Assembly (NCBI RefSeq): GCF_035609205.1
Contig: NZ_CP141184.1
Coordinates: forward strand, 4,595,001 to 4,659,000
Origin: Hymenobacter sp. GOD-10R
GTDB lineage: Bacteria; Bacteroidota; Bacteroidia; Cytophagales; Hymenobacteraceae
Length of the DNA: 64,000 nucleotides
Reading direction: 5' to 3'
In this document: positions 1-64,000 of the stretch, piece after piece
Layout of the letters: each line of letters starts with the position of its first letter
How positions within the stretch are numbered: the stretch's first letter is position 1
Notes under the pieces: model-generated
Database searches by the model: none
What the model saw: the letters and a program-made list of their open reading frames with translations, nothing else
Told to the model about the DNA's origin: nothing
Made by a program: the position numbers and the translations under genes

Positions 1-200
1 TGGTGCTCCTCATTATGGGTTACTTCTGCTTTATGGCTGCCCAGCATGCCAACATCAATGAAATACGTGACACAGAGGGTTGCTTTAAGGCGCTGCAAGC
101 CATGAGTCCAGAAGCGCTCGGCGTAGTTGCGCTGGGGCTAGTCGTTTACGGACTTTACATGTTTATTCAGGCCCGCTTTCCGATTCTGCGACGAGTCTGA
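1..200 (+). CDS. DUF1206-type membrane protein, C-terminal fragment
   Basis: Only the last 65 or so residues are in the window; the reading frame is open to the left edge, so the start lies upstream. The fragment has a hydrophobic stretch, then an acidic loop, then a second membrane segment (roughly residues 40-57, rich in V, L and G) that ends in a short basic tail (ARFPILRR). The order 'EALGVVALGLVVYGLYMFIQARF' split across the membrane segment resembles the last helix of DUF1206 proteins, small multi-helix inner-membrane proteins of unknown function. Family assignment is from recall of the pattern and rests on a fragment. Confidence 0.6.
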   Translation, partial: VLLIMGYFCFMAAQHANINEIRDTEGCFKALQAMSPEALGVVALGLVVYGLYMFIQARFPILRRV

Positions 201-447
201 CCTAGGGTATGGCGTGCATAATCAGGGGAATTTCAGTTTCCCAAGCACCTCTCTTTTAAGATAGAGGCCTGTTTTTGGTCGATGAAAGGGCGATACAGTT
301 GGTTGAGCTAGGAGGTAATGGCAAGCTAGCTTTTAGAGCTCCATAGGTCTATTAACTACCTCCAGGCGCAGCCGTAAACTCTGCTAGCGTTCTACGCTTC
401 TGGCTTGCGCCAGAAAACGTCCCTCTCATTACCAAAACCAACCTCTT

Positions 448-1563
448 ATGGATACTACCACTTTCGAAGCAACCACGACGGTCGAAACCATCAAAACGCC
501 TGCTTACGGCGCCACCAACTCCATCTTCAACGGTCTGAAGCGCATGGAAATTGAGCGCCGCCTCCCCCAGGGCGACGAAGTTCATATTGATATCCTATAC
601 TGCGGGGTGTGCCACTCCGATGTGCACCAGGTGAAAAACGATTGGAAAAACACGGTGTATCCGTGCGTACCAGGCCACGAAATCGTTGGTCGGATCTCGC
701 AAATCGGTAGCGCCGTCACCAAGTTCAAGGTCGGCGACCTGGTAGGCGTGGGCTGCATGGTTGACTCGTGCGGCGAGTGCCAACCCTGTAAGCACGGCGA
801 GGAAAATTACTGCCAAGGCCCGGTGAGTTGGACGGCCACGTACAACGGCCCGATGAAGCCCGACGGCAGCGGCGCCAACACCTTCGGTGGCTACTCCACC
901 AACATCACCGTGAAAGAGTCGTTTGTGTTGCGCATTCCGGAAGGTCTCGACATCACAGCGGCCGCGCCTATCTTGTGCGCGGGTGTCACGACCTATTCAC
1001 CGATGAAGCACTGGAATGTGAAAGCCGGTGACCAGGTAGGTATCGTGGGCCTCGGCGGCCTAGGTCACATGGCCGTGAAGATAGCCAAAGCGTTAGGCGC
1101 TAACGTAACTGTGCTTACAACTTCCAAGGATAAAGTAGCCGATGCTGAAGCATTCGGCGCCCACGAAGTCATCATCTCGACTGACTCTGCGGCGATGAAG
1201 CAGCACGAAGCCACGTTCGATTTTATCCTCAACACCATCCCCGACGCGTACGACATCTCCGATTACGTGTCGCTGCTCAACCTCGACGGCACCATCGTGG
1301 CCGTTGGCTTGCTAGGCGAATACAAGAAGCCGCTCAACAACATGGATATGGCCATGTACCGCCGCACGGTGGCGGGCTCCATCATCGGGAGCATCGCCGA
1401 AACCCAAGAGGTACTAGATTTCTGCGCCGAGCACAACATCTTGCCCGAGGTACAAATGATCAAGATGCAGGACATCAACAAAGCGTTCGACGACCTGCTT
1501 GATAAGGAAGTGCGCTACCGCCACGTCATCGATATGCAGTCATTGAAGGAGGAAGAAGCATAA
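448..1563 (+). CDS. Zinc-dependent NAD(P) alcohol dehydrogenase (YahK/cinnamyl-alcohol-dehydrogenase-like)
   Basis: This is a 371-residue medium-chain zinc alcohol dehydrogenase, predicted to interconvert aldehydes and alcohols with NADPH or NADH in the cytoplasm. Catalytic-zinc ligands are visible as GVCHSD (C55) and PGHE (H77, E78). The structural-zinc lobe has C108, C111, C114 and C122. The Rossmann motif GLGGLGHMAVKIAKALGA lies near residue 200. Length and motif order match the CAD/YahK branch, whose members favour broad aldehyde reduction; the true substrate cannot be read from sequence. A strong hairpin terminator follows the stop by 17 nt, and no gene is close upstream on this strand, so it is probably transcribed alone. 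Confidence 0.93.
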   Translation: MDTTTFEATTTVETIKTPAYGATNSIFNGLKRMEIERRLPQGDEVHIDILYCGVCHSDVHQVKNDWKNTVYPCVPGHEIVGRISQIGSAVTKFKVGDLVGVGCMVDSCGECQPCKHGEENYCQGPVSWTATYNGPMKPDGSGANTFGGYSTNITVKESFVLRIPEGLDITAAAPILCAGVTTYSPMKHWNVKAGDQVGIVGLGGLGHMAVKIAKALGANVTVLTTSKDKVADAEAFGAHEVIISTDSAAMKQHEATFDFILNTIPDAYDISDYVSLLNLDGTIVAVGLLGEYKKPLNNMDMAMYRRTVAGSIIGSIAETQEVLDFCAEHNILPEVQMIKMQDINKAFDDLLDKEVRYRHVIDMQSLKEEEA

Positions 1564-1579
1564 GCACCTAGCTCCTTTG

Positions 1580-1629
1580 CAAAACGGCCTTGCAATAGTT
1601 CACGTGAGAACCGCTGCAAGGCCGTTTTG
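1580..1629. terminator. Bidirectional hairpin terminator between convergent genes
   Basis: A perfect 15-bp stem (CAAAACGGCCTTGCA at 1580-1594 pairing with 1615-1629) closes a 20-nt loop. The A-tract on one side and the T-tract on the other allow it to serve both the alcohol dehydrogenase gene on the left and the minus-strand SPW-like gene on the right. Confidence 0.85.
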
Positions 1630-1658
1630 TGTACAGGGCTTCGAAGAAGCCCAGCAAG

Positions 1659-2030
1659 TTAGTCTCGGTATTTCGGCATTTCCTCCGGTTGCGAGAGCAA
1701 GCCGGCGGTCAATTCTACTGCTCCAATCGCTAAGAAGGCGTTGCGGGCGGCTTTATTTTTAGAGAAACCTAGCAGCCAAGGGGCACTAGCCGCTAGCACA
1801 CCGGCAGCTATGTCCAGAATAAGGTGCGTTTTGAAGGGTATCTTCTTGAACACGCCCCATTCGGCTCGGGTAAATAAGCCAACGGTCAGGACGTTACCGG
1901 CCAGCACGCGCGTCATCGTAACGGCGCTCTTTTCGTCTTCGAAGCCAGCTAGCTTTGGTAAAGCAAGAACCATGGGTATGTAACTCAAATCGGCAACGCC
2001 GTGCATTTGACGCGAAATAGGCTTTTCCAT
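1659..2030 (-). CDS. SPW-repeat-like small membrane protein
   Basis: The product has 123 residues with about three to four hydrophobic segments and two glycine/alanine-rich helices. Near residues 83-90 there is an APWLLGFS motif, which resembles the SPW signature of SPW-repeat membrane proteins; the preceding PFKTHLILDIAAGV also fits that family, in which the conserved helix pair is repeated. The first half (residues 12-55) looks like a divergent partner. No biochemical role is known for the family. It converges on the alcohol dehydrogenase and shares the terminator between them. The start at 2030 gives a plausible short soluble N-terminus (MEKPISRQMHG). Confidence 0.7.
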   Translation of the reverse strand: MEKPISRQMHGVADLSYIPMVLALPKLAGFEDEKSAVTMTRVLAGNVLTVGLFTRAEWGVFKKIPFKTHLILDIAAGVLAASAPWLLGFSKNKAARNAFLAIGAVELTAGLLSQPEEMPKYRD

Positions 2031-2259
2031 ACTACAAGAAAGTGGGATGATGAATACAAGCAGTACGTCAAGCTTTTTGGAAAAGGTATTGTCGAGTTGG
2101 CAACAACTTTATGACCTTCCAGCTATCAGCACCTTCCACAAGCGCTCCTTAACAGTTCGAACAGACTAGTCGCTTTGCTTGGAATATTCAAGTATTCATG
2201 TGCCGCTCACTTAACGAGCGGTAGGTTTGGACCATCGTTCAACCACTTGTTTTTTCGTC

Positions 2260-2469
2260 ATGAAAAAGTACCTAGTTCCGGTTGTCGCTCTGGCTTTGGT
2301 TACGGTTCCTGCGTGGGCCGGTCCCAGCCACCCCGTCACTGCAAAGCTTATTCCCGCTTATTCCATCCTGCTACCCGGCGTAGAAATCGATGGCATCAGC
2401 CCCACAAAACATCTGCCGCGCACAGCGCATCCGCGGCCCGTACATCGTACCAAATCGGTGAAGCATTAA
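2260..2469 (+). CDS. Small secreted protein of unknown function
   Basis: From the ATG at 2260 the product has 69 residues. It opens with a good Sec signal peptide (MKKYLVPVVALALVTVPAWA, cleavage likely after AWA). The mature part is about 49 residues, rich in proline, histidine and basic residues, with no recognisable domain. The frame is open further upstream to an ATG at 2227, but those 11 residues would spoil the signal peptide, so 2260 is preferred. No homologue is recognised. It is short enough to be doubtful, but the signal peptide is convincing. Confidence 0.5.
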   Translation: MKKYLVPVVALALVTVPAWAGPSHPVTAKLIPAYSILLPGVEIDGISPTKHLPRTAHPRPVHRTKSVKH

Positions 2470-2573
2470 GCAGAACATGCTGCAACAAACGCCTAGTTCT
2501 TGAGGCGTAAGCATACCCAAGCTTAGGCGTCTCTCACACGCAGGCGTCTACTCACTTGCTTGTCTTAGGGCAT

Positions 2574-2610
2574 AAAAAAACCACCGAAGCTTAATGCATT
2601 CGGTGGTTTT
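2574..2610. terminator. Hairpin terminator for the carbonic anhydrase gene
   Basis: An A-tract runs into the stem AAACCACCGAA, and the opposite arm TTCGGTGGTTTT ends at 2610, with a 10-nt loop between. Read on the minus strand the stem ends in a run of T, 48 nt after the carbonic anhydrase stop. It can also work in the plus direction for the small secreted protein. Confidence 0.8.
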
Positions 2611-2657
2611 AACACGCCAGCCCTTTCCCCTCAGTCTAGGCCAGCGTGGTACTGGTG

Positions 2658-3386
2658 TTAGCTCACGCGCTGCATGGAGCTATCAGCTTCTTGTTCTTCG
2701 ACATGCAGGGTGTTTGCCTGTTCTTCTATTGGCACCACTGGCAAGGCTAGCTCATCGCTCGAAGGCTTCGCGCTTGTTGCGTAAATGTGTGCGTACTCGT
2801 GAAGGTCATCTTCCACGCGCAAGTCTTTCAGCAGGCCATCACGCACGTCGTACACCAGGCCATGCAAGCGCGGCGGGTTGTCTCCTTTGCGTGCGTTCTG
2901 GATGATGTTGGTTTTCGACAAGTTGCGTACCTGCTCGATTACGTTCAGTTCCACGAGGCGTCGCAGACGCGTCTCCTCGTCATTGATGCGCAAGTATTCT
3001 TTTTCGTGCAGCCGAATAACGTCCCGAATGTTGGTCAGCCAGTTATCAATCAAGCCATATTGCTTATCGGCAGCAGCAGCAGCCACACCGCCACAACCAT
3101 AGTGACCTACCACCATAATATCTTGCACACCAAGCACCTCCACAGCGTATTGCAACACGCTCAGCAGGTTCATATCGGAGTGCACCACTAGGTTCGCAAT
3201 ATTGCGGTGCACGAACATCTCCCCTGGGCCAGTGCCTGTGATATTGCTCGCGGGCACTCGTGAATCGGAGCAGCCAATGAATAAATACCGCGGCTTCTGG
3301 CCCTTCGCTAGTCGGTTGAAGTAGTCAGCATCATTCGCTAACTTTTCTTTGACCCATTTGCGGTTGTTTTCCAGAATCTCTTGCAT
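2658..3386 (-). CDS. Beta-class carbonic anhydrase
   Basis: The 242-residue protein catalyses reversible hydration of CO2 to bicarbonate in the cytoplasm. The beta-class zinc site is intact: C39 and D41 in GCSDSR, and H95 and C98 in GHYGCGG, with R43 forming the conserved Asp-Arg dyad. Residues 1-210 cover the family core; the last 30 or so residues are an acidic, glutamine-rich tail (EEQANTLHVEEQEADSS) without known function. The gene stands alone on the minus strand with its own terminator. Supplying bicarbonate for carboxylases is the usual role. Confidence 0.95.
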   Translation of the reverse strand: MQEILENNRKWVKEKLANDADYFNRLAKGQKPRYLFIGCSDSRVPASNITGTGPGEMFVHRNIANLVVHSDMNLLSVLQYAVEVLGVQDIMVVGHYGCGGVAAAAADKQYGLIDNWLTNIRDVIRLHEKEYLRINDEETRLRRLVELNVIEQVRNLSKTNIIQNARKGDNPPRLHGLVYDVRDGLLKDLRVEDDLHEYAHIYATSAKPSSDELALPVVPIEEQANTLHVEEQEADSSMQRVS

Positions 3387-3739
3387 CAGTGGGAATTAGA
3401 TTTGAATGTTGCTGCTAATTTCAACGTGCAAGTATTTGTTTACAAGAACGAAGCATCTTTCAAAAGCGCCTGTAACAGATGGGTGGTTGCGCCAGCGGGC
3501 GCAGACGCAGTTACACCCTAAGCAGTTTTAATCATAGCAGCAGAGCTAGCTTCGCACCGGCGATAATGGCTTGGTAAAAATGGCCTGCCAGTACGAGATG
3601 GTACAAGTCTACAACCACGCCGTTAAGACCAAATTAAAAGAGCGTTAAAAGGAAATTAAAAATTACAACTGTTTGATTATCAATAATAAATATCAGCAAA
3701 TAAGTTATAAGCTATGCTACCGTCCTGGGGCAACAAGCT
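3387..3739. other. Intergenic region without a gene
   Basis: This 353-nt gap lies between the start of the carbonic anhydrase gene and the end of the histidine kinase gene, both on the minus strand. It must hold the carbonic anhydrase promoter, but no convincing TTTG...TAnnTTTG pair was found. The part at 3630-3710 is strongly AT-rich. No coding signal or RNA gene was recognised. Confidence 0.5.
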
Positions 3740-5137
3740 TCACATAGCTGGTAATTCTAAGCGCACCTGAGTTCCCCTACCTAGCTCGCTCTCCACGGTT
3801 ATGGTGCCGCCATGCAGTTCCATGATCTTAGCTGTCAGCGGTAGCCCAATGCCATGCCCCGGCACGTTGCGCACCGTCGCGGCCCGAAAGAAAGGCACGA
3901 ATACTTGTTGGCGGTCCGCTTCGCTCATGCCTACCCCTTCATCGCGCACTTCCAAACTCACCATCCGTCCATTGGTTGCCAACACTGCCAGGATAGGTTG
4001 TTTAGAGCCCATCGAAAACTTGCAGGCATTCTCCAGAATATTGAGCACGGCCGCCAGTAGCAGCGCTTCGTTGCCGTACACGCTGAACGGAATGGCCGTC
4101 ATGTGCGCTGACGCTTCGTTGAAATCTAGGTCGATCCGGCAGGTAGGCTGGCGGCGCTGCATTTCTTCGTGGGCCTGCAACACCAGCTCGTCTAGGCGCA
4201 CCGACGTGAGCGGCACCTGCGAAGGGTCGTCCGACACTTTTGCAATCTGCAACAAGCCGTTCGTTAGATCTTTCAACAGACGCGCCGCATCTAGGGTACT
4301 CTGTAGCACGCGCCGGTACTCGCCAGGCGTGCGCTCCTGCATCAGCGCCACTTCCAGTTGCCCAATGACAGCCGTGATGGGCGTACGCAGTTCATGCGAG
4401 GCATCGCGCACGAATGTACGCTGCCCTGCAAACGCTGTTTCAAGCCGATCGAGCAAGCTGTTGAAGCGCTGGGCTAAGTGCGACACCTCGTCTTGGCCAT
4501 CGGCCTGCGACAGGCGCTGGTGCAGATCCGACGCCCGGATATTATCTACCTCCTGCACAATACGCTTCATGGGGCGCAGGGCCTGCCCGGCAAAAAACCA
4601 ACTTCCTAGCCCCACAATGAGGAAAGAGCCGAGTAGCCCAGCTAGCAAAATCTGGCGTTCCTGCCGTAGCTGCTCCCGGGTTGTAGTATCGAGCGAGGAC
4701 GCCACTACTACAAAATCGCCGCGGCGGGCATCGCGGTAGAGCAGCCCTACCGTTTGCCGGTAGTCAGGACCTAGCACCACCTCCTGCCCAGTTTGCCGCA
4801 CCGCACTAAGCAAGTCAGCGGGCACGGCCATTATCGTTTCCTGCCCTTCGCGAAATACGATTTCGTTGGCAGCATTATATACGTATACTTCTTCCTCGGG
4901 CAGGGTGCGATAAAACTGCCGCAAATAGCGTCGGTACGAGGCACGACTTTCCTCGTCGGCCCGGTTAGTTCCATCCAAGTACACGTGCGCTACAATGCGC
5001 GCCCGCGCAAACAAGATCTCGGTGAAGTACTGCCGCCAAGAGTAGTATGAAAAGAAGTAAATGACCAGCGTAAATAGCACCAGCGTGACGGCCAAAATAG
5101 CGGCAAACTGCAAGGCTAGGCGCGTGCGAATGGTCAT
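3740..5137 (-). CDS. Two-component sensor histidine kinase
   Basis: The 465-residue inner-membrane kinase has a first transmembrane helix at residues 9-30, a periplasmic sensor region of about 125 residues, and a second helix at about 163-184. A HAMP linker follows (about 185-238), then the HisKA phosphoacceptor box with H248 in DASHELRTP, and an ATPase domain with an N box near LNILENACKFS and G boxes DEGVGMS and GHGIGLPL. It should phosphorylate the response regulator encoded just upstream (gap 159 nt, same strand). The periplasmic part has no recognisable ligand domain, so the stimulus is unknown. The architecture matches CusS/ArlS-like kinases, which is a family resemblance only. Confidence 0.93.
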   Translation of the reverse strand: MTIRTRLALQFAAILAVTLVLFTLVIYFFSYYSWRQYFTEILFARARIVAHVYLDGTNRADEESRASYRRYLRQFYRTLPEEEVYVYNAANEIVFREGQETIMAVPADLLSAVRQTGQEVVLGPDYRQTVGLLYRDARRGDFVVVASSLDTTTREQLRQERQILLAGLLGSFLIVGLGSWFFAGQALRPMKRIVQEVDNIRASDLHQRLSQADGQDEVSHLAQRFNSLLDRLETAFAGQRTFVRDASHELRTPITAVIGQLEVALMQERTPGEYRRVLQSTLDAARLLKDLTNGLLQIAKVSDDPSQVPLTSVRLDELVLQAHEEMQRRQPTCRIDLDFNEASAHMTAIPFSVYGNEALLLAAVLNILENACKFSMGSKQPILAVLATNGRMVSLEVRDEGVGMSEADRQQVFVPFFRAATVRNVPGHGIGLPLTAKIMELHGGTITVESELGRGTQVRLELPAM

Positions 5138-5296
5138 AGGCTGAAGGATTGAATTAGTAGATAGTTGAATGGTCGGCTATTGCAGCTTGAGCCTACGTCG
5201 TCCTTCTCGCAAAGAAAGGACTTGTGACTTCCCCGTTCAGCTAGACATCCATGGCTTACCCCCTAGCTGCTTAATAAGCCGCCAGCTAACACACCG

Positions 5297-5974
5297 TTAT
5301 TCTTCCTTCATTACGTAGCCCATGCCCACGAGTGTATAGATGAGCTTAGGCGAAAAGTCTTTATCTACCTTTTTGCGCAGGAAGTTGATGTACACATCAA
5401 TCACGTTGGAGCCGGTATCGAAGGACGTTTCCCAGACGTGCTCCAGGATATCAACCCTGGAAATTACCCGTCCTTGGTTGCGCAGCAGGTATTCGAGCAG
5501 GGCAAACTCACGAGCCGTGAGCTGAATAGCCTGCCCCGCACGCTGCACAAGCTTGCGCGCTGGATCGAGGGTAAGATCGGCTAAGCGCAACACAGCCCCG
5601 GCCGCTGGCCCCTCCTGACGGCGCCGAGCCAGGGCCCGAATGCGCGCCAGCAACTCCTGAAACGCGAAGGGCTTAACCAAGTAATCGTCGGCACCTGCAT
5701 CGAGGCCCCGGATCTTATCATCCGTTTCGCCGAGGGCCGTGAGCATCAGAATGGGGACGGCCGGGTTTTGGGCCCGCACCTGCCGACACACTTCGAGCCC
5801 ACTGAGGCTAGGCAGCAGCGTGTCGAGGATAAGCAGATCGTAGGAGTTAGCTAGCGCCATACGTAAGCCCACCAAGCCGTCGGGCGCTAAGTCGACAGCA
5901 TACTGCTGCTCCGTCAGGCCTTGGTGCAAAAAAGCGGCTACTTTGGGTTCATCTTCAACCAGCAGGATCTTCAT
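5297..5974 (-). CDS. OmpR/PhoB-family response regulator
   Basis: The 225-residue protein has a receiver domain (residues 1-115) with acidic pocket E7/D8, phosphoacceptor D51, T79 and K101, followed by an OmpR-type winged-helix DNA-binding domain (about 128-222, ending YTLVGMGYVMKEE). It is transcribed before the histidine kinase, so the two form a cognate pair. The DNA targets cannot be predicted. Upstream lies a 200-nt gap before the next minus-strand gene, which probably contains the promoter. Confidence 0.94.
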   Translation of the reverse strand: MKILLVEDEPKVAAFLHQGLTEQQYAVDLAPDGLVGLRMALANSYDLLILDTLLPSLSGLEVCRQVRAQNPAVPILMLTALGETDDKIRGLDAGADDYLVKPFAFQELLARIRALARRRQEGPAAGAVLRLADLTLDPARKLVQRAGQAIQLTAREFALLEYLLRNQGRVISRVDILEHVWETSFDTGSNVIDVYINFLRKKVDKDFSPKLIYTLVGMGYVMKEE

Positions 5975-6184
5975 CGGGAAAGGGCGAGGATAAGGGCAAC
6001 AAACTACTTCTGTCTGTTGCGGTTGCGGGCCCCAAGATACAGGACTAAGCCGGGTCGCCTAGTACCTAGCTCCTGATAAGCTGATTCTGCTGATTTAGCG
6101 AATACGCTATGAACGCAGATTCATCTGCGCAATAATAGAAGGTAAATAACTAGCTATAAGAACTTTATAATACCTAAAAGGCTA

Positions 6185-6415
6185 CTAGATGATGTAGCCC
6201 AAACAGCTAGAAACTTGCTGTAGCAATTCATTGGGAGTAAGAAACTGATTACTCATCACTACCGTTTGACATATAGCTACAAGTGCTGCTTGCTGCCTAA
6301 CCGTGAGTTTGAGTGACGTATACCGTTCCTGCACAAACTCAGACAGCCAGCAACCAGCCTGTGCCGAGTTGCCTTTGTATAACGCTGCGCGAAGATTTAC
6401 CTCATTCTCTGACAT
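6185..6415 (-). CDS. Small protein of unknown function
   Basis: The 76-residue product is soluble, with amphipathic helices and no signal peptide. It contains two cysteines (residues 22 and 49) plus one near the end (SSCLGYII). No family is recognised. The coding pattern looks plausible and the stop is tight, but there is no conserved neighbour to support it. It could be a spurious open frame. Confidence 0.4.
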   Translation of the reverse strand: MSENEVNLRAALYKGNSAQAGCWLSEFVQERYTSLKLTVRQQAALVAICQTVVMSNQFLTPNELLQQVSSCLGYII

Positions 6416-6606
6416 GGGCTTTTATCTTAACAGGTATTTCTACAAAGTTATTATTCCTAAGTCCAATTTTCAAAGATGCTCCCTACATCCCCAGCAGTTA
6501 TTTTTTATGCACAGTTCTGGCTTGGCACTGCGTACCTAGGTACCAGAGTTTCAGGAGCTGAGGTATAGCATCTGTTTTCGTCCTCTTTCGTCCGCCTCCT
6601 TAGTAA

Positions 6607-6652
6607 CGCTAGACCCTTGGCTGGTCGCCCACCGGCCAACGGTAAGTCTAGC
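6607..6652. repeat. Intergenic hairpin with nested stems
   Basis: The outer arms CGCTAGAC (6607-6614) and GTCTAGCG (6645-6652) enclose an inner stem TTGGCTGGT / ACCGGCCAA with a 5-nt loop. It lies just upstream of the plus-strand gene at 6679, so it would sit in the leader or promoter of that gene. There is no T-run, so it is not a typical terminator. Confidence 0.5.
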
Positions 6653-6678
6653 GTGAAGCGCACCGTCCGTTCCATACA

Positions 6679-7080
6679 ATGCAGACTTTTCGCAAATTAG
6701 TTGATACCCCTTCTCTCACTGTTTCCTATGATGGTCCTAACGATTGGTTGTATATCGAATGGAAAGGAGAACATGATAAAACCTCAGTACTCGCTGGCTT
6801 CGAGGTTATTATACGATGCTTGCAAGCATGGGAATGTAGAAAGATTTTGAACGATAGTAGTCAGGTAACTAGCAGTTGGGAAACATCTGCACAGTGGCTA
6901 GGTCGTGATTGTCTTGACAGCATTGCCCAACAGGGCGTTCGTTATGTCGCCTGGATCTACTCTCCTCTCTGGTCTGACCAACACGCCATTGATGCCAGCA
7001 TGCAGTTCATCACCAATCCCATCGTGATTATGTTTGAAGAATTGGCTACTGCGTACGCATGGCTGAAGCAGAGCCGGTAG
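6679..7080 (+). CDS. Small STAS/SpoIIAA-like protein of unknown function
   Basis: The 133-residue cytoplasmic protein has the layout of the short STAS/SpoIIAA-like proteins common in Hymenobacter-type genomes. It begins with a beta hairpin containing YIEWKGEHD (about residues 26-34), continues through a helix ending before KILNDSSQV, and has a conserved tryptophan-rich middle (SSWETSAQWLGRD). It ends in a helix after PIVIMFEELATAYAWLKQ. Such proteins are usually annotated as hypothetical; a role in lipid binding or anti-sigma signalling would be guesswork. No operon partner is visible. Confidence 0.6.
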   Translation: MQTFRKLVDTPSLTVSYDGPNDWLYIEWKGEHDKTSVLAGFEVIIRCLQAWECRKILNDSSQVTSSWETSAQWLGRDCLDSIAQQGVRYVAWIYSPLWSDQHAIDASMQFITNPIVIMFEELATAYAWLKQSR

Positions 7081-7802
7081 GCACCGGTTATGCTACTTCA
7101 TGTCGGCAAGAATAGTACATCGTTTAGGTTATATAGAGTGATATTGACAGAGATCAACTAACATAATGTCGCGCGGTGGTAGGCTGTCCTAGGTGCATCA
7201 CTTTATAACCTCTCGGCCCTAGAATCGCCCCTAGGTAAAAGCCTATAAATGCAAAATGAAATAATTGGATATTTCCAACTAGGCATTTTACAAAAAGTTC
7301 CATCTTCAGCTTTTATTGCCAGCATATGTACCTAGCAGGGCGCTAAGGCGTTTTCTTGGGCTATTTGTATCTAGCTAATCACTAAGCTTATAGGACTTGA
7401 ACGCCACGCCTAGCTCCGGTTAGGCAAAAAAGCACAATTGTTTACAGCTAGTAAATCCAGCTAACTACTTCACTACGTATGTATTTGCCGCAGGTAACAG
7501 TACGTTTTCTGCTGGTATGTTCCCGAAAAGCCTCAGTCAGTGATTGAGGCTTTTTTATAGCTCCTCAAGGCATTCGGCCTTCTACTTAGGAGCAAGAACC
7601 CTCCCCTTTTCCTACGGCTTATAAAAGCGCTACCAAGAAGCTACCGCCTAGCTTTTGTGGTTTGATCTAACGTCCGACCAACCAGCTGAATAGAAAGTAG
7701 TAAAGCTATAGAAACGAGCCTCTATACTCCTTAAACACAAGGATATAACCGCGTATTGCAATTCCCTGAATAGGTTTTTAAAAATAATTTCTTGCACAAA
7801 TT
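7081..7802. other. Long intergenic region with an orphan terminator
   Basis: About 720 nt without a credible gene. The six frames hold only short, biased open frames. A clear hairpin terminator sits at 7526-7556 with no coding sequence in the 440 nt before it, so a small RNA or a long 3' untranslated region of the gene at 6679 is possible. The right-hand part is AT-rich and leads into the sugar transferase promoter. Confidence 0.5.
7526..7556 (+). terminator. Orphan rho-independent terminator
   Basis: The stem AAAAGCCTCA (7526-7535) pairs perfectly with 7545-7554 around a 9-nt loop and runs into six T residues. The nearest plus-strand stop codon is 446 nt upstream. Confidence 0.75.
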
Positions 7803-7834
7803 TTTGTTTATATAATGTGATTACACTATGTTTA
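7803..7834 (+). promoter_or_regulatory. Candidate Bacteroidota promoter of the sugar transferase gene
   Basis: TTTG at 7803-7806, a 20-nt spacer, then TATGTTTA at 7827-7834 (seven of eight positions of TAnnTTTG). Transcription would begin near 7841, just before the ATG at 7861, which is one reason to prefer that start over the ATG at 7828. Confidence 0.35.
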
Positions 7835-7860
7835 TAAAAAATATAACGTATCTGGTAAGC

Positions 7861-8511
7861 ATGGAGCACATTTTCTCTCTCCCTTCAGCCGCTCTAAAGG
7901 TAAACTCTACAGTAGCCCAACCCACTTTTCTCAAGCGGGCTTTCGACATTGCATTTGCCTCTTTGGTACTGATTTTTTTGCTCAGTTGGTTGGTGCCGCT
8001 GATTGCACTAATTATCAAAATTGATTCAAGAGGACCGGTCTTTTTTAAACAACTACGCACAGGCAAAGATGGGTTACCCTTCTACTGCCTCAAGTTCCGC
8101 AGCATGCGCATGAGCGCTGATGCTGACCACAAGCAAGCTAGCCGTGGCGACAACCGCATCACCCGTATTGGTGCCATGCTGCGCAAAACGAGCATAGACG
8201 AGCTGCCGCAGTTCATCAACGTGTTGCGAGGCGAAATGTCGGTGGTAGGGCCGCGCCCGCACATGCTCAAGCACACGGAAGATTACGCCCGCGTGATTGA
8301 CAACTTCATGGTGCGCCACGCGGTGATGCCTGGCATCACGGGCCTTGCACAAGTAGCGGGTCACCGCGGCGAAACCAAGGAGCTTATAGCCATGACTAAG
8401 CGCGTAAATGCTGACATCTTCTACATCAAAAACTGGTCGTTTCTGCTTGATCTTAAAATCATTGTGCTCACCGTTTACCAATCCGCTAAAGGCAGCGAAA
8501 ACGCCTTCTAG
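7861..8511 (+). CDS. Bacterial sugar transferase (undecaprenyl-phosphate glycosyl-1-phosphate transferase type)
   Basis: From the ATG at 7861 the protein has 216 residues. One membrane-embedded helix ([20 protein letters not shown]) precedes the catalytic domain of the monotopic phosphoglycosyl transferase family: [22 protein letters not shown], then [13 protein letters not shown] ([19 protein letters not shown]), VGPRPH and PGITGLAQV. These enzymes move a sugar 1-phosphate from a nucleotide sugar to the lipid carrier, the first step of exopolysaccharide or O-antigen synthesis. It lacks the large N-terminal membrane region of WcaJ, so it is the minimal form. An alternative start at 7828 adds 11 residues. 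No other polysaccharide gene follows; the next gene is the giant PA14/PKD protein. Confidence 0.9.
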
Positions 8512-8674
8512 TACCCTTTTTCTTCTGCTCTCTCCCGCTCTCAGTTGCCCTATCCTACCCTTATCTAACCCCACCAATTTTCATTTAAGCTTGCTCAGCT
8601 GCTTCGTCATGTAACATTGCTTAACAACAAGCTTTCTATCTCAAATAAGACTAAACTTTACAAACACACCCAGC

Positions 8675-11600
8675 ATGCATTCTTTTTATAACCTCTACCA
8701 TCGTAGAAGGGGCTTTTTTCTGTCATTATTAATTCCATTGCTTGCCGTCGCTCCCCTCTCGATGGCAGCAGCTGAGCCGGTAGCAAGCCGGTCTATCTCT
8801 AGTAATGATAATCCTACGGCTCATCCGCAAGCACATCTAGCTTCCCCATCCGTTCGCTATACCACTGCTGCATCAACAAAGCGCAAAGCTGCTTTAGTGG
8901 ATCTGCGCACGCCAGAAAACCCAGCCAGCACCGTTTCGGGTCTGGACTACAAGTATTATGAGGGTTTCTGGAAGGCGATTCCCAACTTCACTACTCTCAC
9001 GCCGCTCAAAACGGGCGCTATCATGCAGCCGGCCCTAACGCCGGCGCAGCGCGACTACGGCTACGCCATGCAGTTCACGGGCTACGTGACCGTACCCACT
9101 GATGGCCAGTACACCTTCTACGTCAACTCCGACGACGGCTCGCTTCTCTACATCGGCAATACGCTGGTGGTCAACAACGATGGCACCCACGGCGACCAGG
9201 AGCTCAACGGCACCATCGGGCTGCAAGCCGGTACCCACGCCATTACCGTGGCTTACTTGCAGGATGCTGGCGGCCAGAACTTGCAAGTGAGCTATGCCGG
9301 CCCAGGCCTGAACAAGCAGCTCATACCGGCTTCCGCCTACAAGCGGGCCTCGACATCTACGTCGAACAAGGCACCGGTAGCTAATGCGGGCGCTGCTCAA
9401 ACCATCACGCTGCCAACCAGCACCGTTACCCTCAATGGCAGTGGCACGGACAGCGACGGCACAGTGACAGGCTACCTCTGGAGCCAAGTAAGCGGCCCGA
9501 GCACCGGCACGTTCAGCAACAAAACGGTAGCCGCTCCTAGCGTGAGCGGGCTGCAGGCGGGCACGTATGTCTTCAGCTTGGTAGTGACCGATAACCTAGG
9601 TGCCCTCAGCACCGAGTCGCAGGTGACCGTAACCGTGAATGCTGCTTCGGGTCTGCGCACACCAGAGAACCCAACCAACACGGTAGCAGGCCTCGACTAT
9701 AAGTACTACGAAGGTTTCTGGGATAATTTGCCAGCCTTCAATACCCTGACGCCCCTTAAGACAGGTACCGTTACGGCTCCGTCGTTGGCGGCTCAGCAGC
9801 GTGACTACGCGTTTGCGTTCCAATTCACGGGCTACGTGACTGTACCAACTGATGGTCAGTATACCTTCTACTCCAACTCCGACGACGGTTCCCGTATTTA
9901 TATGGGTTCCACCTTGCTCTTAGATAACGACGGCTCGCACGGCGACCGGGAAATTGCTAGCACCATCGGCCTGAAAGCTGGTACACACGCTATTACCATT
10001 GCCTACTTACAAGGCTATGGTGGCCAGAATCTGCAAGTGAGCTACGCTGGTCCGAGCTTCGCGAAGACCCTTATTCCAGCCTCGGCTTACAAGCGCGCCA
10101 CTACGGCTACAAACCAAGCGCCGGTGGCCAACGCTGGCGCCAACCAGAGCATCACCCTACCGACTAGCTCAGCAACGCTCAGCGGCAGCGGCACCGACGC
10201 CGATGGCACGGTGGCTAGCTACGCTTGGACGCAAGTAAGCGGCCCTAATACTGCTACCTTCACTAATAAGACAGTGGCTCAGCCGGTAGTGAGTGGCCTA
10301 ACGGCCGGCACCTACGTGTTCAGCCTCATTGTCACCGACAACCTAGGCCTAGCCAGCGCTGCTGCTCAGACCAGTGTGACAGTTAGTTCAGCTGCCAACC
10401 AAGCACCAGTAGCGAATGCTGGCGCCAGCAAGACCATTACGCTGCCCACCAGCAGCACCACCTTGAGCGGTAGCGGCACCGACGCCGATGGCACCATTGC
10501 TAGCTATGCTTGGACCCAGGTGAGTGGTCCTAACACCGCAACGTTCTCTAGCAAAACCATTGCTGCACCGACCGTGAGTGGCCTAGCAGCTGGCTCTTAC
10601 GTGTTCAGCTTGATCGTGACGGATAACCTCGGCCTAGCCAGTGCTGCCTCGCAAACAACAGTAACGGTTAACACTGTCGCTAACCAGGCTCCTGTGGCTA
10701 ATGCTGGTGCTAGCCAGACCATCACTCTTCCAACGAGTTCGGTGACACTAACTGGCAGCGGCACGGATGCCGATGGCACGGTGGCTAGCTACGCTTGGAC
10801 GCAAGTAAGCGGCCCCAACACGGCGACCTTCACTAATAAGACTGTCGCTCAGCCCGTAGTGAGCGGCCTAGCGGCCGGCACGTATGTGTTCAGCCTCATC
10901 GTGACGGATAACCTAGGTTTAGCCAGCGCTGCTGCTCAGACCACCGTGACGGTGAATGCCGCTAGCAACCTGCGTGCGCCAGAGAACCCGGCCAACGCAG
11001 TAGCCGGCTTGGATTACAAGTACTACGAAGGCTATTGGAATGCGCTGCCGACTTTCAGCACGCTCACTCCTACTCGCACTGGCACCGTAACGACCCCAAC
11101 CCTGACGGCTGCTTTGCGTGACAATGGCTATGCCTTCCAATACACAGGCTACGTAACGGTACCCACCGACGGCCAGTACACCTTCTACACCAGCTCCGAT
11201 GACGGCTCCAAGCTCTATATCGGCTCGACACAAGTGGTGAACAACGATGGTCTGCACGGAGATGTGGAACAAGCGGGTACAATCGGCTTGCAAGCTGGTA
11301 CGCACGCCATCACCATCGCCTTCTTCGAAAACGACGGTGGCCAGAGTCTGCAAGTAAGCTATGCCGGACCTAGCCTCGCAAAGCAAGCTATTCCGGCTGC
11401 TGCCTATAAGCGCGTAGCCACCACTTCCAATCAAGCACCAGTTGCTAACGCAGGTGCTAACCAAACCCTGACCCTCCCCACGAACACGGCTACCTTGAAT
11501 GGCACGGCTTCTACGGACGTGGATGGTACTATCAGCTCGTATAGCTGGGCGCAGGTGAGCGGACCTAGCAATGCAAGCTTTAGCAGCACCACCGCCGCTT

Positions 11601-14600
11601 CCGCAACTGTAAGCAATCTGGTTGCTGGCACGTATGTGTTCAGCTTGGTAGTTGCCGATAACCAAGGAGCTCTCAGCAACCCAGCGCAGGTTAGCATTAC
11701 TGTAAACCAAAACGGAGCCCTGCGCACGCCGGAGAACCCCGCGAACACAGTGGCGGGGTTAGACTACAAGTACTACGAAGGCTTCTGGGATGCGGTGCCA
11801 AACTACAGCACGCTCACGCCGCTGAAAACGGGTACCACCACCGCCTTCGAGCTGACGGCGCAGCAGCGGGACTACGCCTTCTCCTTCCAGTTCACGGGCT
11901 ACGTGACCGTGCCCACCGATGGGCAGTACACCTTCTACTCTAACTCCGACGATGGCTCCTTGCTCTACATCGGCTCGACGCTGCTCGTCAACAACGACGG
12001 CTCGCACGACAGCCGCGAGGTAAGCGGCACCATCGGCCTGAAAGCCGGTACCCACGCCTTCACTGTCTCCTACCTACAAGGCTACGGCAGCCAGAATCTG
12101 CAAGTGAGCTACGCTGGTCCGAACTTCGCGAAGACCATAATCCCTACGTCGGCTCTCAAGCGCACCACAACAGCTACGAACCAAGCGCCAGTCGCCAATG
12201 CTGGCGCCAACCAAAGCATCACCCTGCCCACGAGCAGTGTTACACTCGCCGGCAGCGGCACGGATGCTGATGGCACGGTGGCTAGCTATGCTTGGAATCA
12301 GGTGAGCGGCCCTAACACCGCAACGTTCTCCAGCAAAACCATTGCCGCACCGACTGTGAGCGGCCTAGCAGCGGGCACCTACGTGTTTAGCCTCATCGTC
12401 ACGGATAACCTAGGCTTAGCTAGCGCTGCCGCGCAGGTAAGCATCACGGTGAACGCAGCAGCCAACCAAGCGCCAGTAGCTAATGCCGGCGCCAACAAGA
12501 GCATCACCCTCCCTACGAGCAGTGTTACGCTCAGCGGCAGCGGCACGGATGCTGATGGCACCATTGCCACATACGCCTGGAACCAGGTGAGCGGCCCCAA
12601 CACGGCGACCTTCTCCAACAAGACTGTCGCCCAGCCGGTAGTGAGTGGCTTGGCAGCGGGCACCTACGTGTTCAGCCTCATTGTCACCGACAACCTAGGT
12701 CTAGCCAGCGCTGCTGCTCAGACCAGCGTGACAGTTAGTTCAGCTGCCAACCAAGCACCAGTAGCGAATGCTGGCGCCAGCAAGACCATTACGCTGCCCA
12801 CTAGCTCTACCACCTTGAGCGGCAGCGGCACCGATGCCGATGGCACCATTGCTACCTATGCTTGGACCCAGGTGAGCGGACCCAACACGGCTACGTTCTC
12901 TAATAAAACGGTAGCTCAGCCCGTGGTGAGCGGCCTAGCAGCTGGCTCTTACGTGTTCAGCCTCATCGTGACCGACAACCTCGGAGTGGCTAGTGCTGCC
13001 TCGCAAACGACAGTAACAGTGAATGCCGCCGCCAATCAGGCTCCTGTAGCTAATGCCGGCGCTAATCAAAGCATCACACTACCTACGAGCAGCGTTACGC
13101 TGAGCGGCAGCGGTACCGACGCTGATGGCACCATTGCCACATACGCCTGGAACCAAGTGAGCGGTCCTAACACGGCTACCTTCACTAATAAGACTGTCGC
13201 TCAACCTGTGGTGAGTGGCTTGGCAGCTGGTACGTACGTGTTCAGCTTAGTGGTGACTGATAACCTAGGTTTGGCTAGCGCCGCTGCCCAAACGACAGTA
13301 ACGGTGAATCCAAGTGCTTGTCAGTTGGCCAGCCCTACGGTAAACACTCCGGTGACGTATTGCCAAGGCTCTACTGCTAGCCCACTGAGCGCTAGTGTAA
13401 CGCTGACATCTGGCGCCACGCTGAAAATCTACACGGTTGCTACGGGCGGAACATCGTTGGCAGCTGACTTCCAGCCGTCGACTGCAGCCCTCGGTAACAC
13501 TACTTACTATGTAGCACAGGCATCGGGTACGTGCGAAAGCGGCCGCACAGCATTGGTTGTTACCGTTACTGCTGTACCAGGTACGCCTAACATTGCTACT
13601 ACTGTTACGCTTTGCGTAGGAACCCAATCGACTGCTCTCACCACCTCGGTAACGGCCCCAGGTAGCACGCAAAGCGGCACTCCTACTCCCGCTAGCGCAC
13701 TGCGCGTTTACACCGCAGCTACGGGTGGCACGGCATTGGCCGCTAACTTCCAGCCTTCTACCGCAGCAGTAGGCACGACCACCTACTATGTATCGCAAGT
13801 AGCAGGCACCTGCGAAAGCGCTCGTGTAGCAGTTACGGTGAACGTAGTAAGCAGCGTACCGGCACCGGTTGTTATTCCGCCAGCTGGGGTTGATGCTTCT
13901 AACATTGCCGCTTGGGGTGACTCGTTCACCGATGCGCAATACGGCTACTACCCACAGACGCTTTCGCAGCTCAGCGGCTATAGCGTGGCAAACCTAGGTA
14001 TCGGCGGTCAAACGTCGGTGCAGATCAAGGACCGCATGCTCGCCGATCCAGCGAAGCACACCTGGCCGACGATCATCTGGGCTGGCCGTAATGACTCCGA
14101 CCAGGGCGAACAAGTGAAGGCTAGCATTGCCGCTATGGTGGCTGCTCTTCCACACAAAGAATACATCGTGGTGTCCGTCTACAATGGTTCGGGCGAGAGC
14201 CCTGGCACCTACGGCTACGAGCACGTGATGTCCTTGAACGCAGACCTAGCTTCTATCTACGGTAGCCACTTCATGAACATCCGCCCCTACACCGTGTCGA
14301 TGTACAACCCATCGGACCCAATAGACGTGGCTGACTACAACAACGATACGCCGCCGACCTCGCTCCGCTCGGACTTCCTGCACCCTAACAAGCCAGGTTG
14401 CTCGATCATTGCGAACTACATCTACGCGCACATCAACCAGTTGCTGAGCGTGAACTACTGCCAAGGCGCTACCTCTAGCTCACTGAGCACCAACGTACGC
14501 ATGCTGAACGGGGCTACCTTGAAAGTATACACTGCTGCGACGGGTGGCACGGCACTAGCCACTGACTTCCGCCCATCTACGACGACCATCGGCAGCACTA

Positions 14601-15016
14601 CGTACTATGTGTCGCAGACGCTCAACGGTTGCGAAAGTGCTCGTACGGCCGTTACGGTGAACGTGAACAACTGCTCTAGCACCGCTACCGCTAGCACCAG
14701 CAGCGCCCGGACCAGCAGCACGAGCACCAGCACTAGCACGAGCAGCATGACTTCGCTAAGCGCTTTCGATGTGTATCCGAACCCCTTCTCGCAGCAGGCT
14801 ACGGTTGACTTCACCTTCACTCAAACGCAGTCGTACTCGCTAGAGCTGTATGACTCGTTCGGCCGCAAGGTGCAGCAGATTGCTACGGGCGAAGCACAAG
14901 CTGCTACGTCTTACTCGCACCACATCGACGGTACGAACCTCAACGAAGGCATCTACGTGGTGCGCCTCGTAGCAGGTAAATTCAGCAAGACGTTCACGCT
15001 GACGCTGAGTAAGTAA
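8675..15016 (+). CDS. Giant T9SS-secreted PA14/PKD-like protein with embedded SGNH hydrolase domain
   Basis: The 2113-residue protein starts with a signal peptide (hydrophobic core FFLSLLIPLLAVAPLS). Four PA14 domains begin near residues 77, 327, 766 and 1016, each with DYKYYEG, FTGYVTVPTDGQYTFY and SDDGS motifs. Nine PKD-like domains (PVANAG...DADG...VTDN) are interspersed as 1, 3, 1 and 4 copies. From about residue 1549 come Ig-like repeats with YCQG and TYYV motifs. An SGNH-type hydrolase domain (about 1743-1915) lies between the second and third Ig repeats: S1750 in GDSF, GIGG, N1806 in GRND, and D1900/H1903 in DFLHPN. A Ser/Thr-rich linker precedes the T9SS sorting domain from 2031 (FDVYPNPF). 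It is probably a cell-surface carbohydrate-binding esterase or lipase; the substrate is unknown. It ends in its own terminator. Confidence 0.88.
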   Translation: MHSFYNLYHRRRGFFLSLLIPLLAVAPLSMAAAEPVASRSISSNDNPTAHPQAHLASPSVRYTTAASTKRKAALVDLRTPENPASTVSGLDYKYYEGFWKAIPNFTTLTPLKTGAIMQPALTPAQRDYGYAMQFTGYVTVPTDGQYTFYVNSDDGSLLYIGNTLVVNNDGTHGDQELNGTIGLQAGTHAITVAYLQDAGGQNLQVSYAGPGLNKQLIPASAYKRASTSTSNKAPVANAGAAQTITLPTSTVTLNGSGTDSDGTVTGYLWSQVSGPSTGTFSNKTVAAPSVSGLQAGTYVFSLVVTDNLGALSTESQVTVTVNAASGLRTPENPTNTVAGLDYKYYEGFWDNLPAFNTLTPLKTGTVTAPSLAAQQRDYAFAFQFTGYVTVPTDGQYTFYSNSDDGSRIYMGSTLLLDNDGSHGDREIASTIGLKAGTHAITIAYLQGYGGQNLQVSYAGPSFAKTLIPASAYKRATTATNQAPVANAGANQSITLPTSSATLSGSGTDADGTVASYAWTQVSGPNTATFTNKTVAQPVVSGLTAGTYVFSLIVTDNLGLASAAAQTSVTVSSAANQAPVANAGASKTITLPTSSTTLSGSGTDADGTIASYAWTQVSGPNTATFSSKTIAAPTVSGLAAGSYVFSLIVTDNLGLASAASQTTVTVNTVANQAPVANAGASQTITLPTSSVTLTGSGTDADGTVASYAWTQVSGPNTATFTNKTVAQPVVSGLAAGTYVFSLIVTDNLGLASAAAQTTVTVNAASNLRAPENPANAVAGLDYKYYEGYWNALPTFSTLTPTRTGTVTTPTLTAALRDNGYAFQYTGYVTVPTDGQYTFYTSSDDGSKLYIGSTQVVNNDGLHGDVEQAGTIGLQAGTHAITIAFFENDGGQSLQVSYAGPSLAKQAIPAAAYKRVATTSNQAPVANAGANQTLTLPTNTATLNGTASTDVDGTISSYSWAQVSGPSNASFSSTTAASATVSNLVAGTYVFSLVVADNQGALSNPAQVSITVNQNGALRTPENPANTVAGLDYKYYEGFWDAVPNYSTLTPLKTGTTTAFELTAQQRDYAFSFQFTGYVTVPTDGQYTFYSNSDDGSLLYIGSTLLVNNDGSHDSREVSGTIGLKAGTHAFTVSYLQGYGSQNLQVSYAGPNFAKTIIPTSALKRTTTATNQAPVANAGANQSITLPTSSVTLAGSGTDADGTVASYAWNQVSGPNTATFSSKTIAAPTVSGLAAGTYVFSLIVTDNLGLASAAAQVSITVNAAANQAPVANAGANKSITLPTSSVTLSGSGTDADGTIATYAWNQVSGPNTATFSNKTVAQPVVSGLAAGTYVFSLIVTDNLGLASAAAQTSVTVSSAANQAPVANAGASKTITLPTSSTTLSGSGTDADGTIATYAWTQVSGPNTATFSNKTVAQPVVSGLAAGSYVFSLIVTDNLGVASAASQTTVTVNAAANQAPVANAGANQSITLPTSSVTLSGSGTDADGTIATYAWNQVSGPNTATFTNKTVAQPVVSGLAAGTYVFSLVVTDNLGLASAAAQTTVTVNPSACQLASPTVNTPVTYCQGSTASPLSASVTLTSGATLKIYTVATGGTSLAADFQPSTAALGNTTYYVAQASGTCESGRTALVVTVTAVPGTPNIATTVTLCVGTQSTALTTSVTAPGSTQSGTPTPASALRVYTAATGGTALAANFQPSTAAVGTTTYYVSQVAGTCESARVAVTVNVVSSVPAPVVIPPAGVDASNIAAWGDSFTDAQYGYYPQTLSQLSGYSVANLGIGGQTSVQIKDRMLADPAKHTWPTIIWAGRNDSDQGEQVKASIAAMVAALPHKEYIVVSVYNGSGESPGTYGYEHVMSLNADLASIYGSHFMNIRPYTVSMYNPSDPIDVADYNNDTPPTSLRSDFLHPNKPGCSIIANYIYAHINQLLSVNYCQGATSSSLSTNVRMLNGATLKVYTAATGGTALATDFRPSTTTIGSTTYYVSQTLNGCESARTAVTVNVNNCSSTATASTSSARTSSTSTSTSTSSMTSLSAFDVYPNPFSQQATVDFTFTQTQSYSLELYDSFGRKVQQIATGEAQAATSYSHHIDGTNLNEGIYVVRLVAGKFSKTFTLTLSK

Positions 15017-15056
15017 CTAACTTCCGCTCCTCTCCCTACAACTTCCTATTACTACA

Positions 15057-15086
15057 AAAGAGCCGACCCTATGGTCGGCTTTTTTG
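15057..15086 (+). terminator. Hairpin terminator of the PA14/PKD protein gene
   Basis: AGCCGACC (15061-15068) pairs with GGTCGGCT (15073-15080) around a 4-nt loop, flanked by an A-run on the left and six or more T on the right. Confidence 0.88.
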
Positions 15087-15335
15087 TTTTATGCGCTTTG
15101 CTCACCCTAGACTATAGCAATTGCCTGAGCGACAGCTTCATCATTGACCTACCACTCGCATACTATCCTGCCGAAACCAGCTTAGACGACCGATAGCACT
15201 TTAGAAAATTAATAGTACTATAATGATATAAAATTCTCTTTTATCTCGTCTAGACCTATGTTTACAACAAGCTGATTATAACACCTTACATATAGTTTAC
15301 ACGATATAAATGCCACGTTCTCACCCTCTTCTGCT
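15087..15335 (+). promoter_or_regulatory. AT-rich leader of P1
   Basis: About 250 nt without a gene, strongly AT-rich at 15200-15315. TATGTTTA at 15257-15264 matches seven of eight positions of the TAnnTTTG element, but no good TTTG lies at the right distance upstream. This is the likely promoter region for P1, and perhaps for P1-P4. Confidence 0.35.
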
Positions 15336-18300
15336 ATGATGACAACCTCTACCCTTCCGCAGCGCCCTGCTGCTCTAGCTAGGCTTGTTGCACCGATCAA
15401 AGCTAGCCTACTGCTCCTCCTAACAGTTGGTAGCGTACAGGCGCAGGCGCCTCTAGTCACGAGCCTAACACCAACGCGCAATGCCCGTTCGGCGCCGCGC
15501 ACCACTAACGTCGCGGCCACCTTCAACCAAACGCTTAGCAACACGCCCGCCACGCAGCAAGCCCTTCGGGTATTTGGGCAGCAAGCCGGCAAGAAGGCTG
15601 GCACCGCAACAGTGAGTGGCAACACTCTCACCTTCGACCCAAGCACTAATTTCCAGCCAGGCGAAACGGTGTACGCCACCATTACGGGCGCGGCCCGGAG
15701 CAGCGGCGGCGTGGCTGCTGCGCCGCACGTTTTCCAATTTACCACGACTACCGCGGCGGCACCAGCCACCTTTGCGCCGGCCCGACTTGCGACCCTAGGT
15801 TTCTACCCCAATGAGGTAAAGTTCGGTGACCTGAACGGGGATGGCGCCTTGGATATCTTGGCAGCGAGTAGTAATTCAAATGTTGCCATCCGCCTCAATA
15901 ACGGCAACGGCGTTTTTGGGACCACGCAAACAGTGGCCGTAAGCGCCGAAGCGCGCGTGCTGGCCACAGCCGACATTGATGGCGACGGTGACCTAGATTT
16001 CCTAACCTGCAACAACGTCTCCGGCACCACTCCCGTGAGTGTGCGGCTCAACAATGGGGATGCCACCTTCTCGAGCGCGCAATCGGTACAACCAGGTGGG
16101 GCAGTCTTGAGCATGACCCTAGGTGACGTGGATGGCGACGGCGACCAGGATCTGCTGATTGGCAAGAATGCTACGGTGGCCGTGCGCTTCAACAATGGCA
16201 GCGGCCTCTTCAGCGGCGACCAGGAAGTATCCGTTGATGCTTTCTATACGGAGGCCGTAGCGCTGGGTGACGTGGATAGCGACGGCGACCTAGACCTACT
16301 CACGGCCAACGACAGCCGAGGCACCGTGAGCGTACGCCTCAACAATGGGCTAGGTATTTTCACCGGCGGCTCCGAGGTAACGGTAGGCGGGCAGTTGTTT
16401 GACGTGACCACCGGCGACGTTGACGCCGATGGCGACCTCGACATCGTAGCCGCTAGCCAGAGCCTTGGCAAAGTGAGCGTGCGGCTGAACAACGGCAACG
16501 GCACTTTCGCCGGCGGCCAAGACTTAGTGGTAGGACCTAACCCCTACACGGTGGAACTCGGCGACCTGGATGGTGACGGCGACCTGGACCTAGCCACCGG
16601 CCGCACAAGTGGCGGCGTGGGCGTGAGCCTGAACAATGGCAGCGGCACCTTCGCCCCTGCCCAGACGCTGACCCCTGTCTCGTATGCCCGCCCCCTGACG
16701 CTCGGCGACGCCGACAACGACGGCGACCTCGACATTCTGACGGGCAACGACAACAGCACCAGTTACGGCTTGAATCTATTCCTGAACCAGCCTGCTCCTA
16801 GCATCACCAGCGTGACGCCCAATACCACATCAGCTGGCGTAAGCGTGACCATAATTGGCAACAACTTGCTAGGCGCGAACGGCGTGACCTTCAGCGGGAC
16901 GGAAGCCCCCAGCTTCGTAGCCAATTCGAATACGCAGCTTACCGTTACTGTACCCAATGGCATTGCGTCGGGTCCGCTTGTGGTTACCTCCGTGCTAGGC
17001 AACAGCAACAGTGTGCCCTTTACCATTTCATCGATTTTGGGCGTGACGAGCGTCACGCCAGCGCGTAATTCCAACGCGGCGCCCCTCCGCGGGCCAGTGA
17101 CGGTGACCTTGCGCGTTCCCTTCAACAACAGCCCCGCGACCCTAGGTGCCCTAAAGGTTTTCAGCCAACAGGCGGGCGGCAAGAAGGCTGGCACAACCAG
17201 CGTAAATTCTACTGCGCTGAGCTTCACGCCTACCGTTCCGTTTAAAGCCGGCGAAACCATCTACGCCACGCTCACAGGACAAGCCGAATCAGGACCAGGG
17301 GCCGAAATTACGCCCCACGTGTTTCAATTTACCACGGCTACCAGCCCGAGTTCGGGCGTGTTCGGGGGCGGCTCAGAGGTTGCGGTAGGGGGCAACCCTT
17401 TCGCATCAAGCCGTGGCTTAGCGACCGGCGATGTGGACGGCGACGGCGACCTCGACCTGGTGACTTCGAATGGTCTTACCAATACAGTGAGCGTACGGCT
17501 TAATAACGGCGCGGGTGCCTTCAGCGGCACCCAGGAAGTAGCCGTAGGCAACATACCGCTCAACGTGGCCTTAGGCGACCTCGATAACGACGGTGACTTG
17601 GATATGCTGGCGGTGAACCAAGGTACGGCGGCCAGCAACTTCGCCGGCTCGGTGAGCATACGGCTGAATAACGGCTCGGGTATCTTCTCGGGTAGCCAGG
17701 AAGTGCTGGTTGGCCAGGCGCCTTATGATGTGACCCTAGGGGATGTAGATGGGGATGGCGACCTAGATTTTGTATGTCCCAAAGCAAACGCCGCAGCGAG
17801 CGTGCGACTGAACGACGGCAGCAGCACCTTCAGCAGCGGCTCGGAAGTGGCACTCGGTTCTCTGTCTTATACAGCTGCGCTGGCAGACATAGACAATGAT
17901 GGCGACTTGGATTTGCTCGCCCCCAGCTACGGTGGTTCTACCCTGAGTGTCCGTTTAAACAATGGCAATGGCATCTTCACCGGTACCCAGATCGTATCGG
18001 CGGGGGGTAGTCCTAATGGCTTTGCCGTGGGCGACATCGACGGAGATGGAGATGTGGACCTATTGGTTACCAGCTTCCTTGAATTCAGGGGCGTTGACAT
18101 TCGCTTTAACGATGGGGCGGGCAAGTTCAGTAGTACCCAACGGCTGCCCTTGCCGAATGGGGCAACCAGCTTAGCGTTGAGCGACGTGGACGGTGATGGT
18201 GATCTGGATTTGCTAGCGTCAAACTATCGGACGCTCATGAGTGCGAGCATCTGTTTGAACAATGGGCTAGGTAGTTTCAGCATCAGCCAGCAAGTGGCGC

Positions 18301-21300
18301 TGGCCGCTGGTGCACAGGGGCTCGCGGTTGGTGATTTAGACGGTGATGGTGACACTGATTTCTTAGCGCGCTCCGACATCGGCAGCAACGTGAGCGTGCG
18401 CCTAAACGGCAACACAACGCTGCTGCCCACGGCCTTCTCCCCTACCCGCAACGCCCGCTCAGCCCCGCGCAACACTGATGTGTCCGTCACCTTCAACCAA
18501 GCCCTCACCAACAACGCAGCCACGCAGGGTGCGCTGAAAGTGTTTGGGCAGCAAAGCGGCTTGAAAGCCAGCGCCGTAGCAGTAAGCGGTAATACGCTCA
18601 CGCTGAACCCAACTACCGACTTTAAGCCCGGCGAAAAAGTGTTTGCAACGCTTACCACCGCCGCGCAAAGCAGCAGCGGCAGCCTGACCAACCCGCAAGT
18701 GTACGAGTTCACGGCGGCTACCGCCCCTAGCCCGGGCACCTTCCTAGGCGGCTCTGACATTGCCGGTGCCGGCAACATCGCCGTGGGCGACCTGGACGGC
18801 GACGGTGACCTGGACTACGTGACCTTGGCGGGCGGCGTGCGCTACAACGACGGCACCGGCCGCTACGTCACCGGGCAGCTGTCCGGCACCCTTGGCGCGG
18901 CGCGCAACGTGGCCCTGGCCGACCTCGACGGCGACGGCGACCTGGATATGTTACTGAGTGCCAACAACGGCCGGGGCTTTGTGAACGTGCGCTTCAACAA
19001 TGGCACCGGCGTTTTCTCGGGTAACCAAGTGGTGCAGGTGGGCGCGGAGCCGTACGGCCTGGCTGCGGCCGACGTGGATGGCGACGGCGACCTGGACCTG
19101 CTTACCGCCAACTATAGCAGCGCCAGCGTGAGCGTGCGCCTGAACGATGGCGCGGGCACTTTCGGCGGCGGCTCGGAAGTTAGCGTGGGCACCCAGCCCA
19201 ACAGTCTGGCCATAGGCGACATCGACAGCGACGGCGACCTAGATTTTATCGTGCAGAACTCCAACACTACCACCGTCAGCATCCGTCGCAACGACGGCCG
19301 GGGCAACTTCAGCGGCACGGAAACCCTCTCCACCGGCTTCAACCCCAGCAGCATGGTGCTGGGCGATGTGGATGGCGACGGCGACCTGGACCTGCTTACC
19401 GCCAACTTCAACAACTACGAGGGCAACCGCACCGTGAACGGCGACGTGCGCGTGAGCAAGAACGACGGCTTCGGCACGTTCAGCAACGCACAGAAGGTAA
19501 TGCTGGGCGGCAGCCCCACCGATGTGACCTTGGGCGACGTGGACGGCGATGGCGACCTAGACCTCGTCACATCCAACGGCGGCAACGGCAGCGGCACCAC
19601 CGCCAGCATTCGCCTGAACGACGGCACCGGCACCTTCTCGGGTACTCAGGAGGTGACCGTAAGCACTGGCGCTAACAACGTGGCGCTAGCCGACGTGGAC
19701 AATGATGGTGACCTAGATTTGCTCACCAGCGGCATCAGCAGCACCAGCGTGCGCCTGAACACTGCGCCGCTAGCTATTACCGCCGTATCGCCTGGGCGCA
19801 ACGCCCCGGCCGCGCCGCGCACGACTCCCGTGGCTGTTACCTTCAACCAACCGCTCAGCACCGACCCCGCCGCCCAGAACGCTCTGCGCGTATTCAGCGC
19901 CCAGGCGGGAGGCCGCAAGACGGGCACGGCCACCGTTAGTGGCAACACGCTCCGCTTCGCTCCGAACGGCACTTTTAAGCCCGGCGAAACAATCTTCGCC
20001 ACCGCGACTACAAGCGTGCGCGGCGCCAATAACCAGATACTGCCGAAACCCCAGGTTTTTCAGTTTACAGCTGCCACAGCACCTAGCAACGTCAACTTTA
20101 GCAGCGGCTCCGACCCGAGCGTGGGCGCCACTCCGCAGTCCGTCGCTACCGGCGACGTGGATGGCGACGGCGACCTCGACTTGCTCACCACCACCAACAA
20201 CGCTATTGGCTACGTGAGAGTGCGCCTAAACAATGGCGCGGGCGCCTTCAGCGGCGGCTCGGAAGTGTACGTGGGGAACAATCCGTATCAGCTGGTGCTC
20301 GGCGACGTGGATGGCGACGGCGACCTGGACCTAGCGACGGCGCTTTCGGGCGCCGGCGGCGCTGGTGGTGCCGTGCGCGTTATCAGGAACAAGGGCGCGG
20401 GGATCTTCAGCAACAATGACATTCAAACGGTGTCCGTCGGCCCGAATGCGCACGCCGTTGCCTTCGGCGATGTGGATGGGGACGGCGACCTGGATTTGCT
20501 CGTGGCCAACTATACGGTGGTGGGTAACACAACCAACAGCACCGTAAGCGTGCGCCTCAACGACGGCACGGGCGAATTCAATAGCGGCTCGGAAGTAAAT
20601 GTGGGCACGCGCCCGGTAAGCCTAGCCCTCGGCGATGTGGATAACGACGGCGACCTCGACTTCCTTACGGCCAACTCGAACAGCACTACCATCAGCCTAC
20701 GCCTAAATGATGGCACGGGCACGTTCAGTGGCACTACCGAAATCAATACGGCTTACAACCCGGAAGTAGTTACCCTCGGCGACGTCGATAACGATGGCGA
20801 CCTCGACCTAATCGCGGCGCACGTGGTGAGCAGGGTGGTAGTCGTACGCCTCAACGATGGAGCAGGAAACTTCTCCGGTACCGTGCCGTTGGTTTTGGGG
20901 CTAAGTGCCCCGTACGGTCTAGCCCTAGGCGACGCTGACGGCGACGGCGACCTAGATATGTTCGTGGCAAACAGCGGCACCAACACCGTGAGCGTGCGCC
21001 TCAACAATGGCGCGGGCACCTTCGGCGGCAGCCTGCAAGTACCCGTGGGCAGCAACCCCACCAGCGTCGTTCTCGGCGACCTGGACGGCAACGGCACCCT
21101 CGACTTTATCACTGCGAACAAAGACGCCAACACCGCCAGCGTGCGGCTGAATTCCCCGGTTGCCGCCAAAGTGCTGGCCGCGGCGCCGGCGAAGCTGCTT
21201 GAGCAAGTGGAACTGTACCCCAACCCGGCCCACGAGCTGGTGCAGCTAGTGTTGCCAACCGAACTCGTGCAACAAGCCGTGCAGCTTAGCCTGGTGAATG

Positions 21301-21446
21301 CGCTCGGCCAAGTGGTGCTGGAGCAACAGCTTACCGCCCAGCAAACAGCGTTGGAGCTGAAGCTAGGGCGGCTACCGCAAGGCGTTTACAGCGTGCAGCT
21401 CCGCACAGCTGCGGGTCTCGTAACCAAGCGGTTAGTAATCGAGTAA
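15336..21446 (+). CDS. P1: T9SS-secreted protein with four Ig + seven-bladed FG-GAP propeller modules
   Basis: The 2036-residue product has a signal peptide ending QAQA near residue 37. SbsA-like Ig domains (bacterial Ig-like, PTRNARSAP...TFNQ...GETV) start near 40, 569, 1029 and 1481. Each is followed by seven FG-GAP/VCBS repeats with a calcium loop (GDVDGDGDLDLL type), 28 in all. An IPT/TIG domain lies after propeller 1 (about 489-568). The T9SS sorting domain starts near 1956 (VELYPNPAH) and ends KRLVIE. FG-GAP repeats form integrin-alpha-like propellers that bind calcium and ligands, so a surface adhesin or lectin role is likely but not shown. Two ATG codons (15336 and 15339) are possible starts. 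Confidence 0.9.
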   Translation: MMTTSTLPQRPAALARLVAPIKASLLLLLTVGSVQAQAPLVTSLTPTRNARSAPRTTNVAATFNQTLSNTPATQQALRVFGQQAGKKAGTATVSGNTLTFDPSTNFQPGETVYATITGAARSSGGVAAAPHVFQFTTTTAAAPATFAPARLATLGFYPNEVKFGDLNGDGALDILAASSNSNVAIRLNNGNGVFGTTQTVAVSAEARVLATADIDGDGDLDFLTCNNVSGTTPVSVRLNNGDATFSSAQSVQPGGAVLSMTLGDVDGDGDQDLLIGKNATVAVRFNNGSGLFSGDQEVSVDAFYTEAVALGDVDSDGDLDLLTANDSRGTVSVRLNNGLGIFTGGSEVTVGGQLFDVTTGDVDADGDLDIVAASQSLGKVSVRLNNGNGTFAGGQDLVVGPNPYTVELGDLDGDGDLDLATGRTSGGVGVSLNNGSGTFAPAQTLTPVSYARPLTLGDADNDGDLDILTGNDNSTSYGLNLFLNQPAPSITSVTPNTTSAGVSVTIIGNNLLGANGVTFSGTEAPSFVANSNTQLTVTVPNGIASGPLVVTSVLGNSNSVPFTISSILGVTSVTPARNSNAAPLRGPVTVTLRVPFNNSPATLGALKVFSQQAGGKKAGTTSVNSTALSFTPTVPFKAGETIYATLTGQAESGPGAEITPHVFQFTTATSPSSGVFGGGSEVAVGGNPFASSRGLATGDVDGDGDLDLVTSNGLTNTVSVRLNNGAGAFSGTQEVAVGNIPLNVALGDLDNDGDLDMLAVNQGTAASNFAGSVSIRLNNGSGIFSGSQEVLVGQAPYDVTLGDVDGDGDLDFVCPKANAAASVRLNDGSSTFSSGSEVALGSLSYTAALADIDNDGDLDLLAPSYGGSTLSVRLNNGNGIFTGTQIVSAGGSPNGFAVGDIDGDGDVDLLVTSFLEFRGVDIRFNDGAGKFSSTQRLPLPNGATSLALSDVDGDGDLDLLASNYRTLMSASICLNNGLGSFSISQQVALAAGAQGLAVGDLDGDGDTDFLARSDIGSNVSVRLNGNTTLLPTAFSPTRNARSAPRNTDVSVTFNQALTNNAATQGALKVFGQQSGLKASAVAVSGNTLTLNPTTDFKPGEKVFATLTTAAQSSSGSLTNPQVYEFTAATAPSPGTFLGGSDIAGAGNIAVGDLDGDGDLDYVTLAGGVRYNDGTGRYVTGQLSGTLGAARNVALADLDGDGDLDMLLSANNGRGFVNVRFNNGTGVFSGNQVVQVGAEPYGLAAADVDGDGDLDLLTANYSSASVSVRLNDGAGTFGGGSEVSVGTQPNSLAIGDIDSDGDLDFIVQNSNTTTVSIRRNDGRGNFSGTETLSTGFNPSSMVLGDVDGDGDLDLLTANFNNYEGNRTVNGDVRVSKNDGFGTFSNAQKVMLGGSPTDVTLGDVDGDGDLDLVTSNGGNGSGTTASIRLNDGTGTFSGTQEVTVSTGANNVALADVDNDGDLDLLTSGISSTSVRLNTAPLAITAVSPGRNAPAAPRTTPVAVTFNQPLSTDPAAQNALRVFSAQAGGRKTGTATVSGNTLRFAPNGTFKPGETIFATATTSVRGANNQILPKPQVFQFTAATAPSNVNFSSGSDPSVGATPQSVATGDVDGDGDLDLLTTTNNAIGYVRVRLNNGAGAFSGGSEVYVGNNPYQLVLGDVDGDGDLDLATALSGAGGAGGAVRVIRNKGAGIFSNNDIQTVSVGPNAHAVAFGDVDGDGDLDLLVANYTVVGNTTNSTVSVRLNDGTGEFNSGSEVNVGTRPVSLALGDVDNDGDLDFLTANSNSTTISLRLNDGTGTFSGTTEINTAYNPEVVTLGDVDNDGDLDLIAAHVVSRVVVVRLNDGAGNFSGTVPLVLGLSAPYGLALGDADGDGDLDMFVANSGTNTVSVRLNNGAGTFGGSLQVPVGSNPTSVVLGDLDGNGTLDFITANKDANTASVRLNSPVAAKVLAAAPAKLLEQVELYPNPAHELVQLVLPTELVQQAVQLSLVNALGQVVLEQQLTAQQTALELKLGRLPQGVYSVQLRTAAGLVTKRLVIE

Positions 21447-21476
21447 GGCTTCTACAACGAACGATCAATTCGATAA

Positions 21477-21531
21477 GCTTCCAACAAAACGACCGGAGTC
21501 AGTAATAGGCTCCGGTCGTTTTGTTGGAAGC
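21477..21531. terminator. Very long perfect hairpin after P1
   Basis: A 22-bp perfect stem (21477-21498 with 21510-21531, core CCAACAAAACGACCGGAG) closes an 11-nt loop. It begins 31 nt after the P1 stop and ends 54 nt before the P2 start codon. It is much longer than a usual terminator stem, and its T-run (CGTTTTGTT) lies inside the stem. Confidence 0.8.
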
Positions 21532-21585
21532 CCCGATTATCGACCAACTCATATCCTGAAACACCAACCCTATTCTTTCTTAGCT

Positions 21586-24500
21586 ATGATCACACTTCCT
21601 ACTCTTCCGCCTGGTTTACGACCTAGGCTCTTGCTACTGTTGCTCGCCAGCACGAGCACGGCCTACGCCCAAACGCCCACCGTCACGAGCTTGTCGCCGG
21701 TGCGTAATGCGCGCTCGGCGCCGCAAGCCACCAATGTATCCGTTGATTTCAGCCAAGCGCTGAGCAGCAATGCCGCTACCCTAGGTGCGCTAAAGGTATT
21801 CAGCCAGCAGACCGGCGGTAAGAAAGCCGGCACGGCGACGGTCAGCGGCAACACGCTCAGCTTCGACCCTAGCTCCAACTTCAAGGGAGGCGAGACCGTG
21901 TTTGCCACGGTAACCTCGGCAGCGCAGAGCAGCAGTGGCACGCCCGCCGCGCCGCAGGTTTTCCAGTTCACTGCGGCCACGACCCCGTCGCCCGCCACCT
22001 TCAGCCCTAGCACCCAGACAGTAGAGGGCTTTGCGCTGAATGCCTATAATTTCATACTGAGCGACCTCGATGGCAATGGTGCGCTGGATGTTTTGTGTCC
22101 CGTCGCAAACACGAACACTGGAAGTAGTGGGGCAGTAGGAATACGTTTTAATAACGGTGATGGTACCTTCGGCGGGTTTCGGACGGCGAGCGTTGCTATT
22201 GATCCTTCCAAAGTAGTAACGGGAGACCTCGACGGCGACGGCGACCTGGACCTGATTACGGCGGGTTCCATCTACCCCACCAGGACTTACCGCATCAGTG
22301 TCCGCTTCAACGATGGAGCTGGCTCCTTCAGCGGCACACAACAGTTTGTCGTTGGGGATAATACCACCGACCTCATCCTAGGTGACGTGGATGCCGACGG
22401 GGACCTGGACCTACTCACCTGCAACAGCGCGACGGTAAGTGTGCGGCTGAACAACGGCAGCGGCGGCTTCAGCGGCAACCAGGAAGTACCCATTAACGCA
22501 AGCGGCGCCAGTGCCATCGTGCTCGGCGACGTAGACAACGACGGTGACCTCGACTTCGCCACGGCCAACGGCAACACCGGCATCAGCATTCGCCTGAACA
22601 ACGGTAGTGGCAGCTTCGGCACCGGCCAGGATGTGCGCGTGGGCAGCCAGGTAACGGAGTTGGCCACCGGCGACGTAGATGCCGATGGCGACCTAGATAT
22701 TGTGACGGCGGGCACCAACGCGGCTGGCTCGGTAACCGTGCTGCTAAACACCGGCGCGGGTACCTTCGCGCCCGGCCAAAACCTAGCCCTGGGCGCCAGC
22801 TCCACCAAAGTGGCCCTAGGCGACCTCGACGGCGACAACGACCTCGATCTGATGTCCAGCGTGAATGATGGCGTGCGCGTGCGCCTCAACAATGGCAGCG
22901 GCACCTTCAGCGGCACGCAAGCCTTGCTGGCCGGCGCCAACGTGCGCACTGCCTTGCTGGGCGACCTCGACGGCGACGGCGACCTGGATATTCTGGCCGG
23001 TGCCAACAGCATCACCGGCTTAAGCGTCCTCCAGAATCAGCCAGCCCCGAGCACTACCAGCATTACGCCCGACGTCGCCACAACGCGTAATACCGTCACG
23101 ATAACCGGTAGCGACCTACTAGGTACTACCGGGGTGACCTTCAACGGCGTTGTGGCGCCCACCTACACCGTAAAATCGAACACGCAGCTGCTTGTGGCCG
23201 TGCCCGACGGTGCCACGACGGGCCCCGTTGTGGTGAACTCATTAGTGGGCAATAGCAATGGCCTTCCGTTCACCGTAACACCGATTGCAGTTGTGACCAG
23301 CGTAACGCCTACGCGCAACACGTTTCTGGCTCCTAGGCGTACGCCGATTGCAGCTACGTTCAATCAGCCCCTAGGCACCGGGTTCGACGCTTCGCAGGCC
23401 ATTCGGGTGTTCAGCCAAGAATCGGGGCGCAAAGCAGGCCAAGCAACGGTGAGCGGCAGTACGCTCAGCTTTGTACCCACCACCGATTTTAAAGCCGGTG
23501 AAACCCTGTACGCCAGCGTGACGGCAACGGCACAGAGTAGCGCAGGTTCGGCCGTCAAGCCGCACGTGTTTCAGTTTACCACGGCTACTACCCCGAGCTC
23601 GGCCACCTTTGCTACCGGCGCCAACCTAGCCTTGTACACGCATGTTGATAATGTGGTACCAGGTGACGTGGATGGGGATGGTGACACTGATCTGCTGGTG
23701 ACCACCAATTCTTCCGAAGGCCTGCCCAAAGTAACCACCTATCTAAATAATGGCAGTGGCGCCTTCACGAGCGCTACGCAACTAACGCTACGCGGCAGCT
23801 ACATCTCCCTAGAAATGGGTGATATCGACGGCGACGGCGACCTGGACTTAGTAGTTCCGAACAATGGTCTACTTAATGGGCAGCTCGACACGTACTTGAA
23901 TAACGGCCAAGGCACTTTCACGCTGGTGGCGGGGTCGGCGGCAAACCTCATCTCTATCGGCCAGTTCAGTCTTCGGGATGCCGATGGCGATGGCGACCTA
24001 GACATCTTTACGACAGGCTATAGTGGGGTAGTGGTGTACTTCAATAACGGTAGCGGCACGTTCAGCAATCCTCGCTCAACACCCGTAGGAGTTGGGGCAA
24101 AGTACCTCGCCATTGGGGACTTAGATAACGATGGTGACCTTGATGTTATCTCCGCTCCCTACAGCTACCTGAATACGGCCAGCGTGCGCTTCAACGATGG
24201 CCTCGGCACCTTCACCGGCACCCAAGAACTCCCCATCAGCATTCTGCCCAACGACGCAGACCTAGGTGATATCGACGGCGACGGGGACCTCGACTTTGTG
24301 GTGGCCAGCAATAGCACTAAGGCCGTTGACATCCGCCTGAACAACGGGGCTGGTGTATTCAGCGGCACTGGGTCAGTACCAGTGGGCAAGGGCGGCCAAC
24401 CGGCCCGAGTATACCTCCGCGACATTGATGGTGACGGCGACCTCGACATCTTGACCAGCAGCACCGACAATTCCGTGAGCATCCGCCTCAACGACGGCAA

Positions 24501-27500
24501 GGGTAACTTCTCGGGCAATCAGGAGATTCCGGCTGGTAACAATCCCTACTACTTCTTTGTGCGCGACACCGACAACGATGGCGACCTCGACTTCATCACG
24601 ACCAGCTACGATGTGGTGCAGGTGCAAGTGAACGGCGCCAATTCGCTGCTCGTCACTTCCGTTAACCCGAGCCGCAACGCCCGAGCCGCCCAACGCGACG
24701 TCCCAATTGGCGCAACATTTAGCCAGAACATTGCCAACAGCACCGCTACCCGGAATTCATTGAAGGTATTCAGCCAGCAGGCCGGCGGACTGTTGCCGTC
24801 GCAACCGCTGGTTAGCAATAGCTTTTTCGTCTTCACCCCAACTACCAACTTCAAGCCCGGCGAGAAGGTGTCAGTAACCATCACGCGGGGCGTGGAAACC
24901 AGCACGGGCCAGAACCTAGCCAACCCGCAAGTCTATCAGTTTACGACTGCGGTGGCACCTAGCCCTGGCAACTTCATCGGCGGTTCCGATACTCCTGGTG
25001 GCGGCCGGCTAGCAGTTGGCGACCTAGACGGCGACAAAGACCTTGACTACGTAACCTTCAGCGGTGCCGTACGCCTCAATGACGGAACTGGCGTGTACAC
25101 TGCTGGGCAGCAAGTGTCCTTTAATGGTCTCCCACGCAACGTGGCGCTAAGCGACGTGGATGGCGACGGCGACCTCGACCTGTTGCTGAGTGTCAACAAT
25201 GGCCAGGGTATTGTGTATGTGCGCCTGAACAATGGCTCGGCTAACTTTTCGGGAACTCAGCAGGTGCTGGTTGGCCAGGAGCCTTATGGCCTAGCCGTGG
25301 GCGACGTGGATGCCGATGGTGATATTGATTTGATTACCAGTAACGGGAGCAGCAGCAGCGTATCAGTTCGCTTCAACGATGGCTTGGGCAACTTCACGGG
25401 CACCACTGTGGTGACTGTAAACAGCCAACCGACCAGTGTAGCGCTGGGGGATATCGACAACGACGGCGACCTCGACTTGCTGGTGGGCAACTACAACACA
25501 TATACCGTATCAGTGCGCCTCAACAACGGACTTGGCGGTTTCAGCGGCAACCAGGAAGTAACCGTGGGCCTTAACCCCAATAACCTAGCCTTGGGCGACG
25601 TGGATGGCGACGGGGACCTCGATTTTGTCACCTCCAACTTCAACACCTACGTGAACAACCAACGGAGAAATGGCAACGTGAGCGTGGTGCTTAACAATGG
25701 GCTCGGCACCTTCCGGGAAAGTCAGCAAGTGGCGCTCAGCGGCACCCCCCTCGACGTAACGCTGGGCGACGTAGATGGCGACGGCGACCTAGATATCGTG
25801 ACGGCCAACGGTGGTGATGCGACCGATGCCACGGCTAGCGTGCGGCTGAACAACGGGACCGGCACCTTCGCGGGCACTCAGGAAGTGCTCGTCAGCCTCC
25901 GGCCCGGCAGTGTAGTGCTAGCCGATGCCGACGGCGATGGTGACCTCGACCTTTACACCGGAGGCAACACCAGCACCAGCTTGCGCCTCAACCAACCCGA
26001 TACGTCGTTCCTGGTGCTGAGAGAGTTCTCACCAACTCGCAATTCGTCAGCCGCACCGCGCACGGCACCCATTACGGCTACCTTCAACCAGATCATGAGC
26101 CCCAGCGTGGTGAACCAAAACGCGTTGAGAGTATTTGGCACGCAAAGCCCCAAAGCGGGTAGCACCACCGTAAATGGCAACACCATCAGCTTCGCGCAAA
26201 CGAATGGCTTTAAACCTGGCGAAACGGTCTTCACAACGGTTACGTCATCGTCGCGGAGCACCACTAACCAAACGCTGCTTACGCCACAAATCTTCCAGTT
26301 CACGGCCGCCACGGCTCTTGCCACGGCTGCCTTCACTGTCGGTTCCGATCCTAGCCTAGGCTCAAACCCGCAAGCAGTCGTCGCTGGCGACGTAGATGGC
26401 GACGGCGACCTCGACTTGCTATCCGTTAGCTACATCACTGGCGGACAGGTAAATGTGCGCCTAAACAACGGCAATGGCACGTTCCGCAACGGGCAAGACA
26501 TACGGCTCGGCTACAACCCCTATCACCTAGCCTTGGGCGACATCGACGGCGACGGCGACCTCGACTTGGTAACCGCTAATGCTGGGGGCCCCGAGGGCTT
26601 CTCGAGCGTATGCTTCAACAACGGCGCGGGCCTTTTCTCGAGCAATTACGAGGTACCCGTAGGCATCAATCCGCACGCAGTAGCGCTGGCTGACGTAGAC
26701 GCCGATGGCGACCTCGATTTGCTTGCGGCTAACTACGTGGTGCGCGGTAACACCACCAGCAGCTCCGTCAGTGTGCGCCTAAATAATGGTACGGGCGCGT
26801 TCAGCGGCACCCAAGAAGTGAGCGTGGGCACCCGGCCGGTGAGCCTAGCTCTCGGCGACGTAGATGGCGATGGCGACCTGGACCTCTTCACGGCCAACTC
26901 CAACACCAACACCGTCAGCTTGCGCCTCAATGACAGCAAAGGCATCTTCAGCGGCACCACCGAGATCAGCGTGCCCTACAACCCGGAAACGCTGACACTC
27001 GGCGATATTGACAAGGACGGTGACCTCGACCTACTCGTCGCCAACACGGCTAGCAACTCGGTAAGCGTACGCCTCAACAATAGCCTAGGGGTATTCTCCG
27101 GCACCGTGCAAATATCTGACTTGCGGGCACCGCGCGGCCTAGCCCTCGGCGACGTGAACGGGGACAGCTACCTGGATTTGCTGGTAGCTAATAGCGCCAA
27201 CAACACCGTGAGCGTACGCCTGAATACTGGCAGTGGCTTCTTCGGTATCAACGCACCAGTGCGGGTAGATGATGTTCCTACTGGCCTCACGCTGGGCGAC
27301 TTTGACGGCAACGGCACGCTTGACTTCGCGACAAGCAACCTAGGCAACAGCACTGCCAGCATCCGCTTGAACACGCCCGTTTCCGCCAAAGTACTGGCAT
27401 CCGCTAACGCTAGTCTAACGGCTCAAGTAGAGCTGTACCCTAACCCGGCCCACACCAGCGTGCAGCTACACCTTCCCGCCGAACTCACTCGCCAGCCCGT

Positions 27501-27666
27501 GCAGATCAGTCTGCTGAACAGCTTGGGGCAAGTGGTGCTGGAGCAGCAGCTCGCCACCGGGCAGAACGCGCCCGAGCTGAAGCTAGGCCAATTGGCACGC
27601 GGCCTCTACAACGTGCAGTTGCGCACCACCTCGGGCCTTGTGGTGAAGCGCTTGGCTGTGGAATAG
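21586..27666 (+). CDS. P2: T9SS-secreted protein with four Ig + seven-bladed FG-GAP propeller modules
   Basis: The 2026-residue protein mirrors P1 module for module. A signal peptide (core LLLLLLASTSTAYA) precedes Ig domains near residues 28, 568, 1021 and 1476. Each is followed by seven calcium-loop repeats (28 in total), with an IPT/TIG domain near 490-567. The sorting domain begins near 1947 (VELYPNPAH). The penultimate blade is altered (GDVNGDSYLDLL) and one module-3 blade reads GDLDGDKDLDYV, so a few calcium loops are weakened. Predicted to be exported by the Sec system and then T9SS, and held at the cell surface. Ligand unknown. The start at 21586 is the only ATG giving a clean signal peptide. 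Confidence 0.9.
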   Translation: MITLPTLPPGLRPRLLLLLLASTSTAYAQTPTVTSLSPVRNARSAPQATNVSVDFSQALSSNAATLGALKVFSQQTGGKKAGTATVSGNTLSFDPSSNFKGGETVFATVTSAAQSSSGTPAAPQVFQFTAATTPSPATFSPSTQTVEGFALNAYNFILSDLDGNGALDVLCPVANTNTGSSGAVGIRFNNGDGTFGGFRTASVAIDPSKVVTGDLDGDGDLDLITAGSIYPTRTYRISVRFNDGAGSFSGTQQFVVGDNTTDLILGDVDADGDLDLLTCNSATVSVRLNNGSGGFSGNQEVPINASGASAIVLGDVDNDGDLDFATANGNTGISIRLNNGSGSFGTGQDVRVGSQVTELATGDVDADGDLDIVTAGTNAAGSVTVLLNTGAGTFAPGQNLALGASSTKVALGDLDGDNDLDLMSSVNDGVRVRLNNGSGTFSGTQALLAGANVRTALLGDLDGDGDLDILAGANSITGLSVLQNQPAPSTTSITPDVATTRNTVTITGSDLLGTTGVTFNGVVAPTYTVKSNTQLLVAVPDGATTGPVVVNSLVGNSNGLPFTVTPIAVVTSVTPTRNTFLAPRRTPIAATFNQPLGTGFDASQAIRVFSQESGRKAGQATVSGSTLSFVPTTDFKAGETLYASVTATAQSSAGSAVKPHVFQFTTATTPSSATFATGANLALYTHVDNVVPGDVDGDGDTDLLVTTNSSEGLPKVTTYLNNGSGAFTSATQLTLRGSYISLEMGDIDGDGDLDLVVPNNGLLNGQLDTYLNNGQGTFTLVAGSAANLISIGQFSLRDADGDGDLDIFTTGYSGVVVYFNNGSGTFSNPRSTPVGVGAKYLAIGDLDNDGDLDVISAPYSYLNTASVRFNDGLGTFTGTQELPISILPNDADLGDIDGDGDLDFVVASNSTKAVDIRLNNGAGVFSGTGSVPVGKGGQPARVYLRDIDGDGDLDILTSSTDNSVSIRLNDGKGNFSGNQEIPAGNNPYYFFVRDTDNDGDLDFITTSYDVVQVQVNGANSLLVTSVNPSRNARAAQRDVPIGATFSQNIANSTATRNSLKVFSQQAGGLLPSQPLVSNSFFVFTPTTNFKPGEKVSVTITRGVETSTGQNLANPQVYQFTTAVAPSPGNFIGGSDTPGGGRLAVGDLDGDKDLDYVTFSGAVRLNDGTGVYTAGQQVSFNGLPRNVALSDVDGDGDLDLLLSVNNGQGIVYVRLNNGSANFSGTQQVLVGQEPYGLAVGDVDADGDIDLITSNGSSSSVSVRFNDGLGNFTGTTVVTVNSQPTSVALGDIDNDGDLDLLVGNYNTYTVSVRLNNGLGGFSGNQEVTVGLNPNNLALGDVDGDGDLDFVTSNFNTYVNNQRRNGNVSVVLNNGLGTFRESQQVALSGTPLDVTLGDVDGDGDLDIVTANGGDATDATASVRLNNGTGTFAGTQEVLVSLRPGSVVLADADGDGDLDLYTGGNTSTSLRLNQPDTSFLVLREFSPTRNSSAAPRTAPITATFNQIMSPSVVNQNALRVFGTQSPKAGSTTVNGNTISFAQTNGFKPGETVFTTVTSSSRSTTNQTLLTPQIFQFTAATALATAAFTVGSDPSLGSNPQAVVAGDVDGDGDLDLLSVSYITGGQVNVRLNNGNGTFRNGQDIRLGYNPYHLALGDIDGDGDLDLVTANAGGPEGFSSVCFNNGAGLFSSNYEVPVGINPHAVALADVDADGDLDLLAANYVVRGNTTSSSVSVRLNNGTGAFSGTQEVSVGTRPVSLALGDVDGDGDLDLFTANSNTNTVSLRLNDSKGIFSGTTEISVPYNPETLTLGDIDKDGDLDLLVANTASNSVSVRLNNSLGVFSGTVQISDLRAPRGLALGDVNGDSYLDLLVANSANNTVSVRLNTGSGFFGINAPVRVDDVPTGLTLGDFDGNGTLDFATSNLGNSTASIRLNTPVSAKVLASANASLTAQVELYPNPAHTSVQLHLPAELTRQPVQISLLNSLGQVVLEQQLATGQNAPELKLGQLARGLYNVQLRTTSGLVVKRLAVE

Positions 27667-27725
27667 GCTTGCTAGCTCCTAATCCATCGGCCGCTTTTTG
27701 AGCCGGAGCATGCCTGCTAGGCACA

Positions 27726-27759
27726 AATTGGCCGGAGTCGAAAATGGCTCCGGCCAATT
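27726..27759. terminator. Hairpin terminator after P2
   Basis: AATTGGCCGGAG (27726-27737) pairs perfectly with CTCCGGCCAATT (27748-27759) around a 10-nt loop, followed by CTTTATT. The open frame of P3 can be extended leftward to 27744, inside this hairpin, which argues against that upstream start. Confidence 0.85.
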
Positions 27760-27848
27760 CTTTATTGACTGAGTACCAAACTCATCTATTTGCGTATAAC
27801 TCACGCTTTGATTTTTCGTCCTTCCTATTTCTTATTCTTTCCCCTCGT

Positions 27849-30800
27849 ATGATGCCAGTTTTTACTCTCTCCCGTGGCCTACTTCATGCAGGCACGGCGA
27901 CACGGCATGCTTGCGTGCTAGGTGCAGGTTTGCTCCTGACCTCACTCGGAAACCTAGCCAGCGCCCAAGCACTCGTGGTCAGCAACGTCACGCCAGCTCG
28001 CAACATAGTGAAAGCAGCGCCGGCCACCAACGTTGCGGTTACCTTCAACCAGCCGCTCAGCAACACGGCCGCGACGCTTGGCGCGCTGAAAGTGTTCAGC
28101 CAGCAAGCCGGTGGCAAGAAGGCGGGTACGGCTACCGTCAGCAGCAACACCCTAACCTTCGACCCTAACACCGACTTCAAAGCAGGTGAAACAGTGTACG
28201 CTACCGTGACGGCCGCAGCGCAGAGCAGCGGTGGCGTTCCGGCGGCGCCACAGGTTTTTCAGTTTACCACGGCTACAGCACCGGCGCCGGCTACCTTTAG
28301 TGGGCCAGAATCGACCTTAACTACTTCCCCGGAGGATGTAGCCGTAGGTGATCTAGATGGTGACGGCGACCTTGACCTGGCCACTATTCAGCGTATCTCC
28401 TACCCTAGCAATAATGTAAGTATTCGCCTGAATAATGGGACGGGCATCTTTTCAGGCGGTCAGGATTTGAATGTGGGTCCTTACTCTCCCTATAAGATAA
28501 TCCTCGGCGACGTAGATGGGGATGGCGACCTGGATCTGCTTATTTCTTACTTTCAGAATCTTGGCGTCGTAACGATACTCTTGAATGATGGCAAAGCCAA
28601 CTACACGCTAAAACAACAGGTCAGCGTCGGTTCGTATCCTGTTGACCTAGCAGTAGGGGATGTGGATGCCGACGGCGACCTGGACCTTCTGACGGCTAAT
28701 TCCACTTATCCGGCTAACACAGCAAGCATTCGCCTCAATGATGGCAGCGGCACCTTCAGTAGCGGTAGCGAAGTCAGCGTCGGAATTGGTGGCCGAACTA
28801 TTGCGGTCGGTGACGTGGACAATGATGGCGACCTCGACTTGCTCACGGCCAATAGTAAATCGGTCTCTGTACGCCTGAACAACGGACTAGGTGGGTTCCG
28901 TGGCTCGCAGGAGCTAAGCACCAGCTACTTCACCGGCAACCTAGCCGTGGGCGACATAGACAACGACGGCGACTTGGATTTTGTGACAGCCGGCGAAGCC
29001 AACGGCATCGGAACGGCGAGTGTCGGCTTCAACGATGGTACAGGCACCTTCAACAATGGACCCAATATTACCTTAGGTGGCGTGAGCAACATTGGGTTAG
29101 GAGACTTCGAGGGTGACGGCGACCTGGATCTATTGGTGCTGAACAGCTACGGTAGCAGTTCGGTCAGCCTTCAGCTGAACAACGGGGCGGGCACTTTCAA
29201 CGCGGGCCAAGAAATACCTCTGAGCTATTCTGGTAACCTTCGGCTAGGCGACCTGGATACGGACGGCGACCTGGATTTTCTGACTTTCACCGGCACTACT
29301 GTGCATGCGCACCTCAACCAAGGGGCTCCGGTCATTGCCGGTCTATCGGCCAGCAGCGGCGCGGCAGGCGTGAGCATTGTGCTGGCAGGCACCAACTTTT
29401 TAGGCGCCACCGCTGTGACCTTCAACGGAATAGCCGCCACCAGCTTCGTCGTAAATTCCCCATCTCAAATCACCGTGACGGTGCCACTGGGCGCTACCAC
29501 GGGGCCCCTCGTCGTGACCACACCCGTTGGGACAAGTAACAGCGTGCCGTTCACGGTCACGCAGGACCTAGCCGTGACGAGTGTATCGCCGGCGCGCAAC
29601 GCGCGCTCGGCACCTAGGCGCGGGCCCATCGCCGTAACGCTCAATCAACCACTCAGCAACACGGCTACGACCCTAGGTGCACTAAAAGTGTTCAGCCAGC
29701 AAGCCGATGGCCTGAAGGCAGGTACGGGTATCGTCAGTGGCAATACGCTCCGCTTTGCACCCAATACCGATTTCAAAGCGGGCGAAACGGTAGTTGCCAC
29801 GCTTACCGCGGCGGCGCAGAGTAGTACGGGTGCTTCGGCCAAATCGCACGTATTTCAATTCACGACAGCGACCAGCCCGAGCACGGGCGTATTTGGCGGC
29901 AATCAGGAAGTAACCGTGGCGGGTCAGCCCTCGCAGGTGGCTGCCGGGGATATTGATGGGGACGGTGATTTGGACCTGCTCACGCCGATCAACGGGAACA
30001 CCGTGAGTGTGCGCCGCAACGATGGCAACGGTATTTTCAGTGGCAATCAGGAAATACCTATGTCAACGCCGGCCTATGCCACCTTGGGCGATATAGACGG
30101 CGACCATGACCTAGACTTAGTGGTTGCCAACTATGTTAACAATGGCACGGTGAGCGTACGCCTGAATGACGGCACGGGCTCCTTCTCTGGCAGCCAAACA
30201 GTAGCCGTAGGATCTTATCCGTTCGACTTGTCTCTGAAGGATGCCGATGGCGACGGCGACCTAGATTTATTTGCGGTCGGCATCGATTATACAGCCCCCT
30301 TCAACGGCATCGTAAGCGTACGCCTGAATGATGGCACGGGCTCTTTCACGGGTAATCAGAATGTAATCATCGGCACGAATACGCGCGGCCTAGCGGTAGT
30401 GGACGTGGATGCCGATGGTGACGTAGACTTGCTCGCGTGTGCTTCCCAAGACAATAAGGTGAGCGTGCGCCTGAATAACGGCGCTGGTCTCTTCTCGGGT
30501 ACTACTAGCATACCGGTAGGCAACTTCCCTACGAGTCTGACCACAGCTGACGTAGACGGCGACAGCGACCTGGACTTTATGACGGGCAACCGCAACAGCA
30601 ACACCGTCAGCGTACGCCTTAACAACGGCATCGGCTCGTTCGTGGCGGCGCCTGATATTCCGCTGAACGTCACACCCGTCGGTGTAACAGCCGCCGACGT
30701 AGACGGGGACGGCGACCCGGATTTGCTTGTTACCACGGAAGCCAACTCCAAAGTGAATGTGCGTGTTAATGATGGCCTAGGGTCCTTCACAGGCACGCAG

Positions 30801-33800
30801 GAAGTATCCGTTGGGAATACACCCCGCGGTACCACAGTGGCCGACGTCGATAATGATGGTGACCTGGATTTGCTGGTTGCCAATGCAAATGCGAATACCG
30901 TAAGCGTACGCCTAAACGGTGGCAAAACCTTGCTCGCTACTACCCTCTCTCCTACTCGAAATGCACGCTCGGCGTCCCGCAACACCGACGTAACGGCAAC
31001 CTTCAACCAACCGCTGGCCAACAACGCCGCCACGCAAGGCGCTCTGAAGGTATTCAGTCGGCAAGCGGGCGGGCTGAAAGCTAGCGCCGCCACCGTCAGC
31101 GGCAACACCCTCACGGTGAATCCCACGACTGACTTCAAGCCCGGCGAAACGGTGTTTGCAACGCTGACCAAGGCCGCGCAAAACAGCAGTACCAGCTTGC
31201 CTAACGCGCAGGTCTTTCAGTTTACCACGGCCGTAAGCCCTAGTACGGGCACCTTCGCGGGTGGCGCTGATGTAGCGGGGGCAGGCGCCGTAGCCGTGGG
31301 CGACGTGGATGGCGACGGCGACTTAGATTTTGTAAACGCCTCAGGCGGTGTGCGTCTGAATACTGGCAACGGCCGGTATACCAACGGTCAGCAAATCCAG
31401 ATAACGGCCTTCGGCGGCCCAGTCAGTGTGACCCTAGGTGACATTGACGGCGACGGTGACCTGGATCTGGTGCTGAATGTGAACCCCCAGGGCGTCCTCT
31501 ACGTCCGCTTCAATGATGGCAAGGGCACTTTTTCCGGCACTCAGCAAATCCAGGGCGGCTCTGGTCCAGCAACGTTGGTTCTAGCCGATGTAGACGGGGA
31601 TGGCGACCTAGATCTGCTCACGGGCAACTATGTTAGCAACAACACCGTGAGTGTGCACTTCAACAATGGGCAAGGTATTTTTTCAGGCACGAAGAATATC
31701 AATTTGGGTAGCCCGGTAAACGACCTAGCCGTAGGTGACATCGACAACGATGGCGACCTAGACTTCGTGGTGCCGAATATCTCCAACAATATCGTGAGCA
31801 TTGGGCGGAACGACGGCAGCGGCAATTTCAGTAGCAGCCAAGGCTTTGCCGCCACGTTCGCCCCTTCCGGCGTCGCCCTCGGTGACCTCGACGGCGACGG
31901 CGACCTGGACCTGCTCACCACCACACGCTACCGTTACGAGAACGGGCAGCAACTCAACGGCGACGTTTACGTGAGCCTCAACGATGGATTCGGCAACTTC
32001 AACGTTACGCAGCAGGTGCCCAATGTCAGGCGTGCGAATCGGATCATGCTGGGCGACGTGGATGGCGACGGCGACCTCGACTACGTGACCTCCGGCGGCG
32101 GCGTGCGCCTGAACGATGGTACTGGCACCTTCTTCGGCAACCAAGAAGTAGCCACCACGGGCATCGGCTTCGTGGAGCTAGCTGATGCCGATGGCGACGG
32201 CGACCTCGATATCTTCGCGGGCGGTACCATCTTCGACGGTGGCCCCGTCACCAGCATCCGCTTCAACCAGGGCACCACCACGCCGCTGGCTGTTTCGGTG
32301 CTTTCGCCCCAGCGCAATGCGCCCTCATCGCCGCGGCCCACGCCGGTGTCCGTGACGTTCAACCAGGCCCTCAACCCCGACGTCAGTCAGAGTACGGTGA
32401 AGGTATTTGGTCAGCAAGTCGGCCTGAAAGCGGGCACCACCAGCGTGAGCGGCAGTACGCTGACGTTTGCGCCTACCGCTGACTTCAAACCCGGCGAAAC
32501 GGTGTTTACTACGATTACAGCAGCCCGTAGTACTAGCAGCCAGGCCCTGTCAAAGCCCTTTGTTTTCCAATTTACGGCGGGCACGGCACCGGCCACTTCG
32601 CTCTTCACACTGGATAACTCACTGAGCGTGGGCAACAACCCGCAGAGCGTCGCCCTGGGTGACCTCGACGGGGACGGCGACCTGGACCTAGCCTCGGCCA
32701 GCAACAACTACCCCAACGGCACAGTGAGCATCCGGCTAGGCAACGGCAACGGCACCTTCGCGGCCAGCCAGGAAGTGCCCGTGGGCTGGGGGCCTTTCCA
32801 GGTGGTGCTCGGCGACGTGGACAATGATGGCGACTTGGACCTGCTCACGGCCAACGCGAGCTTCCCGGTGGGGACCATCAGCGTGCGCCTGAACAATGGC
32901 CGCGGCACCTTCTCGGGCAGCCAGGAGGTGTTGGTCGGCAACAACCCGCACGCCGTGGCCCTCGGCGACGTAGATGGCGACGGGGACCTGGATTTGCTGG
33001 CGGCTAACTACGAGCCCGCTTCCGTGAGCATCCGCCTGAACGATGGCGCCGGAACCTTCGGCAACGGCTCAGAAGTGAGCGTGGGTCCGCGGCCACTGGG
33101 CCTGACCCTGGGTGATGTCGACGACGACGGCGACTTGGATGTGCTCACGGCCAACTCCTTCAACAGCACCGTCAGCCTGCGCTTCAACAACGGCAATGGG
33201 ACCTATTCCGCTAGCACCGGCGTAGAGATTGGAGTAGCCTACAACCCCGAGGCCCTCACCCTCGGGGACATCGACAACGACGGCGACCTGGATCTGCTGA
33301 CGGCACATCCGGTTGGTAGCACCGTGAGTGTGCGCTTCAATGATGGCAGCGGCAGCTTCTCGGGCACGCAGCAGCTCGCCGTTAGTCGGGAGCCCCACGC
33401 CCTAGCCTTGGGCGACACCGACGGCGATGGCGACCTGGACCTGCTGACCGCCAACTACGGCAGCACCAATGCTAGCTTGCGCCTGAATGATGGCCTGGGC
33501 ACCTTCAGCCGCAGTTCGGAAGTGCCCGTCGGTGGCAAGGCCAGCAGCGTAGCCTTCGGCGACATCGATGGCAACGGCGCCCTGGACTTCGTGACGACGC
33601 ACCAAGGCGCCAACACCGCCAGCGTGCGCCTCAACAAGACGACTACCGCCGCCAAGGTGCTGGCGACAACGGCAACGCCCCGGAACCTAGCTGAGCAAGT
33701 AGCGCTGTACCCCAACCCGGCCCATGCGTCGGTGCGGTTGCAGCTGCCAGCCGAGCTGGCCCAACAAGCGGTGCAGCTTAGTGTGGTAAATACCCTGGGC

Positions 33801-33938
33801 CAGGTGGTACTAGAGCAAAAGCTAGCTGCCCGGCAAACGGCATTGGAGCTGAAGCTAGGTCGGCTAGCGCAGGGCGTGTACAACGTGCAGTTACGCACCG
33901 CGTCTGGCCTCGTCGTGAAACGCCTTGTGGTTGAATAG
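27849..33938 (+). CDS. P3: T9SS-secreted protein with four Ig + seven-bladed FG-GAP propeller modules
   Basis: From the ATG at 27849 the product has 2029 residues. The frame is open to 27744, but that part overlaps the P2 terminator, and the signal peptide (ending LASAQA) fits the later start. Ig domains begin near residues 43, 575, 1030 and 1480, each with a seven-repeat propeller. The IPT/TIG domain lies near 495-570, and the sorting domain from about 1949 (VALYPNPAH). Deviant calcium loops include GDFEGDGDLDLL in propeller 1 and ADVDGDGDPDLL in propeller 2. Module order matches P1 and P2 position by position, so the three genes look like whole-gene duplicates. Confidence 0.9.
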   Translation: MMPVFTLSRGLLHAGTATRHACVLGAGLLLTSLGNLASAQALVVSNVTPARNIVKAAPATNVAVTFNQPLSNTAATLGALKVFSQQAGGKKAGTATVSSNTLTFDPNTDFKAGETVYATVTAAAQSSGGVPAAPQVFQFTTATAPAPATFSGPESTLTTSPEDVAVGDLDGDGDLDLATIQRISYPSNNVSIRLNNGTGIFSGGQDLNVGPYSPYKIILGDVDGDGDLDLLISYFQNLGVVTILLNDGKANYTLKQQVSVGSYPVDLAVGDVDADGDLDLLTANSTYPANTASIRLNDGSGTFSSGSEVSVGIGGRTIAVGDVDNDGDLDLLTANSKSVSVRLNNGLGGFRGSQELSTSYFTGNLAVGDIDNDGDLDFVTAGEANGIGTASVGFNDGTGTFNNGPNITLGGVSNIGLGDFEGDGDLDLLVLNSYGSSSVSLQLNNGAGTFNAGQEIPLSYSGNLRLGDLDTDGDLDFLTFTGTTVHAHLNQGAPVIAGLSASSGAAGVSIVLAGTNFLGATAVTFNGIAATSFVVNSPSQITVTVPLGATTGPLVVTTPVGTSNSVPFTVTQDLAVTSVSPARNARSAPRRGPIAVTLNQPLSNTATTLGALKVFSQQADGLKAGTGIVSGNTLRFAPNTDFKAGETVVATLTAAAQSSTGASAKSHVFQFTTATSPSTGVFGGNQEVTVAGQPSQVAAGDIDGDGDLDLLTPINGNTVSVRRNDGNGIFSGNQEIPMSTPAYATLGDIDGDHDLDLVVANYVNNGTVSVRLNDGTGSFSGSQTVAVGSYPFDLSLKDADGDGDLDLFAVGIDYTAPFNGIVSVRLNDGTGSFTGNQNVIIGTNTRGLAVVDVDADGDVDLLACASQDNKVSVRLNNGAGLFSGTTSIPVGNFPTSLTTADVDGDSDLDFMTGNRNSNTVSVRLNNGIGSFVAAPDIPLNVTPVGVTAADVDGDGDPDLLVTTEANSKVNVRVNDGLGSFTGTQEVSVGNTPRGTTVADVDNDGDLDLLVANANANTVSVRLNGGKTLLATTLSPTRNARSASRNTDVTATFNQPLANNAATQGALKVFSRQAGGLKASAATVSGNTLTVNPTTDFKPGETVFATLTKAAQNSSTSLPNAQVFQFTTAVSPSTGTFAGGADVAGAGAVAVGDVDGDGDLDFVNASGGVRLNTGNGRYTNGQQIQITAFGGPVSVTLGDIDGDGDLDLVLNVNPQGVLYVRFNDGKGTFSGTQQIQGGSGPATLVLADVDGDGDLDLLTGNYVSNNTVSVHFNNGQGIFSGTKNINLGSPVNDLAVGDIDNDGDLDFVVPNISNNIVSIGRNDGSGNFSSSQGFAATFAPSGVALGDLDGDGDLDLLTTTRYRYENGQQLNGDVYVSLNDGFGNFNVTQQVPNVRRANRIMLGDVDGDGDLDYVTSGGGVRLNDGTGTFFGNQEVATTGIGFVELADADGDGDLDIFAGGTIFDGGPVTSIRFNQGTTTPLAVSVLSPQRNAPSSPRPTPVSVTFNQALNPDVSQSTVKVFGQQVGLKAGTTSVSGSTLTFAPTADFKPGETVFTTITAARSTSSQALSKPFVFQFTAGTAPATSLFTLDNSLSVGNNPQSVALGDLDGDGDLDLASASNNYPNGTVSIRLGNGNGTFAASQEVPVGWGPFQVVLGDVDNDGDLDLLTANASFPVGTISVRLNNGRGTFSGSQEVLVGNNPHAVALGDVDGDGDLDLLAANYEPASVSIRLNDGAGTFGNGSEVSVGPRPLGLTLGDVDDDGDLDVLTANSFNSTVSLRFNNGNGTYSASTGVEIGVAYNPEALTLGDIDNDGDLDLLTAHPVGSTVSVRFNDGSGSFSGTQQLAVSREPHALALGDTDGDGDLDLLTANYGSTNASLRLNDGLGTFSRSSEVPVGGKASSVAFGDIDGNGALDFVTTHQGANTASVRLNKTTTAAKVLATTATPRNLAEQVALYPNPAHASVRLQLPAELAQQAVQLSVVNTLGQVVLEQKLAARQTALELKLGRLAQGVYNVQLRTASGLVVKRLVVE

Positions 33939-33976
33939 ACTCTGCGCCAAAAACCCTCACTCATAACTGTAGTACA

Positions 33977-34013
33977 AAAGTGACCGAAGCCGAAAGCTGG
34001 CTTTGGTCACTTT
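33977..34013. terminator. Hairpin terminator after P3
   Basis: AAAGTGACCGAAGCC (33977-33991) pairs with GGCTTTGGTCACTTT (33999-34013) with one G-T wobble and a 7-nt loop. It lies 52 nt before the P4 start codon. Confidence 0.85.
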
Positions 34014-34065
34014 CATGTTTATCTACAACCGCCCCCTATTACTCTAGTCCTCAATCCATTCTCAT

Positions 34066-37000
34066 ATGAGTTCGAAGTTTACTTTCTCGCCCCGCTCAGC
34101 GTGGGCAAGCGCCCCAGCCCGATTAATCGATGGGGCACTTGCAAGCCTGCTCCTGCTGATGCTAGGTGGCTCAGCCCAGGCCCAAGCGCCCGTCGTCACG
34201 AGCCTAGCTCCTACTCGCAATGCGCTAGCAGCCCCACGTACTGCGTCTGTGACGGCCACCTTCAACCAGCCGCTTAGCAACACAGCCAGCACGCAGCAGG
34301 CGCTACGCGTGTTCAGCCAACAAGCCGGCGGCAAGAAAGCCGGTACGGCGGCGCTGAGCGGCAACACCCTCACCTTCGATCCGAGCACCGATTTTAAAGC
34401 TGGGGAGAAAGTAACGGCTACCATCACGGCGGCCGTGCAAAGCAGCAGCGGCCAGAACCTAGCTTCGGGACACGTATTCCAGTTCACGACGGCTACCGCA
34501 CCGAGCAGCGCTACTTTTTTCAACCAGCAAGTCAACCTATTGGGTAGCAATATCTCCCCGGTGCTGGGCGACGTGGATGGCGACGGCGACCTCGACGTGG
34601 TCGGTGGTTCGGGCGTGCGCCTAAACACAGATGGCCTAGGTACCTTCGGGGACAACCAACCCTTGCCAACCCCGGCCGCCTACGCCCTAGCGCTCGGCGA
34701 CGTAGATGCCGATGGCGACCTAGATTTGCTGACGGTGAATAACAACGCGGCGGGCACCGTGAGCGTGCGCCTCAACAATGGCAGCGGCACCTTTAGCGGT
34801 AGCCAGGAGGTATCGGTGGGGAGCTACCCAGGCAGCGTGGTACTCGGTGACCTCGACGGCGACGGCGACCTGGACCTACTGACGACCAGCAACGCAACGA
34901 ATAGCACCGGGAGCAGCTCGGTGAGTGTGCGTCTCAACAACGGCAGCGGCGTTTTTAGTGGCAATCAGGAAATTAGCACCAGCAGCCTCGCCCGCACGGC
35001 CCTTGGCGACGTCGACGGCGACGGTGACCTCGACTTGGTGTTGGCGCTCTATAACAGCTCCGTGGCGAGCGTGGTGCAGGTGCGCCTCAACGATGGCACC
35101 GGCGCGTTTGGCACGGGCCCCACGGCTCCCCTCGAGCCCGCTATTTTTCAGTTGCTGCTGGAAGACATGGACGGCGACGGCGACCTAGATATGGTAGCCG
35201 CCCACCTCAACGTTACGACGGGAATACCCGGCCCTATTGCGCAAGGACGGGTGATTTTGTACCGCAACAACGGCCTGGGCACCTTCGCCAGCGGCCAGAC
35301 GATTGCGAGTCTTTCCAACCCAGGCCGCATAAGCCTCGGCGACCTCGACGGCGACAACGACCTCGACCTGCTGACCACCTACATCGGTTTTCGCTTCGAC
35401 CCACCGACTGTCAGTATAAACCTCAACAACGGCAACGGCACCCTCACAACCGTTAGTGCCAAACCCTACAACCCAGGCATTGCGAACACCGTGCTGGGCG
35501 ACGTGGACGGCGACGGCGACCTGGACTTTCTGACCAGCACCGTTTATTTCAACCAGAATACGCCAACGCTCACCAGCGTGACCCCGGCCACCGCGCCAGC
35601 TGGCACCACAGTCGTCATCCGGGGCAAGGACTTGCGCCAAACTATCGAACTGACGCTAAATGGCGTGTCGGTGCCAGGTTTCGTCATCAACTCCGATGCG
35701 CAGATTACGTTCGTGGTACCAACGTACGCTACTACTGGCCCCCTCACCGTCAGAACGTCGGTGGGTAGCACTAGCCTAGCCTTCACCGTGACGCCGCCCG
35801 ACCTAGCCGCGACAAGCTTTATTCCCGCTCGAAATGCGCGGGCAGCTGACCGAAGCACCGATGTGGGCGTCACGTTCTCGAAGCTGATTCGCAACAACGC
35901 CGCGGGCCTAGGTGCGCTGAAGATATTTAGCCAGCAAGCGGGCGGCTTGAAGGCAGGTACGCCGCTGATCAGCAACAGCTTTCTCGTATTCAATCCTACC
36001 ACCGACTTCAAAGCGGGCGAAACGGTGTCGGCGACGTTGGCCCGGTCCGTGGAAGGTCGCAACGACGAGCGCCTAGGTGCCGGGCAAGTGTTTCAGTTTA
36101 CCACGACCACGGCGCGCAGCTCGGTCTTGTTTACCAGCGCGCCGAGCGTGGCGCTAGTAAACCCCTACGGCGCGACGCAGGGCGACGTGGACAACGACGG
36201 CGACCTAGACCTCCTAACCGTTGATAACCTCAGTGGCACAGTGACCATTCGCGTGCGGCTGAACGCGGGCAACGGTACCTTCACCAACGGGCAAACGGTG
36301 ACCTTCTCGGAAACCTCGTACCTGAGCCAAACCAACACGCTGCTCGGCGACGTGGACAATGACGGCGACCTCGACCTCGTGACTAGCGCCGGCGTGTTCC
36401 TCAACAACAATGGCGTATTTGCGAGCACTCCGCAAGGCGACACCGGCAACATTGCTCTCGGCGACCTAGATGCTGACGGCGACCTTGACTTAGTTGGTTC
36501 AAGCCTAGCGGCAGTTACGATACCAGGCCCTATCACGTACACGATCCGCACGGCGTTGGTGCGCCTGAACAACGGCAACGGCACCTTCACCCAAACGCAG
36601 CAGCTTACCGTGGGCAGCAGCGACAACAACCCGCCCACCTTCTCGCTGTTGAAGGACATGAACAACGACGGCGCCCTCGACCTGATCATCTCCAATACTT
36701 CCGCCAACCCTATTACCACCAGGCTGCACCTGAATAATGGCTTTGGTACTTTCGACCCGGGCGGTCAGCAGCTGTCCATTAGCAACCCAGCCGTGGGCGA
36801 CGTGGATGGCGACGGTGACCTCGACTTGGTCGGCACTTTCGACACCACGCCCACCGTATTGCTCAACAATGGTCGGGGCACCTTTGGCCCTGGGGTCGCC
36901 GTGGACCTAGGTGCTGGCTTCACCCCTTCTACCCTCGGCGACGTGGATGGCGACGGCGACCTGGACCTGTTTGTGGTGAGTATCACGCAAGCTGGCGTTC

Positions 37001-37452
37001 GCCTGAACAACGGCACAGGCAGCTTCAGTGGTGCGCTCAACTTCTCGCTGAATGCAAGCCCCCGCACCCTCTCCACCGCCGACCTCGATGGCGACGGCAC
37101 CCTCGATTTTGTCACGGTCAGCTACAACAGCGCCACTACCAGCGGCATCGCGAGTGTGTACTTGAACAACCACTCCATTCCGACGGCGACCCTGCCGGCT
37201 CACCTCGCCGAGCAGATCAGCTTGTACCCGAATCCGGCGCACTCGGCCGTGCAGCTGCGCCTACCTGCCGCCCTAGCCCGGCAGCCGCTCCAGCTTCAGG
37301 TGCTGAACACGCTGGGGCAAGTAGTAGTGGATCAAACGCTACCCGCCCAGCCTGCTACCGAAGTGGCACTTCCGCAGCTCCCAGCCGGCGTATATAATGT
37401 GCGACTCAACACCAGCCAGGGCCTGGTGGTGAAGCGCTTGCTGGTGCACTAG
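34066..37452 (+). CDS. P4: T9SS-secreted protein with two Ig + seven-bladed FG-GAP propeller modules
   Basis: The 1128-residue product has a signal peptide (core LASLLLLMLGGSAQA) and Ig domains near residues 44 and 581. There are two propellers of seven repeats each, an IPT/TIG domain near 502-580, and a sorting domain from about 1049 (ISLYPNPAH). It is the shortest member with an IPT domain and equals P1-P3 with two modules missing. Several loops depart from consensus (EDMDGDGDLDMV, KDMNNDGALDLI). Propeller 2 contains longer loops (for example SSDNNPPTF). Surface exposure is inferred from the sorting domain; function is unknown. Confidence 0.9.
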   Translation: MSSKFTFSPRSAWASAPARLIDGALASLLLLMLGGSAQAQAPVVTSLAPTRNALAAPRTASVTATFNQPLSNTASTQQALRVFSQQAGGKKAGTAALSGNTLTFDPSTDFKAGEKVTATITAAVQSSSGQNLASGHVFQFTTATAPSSATFFNQQVNLLGSNISPVLGDVDGDGDLDVVGGSGVRLNTDGLGTFGDNQPLPTPAAYALALGDVDADGDLDLLTVNNNAAGTVSVRLNNGSGTFSGSQEVSVGSYPGSVVLGDLDGDGDLDLLTTSNATNSTGSSSVSVRLNNGSGVFSGNQEISTSSLARTALGDVDGDGDLDLVLALYNSSVASVVQVRLNDGTGAFGTGPTAPLEPAIFQLLLEDMDGDGDLDMVAAHLNVTTGIPGPIAQGRVILYRNNGLGTFASGQTIASLSNPGRISLGDLDGDNDLDLLTTYIGFRFDPPTVSINLNNGNGTLTTVSAKPYNPGIANTVLGDVDGDGDLDFLTSTVYFNQNTPTLTSVTPATAPAGTTVVIRGKDLRQTIELTLNGVSVPGFVINSDAQITFVVPTYATTGPLTVRTSVGSTSLAFTVTPPDLAATSFIPARNARAADRSTDVGVTFSKLIRNNAAGLGALKIFSQQAGGLKAGTPLISNSFLVFNPTTDFKAGETVSATLARSVEGRNDERLGAGQVFQFTTTTARSSVLFTSAPSVALVNPYGATQGDVDNDGDLDLLTVDNLSGTVTIRVRLNAGNGTFTNGQTVTFSETSYLSQTNTLLGDVDNDGDLDLVTSAGVFLNNNGVFASTPQGDTGNIALGDLDADGDLDLVGSSLAAVTIPGPITYTIRTALVRLNNGNGTFTQTQQLTVGSSDNNPPTFSLLKDMNNDGALDLIISNTSANPITTRLHLNNGFGTFDPGGQQLSISNPAVGDVDGDGDLDLVGTFDTTPTVLLNNGRGTFGPGVAVDLGAGFTPSTLGDVDGDGDLDLFVVSITQAGVRLNNGTGSFSGALNFSLNASPRTLSTADLDGDGTLDFVTVSYNSATTSGIASVYLNNHSIPTATLPAHLAEQISLYPNPAHSAVQLRLPAALARQPLQLQVLNTLGQVVVDQTLPAQPATEVALPQLPAGVYNVRLNTSQGLVVKRLLVH

Positions 37453-37479
37453 TTTCTGAGCACAAAGCTAGCTTCCACG

Positions 37480-37512
37480 AAAAAGAGCCGACTGCATTAG
37501 TCGGCTCTTTTT
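37480..37512. terminator. Hairpin terminator after P4
   Basis: AAAAAGAGCCGACT (37480-37493) pairs perfectly with AGTCGGCTCTTTTT (37499-37512) around a 5-nt loop, with a T-run on the plus strand. Confidence 0.9.
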
Positions 37513-37807
37513 GTTTGGTTTTCAACGGGAACCAACGTCACTTGTTCGCCTCGTCATAGCCTTGTGCCTCGCCCCTAGTCCAAGGCTAGGTTTTCTCAGC
37601 CCCCGGCCCACGCTTGCCAGTGACGTCAGCCGCCACGAAGTAGAAATCAAAAATTATACTTTTCAATTATTACATAACTATAAAATGCTAATATATAGCA
37701 TTTTATTTCAAATAATCCTATGTTTGCCAGTGCCTCAAACGGGATGAGGTGTGCAGTTGAAGAGAGGCATTGTCTACTTCCTTTCCACCCTTATTCCTGT
37801 TCTGTTT
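37513..37807 (+). promoter_or_regulatory. Leader of P5 with hairpin and promoter-like element
   Basis: This 295-nt stretch has no supported gene. It contains an AT-rich perfect hairpin (TAAAATGCTA at 37681-37690 with 37696-37705, 5-nt loop) and, 13 nt later, TATGTTTG at 37719-37726, an exact TAnnTTTG match. The -33 element is weak (TTTTA or TTTCA). Transcription would begin near 37733, upstream of both candidate starts of P5. Confidence 0.4.
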
Positions 37808-40800
37808 ATGTTATTATCTTCTATTCCTCTACCGCACTTAGCGGCTAGGAGGCTTACGGCCCGATTCCCACATTTGCTGGGCGCCGGGCTGATGCTGCTC
37901 CTAGGACAGGCCGAAATGGTCCATGCCCAAGCCCCTACTATCACGTCTTTGGCGCCGGCGCGCAATGCTTTCGCGGCTTCTCGCACCACCACTGTAACAG
38001 CTAGCTTCGACCAGCCGCTGAGCAACACCTCTGCTACGCAACAAGCCTTACAGGTACTCAGCCAGACGAGTGGGCGCCGCAAAGTGGGCACAACTACCGT
38101 GAGCGGCAACACGCTCACGTTTGACCCCATTACCGACTTCTTGGCCGGCGAAAAAGTCGTTGCTACGGTCACCAGCGCGGTGCAGAGCAGCAGCGGACAA
38201 GCACTGGCCAAGCCGCAGACCTACCAGTTTACCACGGCTACGGCCCCCAGCAGCGGCACGTTCCGTAAGGGCGCCGAGCTGCCGGAGGTCAGTGGCGCCA
38301 CCCAGACGGCTGATGTCGACGGGGACGGCGACCTAGATCTACTCACGCTAACCGGCAGTGCCGTGCAAGTGAGTCTCAATAATGGCAGCGCCACCTTCAG
38401 CAGCGGTCAGCTTGTGTCCTTGGCGGTCAGCACTGGCACGCCCACCCAGTTTGCCATCGGCGACCTCGACGGCGACGGCGACGCGGACTTTGCGGTGGTG
38501 AACTCCGGCGCCTTTAGCACCATCGCGGTGTTCCTCAACAATGGCAGCGGCGCGTTCACGGCGGGGCAAGTCCTTGGCAACACGGCCGGGGGCCTCGCCA
38601 ACAACCTCAATACCATTGCCCTCGCCGACCTCAACGCCGACGGTGACCTAGACATCGTGACGGCCAACAGTCCTGCGGGTCGCATCGGCTCGGTGCACTT
38701 GTTCCTGAATGCGGGCAACGCTACTTTCACCCGAGATGCGGCCGTGGGCAGTGGGGTGAACAACTCCTTTGCCCTGGGCGATATCGACAATGACGGCGAC
38801 GTGGACATCATCACCTCCAACTTCGCTTTCTTTACCAACTCGCCCCTTGTGCAGGTGTTTCTGAACGATGGAGCGGGGGTGTTTAGCTACGGCCAGCAAA
38901 TCACGGGGGCTAGTGGCGCTGGACTCCTAGATTTCGATGGCGACGGCGATTTGGACTTGCAAACCAGCTACGAAGGCAAGAATGTGCTGCTGAACGAAGG
39001 TGGCACCTTCAACAAGACGGCCGGGATTACGGCCCCAACCGTGGTGGCCGCCGGCGACGTCGATGGCGATGGGGACCAAGATCTGCTTTCGTCGCAGAGC
39101 GGCAACGACTCGCTGCTGGTGCTGCTCAACAACGGCCAGGGCCAGTACGCGCAGAGCCCCACGGCGGGTAAGCTACCTAGGTACAGCGCCTTAGCAGACC
39201 TAGACCAAGATGGCGACCTAGATGTCTACACGTTTGCGGGCCCGGTGAGCGTGTGGCTGAACCAGCCGCTGCCCTCTTCGCTGGTGGTTACGGCGCTTTC
39301 GCCGCCCCGCAATGCTGTGGCTGCCCCACGCCCGTCGAATGTGGCCGTTACGTTCGATCAGCCGCTCAGCAACAATGCCGCGACCCTAGGTGCTTTGAAG
39401 ATATTTAGCCAACAAGCGGGCGGCAAAAAAGCGGGTATTGCTACCGTGATCGGCAACACGCTCACATTTGACCCTAGCACTGATTTTAAGCCGGGCGAAA
39501 AGGTATTTGCCACTATCACGGCGGCGGCGCAGAGTAGCAGTGGCGCTAGCTTAGCCAAACCCCAGGTGTTTCGGTTCACCACGGCCACCAGTCCCAGCGC
39601 AGGTACATTCGGAAGTAGCGGCGACATACCCCTGGGCTCCACCGATTTCCGTTTGACTGTCATCGACATCGATAATGATGGCGACCTAGATCTACTTAAG
39701 CCTGGCAGTAGTGACGGGATTGGTGGGCTATCCGTGCGCCGGAACAATGGCGACGGCACGTTTAGCGCCCCCCAGCAGATCCCCATAAGTGACGCCTTCG
39801 CCACTATCGTGTTCGGCGACCTAGATAGCGACGGCGACCTGGATTTTGTGGCCGGGAGCACTCCCTATTTGAATAACGGTGCGGGTACGTTTAGTGCCGG
39901 CAGCGACTTCGGAGCGCCGAGCTTCGCCGATCCTAGCCTCTACGACATGGACGGCGATGGCGACCTGGATCTGCTCTCCACCGGGGGCAACGGCATCTTC
40001 GTGCGCCTGAATGATGGCACCGGCACCTTCAACAGCACGACCACATTCAACACCACCGTGCGCCGCATCACTGGCTACACGGCCGGCGATATCGATAACG
40101 ATGGCGACATCGACGTGGTGTTTGGCATTGAGCGCGCCGGTAGCGGCATTGCACTCAACAACGGCGATGCTACGTTTAGTCTCGGCGCAATGGGCATCAC
40201 CAGCTTATACTTAGAAGTGTATAAAGCTGCTTTAGAAGACGTTGATAAGGATGGCGACCTAGATCTGCTGCACGCCAGCGCCGGCCCAGTAGAGATTTTG
40301 CGGAACGATGGCGCGGGCAATTTCAGCCCCAGCTCCATCGTCGACGGCGGCAATGCCTTCATCATAGCGCTGGCAACCGGTGACGTAGATGGCGACGGCG
40401 ACCTGGATCTGCTGATCGAGAGCAGTACCGTTCGGGGCGTCTACATTCGTCTCAATAACGGCGACGGCACCTTTGGTGGCAGCGGCACTGTTTCGTTTGC
40501 GGTTCCCACGTCTTCACTTGAGCTTGCGGATATCGACAGTGACGGCGACCTAGATTTGCTCGGATCTACCACTACAGGTGTGAGCGTCTACCTGAACCAG
40601 AACACCGCCGCTCTGGCGGTTACGGCCCTCTCCCCAACCCGCAACGCCGTGGCCGCGCCGCGCCCGACGAATGTAGCCGTCACTTTCAACCAAGCCCTGA
40701 GCACTGGCGCTGCCACGCAAGGCGCTTTGAAGGTGTTTAGCCAACAAGCGGGCGGTAAGAAAACCGGCACCACCACGGTGAGCGGCAACACGCTCAGCTT

Positions 40801-42277
40801 CGATCCGAGCACGGACTTCAAGCCCGGCGAGACAGTGTCTGCCACCCTCACTACGGCTGCGCAAAGCAGCAGCGGCGCTAGCTTAGCCAAGCCGCAAGTG
40901 TTCCAGTTTACCGCCGCCGCCAGCGCCAGCAGCGGTGCCTTCGGCAGTGGCTCCGACCCACTGGTTGGCGAAAACCCGTACGGCGTGGCTAGTGGAGACG
41001 TGGATGGCGACGGCGACCTCGACCTGCTCACGGCCAACATCAGCAGCAGCACCGTGAGCGTGCGCCTCAACAATGGTTTGGGCAGCTTTAGCGGCACCCA
41101 GGAAGTCAGCACCGGGCGCGGCCCCACGCAAGTCGTGCTCAGCGACGTAGACGGCGACGGCGACCTGGACTTCGTGACCGCCAACAGCCGCTCCATCTTC
41201 CCCAGCACCGTGAGCGTGCGCCTCAACAATGGCTCGGGCACTTTCTCCGGCGGCCAAGACGTCCCCGTGGGGTACACGCCCCACGCCGTAGCTCTGGGCG
41301 ACATTGATGGCGACGGCGACCTCGACCTGCTCGCCCCTAACTACACGGCCGGCAACAGCACGACGAGCAGCACCGTGAGCGTGCGCCTGAATGATGGCCT
41401 AGGGTCCTTCTCCGGCACCCAGGAAGTGAGTATCGGCACGCGCCCCTTGAGCATCGCCCTAGGTGATGTGGACAATGACGGCGACCTGGACTTTGTGACG
41501 GCTAACTCCAACACGCTCACGGCTAGTGTGCGCTTAAATGATGGCACCGGTTCCTTCTCCGGCAGCACCGAGGTGCCTGTAGAGTTCAACCCCGAATCCA
41601 TCGTCTTGGGCGACATCGATCAGGACGGCGACCTAGATCTGGTGGTAGCCAACCAGGCCCTCAACACGGTGAACGTGCGCCTGAACAATGGCCTAGGCAG
41701 TTTCTCGGGTACTCAGCAGCTCGCCGTCGGCGCTACGCCGCACGGGGTGGTGCTCAGCGACGTAGATGGCGACGGCGACCTGGACCTAGCTACCGCTAAC
41801 ACCGGCAGCAACACCGTGAGCGTGCGCCTGAACACTGGCACGGGCACCTTCAGCGGCTCGCAGGAAGTGAGCGTTGGGGCGGGCACCTTCAGCCTAGCCT
41901 TGGCCGATGTGGACGGGAACGGCACCCTCGACCTACTCACGGCTAATAGCGCCGGCAACACCGCCAGCGTACGGCTGAATGCCGCCGCGACGGCTCAGGT
42001 GAAAGCCCTGGCTACCGCCTCCGCCCATCTGGCCGAACAAGTAAGCCTCTATCCCAACCCAGCCCATGAGTCGGTGCACTTGAGCCTGCCCGCGGAGCTG
42101 ACGCAGTACCCTATCCAAGTCAGTGTGCTCAACAACCTAGGTCAGGTGGTGCTCACGCAGAAGCTAGCACCTAGGTCACCGAGGGAAGTACAACTGGCGA
42201 ACTTACCAACTGGTATGTACAGTGTACAGCTAGTTACCAACGAAGGACTTATCACTAAGCGCCTTCTGATTGAATAG
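37808..42277 (+). CDS. P5: T9SS-secreted protein with three Ig + seven-bladed FG-GAP propeller modules
   Basis: Start at the ATG 37808 is preferred (1489 residues); it gives a paralogue-like N-terminus with a signal peptide ending MVHAQA. A GTG at 37751 would add 19 hydrophobic residues. Ig domains start near residues 42, 493 and 937, each with seven FG-GAP repeats (21 in all). There is no IPT domain. The sorting domain starts near 1411 (VSLYPNPAH). The last module closely matches module 4 of P1 and P2, including the third-blade insertion GNSTTSSTV, so P5 looks like a four-module gene that lost one module and the IPT, or an intermediate in the build-up. Confidence 0.88.
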   Translation: MLLSSIPLPHLAARRLTARFPHLLGAGLMLLLGQAEMVHAQAPTITSLAPARNAFAASRTTTVTASFDQPLSNTSATQQALQVLSQTSGRRKVGTTTVSGNTLTFDPITDFLAGEKVVATVTSAVQSSSGQALAKPQTYQFTTATAPSSGTFRKGAELPEVSGATQTADVDGDGDLDLLTLTGSAVQVSLNNGSATFSSGQLVSLAVSTGTPTQFAIGDLDGDGDADFAVVNSGAFSTIAVFLNNGSGAFTAGQVLGNTAGGLANNLNTIALADLNADGDLDIVTANSPAGRIGSVHLFLNAGNATFTRDAAVGSGVNNSFALGDIDNDGDVDIITSNFAFFTNSPLVQVFLNDGAGVFSYGQQITGASGAGLLDFDGDGDLDLQTSYEGKNVLLNEGGTFNKTAGITAPTVVAAGDVDGDGDQDLLSSQSGNDSLLVLLNNGQGQYAQSPTAGKLPRYSALADLDQDGDLDVYTFAGPVSVWLNQPLPSSLVVTALSPPRNAVAAPRPSNVAVTFDQPLSNNAATLGALKIFSQQAGGKKAGIATVIGNTLTFDPSTDFKPGEKVFATITAAAQSSSGASLAKPQVFRFTTATSPSAGTFGSSGDIPLGSTDFRLTVIDIDNDGDLDLLKPGSSDGIGGLSVRRNNGDGTFSAPQQIPISDAFATIVFGDLDSDGDLDFVAGSTPYLNNGAGTFSAGSDFGAPSFADPSLYDMDGDGDLDLLSTGGNGIFVRLNDGTGTFNSTTTFNTTVRRITGYTAGDIDNDGDIDVVFGIERAGSGIALNNGDATFSLGAMGITSLYLEVYKAALEDVDKDGDLDLLHASAGPVEILRNDGAGNFSPSSIVDGGNAFIIALATGDVDGDGDLDLLIESSTVRGVYIRLNNGDGTFGGSGTVSFAVPTSSLELADIDSDGDLDLLGSTTTGVSVYLNQNTAALAVTALSPTRNAVAAPRPTNVAVTFNQALSTGAATQGALKVFSQQAGGKKTGTTTVSGNTLSFDPSTDFKPGETVSATLTTAAQSSSGASLAKPQVFQFTAAASASSGAFGSGSDPLVGENPYGVASGDVDGDGDLDLLTANISSSTVSVRLNNGLGSFSGTQEVSTGRGPTQVVLSDVDGDGDLDFVTANSRSIFPSTVSVRLNNGSGTFSGGQDVPVGYTPHAVALGDIDGDGDLDLLAPNYTAGNSTTSSTVSVRLNDGLGSFSGTQEVSIGTRPLSIALGDVDNDGDLDFVTANSNTLTASVRLNDGTGSFSGSTEVPVEFNPESIVLGDIDQDGDLDLVVANQALNTVNVRLNNGLGSFSGTQQLAVGATPHGVVLSDVDGDGDLDLATANTGSNTVSVRLNTGTGTFSGSQEVSVGAGTFSLALADVDGNGTLDLLTANSAGNTASVRLNAAATAQVKALATASAHLAEQVSLYPNPAHESVHLSLPAELTQYPIQVSVLNNLGQVVLTQKLAPRSPREVQLANLPTGMYSVQLVTNEGLITKRLLIE

Positions 42278-42311
42278 CTGAGCTGCTCTTGCTTTCCTGC
42301 TTCTACTTCTA

Positions 42312-42343
42312 ATCAGAGCCAACCCTTCGGGGTTGGCTCTGAT
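42312..42343. terminator. Hairpin terminator after P5 with TTCG tetraloop
   Basis: ATCAGAGCCAACCC (42312-42325) pairs perfectly with GGGTTGGCTCTGAT (42330-42343); the loop is the very stable TTCG (UUCG in RNA). The following T content is modest. Confidence 0.85.
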
Positions 42344-42572
42344 ATTTATGTCACTTTCGAAAATCAGCATAACCACTGAATGTGTGCTTTTAGCAGAGCT
42401 AGGGCAAGGCAATAATGTAACGCTTTTTAGTAGTTAGCTTATATAATGTTTGTGGTATTAAACAAAGATTTACTGTTTACAATCAGATCCATTGTAAGTT
42501 TACTGTCTACCTGCTTTTCCGCGTATGAATCGGCGGTTTGGTATTGCTCATGCCCTCTGCTTCCCCTCTCGT
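42344..42572 (+). promoter_or_regulatory. AT-rich leader of P6
   Basis: About 230 nt, AT-rich at 42400-42500, without a supported gene. TAATGTTTG near 42446 resembles the -7 element but has one extra base. Likely holds the P6 promoter. Confidence 0.3.
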
Positions 42573-45500
42573 ATGACGCTATTCTCTACTATTGCTGCTC
42601 GCTTGTCACTCCCACAAGTGGAAATTAGCCTTCTGCATAAGCTAGGCACAGGTGCTTTGCTATTGCTAGCTGGTGGTGCTCATGCTCAAGCGCTTACTAT
42701 AACCAGCCTTTCGCCGGCGCGCAACGCACGTTCGGCGGCGCGCACCACGAATGTAGCGGCTAGCTTCAGCCAAGCGCTTACTACGGGCAGTTCTACTCAG
42801 CAAACCTTGAAAGTCTTCAGCCAGCAGGCTGATGGCAAGAAAACGGGCACGGCTAGCATCAGCGGCAACACACTCACCTTCGATCCTACTACCGATTTCA
42901 ACCCGGGTGAAACGGTGCTGGCGACCCTCATGGCCAATGCCCAAAGCACTAGCGGCACGACAGCGACGCCCCACGTTTTTCAGTTCACCACCGCCACGAC
43001 GCCAGCACCAGGCACCTTCAACGGCGGCTCGGAAGTGCGGCTGCCTACTCTCAACCATTCGCGGCTAGCCGTGGGCGACGTCGATGGCGACGGCGACCTC
43101 GACTTTGTGACCACGAACACCAGCAACAGCAGCGTGAGCGTGCGCCTGAACAACGGCGCGGCCTCCTTCAGCGGTACCCAAGATGTGGCCGTGGGCAGTT
43201 CACCCCTAGCTATTGTTTTGGGCGACGTAGACGGCGACGGCGACCTGGACCTGCTCACCACCAGCCTCTCGGCTAATACCGTGAGCGTGCGTCTTAATAA
43301 CGGCGCGGGTACGTTCGGTGGAGGCCAGGAGATAGGCATCGGGACCGTACCGCAAGCGCTGACGCTAGGTGACCTCGACGGCGACGGCGACCTTGACCTA
43401 GCTGTTGCGGCCACGGGGGACAATGTCGTTTCTATCCGGCTGAACAATGGCACGGGCACCTTCAGCGGTAGCACCGAGGTTGCGGTTGGCAATCAGCCTT
43501 CTAGCCTAGCGCTGGCCGACCTGGACACCGATGGTGACCTCGACTTACTTGCCCTCAACTACGACGACAACTCCACCGTGAGTGTGCGGTTGAATACAGG
43601 CACCGGTTCCTTCAACGGCACGCAGGAGGTCGCCGTGGGCCCAACCGCACGGGACTTAGCCGTGGGCGACGTGGATGGCGACGGCGACCTAGATCTGCTC
43701 GCCATCAACAGTACACCCAACAGTACCGTGAGTGTGCGCTTGAACAACGGCGCTGGCACGTTTGGCGGCACGCAGTCGGTGGCCGTCGGGTCTAATGCGG
43801 AAACTGTTGTGCTCGGCGACGTGGACGGCGACGGCGACCTAGATCTGCTGGCTACGCATCAAGCATTCGCCGATGCGACGGGTTTCCAGGGCAGCAACGG
43901 CGTGAGCGTACGGTTGAACAATGGCAGCGGCGCCTTCAGCGGCACCCAAGATGTCCCCCTGATTCAACCCATTGGCTACTTCAACAGCCCCTTAGACCTA
44001 GTGCTCGGCGATGTAGACGGCGACGGCGACCTCGACTTGCTCACCTCCAACAGCAACAATGCCGTGAGTGTGCGCCTCAACCAGAACCCCTTACCAGCTT
44101 TTGTGAGCACCACGCTACTGCCTGTACGCAATACCTTGGCAGCAGCCCGCACCACCCCAGTACAGCTCAAGCTTAACCGCGCTTTGAGTACTGATTTGCC
44201 TACGCAAAGTGCGCTGAAGGTCTTCAGTGCGCAGTCGGGTGGGCAGAAAGCCGGTGCAACCGTTGTGAACGGCAACACGCTCACCTTCACCCCTTCGGTG
44301 GCCTTCAAGCCCGGCGAGACGGTTGTTGCGAGCCTCACAGGACTGGCGCTCGACCCAGCAGGCAACGCCATTAAGCCAGAAGTCTTTCAATTTACCACAG
44401 CCGTAGCGCGCAGCAGTGGGCAGTTCAGCAGCACCCCTGATGTTGCTGTGGGTGCGGCGCCGGCCGGCATCACGCTCGGCGACGTAAACGGCGACGGCCG
44501 CCTCGATTTGCTCAGCGCCAACAACGTCAGTAACACCATTAGTGTGCGCCTCAATACGGGTCCGGGCACGTTCACGAGCAGCCAGGAAGTAGCTGTTGGT
44601 CCCGGTAACTTACCGGAGCAAGTGGCCCTGGGCGACCTCGACAGCGACGGCGACCTCGACATGGTAATTGCCACGGCCGGCTCGCCCAATATCAATGGCA
44701 CCGTGAGCGTACGATTTAACAATGGACAAGGCGTTTTCAGTGGCACGGCGGCCTACTTTGTAAGCTATGCGCCGCGCCGGATTGTGCTCGGCGATATTGA
44801 TGGCGACGGTGACCTAGATTTTGCCACCGCCAACGGCACCGTGGGCACGGTAAACGTGAAGCTCAACGACGGCAAAGGCGTTTTCATCGACTCGCAGCGC
44901 CTGAGCTTCAACTCGTCTACGGCTGACCTAGCCTTCGGCGACATCGACAGCGACGGCGACCTAGATATGCTCGTCACGACGCCCATTGCACAGGCAGTAA
45001 GCATCTTACGCAATGATGGCTTTGGTATGTTTAGCGCCAGTGGCACGGTTGCAGTTCAGAACCCCGGCAGTGTCGTACTAGGTGACGTGAACGGTGATGG
45101 TGCGCTAGATTTGCTCACGGGTACGACCACCGCCGTGCGCGTGCACCTAAACAATGGCAGCGGCATGTTCACCAGCAGCCAGGATGTTAATGCGGGCGGG
45201 GCCTTCTACTCCATTGCCGCAGGCGACGTGGACGGCGATGGTGACCTCGACTTGGTGGCCTCCAATTACGACTCCAATGTCATCAGCCTTCGCCTCAACA
45301 ACGGAACTGGCACCTTCACGGGTACCACAACCATCGCAGTTGGAAGCTCGCCCTATGGCGTCGCCCTCGGCGACTTAGATGGCGATGGTACCCTCGACCT
45401 AGCTACGGCCAACCGCAACAGTAACTCGGCGAGCGTGCGCCTCAATAGCCAAGTGCTAGCAACGGTGCCTGCCCAATTGGCCGAGCAAGTTGCCCTTTAT

Positions 45501-45725
45501 CCAAATCCAGCCCGCGAGGCAGTGCAGCTGCGTTTACCCGCCGAACTGACCCGCCACAGCGTACAGGTGCGTGTGCTCAACACCCTAGGTCAAGTGGTAT
45601 TAGAGCGGAACCTAGCTGGGCAAGCCACGCAAGAGGTGCTATTGCCTCAGCTAGTCACTGGCGTCTACAATGTGCAGCTTGGCACCAACCAAGGGGTCGT
45701 AAATAAGCGTCTGCTAATCAAGTAA
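42573..45725 (+). CDS. P6: T9SS-secreted protein with two Ig + seven-bladed FG-GAP propeller modules
   Basis: From the ATG at 42573 the product has 1050 residues; the frame is open to 42525, but the later start puts the signal peptide (ending GGAHAQ near residue 39) in the usual place. Ig domains lie near residues 42 and 510, each with a seven-repeat propeller, and the sorting domain begins near 970 (VALYPNPAR). No IPT domain. Propeller 1 is unusually regular: five of seven loops read GDVDGDGDLD or differ by one residue. Propeller 2 has two loops with N for D (GDVNGDGRLDLL, GDVNGDGALDLL). Ligand unknown. Confidence 0.9.
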   Translation: MTLFSTIAARLSLPQVEISLLHKLGTGALLLLAGGAHAQALTITSLSPARNARSAARTTNVAASFSQALTTGSSTQQTLKVFSQQADGKKTGTASISGNTLTFDPTTDFNPGETVLATLMANAQSTSGTTATPHVFQFTTATTPAPGTFNGGSEVRLPTLNHSRLAVGDVDGDGDLDFVTTNTSNSSVSVRLNNGAASFSGTQDVAVGSSPLAIVLGDVDGDGDLDLLTTSLSANTVSVRLNNGAGTFGGGQEIGIGTVPQALTLGDLDGDGDLDLAVAATGDNVVSIRLNNGTGTFSGSTEVAVGNQPSSLALADLDTDGDLDLLALNYDDNSTVSVRLNTGTGSFNGTQEVAVGPTARDLAVGDVDGDGDLDLLAINSTPNSTVSVRLNNGAGTFGGTQSVAVGSNAETVVLGDVDGDGDLDLLATHQAFADATGFQGSNGVSVRLNNGSGAFSGTQDVPLIQPIGYFNSPLDLVLGDVDGDGDLDLLTSNSNNAVSVRLNQNPLPAFVSTTLLPVRNTLAAARTTPVQLKLNRALSTDLPTQSALKVFSAQSGGQKAGATVVNGNTLTFTPSVAFKPGETVVASLTGLALDPAGNAIKPEVFQFTTAVARSSGQFSSTPDVAVGAAPAGITLGDVNGDGRLDLLSANNVSNTISVRLNTGPGTFTSSQEVAVGPGNLPEQVALGDLDSDGDLDMVIATAGSPNINGTVSVRFNNGQGVFSGTAAYFVSYAPRRIVLGDIDGDGDLDFATANGTVGTVNVKLNDGKGVFIDSQRLSFNSSTADLAFGDIDSDGDLDMLVTTPIAQAVSILRNDGFGMFSASGTVAVQNPGSVVLGDVNGDGALDLLTGTTTAVRVHLNNGSGMFTSSQDVNAGGAFYSIAAGDVDGDGDLDLVASNYDSNVISLRLNNGTGTFTGTTTIAVGSSPYGVALGDLDGDGTLDLATANRNSNSASVRLNSQVLATVPAQLAEQVALYPNPAREAVQLRLPAELTRHSVQVRVLNTLGQVVLERNLAGQATQEVLLPQLVTGVYNVQLGTNQGVVNKRLLIK

Positions 45726-45752
45726 CTCTTTGTCTTACAGCTACTCTTTTAC

Positions 45753-45778
45753 AAAGCCGGTCCCGCAGGACCGGCTTT
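45753..45778 (+). terminator. Hairpin terminator after P6
   Basis: AAAGCCGGTCC (45753-45763) pairs perfectly with GGACCGGCTTT (45768-45778) around a CGCA loop, followed by two more T. It falls inside the leftward extension of the P7 frame, arguing for the later P7 start. Confidence 0.88.
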
Positions 45779-45984
45779 TTGCGTTCGTGCTGTTGATTCT
45801 GTTCTCACGTTCGAGAACTTCCTTTGGCATGACATCCAAATGCTCTTTGTTAAGTAAATATGACTTTAGTAACAATATTTATCCTTTATCCGGTTTATAC
45901 GTACTTTACTGTCGAACAACCGCTTGTGCGCTTGTAAGTCCTGTTCTGTCACACAACCATCTCCTTACCTATTTCAATCTCTAC

Positions 45985-48900
45985 ATGCCTTTATTTCCTA
46001 TAATTTATCCCAGCCCGGGCCTAGCTCGACTTGGCGGTACGCTCTCGTGCGCGCTGCTGCTGGCTATGACTGCTGCTCATGCCCAAGGCCCAACGGTAAC
46101 AGGCCTAGCTCCTGTACGCAACGCCCGCTCGGCCCCGCGCGCAACGAACGTGGCCGCCACCTTCAGCCAAGCCTTGAACAATAGCGCTAGCACCCAACAG
46201 GCGCTGAAGGTGTTCAGCCAGCAAGCCGGCGGTAAGAAAGCGGGTACGGCTACGGTAAGCGGCAACACTCTCACGTTTGACCCTAGCTCCGACTTTAAGG
46301 CTGGTGAAACGGTGTATGCCACCGTTACGTCAGCCGCTCAAAGCAGCACGGGCACCGTCGCCACGCCCCACGTTTTTCAGTTCACTACAGCCGTCAGCCC
46401 GAGTTCGGGTACCTTCAGCGGCGGTTCGGAAGTGACCGTAGGAAATGGTAACATTATAGTTAATGCCCTTCAAAAAGTAGGCGACATAGATGGGGATGGC
46501 GACCTAGATCTACTCGCTATCAATAGTGGAACTAACCTAGTAAGTGTGCGCCTGAACAATGGCGCTGGCATCTTCAGCGGCACGCAGGAAGTAGTTGTTA
46601 GCCCTAGCTCCTACAACCTGGAACTTGGGGACTTAGACGCCGACGGAGATTTAGACCTCGTATCTACTGGTTGGAATGCTTCTACCAATGTCTCCCTCAT
46701 TAGCATACGCCTTAATAACGCAGGCACCTTTTCTGCGGGGCAAGAATTTGACATTTCCCCTTACGTACGGGAGGTAACGCTAGGAGACATAGACAACGAC
46801 GGCGACCTCGACCTGGCAATCTCCAACAGCTCTGGTAGCGCTAGCGTTATTACAAGACTAAACAACGGCAACGCTACGTTCAGCGCTGGCTCATCAATAG
46901 CGCTAGGTTTTGCTCCTTATAGATCATTGCTCGCCGATGTGGACAACGATGGAGATTTGGACTTACTGGCTGCTAATTACCAAGACGACCAAATAGCCAT
47001 TCGGAAGAATAACGGCCAAGGCAGCTTTTCGGGTACGCAGGTACTAGTAGCCGGCGGCACCCCTGGCAATACCGTCGTGGGCGACATTGATGGCGACGGA
47101 GACCTCGACCTGCTCACCACGGGTGCTGGGTGGGACCCTGGCGTACACATAGGTGTGAACGATGGCACCGGTACCTTCACGCGCGCACCAAATGTTGTAC
47201 TGGGCAATACACCCGCTAACCTCGCTTTGCACGACGTGGATGGCGACGGCGACCTCGACTTAATCGCTTCAATTTATAACACCCAGGCGTTGTTTATTCG
47301 CCTGAACAATGGCTCAGGTACATTTTCGGGTAGCAGTTATTTAACGCTTGATTATCTGCCATCAGGATACCTTCTCCATGATGTAGATGGCGACGGCGAC
47401 CTCGACATGCTGATGCGCAACAACAATAGCGTGCGTGTATGGCTCAACCAAGCCGCTGCTTTCACGGCAGCACCGCTGGCACCCGCTCGCAATGCCCGTT
47501 CGGCCCCGCGCAACACGGATGTAACCGTGACTTTCAACCAAACCCCGAGTAATACCCCGGCCACGCAGCAGGCGCTGCGCGTGTTCAGCCAACAAGCCGG
47601 CGGCAAGAAAGCGGGTACGGCGACAGTAAGCGGCAACACCCTAGCCTTCAAGCCTAGCACGAACTTCAAGGCAGGTGAAACCGTCTTTGCTACCGTCACG
47701 ACGGCGGCACAGAGTAGCACGGGTCAAAGTCTGACACGAAACCAGGTCTCTCAGTTTACCACAGCCACGAGCCCAAGCGCCGGCTTATTCACGGCGGCCA
47801 GTTTGGTATCGGTAGGCACTAACCCTGGCACCGTTGCCTTCGGCGACGTGGATGGCGACGGCGACCTCGACCTAGCTACGTCCAATAATAACAATACGGG
47901 TTCGGTGAGCATCCGCCTGAATAATGGCAATGCCACGTTCACTGGTGGCTCAGAAGTAGCCGTAGGCATCTTGCCGCGCCAAGTGGTATTCGGCGACGTG
48001 GATGGCGACGGCGACCTGGACTTGCTCACCGTCAACGTAGGCTATACCATCAACTACACGGCTAGCACCGTGAGCGTACGCCTGAACAATGGTAACGGTA
48101 CCTTCGGCGCTGGCTCAGAAGTTACGGTAGGCCCCCAGTTCGGGGCGGGCACAGGCAAGGCCATCTTCTTAGGCGACATTGATGGCGATAGTGACCTCGA
48201 CTTTGTGGCAACGTCGAACGTCGGCGGCACAATAGCCGTGTGCCGGAACAATGGTAACGGCACGTTCGTCGCTGAGCGCATTATGGTTGGTAACGTAGCC
48301 GATAGTGCCGTACTGGGCGACGTGGACAACGACGGCGACCTCGATCTGCTGGTGAGTGAGCCCCCCGGCGGACGAGTTTACGTTCTCCCTAACAATGGTG
48401 ATGGCAACTTTGGCAGCTACCGCCAAATTGTAGGTGTCGCTGGACCGGGCTTTTCCACTGCCACGGGTATCACCCTCGGCGACGTGGATGCCGACGGCGA
48501 CCTAGACCTAGTAGCCATTGGCAGCCAAACGGTTAGTATTCGAATTAATGAAGGCGGCACTTTCTACGACGGTCAACAAGTAGCCGTGAATGGACAACCT
48601 AGCACGGTAGCATTGGCTGATGTAGACGGCGACGGTGACCTCGATTTGCTGGCCACCACCGCTAACTCCACGGTAAGTGTGCGCCTGAACAATGGCAGCG
48701 GCACCTTCAGCGGCACGCAGAACGTGAGTGGCGGTGGCTACATCGCCTTAGGCGACCTAGATAACAACGGCACCGTGGACTTTGCCTTCCCGAATGCCGC
48801 TAATGCGGCCGTTGCTATCCGCCTGAATAATCAAGTACTAGCTACCGCGTCTCCGCAACTAGCGGAACAGGTATTGCTCTACCCTAACCCGGCCCACGCG

Positions 48901-49107
48901 TCCGTGTACCTGCGCCTGCCTACCGAACTGACGCGCCGCAGCGTGCAGTTTCAAGTGCTTAACACTTTAGGGCAAGTGGTAGCAGAGCAAAACGTAGCGG
49001 CACAACCTATTTCAGAAGTGCGCTTGCCCAAGCTGGCTGCCGGCATGTACAATGTGCGCCTAGCTACCAGCCTAGGCACGATCAACAAGCGGCTGCTGAT
49101 TGACTAG
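45985..49107 (+). CDS. P7: T9SS-secreted protein with two Ig + seven-bladed FG-GAP propeller modules
   Basis: The frame is open from 45730, but the ATG at 45985 (1040 residues) gives a normal signal peptide (core LSCALLLAMTAAHA) and leaves the P6 terminator outside the gene. Ig domains lie near residues 37 and 495, each followed by seven FG-GAP repeats, and the sorting domain begins near 958 (VLLYPNPAH, ending KRLLID). No IPT domain. Two loops start with HD rather than GD, and the last blade reads GDLDNNGTVDFA. It is the final member of the array and converges on the aldolase gene, with which it shares a terminator. Confidence 0.9.
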   Translation: MPLFPIIYPSPGLARLGGTLSCALLLAMTAAHAQGPTVTGLAPVRNARSAPRATNVAATFSQALNNSASTQQALKVFSQQAGGKKAGTATVSGNTLTFDPSSDFKAGETVYATVTSAAQSSTGTVATPHVFQFTTAVSPSSGTFSGGSEVTVGNGNIIVNALQKVGDIDGDGDLDLLAINSGTNLVSVRLNNGAGIFSGTQEVVVSPSSYNLELGDLDADGDLDLVSTGWNASTNVSLISIRLNNAGTFSAGQEFDISPYVREVTLGDIDNDGDLDLAISNSSGSASVITRLNNGNATFSAGSSIALGFAPYRSLLADVDNDGDLDLLAANYQDDQIAIRKNNGQGSFSGTQVLVAGGTPGNTVVGDIDGDGDLDLLTTGAGWDPGVHIGVNDGTGTFTRAPNVVLGNTPANLALHDVDGDGDLDLIASIYNTQALFIRLNNGSGTFSGSSYLTLDYLPSGYLLHDVDGDGDLDMLMRNNNSVRVWLNQAAAFTAAPLAPARNARSAPRNTDVTVTFNQTPSNTPATQQALRVFSQQAGGKKAGTATVSGNTLAFKPSTNFKAGETVFATVTTAAQSSTGQSLTRNQVSQFTTATSPSAGLFTAASLVSVGTNPGTVAFGDVDGDGDLDLATSNNNNTGSVSIRLNNGNATFTGGSEVAVGILPRQVVFGDVDGDGDLDLLTVNVGYTINYTASTVSVRLNNGNGTFGAGSEVTVGPQFGAGTGKAIFLGDIDGDSDLDFVATSNVGGTIAVCRNNGNGTFVAERIMVGNVADSAVLGDVDNDGDLDLLVSEPPGGRVYVLPNNGDGNFGSYRQIVGVAGPGFSTATGITLGDVDADGDLDLVAIGSQTVSIRINEGGTFYDGQQVAVNGQPSTVALADVDGDGDLDLLATTANSTVSVRLNNGSGTFSGTQNVSGGGYIALGDLDNNGTVDFAFPNAANAAVAIRLNNQVLATASPQLAEQVLLYPNPAHASVYLRLPTELTRRSVQFQVLNTLGQVVAEQNVAAQPISEVRLPKLAAGMYNVRLATSLGTINKRLLID

Positions 49108-49136
49108 TACAAAGCCATCCCAAGTGTTTTGTAAAA

Positions 49137-49172
49137 GAAAAGCCGGCTCCTTCTGGAAGGAGCCGGCTTTTC
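49137..49172. terminator. Bidirectional terminator between P7 and the aldolase gene
   Basis: GAAAAGCCGGCTCCTT (49137-49152) pairs perfectly with AAGGAGCCGGCTTTTC (49157-49172) around a 4-nt loop, 30 nt after the P7 stop and 30 nt from the aldolase stop on the other strand. Confidence 0.88.
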
Positions 49173-49201
49173 CTTTACAAGTAAACCTAGCCTAGCTTCT
49201 G

Positions 49202-50284
49202 CTAGGGGCGACGGTTGATAGCATTCAGGTCTTCGAAGGCCTGCTTCAAGCGCGCTACGAAGGTTTCTTCGCCTTTGCGCAGCCATACGCGGGGGTCGTA
49301 GTACTTCTTGTTGGGCGAATCGGCGCCGGTGGGGTTACCGATCTGACCTTGCAGGAAGCCTTCGTTTTTCACGTAGTAATCCTTGATGCCTTCCCACAGT
49401 GCCCACTGCAAGTCGGTGTCGAGGTTCATCTTGATAGCGCCGTAGCTGATAGCCTCGCGGATTTCTTCGCGGCTAGAGCCCGAACCACCGTGGAACACGA
49501 AGTTCACCGGCTGCGGACCGGTGCCGAAGTGCTCTTGCACGTAGTCCTGCGAGTTCTTCAGGATGACGGGCTGTAGCTTCACGTTGCCGGGCTTGTACAC
49601 GCCGTGCACGTTGCCGAATGCGGCCGCGATGGTGAAGTTAGGGCTTACCGAGCTCAGCTCTTTGTAAGCGTAAGCCACTTCCGAAGGCTGGGTGTAGAGC
49701 TTGGAGCTGTCCACGTCGGAGTTGTCGACGCCATCTTCCTCGCCGCCCGTCACGCCTAGCTCGATTTCGAGCGTCATGCCAAGCTTAGCCATGCGCTCCA
49801 GGTAGCGCTTGCAGATTTCGATGTTCTCCTCAATGGGCTCCTCCGACAAGTCGAGCATGTGGGAGCTGTAGAGGGGCTGACCGTGCTGAGCGTAGTACTT
49901 CTCGCCCGCGTCGAGCAGACCGTCGATCCAAGTGAGGAGCTTCTTAGCGGCGTGGTCGGTGTGCAGCACCACGGGCACGTCATAGAGCGCGGCCATTTCG
50001 TGCACGTGCTTGGCACCCGAGATGGCGCCGGCGATGCTGGCCCGCTGGTCGCCGTTCGGAATCGATTTGCCCGCGTAGAACTGGGCGCCACCGTTCGAGA
50101 ACTGAATCATCACCGGCGAATTCACCGCCTTGGCAGTTTCCAGCACGGCATTCACAGTGTTGGTGCCCGTCACGTTAACGGCCGGCATGGCGAAAGCATT
50201 GGCCTTAGCATATTGGAAAAGCGACGCGAGTTCATCGCCGTGCAGGACGCCAGCGCGCAGGCTGGTCAGGGTTTGTGCTTCCAT
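49202..50284 (-). CDS. fbaA: Class II fructose-bisphosphate aldolase
   Basis: The 360-residue cytoplasmic enzyme splits fructose 1,6-bisphosphate into dihydroxyacetone phosphate and glyceraldehyde 3-phosphate, and works in reverse in gluconeogenesis. Class IIA features are clear: catalytic D110 and zinc ligand H111 in LHTDHA, the ELGVTGGEEDGVDN segment (with a zinc-region glutamate), FGNVHGVY and FHGGSGSS (further histidine ligands), and NLDTDLQWA for phosphate binding. Length matches E. coli FbaA. It is transcribed alone, opposite to a small membrane protein gene. Confidence 0.96.
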   Translation of the reverse strand: MEAQTLTSLRAGVLHGDELASLFQYAKANAFAMPAVNVTGTNTVNAVLETAKAVNSPVMIQFSNGGAQFYAGKSIPNGDQRASIAGAISGAKHVHEMAALYDVPVVLHTDHAAKKLLTWIDGLLDAGEKYYAQHGQPLYSSHMLDLSEEPIEENIEICKRYLERMAKLGMTLEIELGVTGGEEDGVDNSDVDSSKLYTQPSEVAYAYKELSSVSPNFTIAAAFGNVHGVYKPGNVKLQPVILKNSQDYVQEHFGTGPQPVNFVFHGGSGSSREEIREAISYGAIKMNLDTDLQWALWEGIKDYYVKNEGFLQGQIGNPTGADSPNKKYYDPRVWLRKGEETFVARLKQAFEDLNAINRRP

Positions 50285-50750
50285 AAAAGTCAGGAAAACG
50301 GGAAATATGAACGGTGTATCGAGGACGAAAAAAGCGCAGCCCGACTGGCTAGCGGCTCATGACCCCTAAAAAGGACCTAAGCACGCCCGGCCGAAGATAG
50401 GAAACGGACTTGGTTTAACTGCCTAGCTAGGTCGGTTTAAGCGTCAGAAGTACAAGTTAATCTATCCTTTCCCTAGGTACAAACAGCCTTGCGAAGGCAA
50501 GGGTGCAAGTTATTTGATGCAGGCAGGCCTTTTCGGCGCTGCTCCTACCTAGTCGGTCAAGCGCCTTTGCAAACCAGCAACGCCCCCAAGCAGCTGACAC
50601 GTTGATCAACTCAGACAACGGTTCTGCCAGTTAAAACATCTTTCTGCTCAACTCACCCGATTTTCATTTGATCGTAGAGCAGTCCCACACAATTTCAGCC
50701 GCTGAGAAGCCTGAGGTTTTTCAGTATTCGTCCTCTCCTACTACCTAGCT
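50285..50750. other. Divergent intergenic region
   Basis: These 466 nt separate the divergent aldolase and small membrane protein genes and should contain both promoters. A weak minus-strand TATCTTCG match (near 50393-50400) could be an aldolase -7 element, but no -33 partner is clear. No coding or RNA gene is recognised. Confidence 0.4.
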
Positions 50751-50984
50751 ATGAACCCAACGACTACGCTTCCTACTGCTCAAACTCCCTCCTCCTTATT
50801 TCGTCTTTTACTAACCTGGTGGAAGACGTGGAGCGGTGAGTGGGAACCTAGCCTTTTCTTTGAAGCCCCGTACGCGCTACCCTCGGCAAAGCTGCGGAAG
50901 CAACGGCTGCTCATCACGCGTCTTTTCTGGCTGCACACCAGTATTTGCGCCATAGTTTTGGCTTTGGGTTGGCTTTATTTATAA
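50751..50984 (+). CDS. Small single-helix membrane protein of unknown function
   Basis: The 77-residue product has a polar N-terminus (residues 1-20), a tryptophan-rich amphipathic part (LLLTWWKTWSGEWEP), a basic segment (KLRKQRLLITR), and one transmembrane helix at the C-terminus (about 55-77, ending LALGWLYL). The positive residues before the helix suggest a C-terminus-out or tail-anchored layout. No family is recognised. The Thr/Pro-rich start and good codon pattern make it plausible as a real gene. Confidence 0.5.
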   Translation: MNPTTTLPTAQTPSSLFRLLLTWWKTWSGEWEPSLFFEAPYALPSAKLRKQRLLITRLFWLHTSICAIVLALGWLYL

Positions 50985-50998
50985 GCTAGGCTCTTAGG

Positions 50999-51096
50999 CA
51001 GTAGCGCTAAGCTTCAGCTTGGCGCACGAGCAACGCGAGTATCTAGGTACCAGAACTCGCGTTGCTCGTGCGCCAAGCCGGAGCTTAGCGCTACTG
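50999..51096. repeat. Long inverted repeat (42-nt arms)
   Basis: Left arm 50999-51040 and right arm 51055-51096 are reverse complements with two wobble-type differences, around a 14-nt centre (ATCTAGGTACCAGA). The arms include GGCGCACGAGCAACGCGAGT. It lies between the small membrane protein gene and the 3' end of the alpha-galactosidase gene, without a T-run, so it looks like an interspersed palindrome rather than a plain terminator. Confidence 0.85.
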
Positions 51097-51100
51097 GTTT

Positions 51101-51137
51101 GTCTGCTCGACCGAATTGCATACCTGGTCGAGCAGAC
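51101..51137. repeat. Second hairpin next to the long inverted repeat
   Basis: GTCTGCTCGACC (51101-51112) pairs perfectly with GGTCGAGCAGAC (51126-51137) around a 13-nt loop. It lies 45 nt from the alpha-galactosidase stop codon and may end that transcript. Confidence 0.8.
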
Positions 51138-51181
51138 GAGCAGGTTTCTAGGTGCGGACGACAAAGCCCGCGCTACCTAGC

Positions 51182-53350
51182 TTACTGCGCCGTCAGCTCC
51201 AGCACGTGACTGGTTAAGGCCGTGGCGCTAGCCGTGGAAGCTAGCACGCCCACTTTCATCAGAAAGTCGCCGGAGTAGGCCTGGCCATTTTCGGGGATGT
51301 TCGACTTGGCGCCGGGCATGAGGTTGACTTCCTGCACGCGGTACTGGCGGCTCGGGTCCAGGCCTTGCAGACGCACCCGGCCGTACTCCTCGCCGAAGCG
51401 CGGATGCAAGGTGTAGGCAAATACGACGGCTTGGCTGTGACCCTCGTTCACGTATTGCACCACGGCCCGACTCGTTTCGAGCGGTGACACCAGCCGGTAC
51501 AAATCGCCGTGCCAGATAACGTCGCTCAGGCGCTTGTACTCCTTCACGGCTTGTTGGCTGAATTGCAATTCCTCCGGCGTAAACTCTTCTACCCGAATGT
51601 CATAGCCTAGCCTGCCCATCATGGCCACATCGGTGCGAAACTTCAACGACTGCTGCTTATTCCAGGAAGTGACGTGCGCCGATACGGCAATGGAGGGGAA
51701 GAAATAGGAGTAGTTCCACTGAATAAACACCCGCTCCAGCGCGTCCGTATTGTCGGAAGCCCAGAACTCGGTGAAGTAGGGCAGCGCGCCATAGTCGACG
51801 CGGCCACCACCACCCGAGCACAGCATCACCGGCACGTGCGGATACTTCTGGCGCATGCGCTCAAACACCTTGTACAGCCCGTGCACATAGTCGATGTAGA
51901 GGTTCGACTGTTTGTTTTTTAAATACGGTGAGAAGGCATTTGTAATCATGCGGTTGCTGTCCCACTTGATATAACCTAGGGTTGGATTTTTGGTGAACAA
52001 GTCATCGACCACGCCGAACACAAAATCCTGCACTTTGGGGTTAGTCAGGTCGAGCACCAGCTGGTTGCGGTAGTAGTGCTCCTCGCGGTTGGGCAGCTTC
52101 AAGATCCAATCGGGGTGCTGCTCGTACAGTTCGCTCTTGGGGTTCACCATTTCGGGCTCAATCCAGATACCGAACTTCACGCCGTTTTGGGTAGCCGTTT
52201 GCACCAAGTGGCCTAGGCCATTGGGCAGCTTCGACTTCGTTTCCTGCCAATCGCCGAGGCCGGCGTGGTCGTTGCTGCGCGGGTATTTATTGCCAAACCA
52301 GCCATCATCCAGCAAAAACAAATCGACACCTAGCTTCGAGGCGTCGCCGATGAGGGCGTCGAGCTTCTGCTCGTTGAAGTCGAAAAACGTGGCTTCCCAG
52401 TTGTTGAGCAGCGTCAGGCGCGACTTGGTGCCGTCGAGCACGCCGTACTGCCTAGCCCAGCGGTGCAGGTTGCGACTCGCCAGGTTTTTGCCCTGGTGGC
52501 TGTAAGTGAAGATAAAAGCTGGCGTTTCAAAGGCTTGGTTCGGGGGCAATTGATACTCCGACGCGTACGGGTTCATGCCCGACAGCACCCGCAGGGCGTT
52601 GTGCTCGTCCAGCTCAAACGACAACTGAAAATTGCCCGACCAAGCTAGGGTACCCAGAATTAGCTCGCCTTCGGTTTCGGTAGCTTGCTTGTCGAGGGCT
52701 AGCATAAAGTGCGGCGCCTGATACATGTGGGCCCGCGTACCTAGCTTGCTATCAATTACTTTAATGCCGCTAGTCAGCTCTGCCTCCTGCGGACGCATCT
52801 CCTCGGCCCAGTCGCCGTGGAACTGCGTGAGCCAGTAGTGCGGCGCCTCAAAGTGCAGCATGGCCGAGGCAAAACGGCTCAGCACCACCGGCGCCTTCTC
52901 GCGGTGACGTATCTCCGTCCAGGCCTTTATCACGTCTTCGTTGGCATAAGCGCTGAAGTGCATAATCACTTCCACCGGATACTTCGAGTCTTGCAGCGTA
53001 ATAGCCGTATGTATCTGACCATCAGTGGCAGGGCTGGTTGTATGACGCACGTAGCGCAGTTCGAGCGAAGGATTTCCGTCGTTGTGCACCATCCGGATGG
53101 CGGGCTCAAACAAGTCGTTGAGGCCGGCCGGCACGTAGGCTTCGTGGCTACCGGTTGGCAACCGCTGGTAGTCGGCGGCTTGGGCTAACTTGTCGCCTAA
53201 ATACGTCTGATAAAGTCGCTCCTTCTCTCCTACCGACAAAAGCAGCGTGGTGTTCTTCGTTTCAATTCGAATCTGCTTGCTGGCTTGTGCCATTGCTGTT
53301 AAAGAACTGGTAAGCAGCAGGAATACGCAGAAGAGCAGATTTTTGACCAT
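51182..53350 (-). CDS. Secreted GH36 alpha-galactosidase
   Basis: From the ATG whose codon is 53350-53348 the protein has 722 residues with a signal peptide (core LLFCVFLLLTSSLTAMA). The frame is open further to 53425, but that N-terminus would bury the signal peptide. The GH36 layout is clear: an N-terminal beta-sandwich, then the barrel with LLDDGWFG, WIEPEMVNP and KWDSNR (nucleophile D464), and SDNTDALER (acid/base D533), then a C-terminal beta domain. It should release terminal alpha-galactose from raffinose-type sugars or galactomannan, in the periplasm or outside. It has no T9SS sorting domain. No sugar-uptake genes are adjacent. Confidence 0.92.
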   Translation of the reverse strand: MVKNLLFCVFLLLTSSLTAMAQASKQIRIETKNTTLLLSVGEKERLYQTYLGDKLAQAADYQRLPTGSHEAYVPAGLNDLFEPAIRMVHNDGNPSLELRYVRHTTSPATDGQIHTAITLQDSKYPVEVIMHFSAYANEDVIKAWTEIRHREKAPVVLSRFASAMLHFEAPHYWLTQFHGDWAEEMRPQEAELTSGIKVIDSKLGTRAHMYQAPHFMLALDKQATETEGELILGTLAWSGNFQLSFELDEHNALRVLSGMNPYASEYQLPPNQAFETPAFIFTYSHQGKNLASRNLHRWARQYGVLDGTKSRLTLLNNWEATFFDFNEQKLDALIGDASKLGVDLFLLDDGWFGNKYPRSNDHAGLGDWQETKSKLPNGLGHLVQTATQNGVKFGIWIEPEMVNPKSELYEQHPDWILKLPNREEHYYRNQLVLDLTNPKVQDFVFGVVDDLFTKNPTLGYIKWDSNRMITNAFSPYLKNKQSNLYIDYVHGLYKVFERMRQKYPHVPVMLCSGGGGRVDYGALPYFTEFWASDNTDALERVFIQWNYSYFFPSIAVSAHVTSWNKQQSLKFRTDVAMMGRLGYDIRVEEFTPEELQFSQQAVKEYKRLSDVIWHGDLYRLVSPLETSRAVVQYVNEGHSQAVVFAYTLHPRFGEEYGRVRLQGLDPSRQYRVQEVNLMPGAKSNIPENGQAYSGDFLMKVGVLASTASATALTSHVLELTAQ

Positions 53351-53534
53351 AAGTTGGGCGGGAGTAGCTAGGGTCTGAGAATGAGAGTAGCAAAGCAAAA
53401 GCTGTCTTTTCAGGCAACTTCGCAAGGTACAAACCTTCCCCAGACCCTAGCTATTCCTGCTCAGCAAGTACACTGTAGGAATATCACTTTTATACTATCG
53501 TTGCAGTTATGCGCGTACGGCATCGTTCAACGAT

Positions 53535-53568
53535 AGTGGTACTACGACTTTGGAGTCGTAGTACCACT
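53535..53568. repeat. Intergenic hairpin
   Basis: AGTGGTACTACGACT (53535-53549) pairs perfectly with AGTCGTAGTACCACT (53554-53568). It lies 9 nt after the stop of the rubredoxin gene (minus strand), so it may end that transcript, though it lacks a T-run. Just beside it (53520-53533) is the GCATCGTTCAACGA motif shared with two other inverted repeats in this cluster. Confidence 0.75.
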
Positions 53569-53576
53569 CGCGCTAC

Positions 53577-55070
53577 CTAGGCCACTAGGTTCGGCGTCGC
53601 TACGCTGGTAAATGCTTCTTTCGGCGCTTCGCAAGTTGGGCAGCAGTAGTTGACTATGTCCTCGAACGACGTGCCGGGCGCCACTTCATTCAGCTCGTCG
53701 CCGTAGGTTTGGTCGTAGATGGTCAGGCAGCGCGTGCACTGGTAGAGCGTGGGCGCTATCGAATTCTCGACCGGCTCAGCCGCGGGTTCTTCGGCGTAGA
53801 AGGTGCCCAGACCTAGGTCATCGCCGGCTTGCAGCTCGTAGAACTGGTTGCAGAGTTGAATCAGGTACCAGCTCAAGCTTTCGCGGCTTACCTTCTGCCG
53901 GAAGCTAATGAAGTCCTTGGAGTTGGGGTTGAAGTCGCGGGTATGCAGGATTTCGAATTGCTCTTCCCGCAGGCCAATCTGGTTCGCGTTATGCTGCTGC
54001 GAGCGAATGACGATGGAGCCAAATAGGCCTGTTTTGGGCTGGGTTTTAATAGCAAAACATAGGTGATACGTGCGCACATCTTCCTCGTTGAACTGTCGCA
54101 CCAGCTCGTGCTTGAGGGCTAGTCCTTGCTCGCAGAGGTCTTCTACTTGCCAGTTCAGCTCGTTGGCCGCGTGCCGCACGTTGATGCGGTGCTTGCAAAG
54201 GGCCGTGTCCCACAGGCCTCGGTCGCCTAGCTCTATCCCTTTAATGATGAGCGATTTCCAAGGCGTGGTATACAGCTGCCCGATGCGCGTCTTTAAGCAA
54301 ACCTTGCACAAGTCTTTCAGGAAAGCCACCGAAAACAGCTCATCGCGCCGGTAGATGCCGAGCCACAGCTTGTTGCCGTAGCGATTAAAACCTTCGTAGT
54401 ACGGCAGCGTGAAAGCCGGCACCTTCAACGGCACCGTAATCGGCTGCAACACAAAGCTGCCGCCTGCCGCACTCACCAAGCCGTAAAGCAGCGCCCCATC
54501 CGCCGACGGCTGGTCGTAGAACTTGTGCTGATGCGCAAAAATCACCCGCTCGATGGCGCTGCTGAGGCTCGGTATATCCTCGGAGTACACCAAGGAAGGC
54601 CAGCAGTACAAGCTGTTGGTCTTCGGGAAGCGCACGTACAGATACCAGTAGTTGTTGGTATCGGAGGCAATAAAATTCAAATTTCCCGAGAAGAAAGGAA
54701 TGAAGGTCTGATTGTTATCAATGAGGTTGATCTTCAGCTGCGGCCGGTAGTCAAACAAGTCCAAAATGTCCTTGTACACGCCTTCCCGCAGCCAGTTGGC
54801 GTGCTCAAACACGTCCTCCGTCACGTAGGAACTGACGATGTTGGGATTCCCATCGGCACTCAACTCGTAGATGATATCGGCCGAAGCTAGCTGCTGTTGC
54901 AAGCTGCGCTTCTTCTCATCGGCCACGGTGAACAAGATTTGCTGCCGATTACCGAACTGGATGTGTTCCACATCGGCGTTTTCCGCCGCATCCAGAATAG
55001 CCAGCAAGTCCCCCGCCGATACAATGCCGCCGGGCAGGTTGATTTTGATGATGTGGGTTTTCGGTGGCAT
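53577..55070 (-). CDS. Nitrite/sulfite-reductase-like protein with C-terminal rubredoxin domain
   Basis: The 497-residue cytoplasmic protein begins with a ferredoxin-like half-domain resembling siroheme nitrite/sulfite reductases (INLPGG at residues 10-15, QFGNRQQILF near 38-47). Its C-terminus (about 448-490) is a rubredoxin: CTRC followed by CCPTC with a GTSFEDIVN spacer, four cysteines able to bind one iron. The paired C-x5-C and C-x3-C ligands of siroheme reductases were not found in the middle part, although it has isolated cysteines (CKVC near residue 255). It is last in the nitrate assimilation cluster, downstream of the nitrate reductase, so an electron-transfer role there is likely. 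Confidence 0.75.
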   Translation of the reverse strand: MPPKTHIIKINLPGGIVSAGDLLAILDAAENADVEHIQFGNRQQILFTVADEKKRSLQQQLASADIIYELSADGNPNIVSSYVTEDVFEHANWLREGVYKDILDLFDYRPQLKINLIDNNQTFIPFFSGNLNFIASDTNNYWYLYVRFPKTNSLYCWPSLVYSEDIPSLSSAIERVIFAHQHKFYDQPSADGALLYGLVSAAGGSFVLQPITVPLKVPAFTLPYYEGFNRYGNKLWLGIYRRDELFSVAFLKDLCKVCLKTRIGQLYTTPWKSLIIKGIELGDRGLWDTALCKHRINVRHAANELNWQVEDLCEQGLALKHELVRQFNEEDVRTYHLCFAIKTQPKTGLFGSIVIRSQQHNANQIGLREEQFEILHTRDFNPNSKDFISFRQKVSRESLSWYLIQLCNQFYELQAGDDLGLGTFYAEEPAAEPVENSIAPTLYQCTRCLTIYDQTYGDELNEVAPGTSFEDIVNYCCPTCEAPKEAFTSVATPNLVA

Positions 55071-55106
55071 TGAGTCTTGTGGGGTTGGTATTATCTCCTT
55101 ACTAGA

Positions 55107-55325
55107 GCTAGGATTAGCACCCCCCCTCCTTTTTTCAAATTCCGCGCATCAAGCGGCGTGGGTGGCCGTAGGCCGGGGTGGTTCAGCTAGAGCTAGAAAA
55201 ATAGAGCTAGCTTTTGGTTTCTAGTTTATAGCATCGTTCAACGAGTTTAACCACCCCGGCCTGCGGCCACCCACGCCGCTTGATGCGCGGAATTTGAAAA
55301 AAGGAGGGGGGGTGCTAATCCTAGC
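55107..55325. repeat. Very long inverted repeat (77-nt arms)
   Basis: Left arm 55107-55183 and right arm 55249-55325 are reverse complements with a single wobble-type difference. The 65-nt centre has AGCTAG/CTAGCT repeats and TCGTTCAACGA (55234-55244). The right end is 2 nt from the nitrate reductase stop codon, so the hairpin fills most of the gap to the rubredoxin gene. Confidence 0.9.
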
Positions 55326-55327
55326 TT

Positions 55328-58300
55328 CTACAGCACCTCCAGCGTCAGCAGGCTTTCTTCTAGTATCTGTTTCACCTCCGGCCGACACGAGCCGCAGCCA
55401 GTACCCGCCCCAGTAGCAGCGCATAGCTCCTTCAAATCGGTACAGCCAGCGGCTATTTTCTGGCGGATGTTGTCGCGGCCGACGCTGTTGCAGCTGCACA
55501 CCAACTTACCGAGCACCGGCTCGGCTTTGGCGCCGCTGCGCAGGAGTTGGAGGCGCTTCTCCCCTAGCTCGATCTTGCCCGCAATCAGTTCGCGGAATTC
55601 CTGAAACTCGCTTTTATCGCCGATGAGGATGGCGCCTACGAGACGGTCTTGGTGGATGATGCACTTCTTGTAGTAGCGCTTGGCCTTGTCCATGAACACA
55701 ATCTCCTCGTACTGCTCCAGGTTGGGCGCCTCGGGCAAGCCGATGCTACACAGGTCGAAGCCGTGGATTTTGATAATGTTCATGAAGGTGCTGCCGTCGT
55801 AGTAGCTGGCAATGTCGCCGCTGAGGTAGCGGGCTACCACGTCGGCTTGCTGCTCGGCGGCGGCGGTGATGCCGTAGAGCGTGCCTTCAAACTCAGCTAT
55901 TTCGCCGAGGGCGTACACGCTCGGGTCGCTGGTTTGCAGGCGCTCATTCACCACTACGCCGCGCCGACACACGAGGCCACTTTCGCGGGCTAGCTCCAGG
56001 TTCGGCACCGTGCCGATGGCCATGATCAGGGCGTCGCAGTCGATGCGGCGGCCGCTTTTCAGGCCCACGCCGGTGAGACGGGAGCGGCCGTAATAAAGCT
56101 CGACTTCGTCGTTGAAGTAGAGGTCGCAGCCCTGGTCGACCATTTCCTCCTGTAGCAGCTGACTACCTAGGGCGTCAAGTTGGCGGTCGAGGAAGCGGGA
56201 AATGCGCTGGATGATGGTGACGCGCGTGCCGATTTCGCGCAACGAAGCGGCCATTTCCAGACCTAGCAAGCCGCCGCCTACAATCACCACATGAGCGTTT
56301 TCGGGCAGGTGGTTCTTGAAGTTGTCGGCGTCGGTGCGGCTGCGCATGCTGAAGATGCCCGGCAACGAGGGCACATGCTTGGGCACGGCGGCGCGGCTGC
56401 CAGTGGCCATAATCAGCACGTCGTAGTCGGTGCGCTGGCCCCGCGAATCGATTACAAATTTCTGTTCGCGGTCGACGTGCTCCACGCTCACGCCCCGGAG
56501 CAGCCGGATATTATAGCTAGGTTCCTCGTGGTCCTGCATCTTCACCAGCCGGTCCCAGCCCTGGTGCCCGCTGATGTAGTCGGGCAGCATCACGCGGTTG
56601 TAGAAGGGAAAGTCTTCCTTACTGAAGATGGTGATTTCGTCGTCCTGGTTCAGCTCGCGGTATGACTTCACGAAGCCGTACGCACCCGCACCGGCGCCAA
56701 TAACCACAATGCGCTGAAACGGCTTGCGGTATTTCTCCACCCGTACGGCGCAGTACTTAAAGTCAGGCTCCTTGGAAATGGGGTCGAGGGCGCCGCTGGT
56801 CACGTTGTTGGCGCGGTTCAGATCGTTGCCCAGAATTTTGCCCCAGTGCATGGGCAGGAATACCACGCCGGGCTTGATGTTGCTGGTGAGCCTAGCTTGC
56901 ACGCGCACTTTCCCCCGCCGCGACTCGACTTCCACCAAGTCGTTTTCCACGATGCCGAGGCGCGTCGCGTCCTGCGGGTGAATCTCCAAGAAAGCTTGTG
57001 AAATGTGCTTTTTGAGCTTGTTGACCTTTCCCGTCTTACTCATCGTATGCCACTGGTCGCGGATGCGGCCGGTGGTCAGAATGAACGGGAAGTCCTCGTC
57101 CGGCTCTTCGCTGCGGAAGCTAACGGGCGTGGCGTGAATAATGGCCTTCGTGGAAGGTGTGTAGAAGACATTGTCGCTGAACAGCCGTGGCGTACCTAGG
57201 TTGTTCTGACCGACTTTGTACGGCCACTGCACCGAGCCTTTTTCCTGCAACACGCTGTAGCTCAACCCCGAAATATCGAGGGTAGTACCAGCCGTTAAGC
57301 GAGCATGCTCGCGGTAAATAGCAGCGGGCGAATCGTAGTCGAAGCCAGGGAAGCCCATCGTGCGGGCAAAGCGGCAGATGATTTCCGCGTCGGGCAGGGC
57401 TTCGCCGGGGGCGTCTACCACTTTCGCGAGGTGACTGATGCGCCGCTCGGAGTTGGTCATGGTGCCTTCCTTCTCGGCCCAGGCGGCGGCGGGCAGAATG
57501 ACGTCGGCGTAGGCTAGGGTTTCGGGCTTGTTGCTGATGTCCTGCACCACCACGAACTTGGCCTTCTTCAGCGCCTCTTCCGCCAGCCGCACATTGGGCA
57601 AACTGGTCAGCGGATTGGTGCAGATAATCCAGATAGCCTTCAGACGACCATCGTTCAGGGCTTCAAACATTTCCGTCGCCGTCAGCCCCGGCTTGTCCGA
57701 CAACGTGGTGCCGCCCCAAAACTGTTGTACCTCGGCGCGGTGCGCGGGGTTAGCTAGGTTGCGGTGAGCAGGCAGCAGGTTCGACAAGCCACCTACCTCC
57801 CGGCCACCCATAGCATTGGGTTGTCCGGTAAGGGAAAGTGGACCCGCGCCGGGCTTACCGATCTGGCCCGTAATCAGGTTCAGGTTCAGTAGGCTCAAGT
57901 TTTTATCGACGCCTACCGCGCTCTGATTCAGGCCCATCGTCCACATGGAAATGAAGCCTTTAGCCGAGCCGATGTATTGCGCCGCTAAGCGAATCTGCGC
58001 TTCCGGCACGCCGCAAATGTGGGCGGCTTCGGCTAGGGTGCGCTCAAACACAACTTGCTTGTACTTCTCAAAGCCTTCGGCGTGGTTGCTGATGAAAGCT
58101 AGGTCGATGTCGCCGTTCTCGATCAGGGCGCGGCCGATGGCGTGGTTCAGCACCACGTCGGTGCCGGGCGTGAGTTGCAGGTGCAGGTCGGCGATGGCGC
58201 AGGTGTCCGTTACGCGCGGGTCCACCACGATGATCTTGGTGGCGGGGTTGGCGGCTTTGTGCGCTTCCACCCGACGCCACAGAATTGGGTGACACCAGGC

Positions 58301-58840
58301 GGGGTTCGCGCCTGTCACGTAGAAGCAGTCGGCTAGCTCGATGTCGTCGTAGCAGACCGGCACGCTGTCTTCGCCCAATGCCATTTTGTAGCCCACCACC
58401 GCGCTGCTCATGCACAGGCGCGAGTTGGTGTCGATGTTATTGCTGCCGATAAAGCCTTTTATCAGCTTGTTAATCACATAGTACTCTTCCGTGAGACACT
58501 GGCCGGAGGCGTAAAAGGCTACTGAGTCGGGACCGTACTTTTCGATGAAGGTCTTGAACACGGCGGCGGTGCGCTGCAAGGCCTCATCCCAACTCACTCG
58601 CTGCCGCGGCATGCTGCGGTTGTAGCGCATCTGCGGGTACAGCAGCCGGTCGCTCTGGTCGTTGACGGTGTATTGCAGGTTCAGGCCCTTGCTGCACAGC
58701 ATCCCTTTATTGACGGGGTACTCTGTATTGCCCGCCACCGAAACGGAACCATCTTTCTCCTTCTTCACCGTCACGCCGCACCCCACGCCGCAGTAGCAGC
58801 AGGTACTGGTGAAAGTGTCTTTCGCTTGTCCGTTGGTCAT
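55328..58840 (-). CDS. Assimilatory nitrate reductase fused to FAD/NAD(P)H oxidoreductase and BFD-like domains
   Basis: The 1170-residue cytoplasmic protein reduces nitrate to nitrite. It opens with a [4Fe-4S] site (C14, C17, C21 and C49) and the molybdopterin domain, with C143 (SRLCM) the likely molybdenum ligand. The molybdopterin-dinucleotide C-terminal domain covers about 585-700. From residue 708 (IVVIGAGAGAYGF) a NirB-like FAD/NAD(P)H-binding domain follows, and a BFD-like [2Fe-2S] domain with CSC...CGSC closes the chain. Electron input from NAD(P)H is thus built into one chain, like NasA joined to the NasB type. It lies between the NarK-type transporter and the rubredoxin protein, with long inverted repeats on both sides. 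There is no signal peptide, which favours assimilation. Confidence 0.9.
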   Translation of the reverse strand: MTNGQAKDTFTSTCCYCGVGCGVTVKKEKDGSVSVAGNTEYPVNKGMLCSKGLNLQYTVNDQSDRLLYPQMRYNRSMPRQRVSWDEALQRTAAVFKTFIEKYGPDSVAFYASGQCLTEEYYVINKLIKGFIGSNNIDTNSRLCMSSAVVGYKMALGEDSVPVCYDDIELADCFYVTGANPAWCHPILWRRVEAHKAANPATKIIVVDPRVTDTCAIADLHLQLTPGTDVVLNHAIGRALIENGDIDLAFISNHAEGFEKYKQVVFERTLAEAAHICGVPEAQIRLAAQYIGSAKGFISMWTMGLNQSAVGVDKNLSLLNLNLITGQIGKPGAGPLSLTGQPNAMGGREVGGLSNLLPAHRNLANPAHRAEVQQFWGGTTLSDKPGLTATEMFEALNDGRLKAIWIICTNPLTSLPNVRLAEEALKKAKFVVVQDISNKPETLAYADVILPAAAWAEKEGTMTNSERRISHLAKVVDAPGEALPDAEIICRFARTMGFPGFDYDSPAAIYREHARLTAGTTLDISGLSYSVLQEKGSVQWPYKVGQNNLGTPRLFSDNVFYTPSTKAIIHATPVSFRSEEPDEDFPFILTTGRIRDQWHTMSKTGKVNKLKKHISQAFLEIHPQDATRLGIVENDLVEVESRRGKVRVQARLTSNIKPGVVFLPMHWGKILGNDLNRANNVTSGALDPISKEPDFKYCAVRVEKYRKPFQRIVVIGAGAGAYGFVKSYRELNQDDEITIFSKEDFPFYNRVMLPDYISGHQGWDRLVKMQDHEEPSYNIRLLRGVSVEHVDREQKFVIDSRGQRTDYDVLIMATGSRAAVPKHVPSLPGIFSMRSRTDADNFKNHLPENAHVVIVGGGLLGLEMAASLREIGTRVTIIQRISRFLDRQLDALGSQLLQEEMVDQGCDLYFNDEVELYYGRSRLTGVGLKSGRRIDCDALIMAIGTVPNLELARESGLVCRRGVVVNERLQTSDPSVYALGEIAEFEGTLYGITAAAEQQADVVARYLSGDIASYYDGSTFMNIIKIHGFDLCSIGLPEAPNLEQYEEIVFMDKAKRYYKKCIIHQDRLVGAILIGDKSEFQEFRELIAGKIELGEKRLQLLRSGAKAEPVLGKLVCSCNSVGRDNIRQKIAAGCTDLKELCAATGAGTGCGSCRPEVKQILEESLLTLEVL

Positions 58841-58852
58841 GGTGGCAACTGA

Positions 58853-58965
58853 GCGGATGTAGCGCGAAGCTCCCGCTTCGCGTATCGTTGAACGATTATC
58901 GTTGGAACGTCACGCACGCTAGTCGTTCAACGAGGCGCGAAGCGGGAGCTTCGCGCTGCATCCGC
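58853..58965. repeat. Long inverted repeat between transporter and nitrate reductase genes
   Basis: Left arm 58853-58895 and right arm 58923-58965 (43 nt each) match as reverse complements with three differences. Each arm also contains an inner palindrome (GCGCGAAGC...GCTTCGCG) and ends in TCGTTCAACGA or its complement. It begins 13 nt upstream of the nitrate reductase start codon, so it lies in that gene's leader. Confidence 0.88.
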
Positions 58966-59041
58966 CCTGCTTTCTGCGGATGAATGTTCTATTATGTTAT
59001 GCCGATCCGACACCTAGGGCATCGGACCGGTGGAGCCGAAG

Positions 59042-60364
59042 CTAGGCTGGTTGCAGCTCCGTATCGACAACAGCAGGTATGTCGCTGGTCTTGGCCGTGA
59101 GCAGGCGCGAGAGGAACACGATAGCGCCCGTGGCGGCCACGCCGATGCCGATGTAGAGGAAGGCCGTGGAGTAGCTGATGTTCTCCGACTTGAACAGGAA
59201 GCCCACCAGCATGGCACCTAGGTTGCCGCCGGCACCCACGATACCGCTCACACTACCAATGGCTTGCTTGTTCACGAATGGCACAATGGAGTACGTGCAG
59301 CCGTTGGCCATTTTCAGGAACAAGGCAAACAGCAGCATGGTCATGATGGCGAGCGTGAGAGTTGCGGCTTGCGAGAAGTAAGCAATGCCGAGGCCTTCCA
59401 GCAACAGCAGGATACCGAGCAGGTACCACTTGCCGCTCATGCCGTACGCACGGCCAGCTATGTCGCTCACGTAGCCGCCGAGGCCGCGGGCGAAGATGTT
59501 CATGAAACCGAAGATGCCCGCCAGCAAACCGGCCATGACCAATGTAGCCTTATAGTGATCCACGAAGTAAATAGACGCCACGTTGTCCACCGTGATTTCG
59601 ATGCCGAAGCACGCGCCGTAAGCTAGGGCCAGAATCCAGGTGCGGTAGTCTTTTAAGGCAACTGCGAAGGTGCCCTTCTTTTTGGCCGTAGTATCACGCT
59701 GAATATCGCTGAAGTTGCCGCGGGGCGTGTCTACCGTGAATTTGTAATACACCACCGCCATGATGAGCAGGATGACGCCCGGCACCACCATGGCGAGGCG
59801 CCAGGAGTTGGCTTTGTCTACATAACCTAGGCTCACAAAGGCGCCGGCTACCAGCGGCATCACAATGTTGGCAATGCCGCCCCCTAGGTTGCCCCAGCCG
59901 CCCGCTACCGCATTGGCCGTGCCGACTACATTAGGAGCAAACATCATGGACGTGTGAAACTGCGTAATCACGAACGAGGCACCGATGATGCCAATCACGA
60001 AGCGGAACAGCAGGAAGCTTTCGTAGCTGTCGCTCAGGCCGATAAGCATCACCGGAATGGCACCTACCACCAGCAGCATGGAGTACGTGAGGCGTGGCCC
60101 CAGCGAGTCGCACAAGCGCCCGACGAGCAAGCGGGCCAGGATAGTAGCCGACACCGAAGCAATGATAATATTGCCAACCTGCCCTTTATCGAGGTGCAGC
60201 TGCTCACGCACCAGCGGCATGAGCGGCGCAATACCGAACCATCCAAAGAAGCAGAAGAAGAACGTCAACCAAGTGATGTGGAAGGCGCGCATCTGCACGC
60301 CTTTGCCAGAAAAGATGTTGAGCTTGCTCAGCGGCTGCTCAGTGGTGGCGGTGGCCATGTTCAT
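59042..60364 (-). CDS. NarK/NasA-type nitrate/nitrite transporter (MFS)
   Basis: From the ATG at 60364 the protein has 440 residues and about 12 transmembrane helices; the open frame extends to 60427 but only by a non-hydrophobic, arginine-rich stretch. The two glycine-rich signatures of the nitrate/nitrite porter family are present: GGWGNLGGGIANIV and GAGGNLGAMLVGF. The MFS loop GRLCDSLGPR is also seen. It should import nitrate across the inner membrane for the reductase encoded next in the operon. A second ATG at 60358 is equally possible as start. Confidence 0.92.
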   Translation of the reverse strand: MNMATATTEQPLSKLNIFSGKGVQMRAFHITWLTFFFCFFGWFGIAPLMPLVREQLHLDKGQVGNIIIASVSATILARLLVGRLCDSLGPRLTYSMLLVVGAIPVMLIGLSDSYESFLLFRFVIGIIGASFVITQFHTSMMFAPNVVGTANAVAGGWGNLGGGIANIVMPLVAGAFVSLGYVDKANSWRLAMVVPGVILLIMAVVYYKFTVDTPRGNFSDIQRDTTAKKKGTFAVALKDYRTWILALAYGACFGIEITVDNVASIYFVDHYKATLVMAGLLAGIFGFMNIFARGLGGYVSDIAGRAYGMSGKWYLLGILLLLEGLGIAYFSQAATLTLAIMTMLLFALFLKMANGCTYSIVPFVNKQAIGSVSGIVGAGGNLGAMLVGFLFKSENISYSTAFLYIGIGVAATGAIVFLSRLLTAKTSDIPAVVDTELQPA

Positions 60365-60427
60365 AGTCGGCTGGAGTTGAAGTGGAAACTTGGTAAGCAG
60401 AAACCTGGTCGGCCTAGGCCGCTGCAA

Positions 60428-61717
60428 TCAATGTTGGAAGAGCACCGGCTTGAAGGTGAGCATCACCCAGGCCCACTCGTTGTTGGGCTTGCCCGCCGGG
60501 CGATTTTTCAGCGCATCCATGGAAGAGGTGGCGAGCATGTGCGAGTAGCCGGTTTTCAGATTGAACTCCGGGCTGACGTTCACGTTGAGCAGCAAGTCCA
60601 GCTCCTCTCCGAGTCGGGAACCTAGTTTTTCATCGCTGTTACCAGTCCTGTAAACCGTAGCCGGCGACTCAAATAAGTGAGCATGCGCGAGCAGGTTAGC
60701 TTTGGAACTCAGCTTGAAGCTGGTTTTCAGGTACGCATCGAGCAAGCCCGCAATGCGGCCAGCTTGGCCGTGTGGATTGCTCACGTAGAAGTAGTCCATG
60801 TGCCCGTAGAAGGCGTGGTTGGTGCCGTAGAGCGGCACAAAAGCCCGGTCCGTGGCGTCGCGCGCATCCGAACCAGACAGGTAATCGACACCTAAGGTTA
60901 GAGGCGTGAGCTTCGTGTTGAACGTCGCGTTGAAGGCCGCTAGGTAGGCGCGGATTTTACGTCCGGCTAAGTTTGCGCCGGCCTGGTAGTAGAACTCGCC
61001 GCCGAGCACCGTTGAACCTAGCTTCTGCTCGGCCACCACGCCGTAGGTTTGGCGGTAGTAAGTGGTAGAATCTGTCGTGCGCTGCCGGCCGTCGTTGAAG
61101 AACAGGCCTGAAACCTTCGCACTCGCCCAGTCTTTGTGCAGCCACACATATTGCATGGTTTTGTAGTTGTCGATGCCAGTGTAGTAGGTATCAAACAGCT
61201 TCGTTGGCTCCGAGAAGTACGGCTGGTTGAAGCCGACGCCCGCGTGCGCCGTGAAGCCGGTGCTATCAGCATACACAAACTTCACCGCGTCGTGGCTGCG
61301 GCCTTGCTGCGCCCAATCGAGCGAGCCGAGGAAGCGGGCGTTGTCGTATTCCAAGGCTTGCCGCCCGACACGCACCGAAAAGCGAGGCAAAAAGCGGTAT
61401 TCCCCGTAGGCCTCGTACACGTTGAACAAGCTAGGGTCCGACTTGTACACTTGGTTGGTGCTGCCCCAGATGCGCACATCCTGCACGGTCATGCGCACTT
61501 GCAGCTTGTCGTGGGTGTAGTTGGCGCTTAGTCGGGAGCGCTGCTCCACGAAGGCCGCTGGCTTATCGGCACCAGTCCGTACCGTTTTGAAACCGTTGCG
61601 AAGCTCTGCCCGTGGCCGAATTTCGGCCGATAATACAAATTGGCTAAAAGCCGCGTGAGAAGTGAGTAAGAGTGTTCCTGCGCCGAGCAGGAGCTTGCGC
61701 GTAAAGGTTTTTTGCAT
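60428..61717 (-). CDS. Alginate-export-family outer-membrane porin
   Basis: The 429-residue protein has a signal peptide (core LLLGAGTLLLTSHAAFS) and then a series of amphipathic beta strands with alternating aromatic and polar residues, for example RPRAELRNGF, VRVGRQALEYDNARFLGS and the terminal strand WAWVMLTFKPVLF ending in H. The FLGSLDWAQQGRSHDAV segment is typical of the alginate-export barrel family. Its place between NirD and the NarK-type gene suggests it is the outer-membrane channel for nitrate or nitrite in this cluster, not for alginate. The gap to the transporter start is only 63 nt, so they are probably co-transcribed. Confidence 0.85.
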   Translation of the reverse strand: MQKTFTRKLLLGAGTLLLTSHAAFSQFVLSAEIRPRAELRNGFKTVRTGADKPAAFVEQRSRLSANYTHDKLQVRMTVQDVRIWGSTNQVYKSDPSLFNVYEAYGEYRFLPRFSVRVGRQALEYDNARFLGSLDWAQQGRSHDAVKFVYADSTGFTAHAGVGFNQPYFSEPTKLFDTYYTGIDNYKTMQYVWLHKDWASAKVSGLFFNDGRQRTTDSTTYYRQTYGVVAEQKLGSTVLGGEFYYQAGANLAGRKIRAYLAAFNATFNTKLTPLTLGVDYLSGSDARDATDRAFVPLYGTNHAFYGHMDYFYVSNPHGQAGRIAGLLDAYLKTSFKLSSKANLLAHAHLFESPATVYRTGNSDEKLGSRLGEELDLLLNVNVSPEFNLKTGYSHMLATSSMDALKNRPAGKPNNEWAWVMLTFKPVLFQH

Positions 61718-61785
61718 GAGTTAGCATTAGAGCCTGAGGAATCTTGAGGGTCGGAAATCCGCGCACCATGCCAACATCGCCGGAG

Positions 61786-62148
61786 CTAGCTGTTGCTCAG
61801 CCCCACATACACCTGGTCGCCTTCCACCTTCACAGGGTAGGTCGTGATGGCGCACTCGTCGGCGTTCAGACACTCACCAGTGAGCAGCGAGAAGGTGCGT
61901 TTGTGAAAGGGGCACGCCACTTTGGGCTCGCAGGTGTCGCCGGTGCTCCCGATCATGCCGCGCGACAGCACCATCTGCTGCTTATGCGGGCACAGGTTCT
62001 GGGTAGCGTACCACTCGCCGCGGCGCGTGAAGTTGAAAATGGCAATCTGCTCGCCTTCTACCAGGGCGCACACGCCACCGTCGCGGGGCACGTCCGTGGT
62101 TTTGCACACGGCTACCCAATCAACTGCTACTAAAACGTCGATTTCCAT
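61786..62148 (-). CDS. nirD: Nitrite reductase small subunit, Rieske type
   Basis: The 120-residue cytoplasmic subunit carries a Rieske [2Fe-2S] site: C53-P-H55 and C79-P-F-H82. It matches NirD, the partner of the NADH-dependent nitrite reductase NirB, whose gene lies directly upstream in transcription order. The spacing between the two ligand pairs has a small insertion (GMIGSTGDTCEPK). It is followed 69 nt later by the porin gene. Confidence 0.94.
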   Translation of the reverse strand: MEIDVLVAVDWVAVCKTTDVPRDGGVCALVEGEQIAIFNFTRRGEWYATQNLCPHKQQMVLSRGMIGSTGDTCEPKVACPFHKRTFSLLTGECLNADECAITTYPVKVEGDQVYVGLSNS

Positions 62149-62200
62149 TGTGTTAGATGGTTGATGTTGTGTGTAAATCTTCGGTTAAGTGCCTCATGTG

Positions 62201-62344
62201 GGCGCCTCACCCCTAGCCCCTCTCCGAAAAGGAAAGGGGGACTAGCTTCTAACTTTTTAGCCTAGCTTTTTATGGACTAGAGTTCTAGTGCTAGAGCTAG
62301 TTCCCCTTCTCCTTTTCGGAGAGGGGGCTAGGGGGTGAGGCGCC
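62201..62344. repeat. Long inverted repeat between nirB and nirD
   Basis: GGCGCCTCACCCCTAGCCCC... at 62201-62247 and its reverse complement at 62295-62344 form arms of 47 and 50 nt with a few small differences, around a 47-nt AT-rich centre with CTAG repeats. Sequences beginning CCTCACCCCCTAGCCCC are a familiar type of short interspersed palindrome in several bacterial phyla. The right end is 12 nt from the nirB stop codon. Confidence 0.85.
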
Positions 62345-62356
62345 CCGTTGCACTCC

Positions 62357-64000
62357 CTACCACTCCACCACAGCCTTCTGGCCGCGCATCAACTCGAACT
62401 TCATGTTCGGGTCTTTCTCCTTCGGAGCGTTCACGAAGTGCGAGAATTGCTTGCGGAGCTCCGCGTTCTCCACCACTTCCTTCCACTCGCAGTGGTAGTT
62501 GTTGATCAGCAGCTGCATCTCGGCTTCGAGGTCAGCGCAGATACCTAGGCTGTCGTTGATGATGACGTTGCGGAGGTACGACATGCCGCCGTCCATCTTG
62601 TTGAGCCAAGTGGCGGTGCGCATCAGCGGGTCGGCCGTTTTGATGTAGAACATCAGGAAACGGTCGAGATACTTGAGGCAGGTTTCCGTGTCGATGTCGG
62701 AGGCCAGGAGTTGAGCATGCTGGGGCTTGGCGCCGCCATTGCCGCACACGTACAGGTTCCAGCCTTTTTCGGTGGCAATGATGCCGAAGTCTTTGGCTTG
62801 GGCCTCAGCACATTCGCGCACGCAGCCACTCACGCCGCTCTTGAGCTTGTGGGGGGAGCGAATGCCTTTGTAGCGGTTTTCGATGTCGATGGCGAACGTC
62901 ACGCTGTCGTGCAGACCGAAGCGGCACCAGGTGCTGCCCACACAGCTTTTCACCGTACGCAGCGACTTACCGTAAGCGTGGCCGCTTTCAAAACCGGCGT
63001 TGATTAGCTCCTCCCAGATGTCGGGCAGGTCGCTGAGGTGGGCACCGAACATGTCAATGCGCTGACCACCTGTAATTTTGGTGTAGAGGCCGTATTTCTG
63101 AGCTACCTCGCCAATGACAATCAGCTTTTCCGGCGTGATTTCGCCGGCCGCGATACGCGGCACCACCGAGTAACTGCCACCCTTTTGGATGTTGGCTAGG
63201 TAGCGGTCATTAGTGTCCTGAATCGTGCTTTGCTTGACAATTAGCTCGTTCCAGAGGCCCGCTAACACGCTGCCCACGGCCGGCTTGCAGACTTCGCAGC
63301 CGTCGCCTTTGCCGAAGTGGTCGAGCGCCGCGTCGTAGGTGCGGATGTCGTTGATGCGGAACAAGTCGAACAGTTCCTGGCGCGAGTACTCAAAATGCTC
63401 GCAGATGACGTTCTTGATGTAGGCACCGTTGGCTTTGAGCGTGCTGTTAATCAGGTCTTTCACCATCGGTACGCAACCGCCGCAACCGGTGCCGGCCTTG
63501 TTGCACTTCTTCATGCCGTCGACGCTGGTCACCCCTAGCTCGTTCACTGCCCCGCAGATGTTGCCCTTAGTCACGGCCTCGCAGGAACAGATCAGCGCCT
63601 CGTCGGGCAGACTCATCACGCCGGCACCTTCGCTGGCCTCGCCACCGCGGGCACCTAGGATCAGGTCCTCGGGGTGGGGCGGCAGCACGATTTTGTTGTT
63701 CACGGTTTGCAGCAGCATGTTATAGGCTTCCGCGTCGCCGATGAGTACGCCGCCGAGCAAGTATTTGCCGTCGGGGCTTATGTTGATGCGCTTATACACG
63801 CCGCTGTGGGCGTCTTCGAACACGATAGAGCGACTGTGCGGCTCGGCGATGAACGGGTCGCCGAAGCTCGCCACGTCGACCCCGATCAGCTTGAGCTTGC
63901 TGCTCATGTCATAGCCGGTGAAAGCGCGGGCGCCTTGCGTGAGCTGACTTACCACCACTTCGGCCATGTCGTAGCCGGGCGCTACCAGGCCGTAGATCAT
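62357..64000 (-). CDS. nirB: Nitrite reductase large subunit, C-terminal part (cut by window end)
   Basis: About 547 residues are visible; the 5' end of the gene lies past 64000, so the N-terminal FAD/NADH domain is mostly missing. The visible part begins at the end of the FAD domain and continues with a BFD-like [2Fe-2S] region (CSCEAV, CGGC) and a second cysteine pair (CEVCKP). The siroheme/[4Fe-4S] half follows, with CVGSTWC (C-x5-C) and CVREC (C-x3-C) as cluster ligands. NirB with NirD reduces nitrite to ammonium using NADH in the cytoplasm. It is the first gene of the visible nitrate cluster. Confidence 0.95.
   Translation of the reverse strand: MIYGLVAPGYDMAEVVVSQLTQGARAFTGYDMSSKLKLIGVDVASFGDPFIAEPHSRSIVFEDAHSGVYKRINISPDGKYLLGGVLIGDAEAYNMLLQTVNNKIVLPPHPEDLILGARGGEASEGAGVMSLPDEALICSCEAVTKGNICGAVNELGVTSVDGMKKCNKAGTGCGGCVPMVKDLINSTLKANGAYIKNVICEHFEYSRQELFDLFRINDIRTYDAALDHFGKGDGCEVCKPAVGSVLAGLWNELIVKQSTIQDTNDRYLANIQKGGSYSVVPRIAAGEITPEKLIVIGEVAQKYGLYTKITGGQRIDMFGAHLSDLPDIWEELINAGFESGHAYGKSLRTVKSCVGSTWCRFGLHDSVTFAIDIENRYKGIRSPHKLKSGVSGCVRECAEAQAKDFGIIATEKGWNLYVCGNGGAKPQHAQLLASDIDTETCLKYLDRFLMFYIKTADPLMRTATWLNKMDGGMSYLRNVIINDSLGICADLEAEMQLLINNYHCEWKEVVENAELRKQFSHFVNAPKEKDPNMKFELMRGQKAVVEW

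Follow-up and report, generated by a model that had tools for sequence, protein, structure and literature searches.

A bank of seven adjacent genes in the genome of Hymenobacter sp. GOD-10R encodes large proteins in which whole propellers appear to be exchanged as units between genes and between species, with the spacers staying put. It is probable that these are surface proteins exported by the T9SS, each carrying two to four closed VCBS/FG-GAP rings on Big_5 domains, mosaic by ring, and having recognition or adhesion as their likeliest role. The bank is new relative to the known family because whole rings are exchanged; the finding of seven blades in every ring is true but ordinary. A mosaic history, in which the propeller is the unit of duplication, loss and replacement and the spacers and gene order are better kept, is demonstrated or well supported by the comparisons described below.

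Layout and domain content of the gene bank

The window, that is, the whole stretch of DNA that was analysed, comprises 64,000 nucleotides. The preliminary description had placed seven open reading frames between positions 15336 and 49107, and all seven were found there at the same coordinates, on the forward strand (Table 1). For g3, g5, g6 and g7, inspection by eye points to internal codons as the probable starts. Below, g1 to g7 are also called W_1 to W_7, the genes of a second bank of this genome are B_1 to B_11, the two banks of H. crusticola are Hc65 and Hc111, and those of H. cavernae are Cv4 and Cv2; a ring is one seven-bladed propeller.

Table 1. Features of the gene bank and its flanks, in window positions unless residues are given.
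Feature	Position	Strand	Description
PA14/PKD repeat protein	8675..15016	+	Left flank; T9SS tail
g1	15336..21446	+	2036 aa; signal peptide, 4 x (Big_5 + seven-bladed propeller), T9SS sorting domain
g1 propeller 1	15744..16796	+	Nearest relative in H. crusticola
g1 TIG domain	residues 488-563		After propeller 1
g1 propeller 2	17358..18401	+	348 aa; apparent unit of exchange, bounded on either side by change points relative to the H. crusticola orthologue
g1 propeller 3	18705..19781	+	
g1 propeller 4	20070..21167	+	C-terminal type
g2	21586..27666	+	2026 aa; 4 propellers: 21979-23052, 23581-24654, 24937-26013, 26305-27387
g3	27744..33938	+	4 propellers: 28266-29339, 29865-30932, 31218-32273, 32577-33650
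g3 probable start	near 27849	+	Internal ATG, by eye
g4	34066..37452	+	1128 aa; 2 propellers: 34486-35589, 36100-37170
g5	37751..42277	+	3 propellers: 38228-39286, 39581-40618, 40913-41995
g6	42525..45725	+	1066 aa; 2 propellers: 42993-44099, 44397-45461; AlphaFold2 model
g7	45730..49107	+	2 propellers: 46399-47469, 47761-48843
Terminator-like hairpin between g6 and g7	45750..45790	+	By folding
g7 probable start	near 45985	+	ATG, by eye
Class II fructose-bisphosphate aldolase	49202..50284	-	Right flank

Searches with Pfam models placed FG-GAP_3 (PF13517), Big_5 (PF13205, the SbsA-type Ig domain) and Por_Secre_tail (PF18962) above their cut-offs in all seven proteins. HMMER profiles had been put forward earlier as a means of recounting the blades; they confirmed FG-GAP_3 and Big_5 in 7/7 proteins, but the FG-GAP_3 profile proved unfit for counting, since the model (61 positions) covers more than one blade and its matches per gene (24, 21, 23, 10, 16, 13 and 13) cannot be read as blade numbers.

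Number of blades and predicted fold

The calcium loops were counted with a position-weight profile, which found 147 of them, exactly seven in each of the 21 blocks (4, 4, 4, 2, 3, 2 and 2 blocks per gene), with an identical count at thresholds of 8, 12 and 16 bits. The earlier count of seven loops in every block and about 147 in all is thus borne out, at 147 exactly; the profile was trained on 139 loops from the bank's own proteins and its count is for this reason not independent. A regular expression recovered 137 loops in 20 delimited blocks, with three missed, and six of the seven in the opening block of g5, whose limits it failed to set; all four loops that it missed are visible by eye. 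The spacing between loops, taken from the regular expression with gaps containing missed loops left out, was 47-55 residues in most cases and reached 38 and 64 at the extremes. By the profile, loop AB is of the DxDxDG type in 147/147 blades, some loops deviating at single positions.

That these exact sevens are remarkable is a view that did not survive comparison with other banks. The bank is not unique in its own genome: a second one, at 6447-6491 kb, has 11 adjacent genes and 26 rings, all 26 with seven loops. The same number was found in 32/32 rings of the two H. crusticola banks and in 19/20 rings of the two H. cavernae banks, where the odd ring has seven loops at a lower threshold (that protein alone was rechecked). 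Elsewhere in the genome outside the window, 54 of 60 blocks of at least three loops had seven; these came from 20 stretches, the second bank included, picked from 150 scored of 733 first-look candidates, so that not every propeller was covered, and from open reading frames with at least four loops, blocks of one or two loops having been dropped beforehand. Three of the six other blocks are rings cut at the seams of stretches, one (L010) lacks a loop that the profile missed and that is visible by eye, and two, which may be true exceptions, lie in the divergent proteins L008 and L015. Relatives contributed 152 blocks from 79 loci: seven loops were detected in 73 of them, and once single gaps were filled, 94 had seven, 15 had fourteen and 43 another number. 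These 43 are not established as real exceptions, because a detector trained on the window counts too few of the distant loops.

According to the available text of Pereira and Lupas (2021; PMC8023676), VCBS propellers of known structure are seven-bladed, and a prokaryotic core group carries several propellers and Ig-like domains per protein; the available text of Rigden et al. (2011; PMC3123361) describes Npun_R4253 of Nostoc punctiforme as having three tandem seven-bladed propellers. Seven is therefore usual in the PF13517/VCBS family. The sevens of the bank are beyond chance, as a matter of shared ancestry and constraint of the fold; that they are a special property of this bank is ruled out by the second bank, the H. 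crusticola banks and the stretches of the same genome.

For two propellers, structure prediction combined with alignment gave a closed ring of seven four-stranded blades, with the alpha head propeller fold of the integrin alpha subunit; propeller 1 of g6 and propeller 2 of g4 lie outside these structural alignments. The closed fold that had been expected of every block thus stands by structure prediction for two propellers, and for the other 19 it follows from loop count and homology. A Foldseek search with the whole two-propeller model of g6 returned multi-propeller proteins at an rmsd near 30 and was not used. The best sequence relative of solved structure is the Psathyrella velutina lectin (PDB 2bwm, 2bwr; E 7.9e-5). 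The calcium loops would stiffen one face of the ring.

Export and transcription

A sorting domain scored above the TIGR04183 cut-off in 7/7 proteins, and a Sec-like signal peptide, recognised by pattern and by eye, without a predictor, is present in each, cut before Gln. Both features had been claimed in the preliminary description, and both were recovered throughout. The genome encodes SprA, the T9SS component looked for (SprA_N PF14349, E 4.4e-131), and 140 of 150 scored candidates in it matched the sorting domain, which indicates that T9SS export is in wide use in this organism. The export signals are well supported by computation, and passage of the bank proteins through the T9SS to the outer surface is predicted from them.

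Folding revealed hairpins in 8/8 stretches, namely before g1, in all six gaps between the genes and after g7; the stretches had been chosen after hairpins were seen in an alignment, and some are without a good T run. A scan of positions 33900-46100 stayed at chance level both for terminator-like sites (14 against 12.5 expected) and for sigma-70-like sites (4 against 3.5 expected). A single operon is less likely because every gap has a strong hairpin, and a set of separately transcribed genes, with a hairpin at each gene's end, would fit these observations.

Position of the bank and its relatives in the genus

The array was sought in other Hymenobacter genomes, as had been suggested, and the bank is present in H. 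crusticola and H. cavernae. The H. crusticola bank has the same neighbours: to its left lies the PA14/PKD protein (the contig begins inside its gene), and to its right come the genes for fructose-bisphosphate aldolase, GH36 and a nitrite-reductase-like protein. The H. cavernae bank retains three left neighbours, and shortly past its other side the contig ends; a PA14/PKD relative adjoins the bank in both species. Conservation of the position of the bank is well supported by computation.

The best local identities to H. crusticola are 68% for W_1/Hc65_1, 81% for W_4/Hc65_2, 75% for W_5/Hc65_3, 65% for W_6/Hc65_4 and 76% for W_7/Hc65_6, against 98%, 93% and 95% for the aldolase, GH36 and nitrite-reductase-like neighbours. 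W_2 and W_3 are without a separate orthologue in the H. crusticola bank, where Hc65_5 is found instead. At fourfold sites the three right neighbours differ, in the same order, by 0.20, 0.30 and 0.26, values that codon bias may lower, most propellers of the bank by 0.32-0.62 (one by 0.20) and the left PA14/PKD neighbour by 0.45.

Among 61 Hymenobacter genomes, this one had 727 first-look FG-GAP_3 candidates, a loose proxy, where the remaining 60 had a median of 62; H. crusticola (601) and H. cavernae (252) came next. The search of 59 relatives scored at most 13 candidates per genome and is unable to show banks in other species.

Apparent exchange of whole propellers

Rings behave as units of copying. 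The best match of blade k is blade k of another gene's ring in 69/147 cases (21 expected) and lies within its own ring in only 7/147, a pattern which indicates that rings are copied whole and which rules out their origin by recent amplification of one blade. In a tree of 79 rings the C-terminal rings cluster, with 3 label changes against 20.1 in shuffles. Whole rings also differ in presence: g5 has three against two in Hc65_3, its first ring being absent from the H. crusticola orthologue, and the database protein P0015 has counterparts of rings 1 and 3 of Hc111_1 but none of its ring 2.

The clearest case is g1. Along its first half, identity to the H. crusticola orthologue is 87% in ring 1, 91% in the spacer, 45% in ring 2 and 90% in the next spacer; along the second half it is 65% in ring 3, 69% in the spacer, 66% in ring 4 and 85% in the tail. 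With H. cavernae, identity is 48% in ring 1 and 81% in ring 2. In segment trees of five proteins each, W_1 grouped with H. crusticola by ring 1 (100/99) but with H. cavernae by ring 2 (100/99); W_3 joined H. cavernae in the ring 1 tree (100/99), and W_2 joined H. crusticola in the ring 2 tree (100/100) and both relatives in the ring 3 tree (100/98). All these branches were starred; no starred branch came from the tail, from ring 4 or from spacers 3 and 4. AU tests rejected the alternatives with p values of 1.04e-8 (ring 1), 1.18e-4, 4.57e-47 (ring 2) and 0.0033, which are somewhat too small because the clades were picked after the trees had been seen. Identity to H. crusticola changes before residues 675 and 1023, at TATSPSSG/VFGGG and SNVSVR/LNGNT, which are the start and the end of ring 2.

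A second mosaic is Hc111_3, which pairs with B_8 in ring 1 (100/100) and with B_7 in ring 2 (98/87), both starred. Further change points near ring ends lie, for ring 3 of B_11, at -15 (counted from the first calcium loop) and +41 (from the last), at +21 for ring 1 of W_7 and, weakly (lnL gain 6.0), at +31 for ring 1 of B_10; those of ring 2 of B_8 (-55, with a wide interval) and of ring 2 of W_1 against H. cavernae (-40) are less exact. In g4 both propellers agree with their orthologues across three species and no exchange was seen; W_6, compared with a third sequence, P0002, showed no conflict by identity. Spacers as DNA recombination handles are not supported, as exact shared DNA words were not enriched in them.

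Chimeric contigs in repeat-rich drafts could mimic such mosaics, the H. crusticola assembly is a draft, and repeats are difficult to assemble. We judge this explanation very improbable: the window lies on a contig of 6.76 Mb, H. cavernae is also in conflict, and the rings concerned are only 45-63% identical, too different for an assembler to confuse. In addition, the kinship of spacers and rings is decoupled inside each of two genomes alone. Across the two banks of this genome, identity between Big_5 spacers was unrelated to identity between the rings that they carry (Mantel r 0.015, p 0.44; 46 of 47 modules, one being left out for its short N-terminus), and the same was found across the two banks of H. 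crusticola (r 0.042, p 0.39; 32/32 rings). As positive controls, two parts of a ring gave r 0.39 and two halves of a spacer r 0.56 in the former, and 0.43 and 0.54 in the latter, with p 0.0002 in each. The nearest spacer and the nearest ring fell in the same module in 12/46 and 2/32 cases, respectively. Such decoupling implies that the domains recombined with each other or that one of them was homogenised, itself a form of recombination; as the two positive controls hold, loss of signal at such low identities has limited room as an explanation.

Uneven selection, with fast and slow propellers in vertically inherited genes and no recombination, would offer another account of the contrasts in identity. 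It draws support from ring 3 of B_11, which is 57% identical against 79-95% for its four neighbours and is still sister to its own orthologue in the tree, so that fast amino-acid change fits as well as replacement. Between the least and the most conserved ring, the fourfold-site difference was significant (p < 0.05) in 5 of 17 protein pairs, the W_5 pair being invalid in this test because its ring 1 is without a counterpart, and not significant in the other 12, B_11 included (p 0.23), as uneven selection would have it. It is hard to square, however, with W_1 (p 3e-3), W_7 (4e-6), B_8 (1e-6) and B_10 (1e-4), in which the less conserved ring has the larger fourfold difference. Over 44 rings, identity and fourfold difference were correlated at Spearman -0.73. 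In W_7 it is the well-kept ring 2, not ring 1, that may be the odd one, because the spacers of W_7 also have a high fourfold difference. Uneven selection cannot yield supported conflicting trees of propellers 1 and 2 of g1, by which it is refuted for that gene; as an explanation of the whole it is improbable, and exchange of complete rings is preferred.

Possible function and relation to known systems

Variation was measured on 126 of the 147 blades, the final one of each ring being excluded, with strands ordered as in the model. It is highest at positions of the BC and DA' loops (3.1-3.7 bits) and about 0 bits at three of the aspartates in the calcium loops. In the CD loop and in strand D, single positions also attain 3.1-3.3 bits, so that variation is not limited to one face. 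A recognition face would be expected to vary in this way, but variable loops are also common in propellers. The face opposite the calcium loops, formed by the length-variable BC and DA' loops, would be the recognition surface, and the likeliest function, judged from sequence, is recognition or adhesion, directed to other cells, to glycans or proteins of a matrix, or to surfaces.

The main rival is a structural one, in which the proteins form a calcium-stiffened coat or matrix of stiff rods whose sequences drift under little constraint and which holds no ligand repertoire. Many parallel genes, the lack of a known ligand-site motif (GW in 1/147 blades) and a divergence of the bank greater than that of the three flanking genes would agree with such a coat. 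Against it stand the purifying pattern of many propellers (pN 0.03-0.10 at pS 0.24-0.56 in 16 of 35 ring comparisons) and the exchange at ring boundaries, which suggests a separate function for each ring. We regard the coat as rather unlikely.

A further rival, a repertoire of lectins binding sugar between the blades as the Psathyrella velutina lectin does, is unlikely as well. In the available text of PMC8023676, a GW motif of the DA' loop helps to form the sugar pocket of PVL and tachylectin. This PVL/tachylectin-type motif was found in 1 of the 147 blades, the 147 blade windows hold only 5 Trp, and the fold matches are uninformative on function. The P. velutina lectin shares with the bank its seven blades and calcium loops, but it is a single ring, and its sugar-pocket GW motif is missing from the bank.

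Other known systems are close in architecture. The core VCBS/FG-GAP_3 group, as described in the available text of PMC8023676, has the same seven blades, DxDxDG in loop AB, a signal sequence and several propellers per protein together with Ig-like domains; its members are hypothetical proteins there, and that text describes neither gene banks nor exchange of propellers. Npun_R4253 likewise has tandem seven-bladed rings made largely of calcium blades, but in the available text of PMC3123361 it is one cyanobacterial protein, without a T9SS bank or a mosaic across species. Integrin alpha differs in export route and in its other domains, and the bank has a loop in every blade whereas alphaV has three calcium sites (PMC3123361, available text); no integrin leg domain was named in the general Pfam lists of the seven bank proteins at E 1e-3. 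A literature search that left most subscription journals outside found no paper joining Hymenobacter with FG-GAP, none on FG-GAP with T9SS and surface in Bacteroidetes, and none on VCBS propellers with domain shuffling.

Recognition or adhesion by exchangeable rings could then operate as follows. The propellers would sit on the Big_5 (SbsA-like Ig) spacers of surface proteins, the swap of a whole ring would renew the recognition surface with folding and export undisturbed, and the repertoire of separately transcribed genes would serve recognition or adhesion. A cassette system is tentatively proposed, in which the Big_5 scaffold, the sorting domain and the place are fixed and complete rings are exchanged as recognition heads among adjacent genes, across the two distant banks and across species, which would leave every lineage with its own combination of surface specificities; as a whole, this proposal is possible, yet short of probable.

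Significance

VCBS/FG-GAP propellers are widespread and largely unstudied secreted bacterial domains, and they belong to the prokaryotic group from which, in the available text of PMC8023676, the heads of integrins are presumed to descend. The natural swaps of whole rings within a fixed scaffold mark the limits of domains for expression, and pairs of swapped and unswapped rings represent a ready test of what such propellers recognise.

A second bank in the same genome

Outside the window, the genome of Hymenobacter sp. GOD-10R carries a second bank of FG-GAP propeller genes, in which 26 seven-bladed rings are distributed across 11 adjacent genes (L001-L003), one of the encoded proteins having five rings in an open frame of 2850 aa. 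Orthologues of this bank are present in one of the H. crusticola banks. Its neighbouring genes B_7 and B_8 both match a single H. crusticola gene, Hc111_3 (L002/L133), with the best match lying in ring 1 for one gene and in ring 2 for the other. Two divergent FG-GAP proteins (L008 and L015) were also recorded, for which the loop profile, trained on the window proteins, detected too few calcium loops for a blade count.

Features located in the analysis
Feature	Location	Description
PA14/PKD repeat protein	window 8675-15016	T9SS tail; left of bank
g7 ring 2	window 47761-48843	
1170-aa fused protein	window 55328-58840	molybdopterin oxidoreductase joined to Pyr_redox_2, Rubredoxin_C and Fer2_BFD domains
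Second bank	C1:6447493-6490868	
Divergent FG-GAP protein	L008 4995-8369	
Divergent FG-GAP protein	L015 1171-4590	

Surroundings of the window bank

Residues ~1745-1920 of the PA14/PKD protein resemble an SGNH/GDSL hydrolase, judged by eye from its motif; such a hydrolase is not among the Pfam matches listed for this protein. The 1170-aa protein may combine a nitrate reductase with a portion of a NirB-like reductase in one fused chain. Nitrite/sulfite reductase domains are encoded nearby, as are an MFS transporter and an alginate-export-like protein. Strong hairpins, differing in sequence from one to the next, occur upstream of g1, in every gap and past g7 (window 15050-15095 to 49108-49201).

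Synonymous difference in g7

Compared with the H. crusticola orthologue, blades 3-5 of g7 ring 2 display an unusually low synonymous difference (pS 0.19-0.26), against 0.69 for the whole of ring 1, which perhaps points to a recent transfer.
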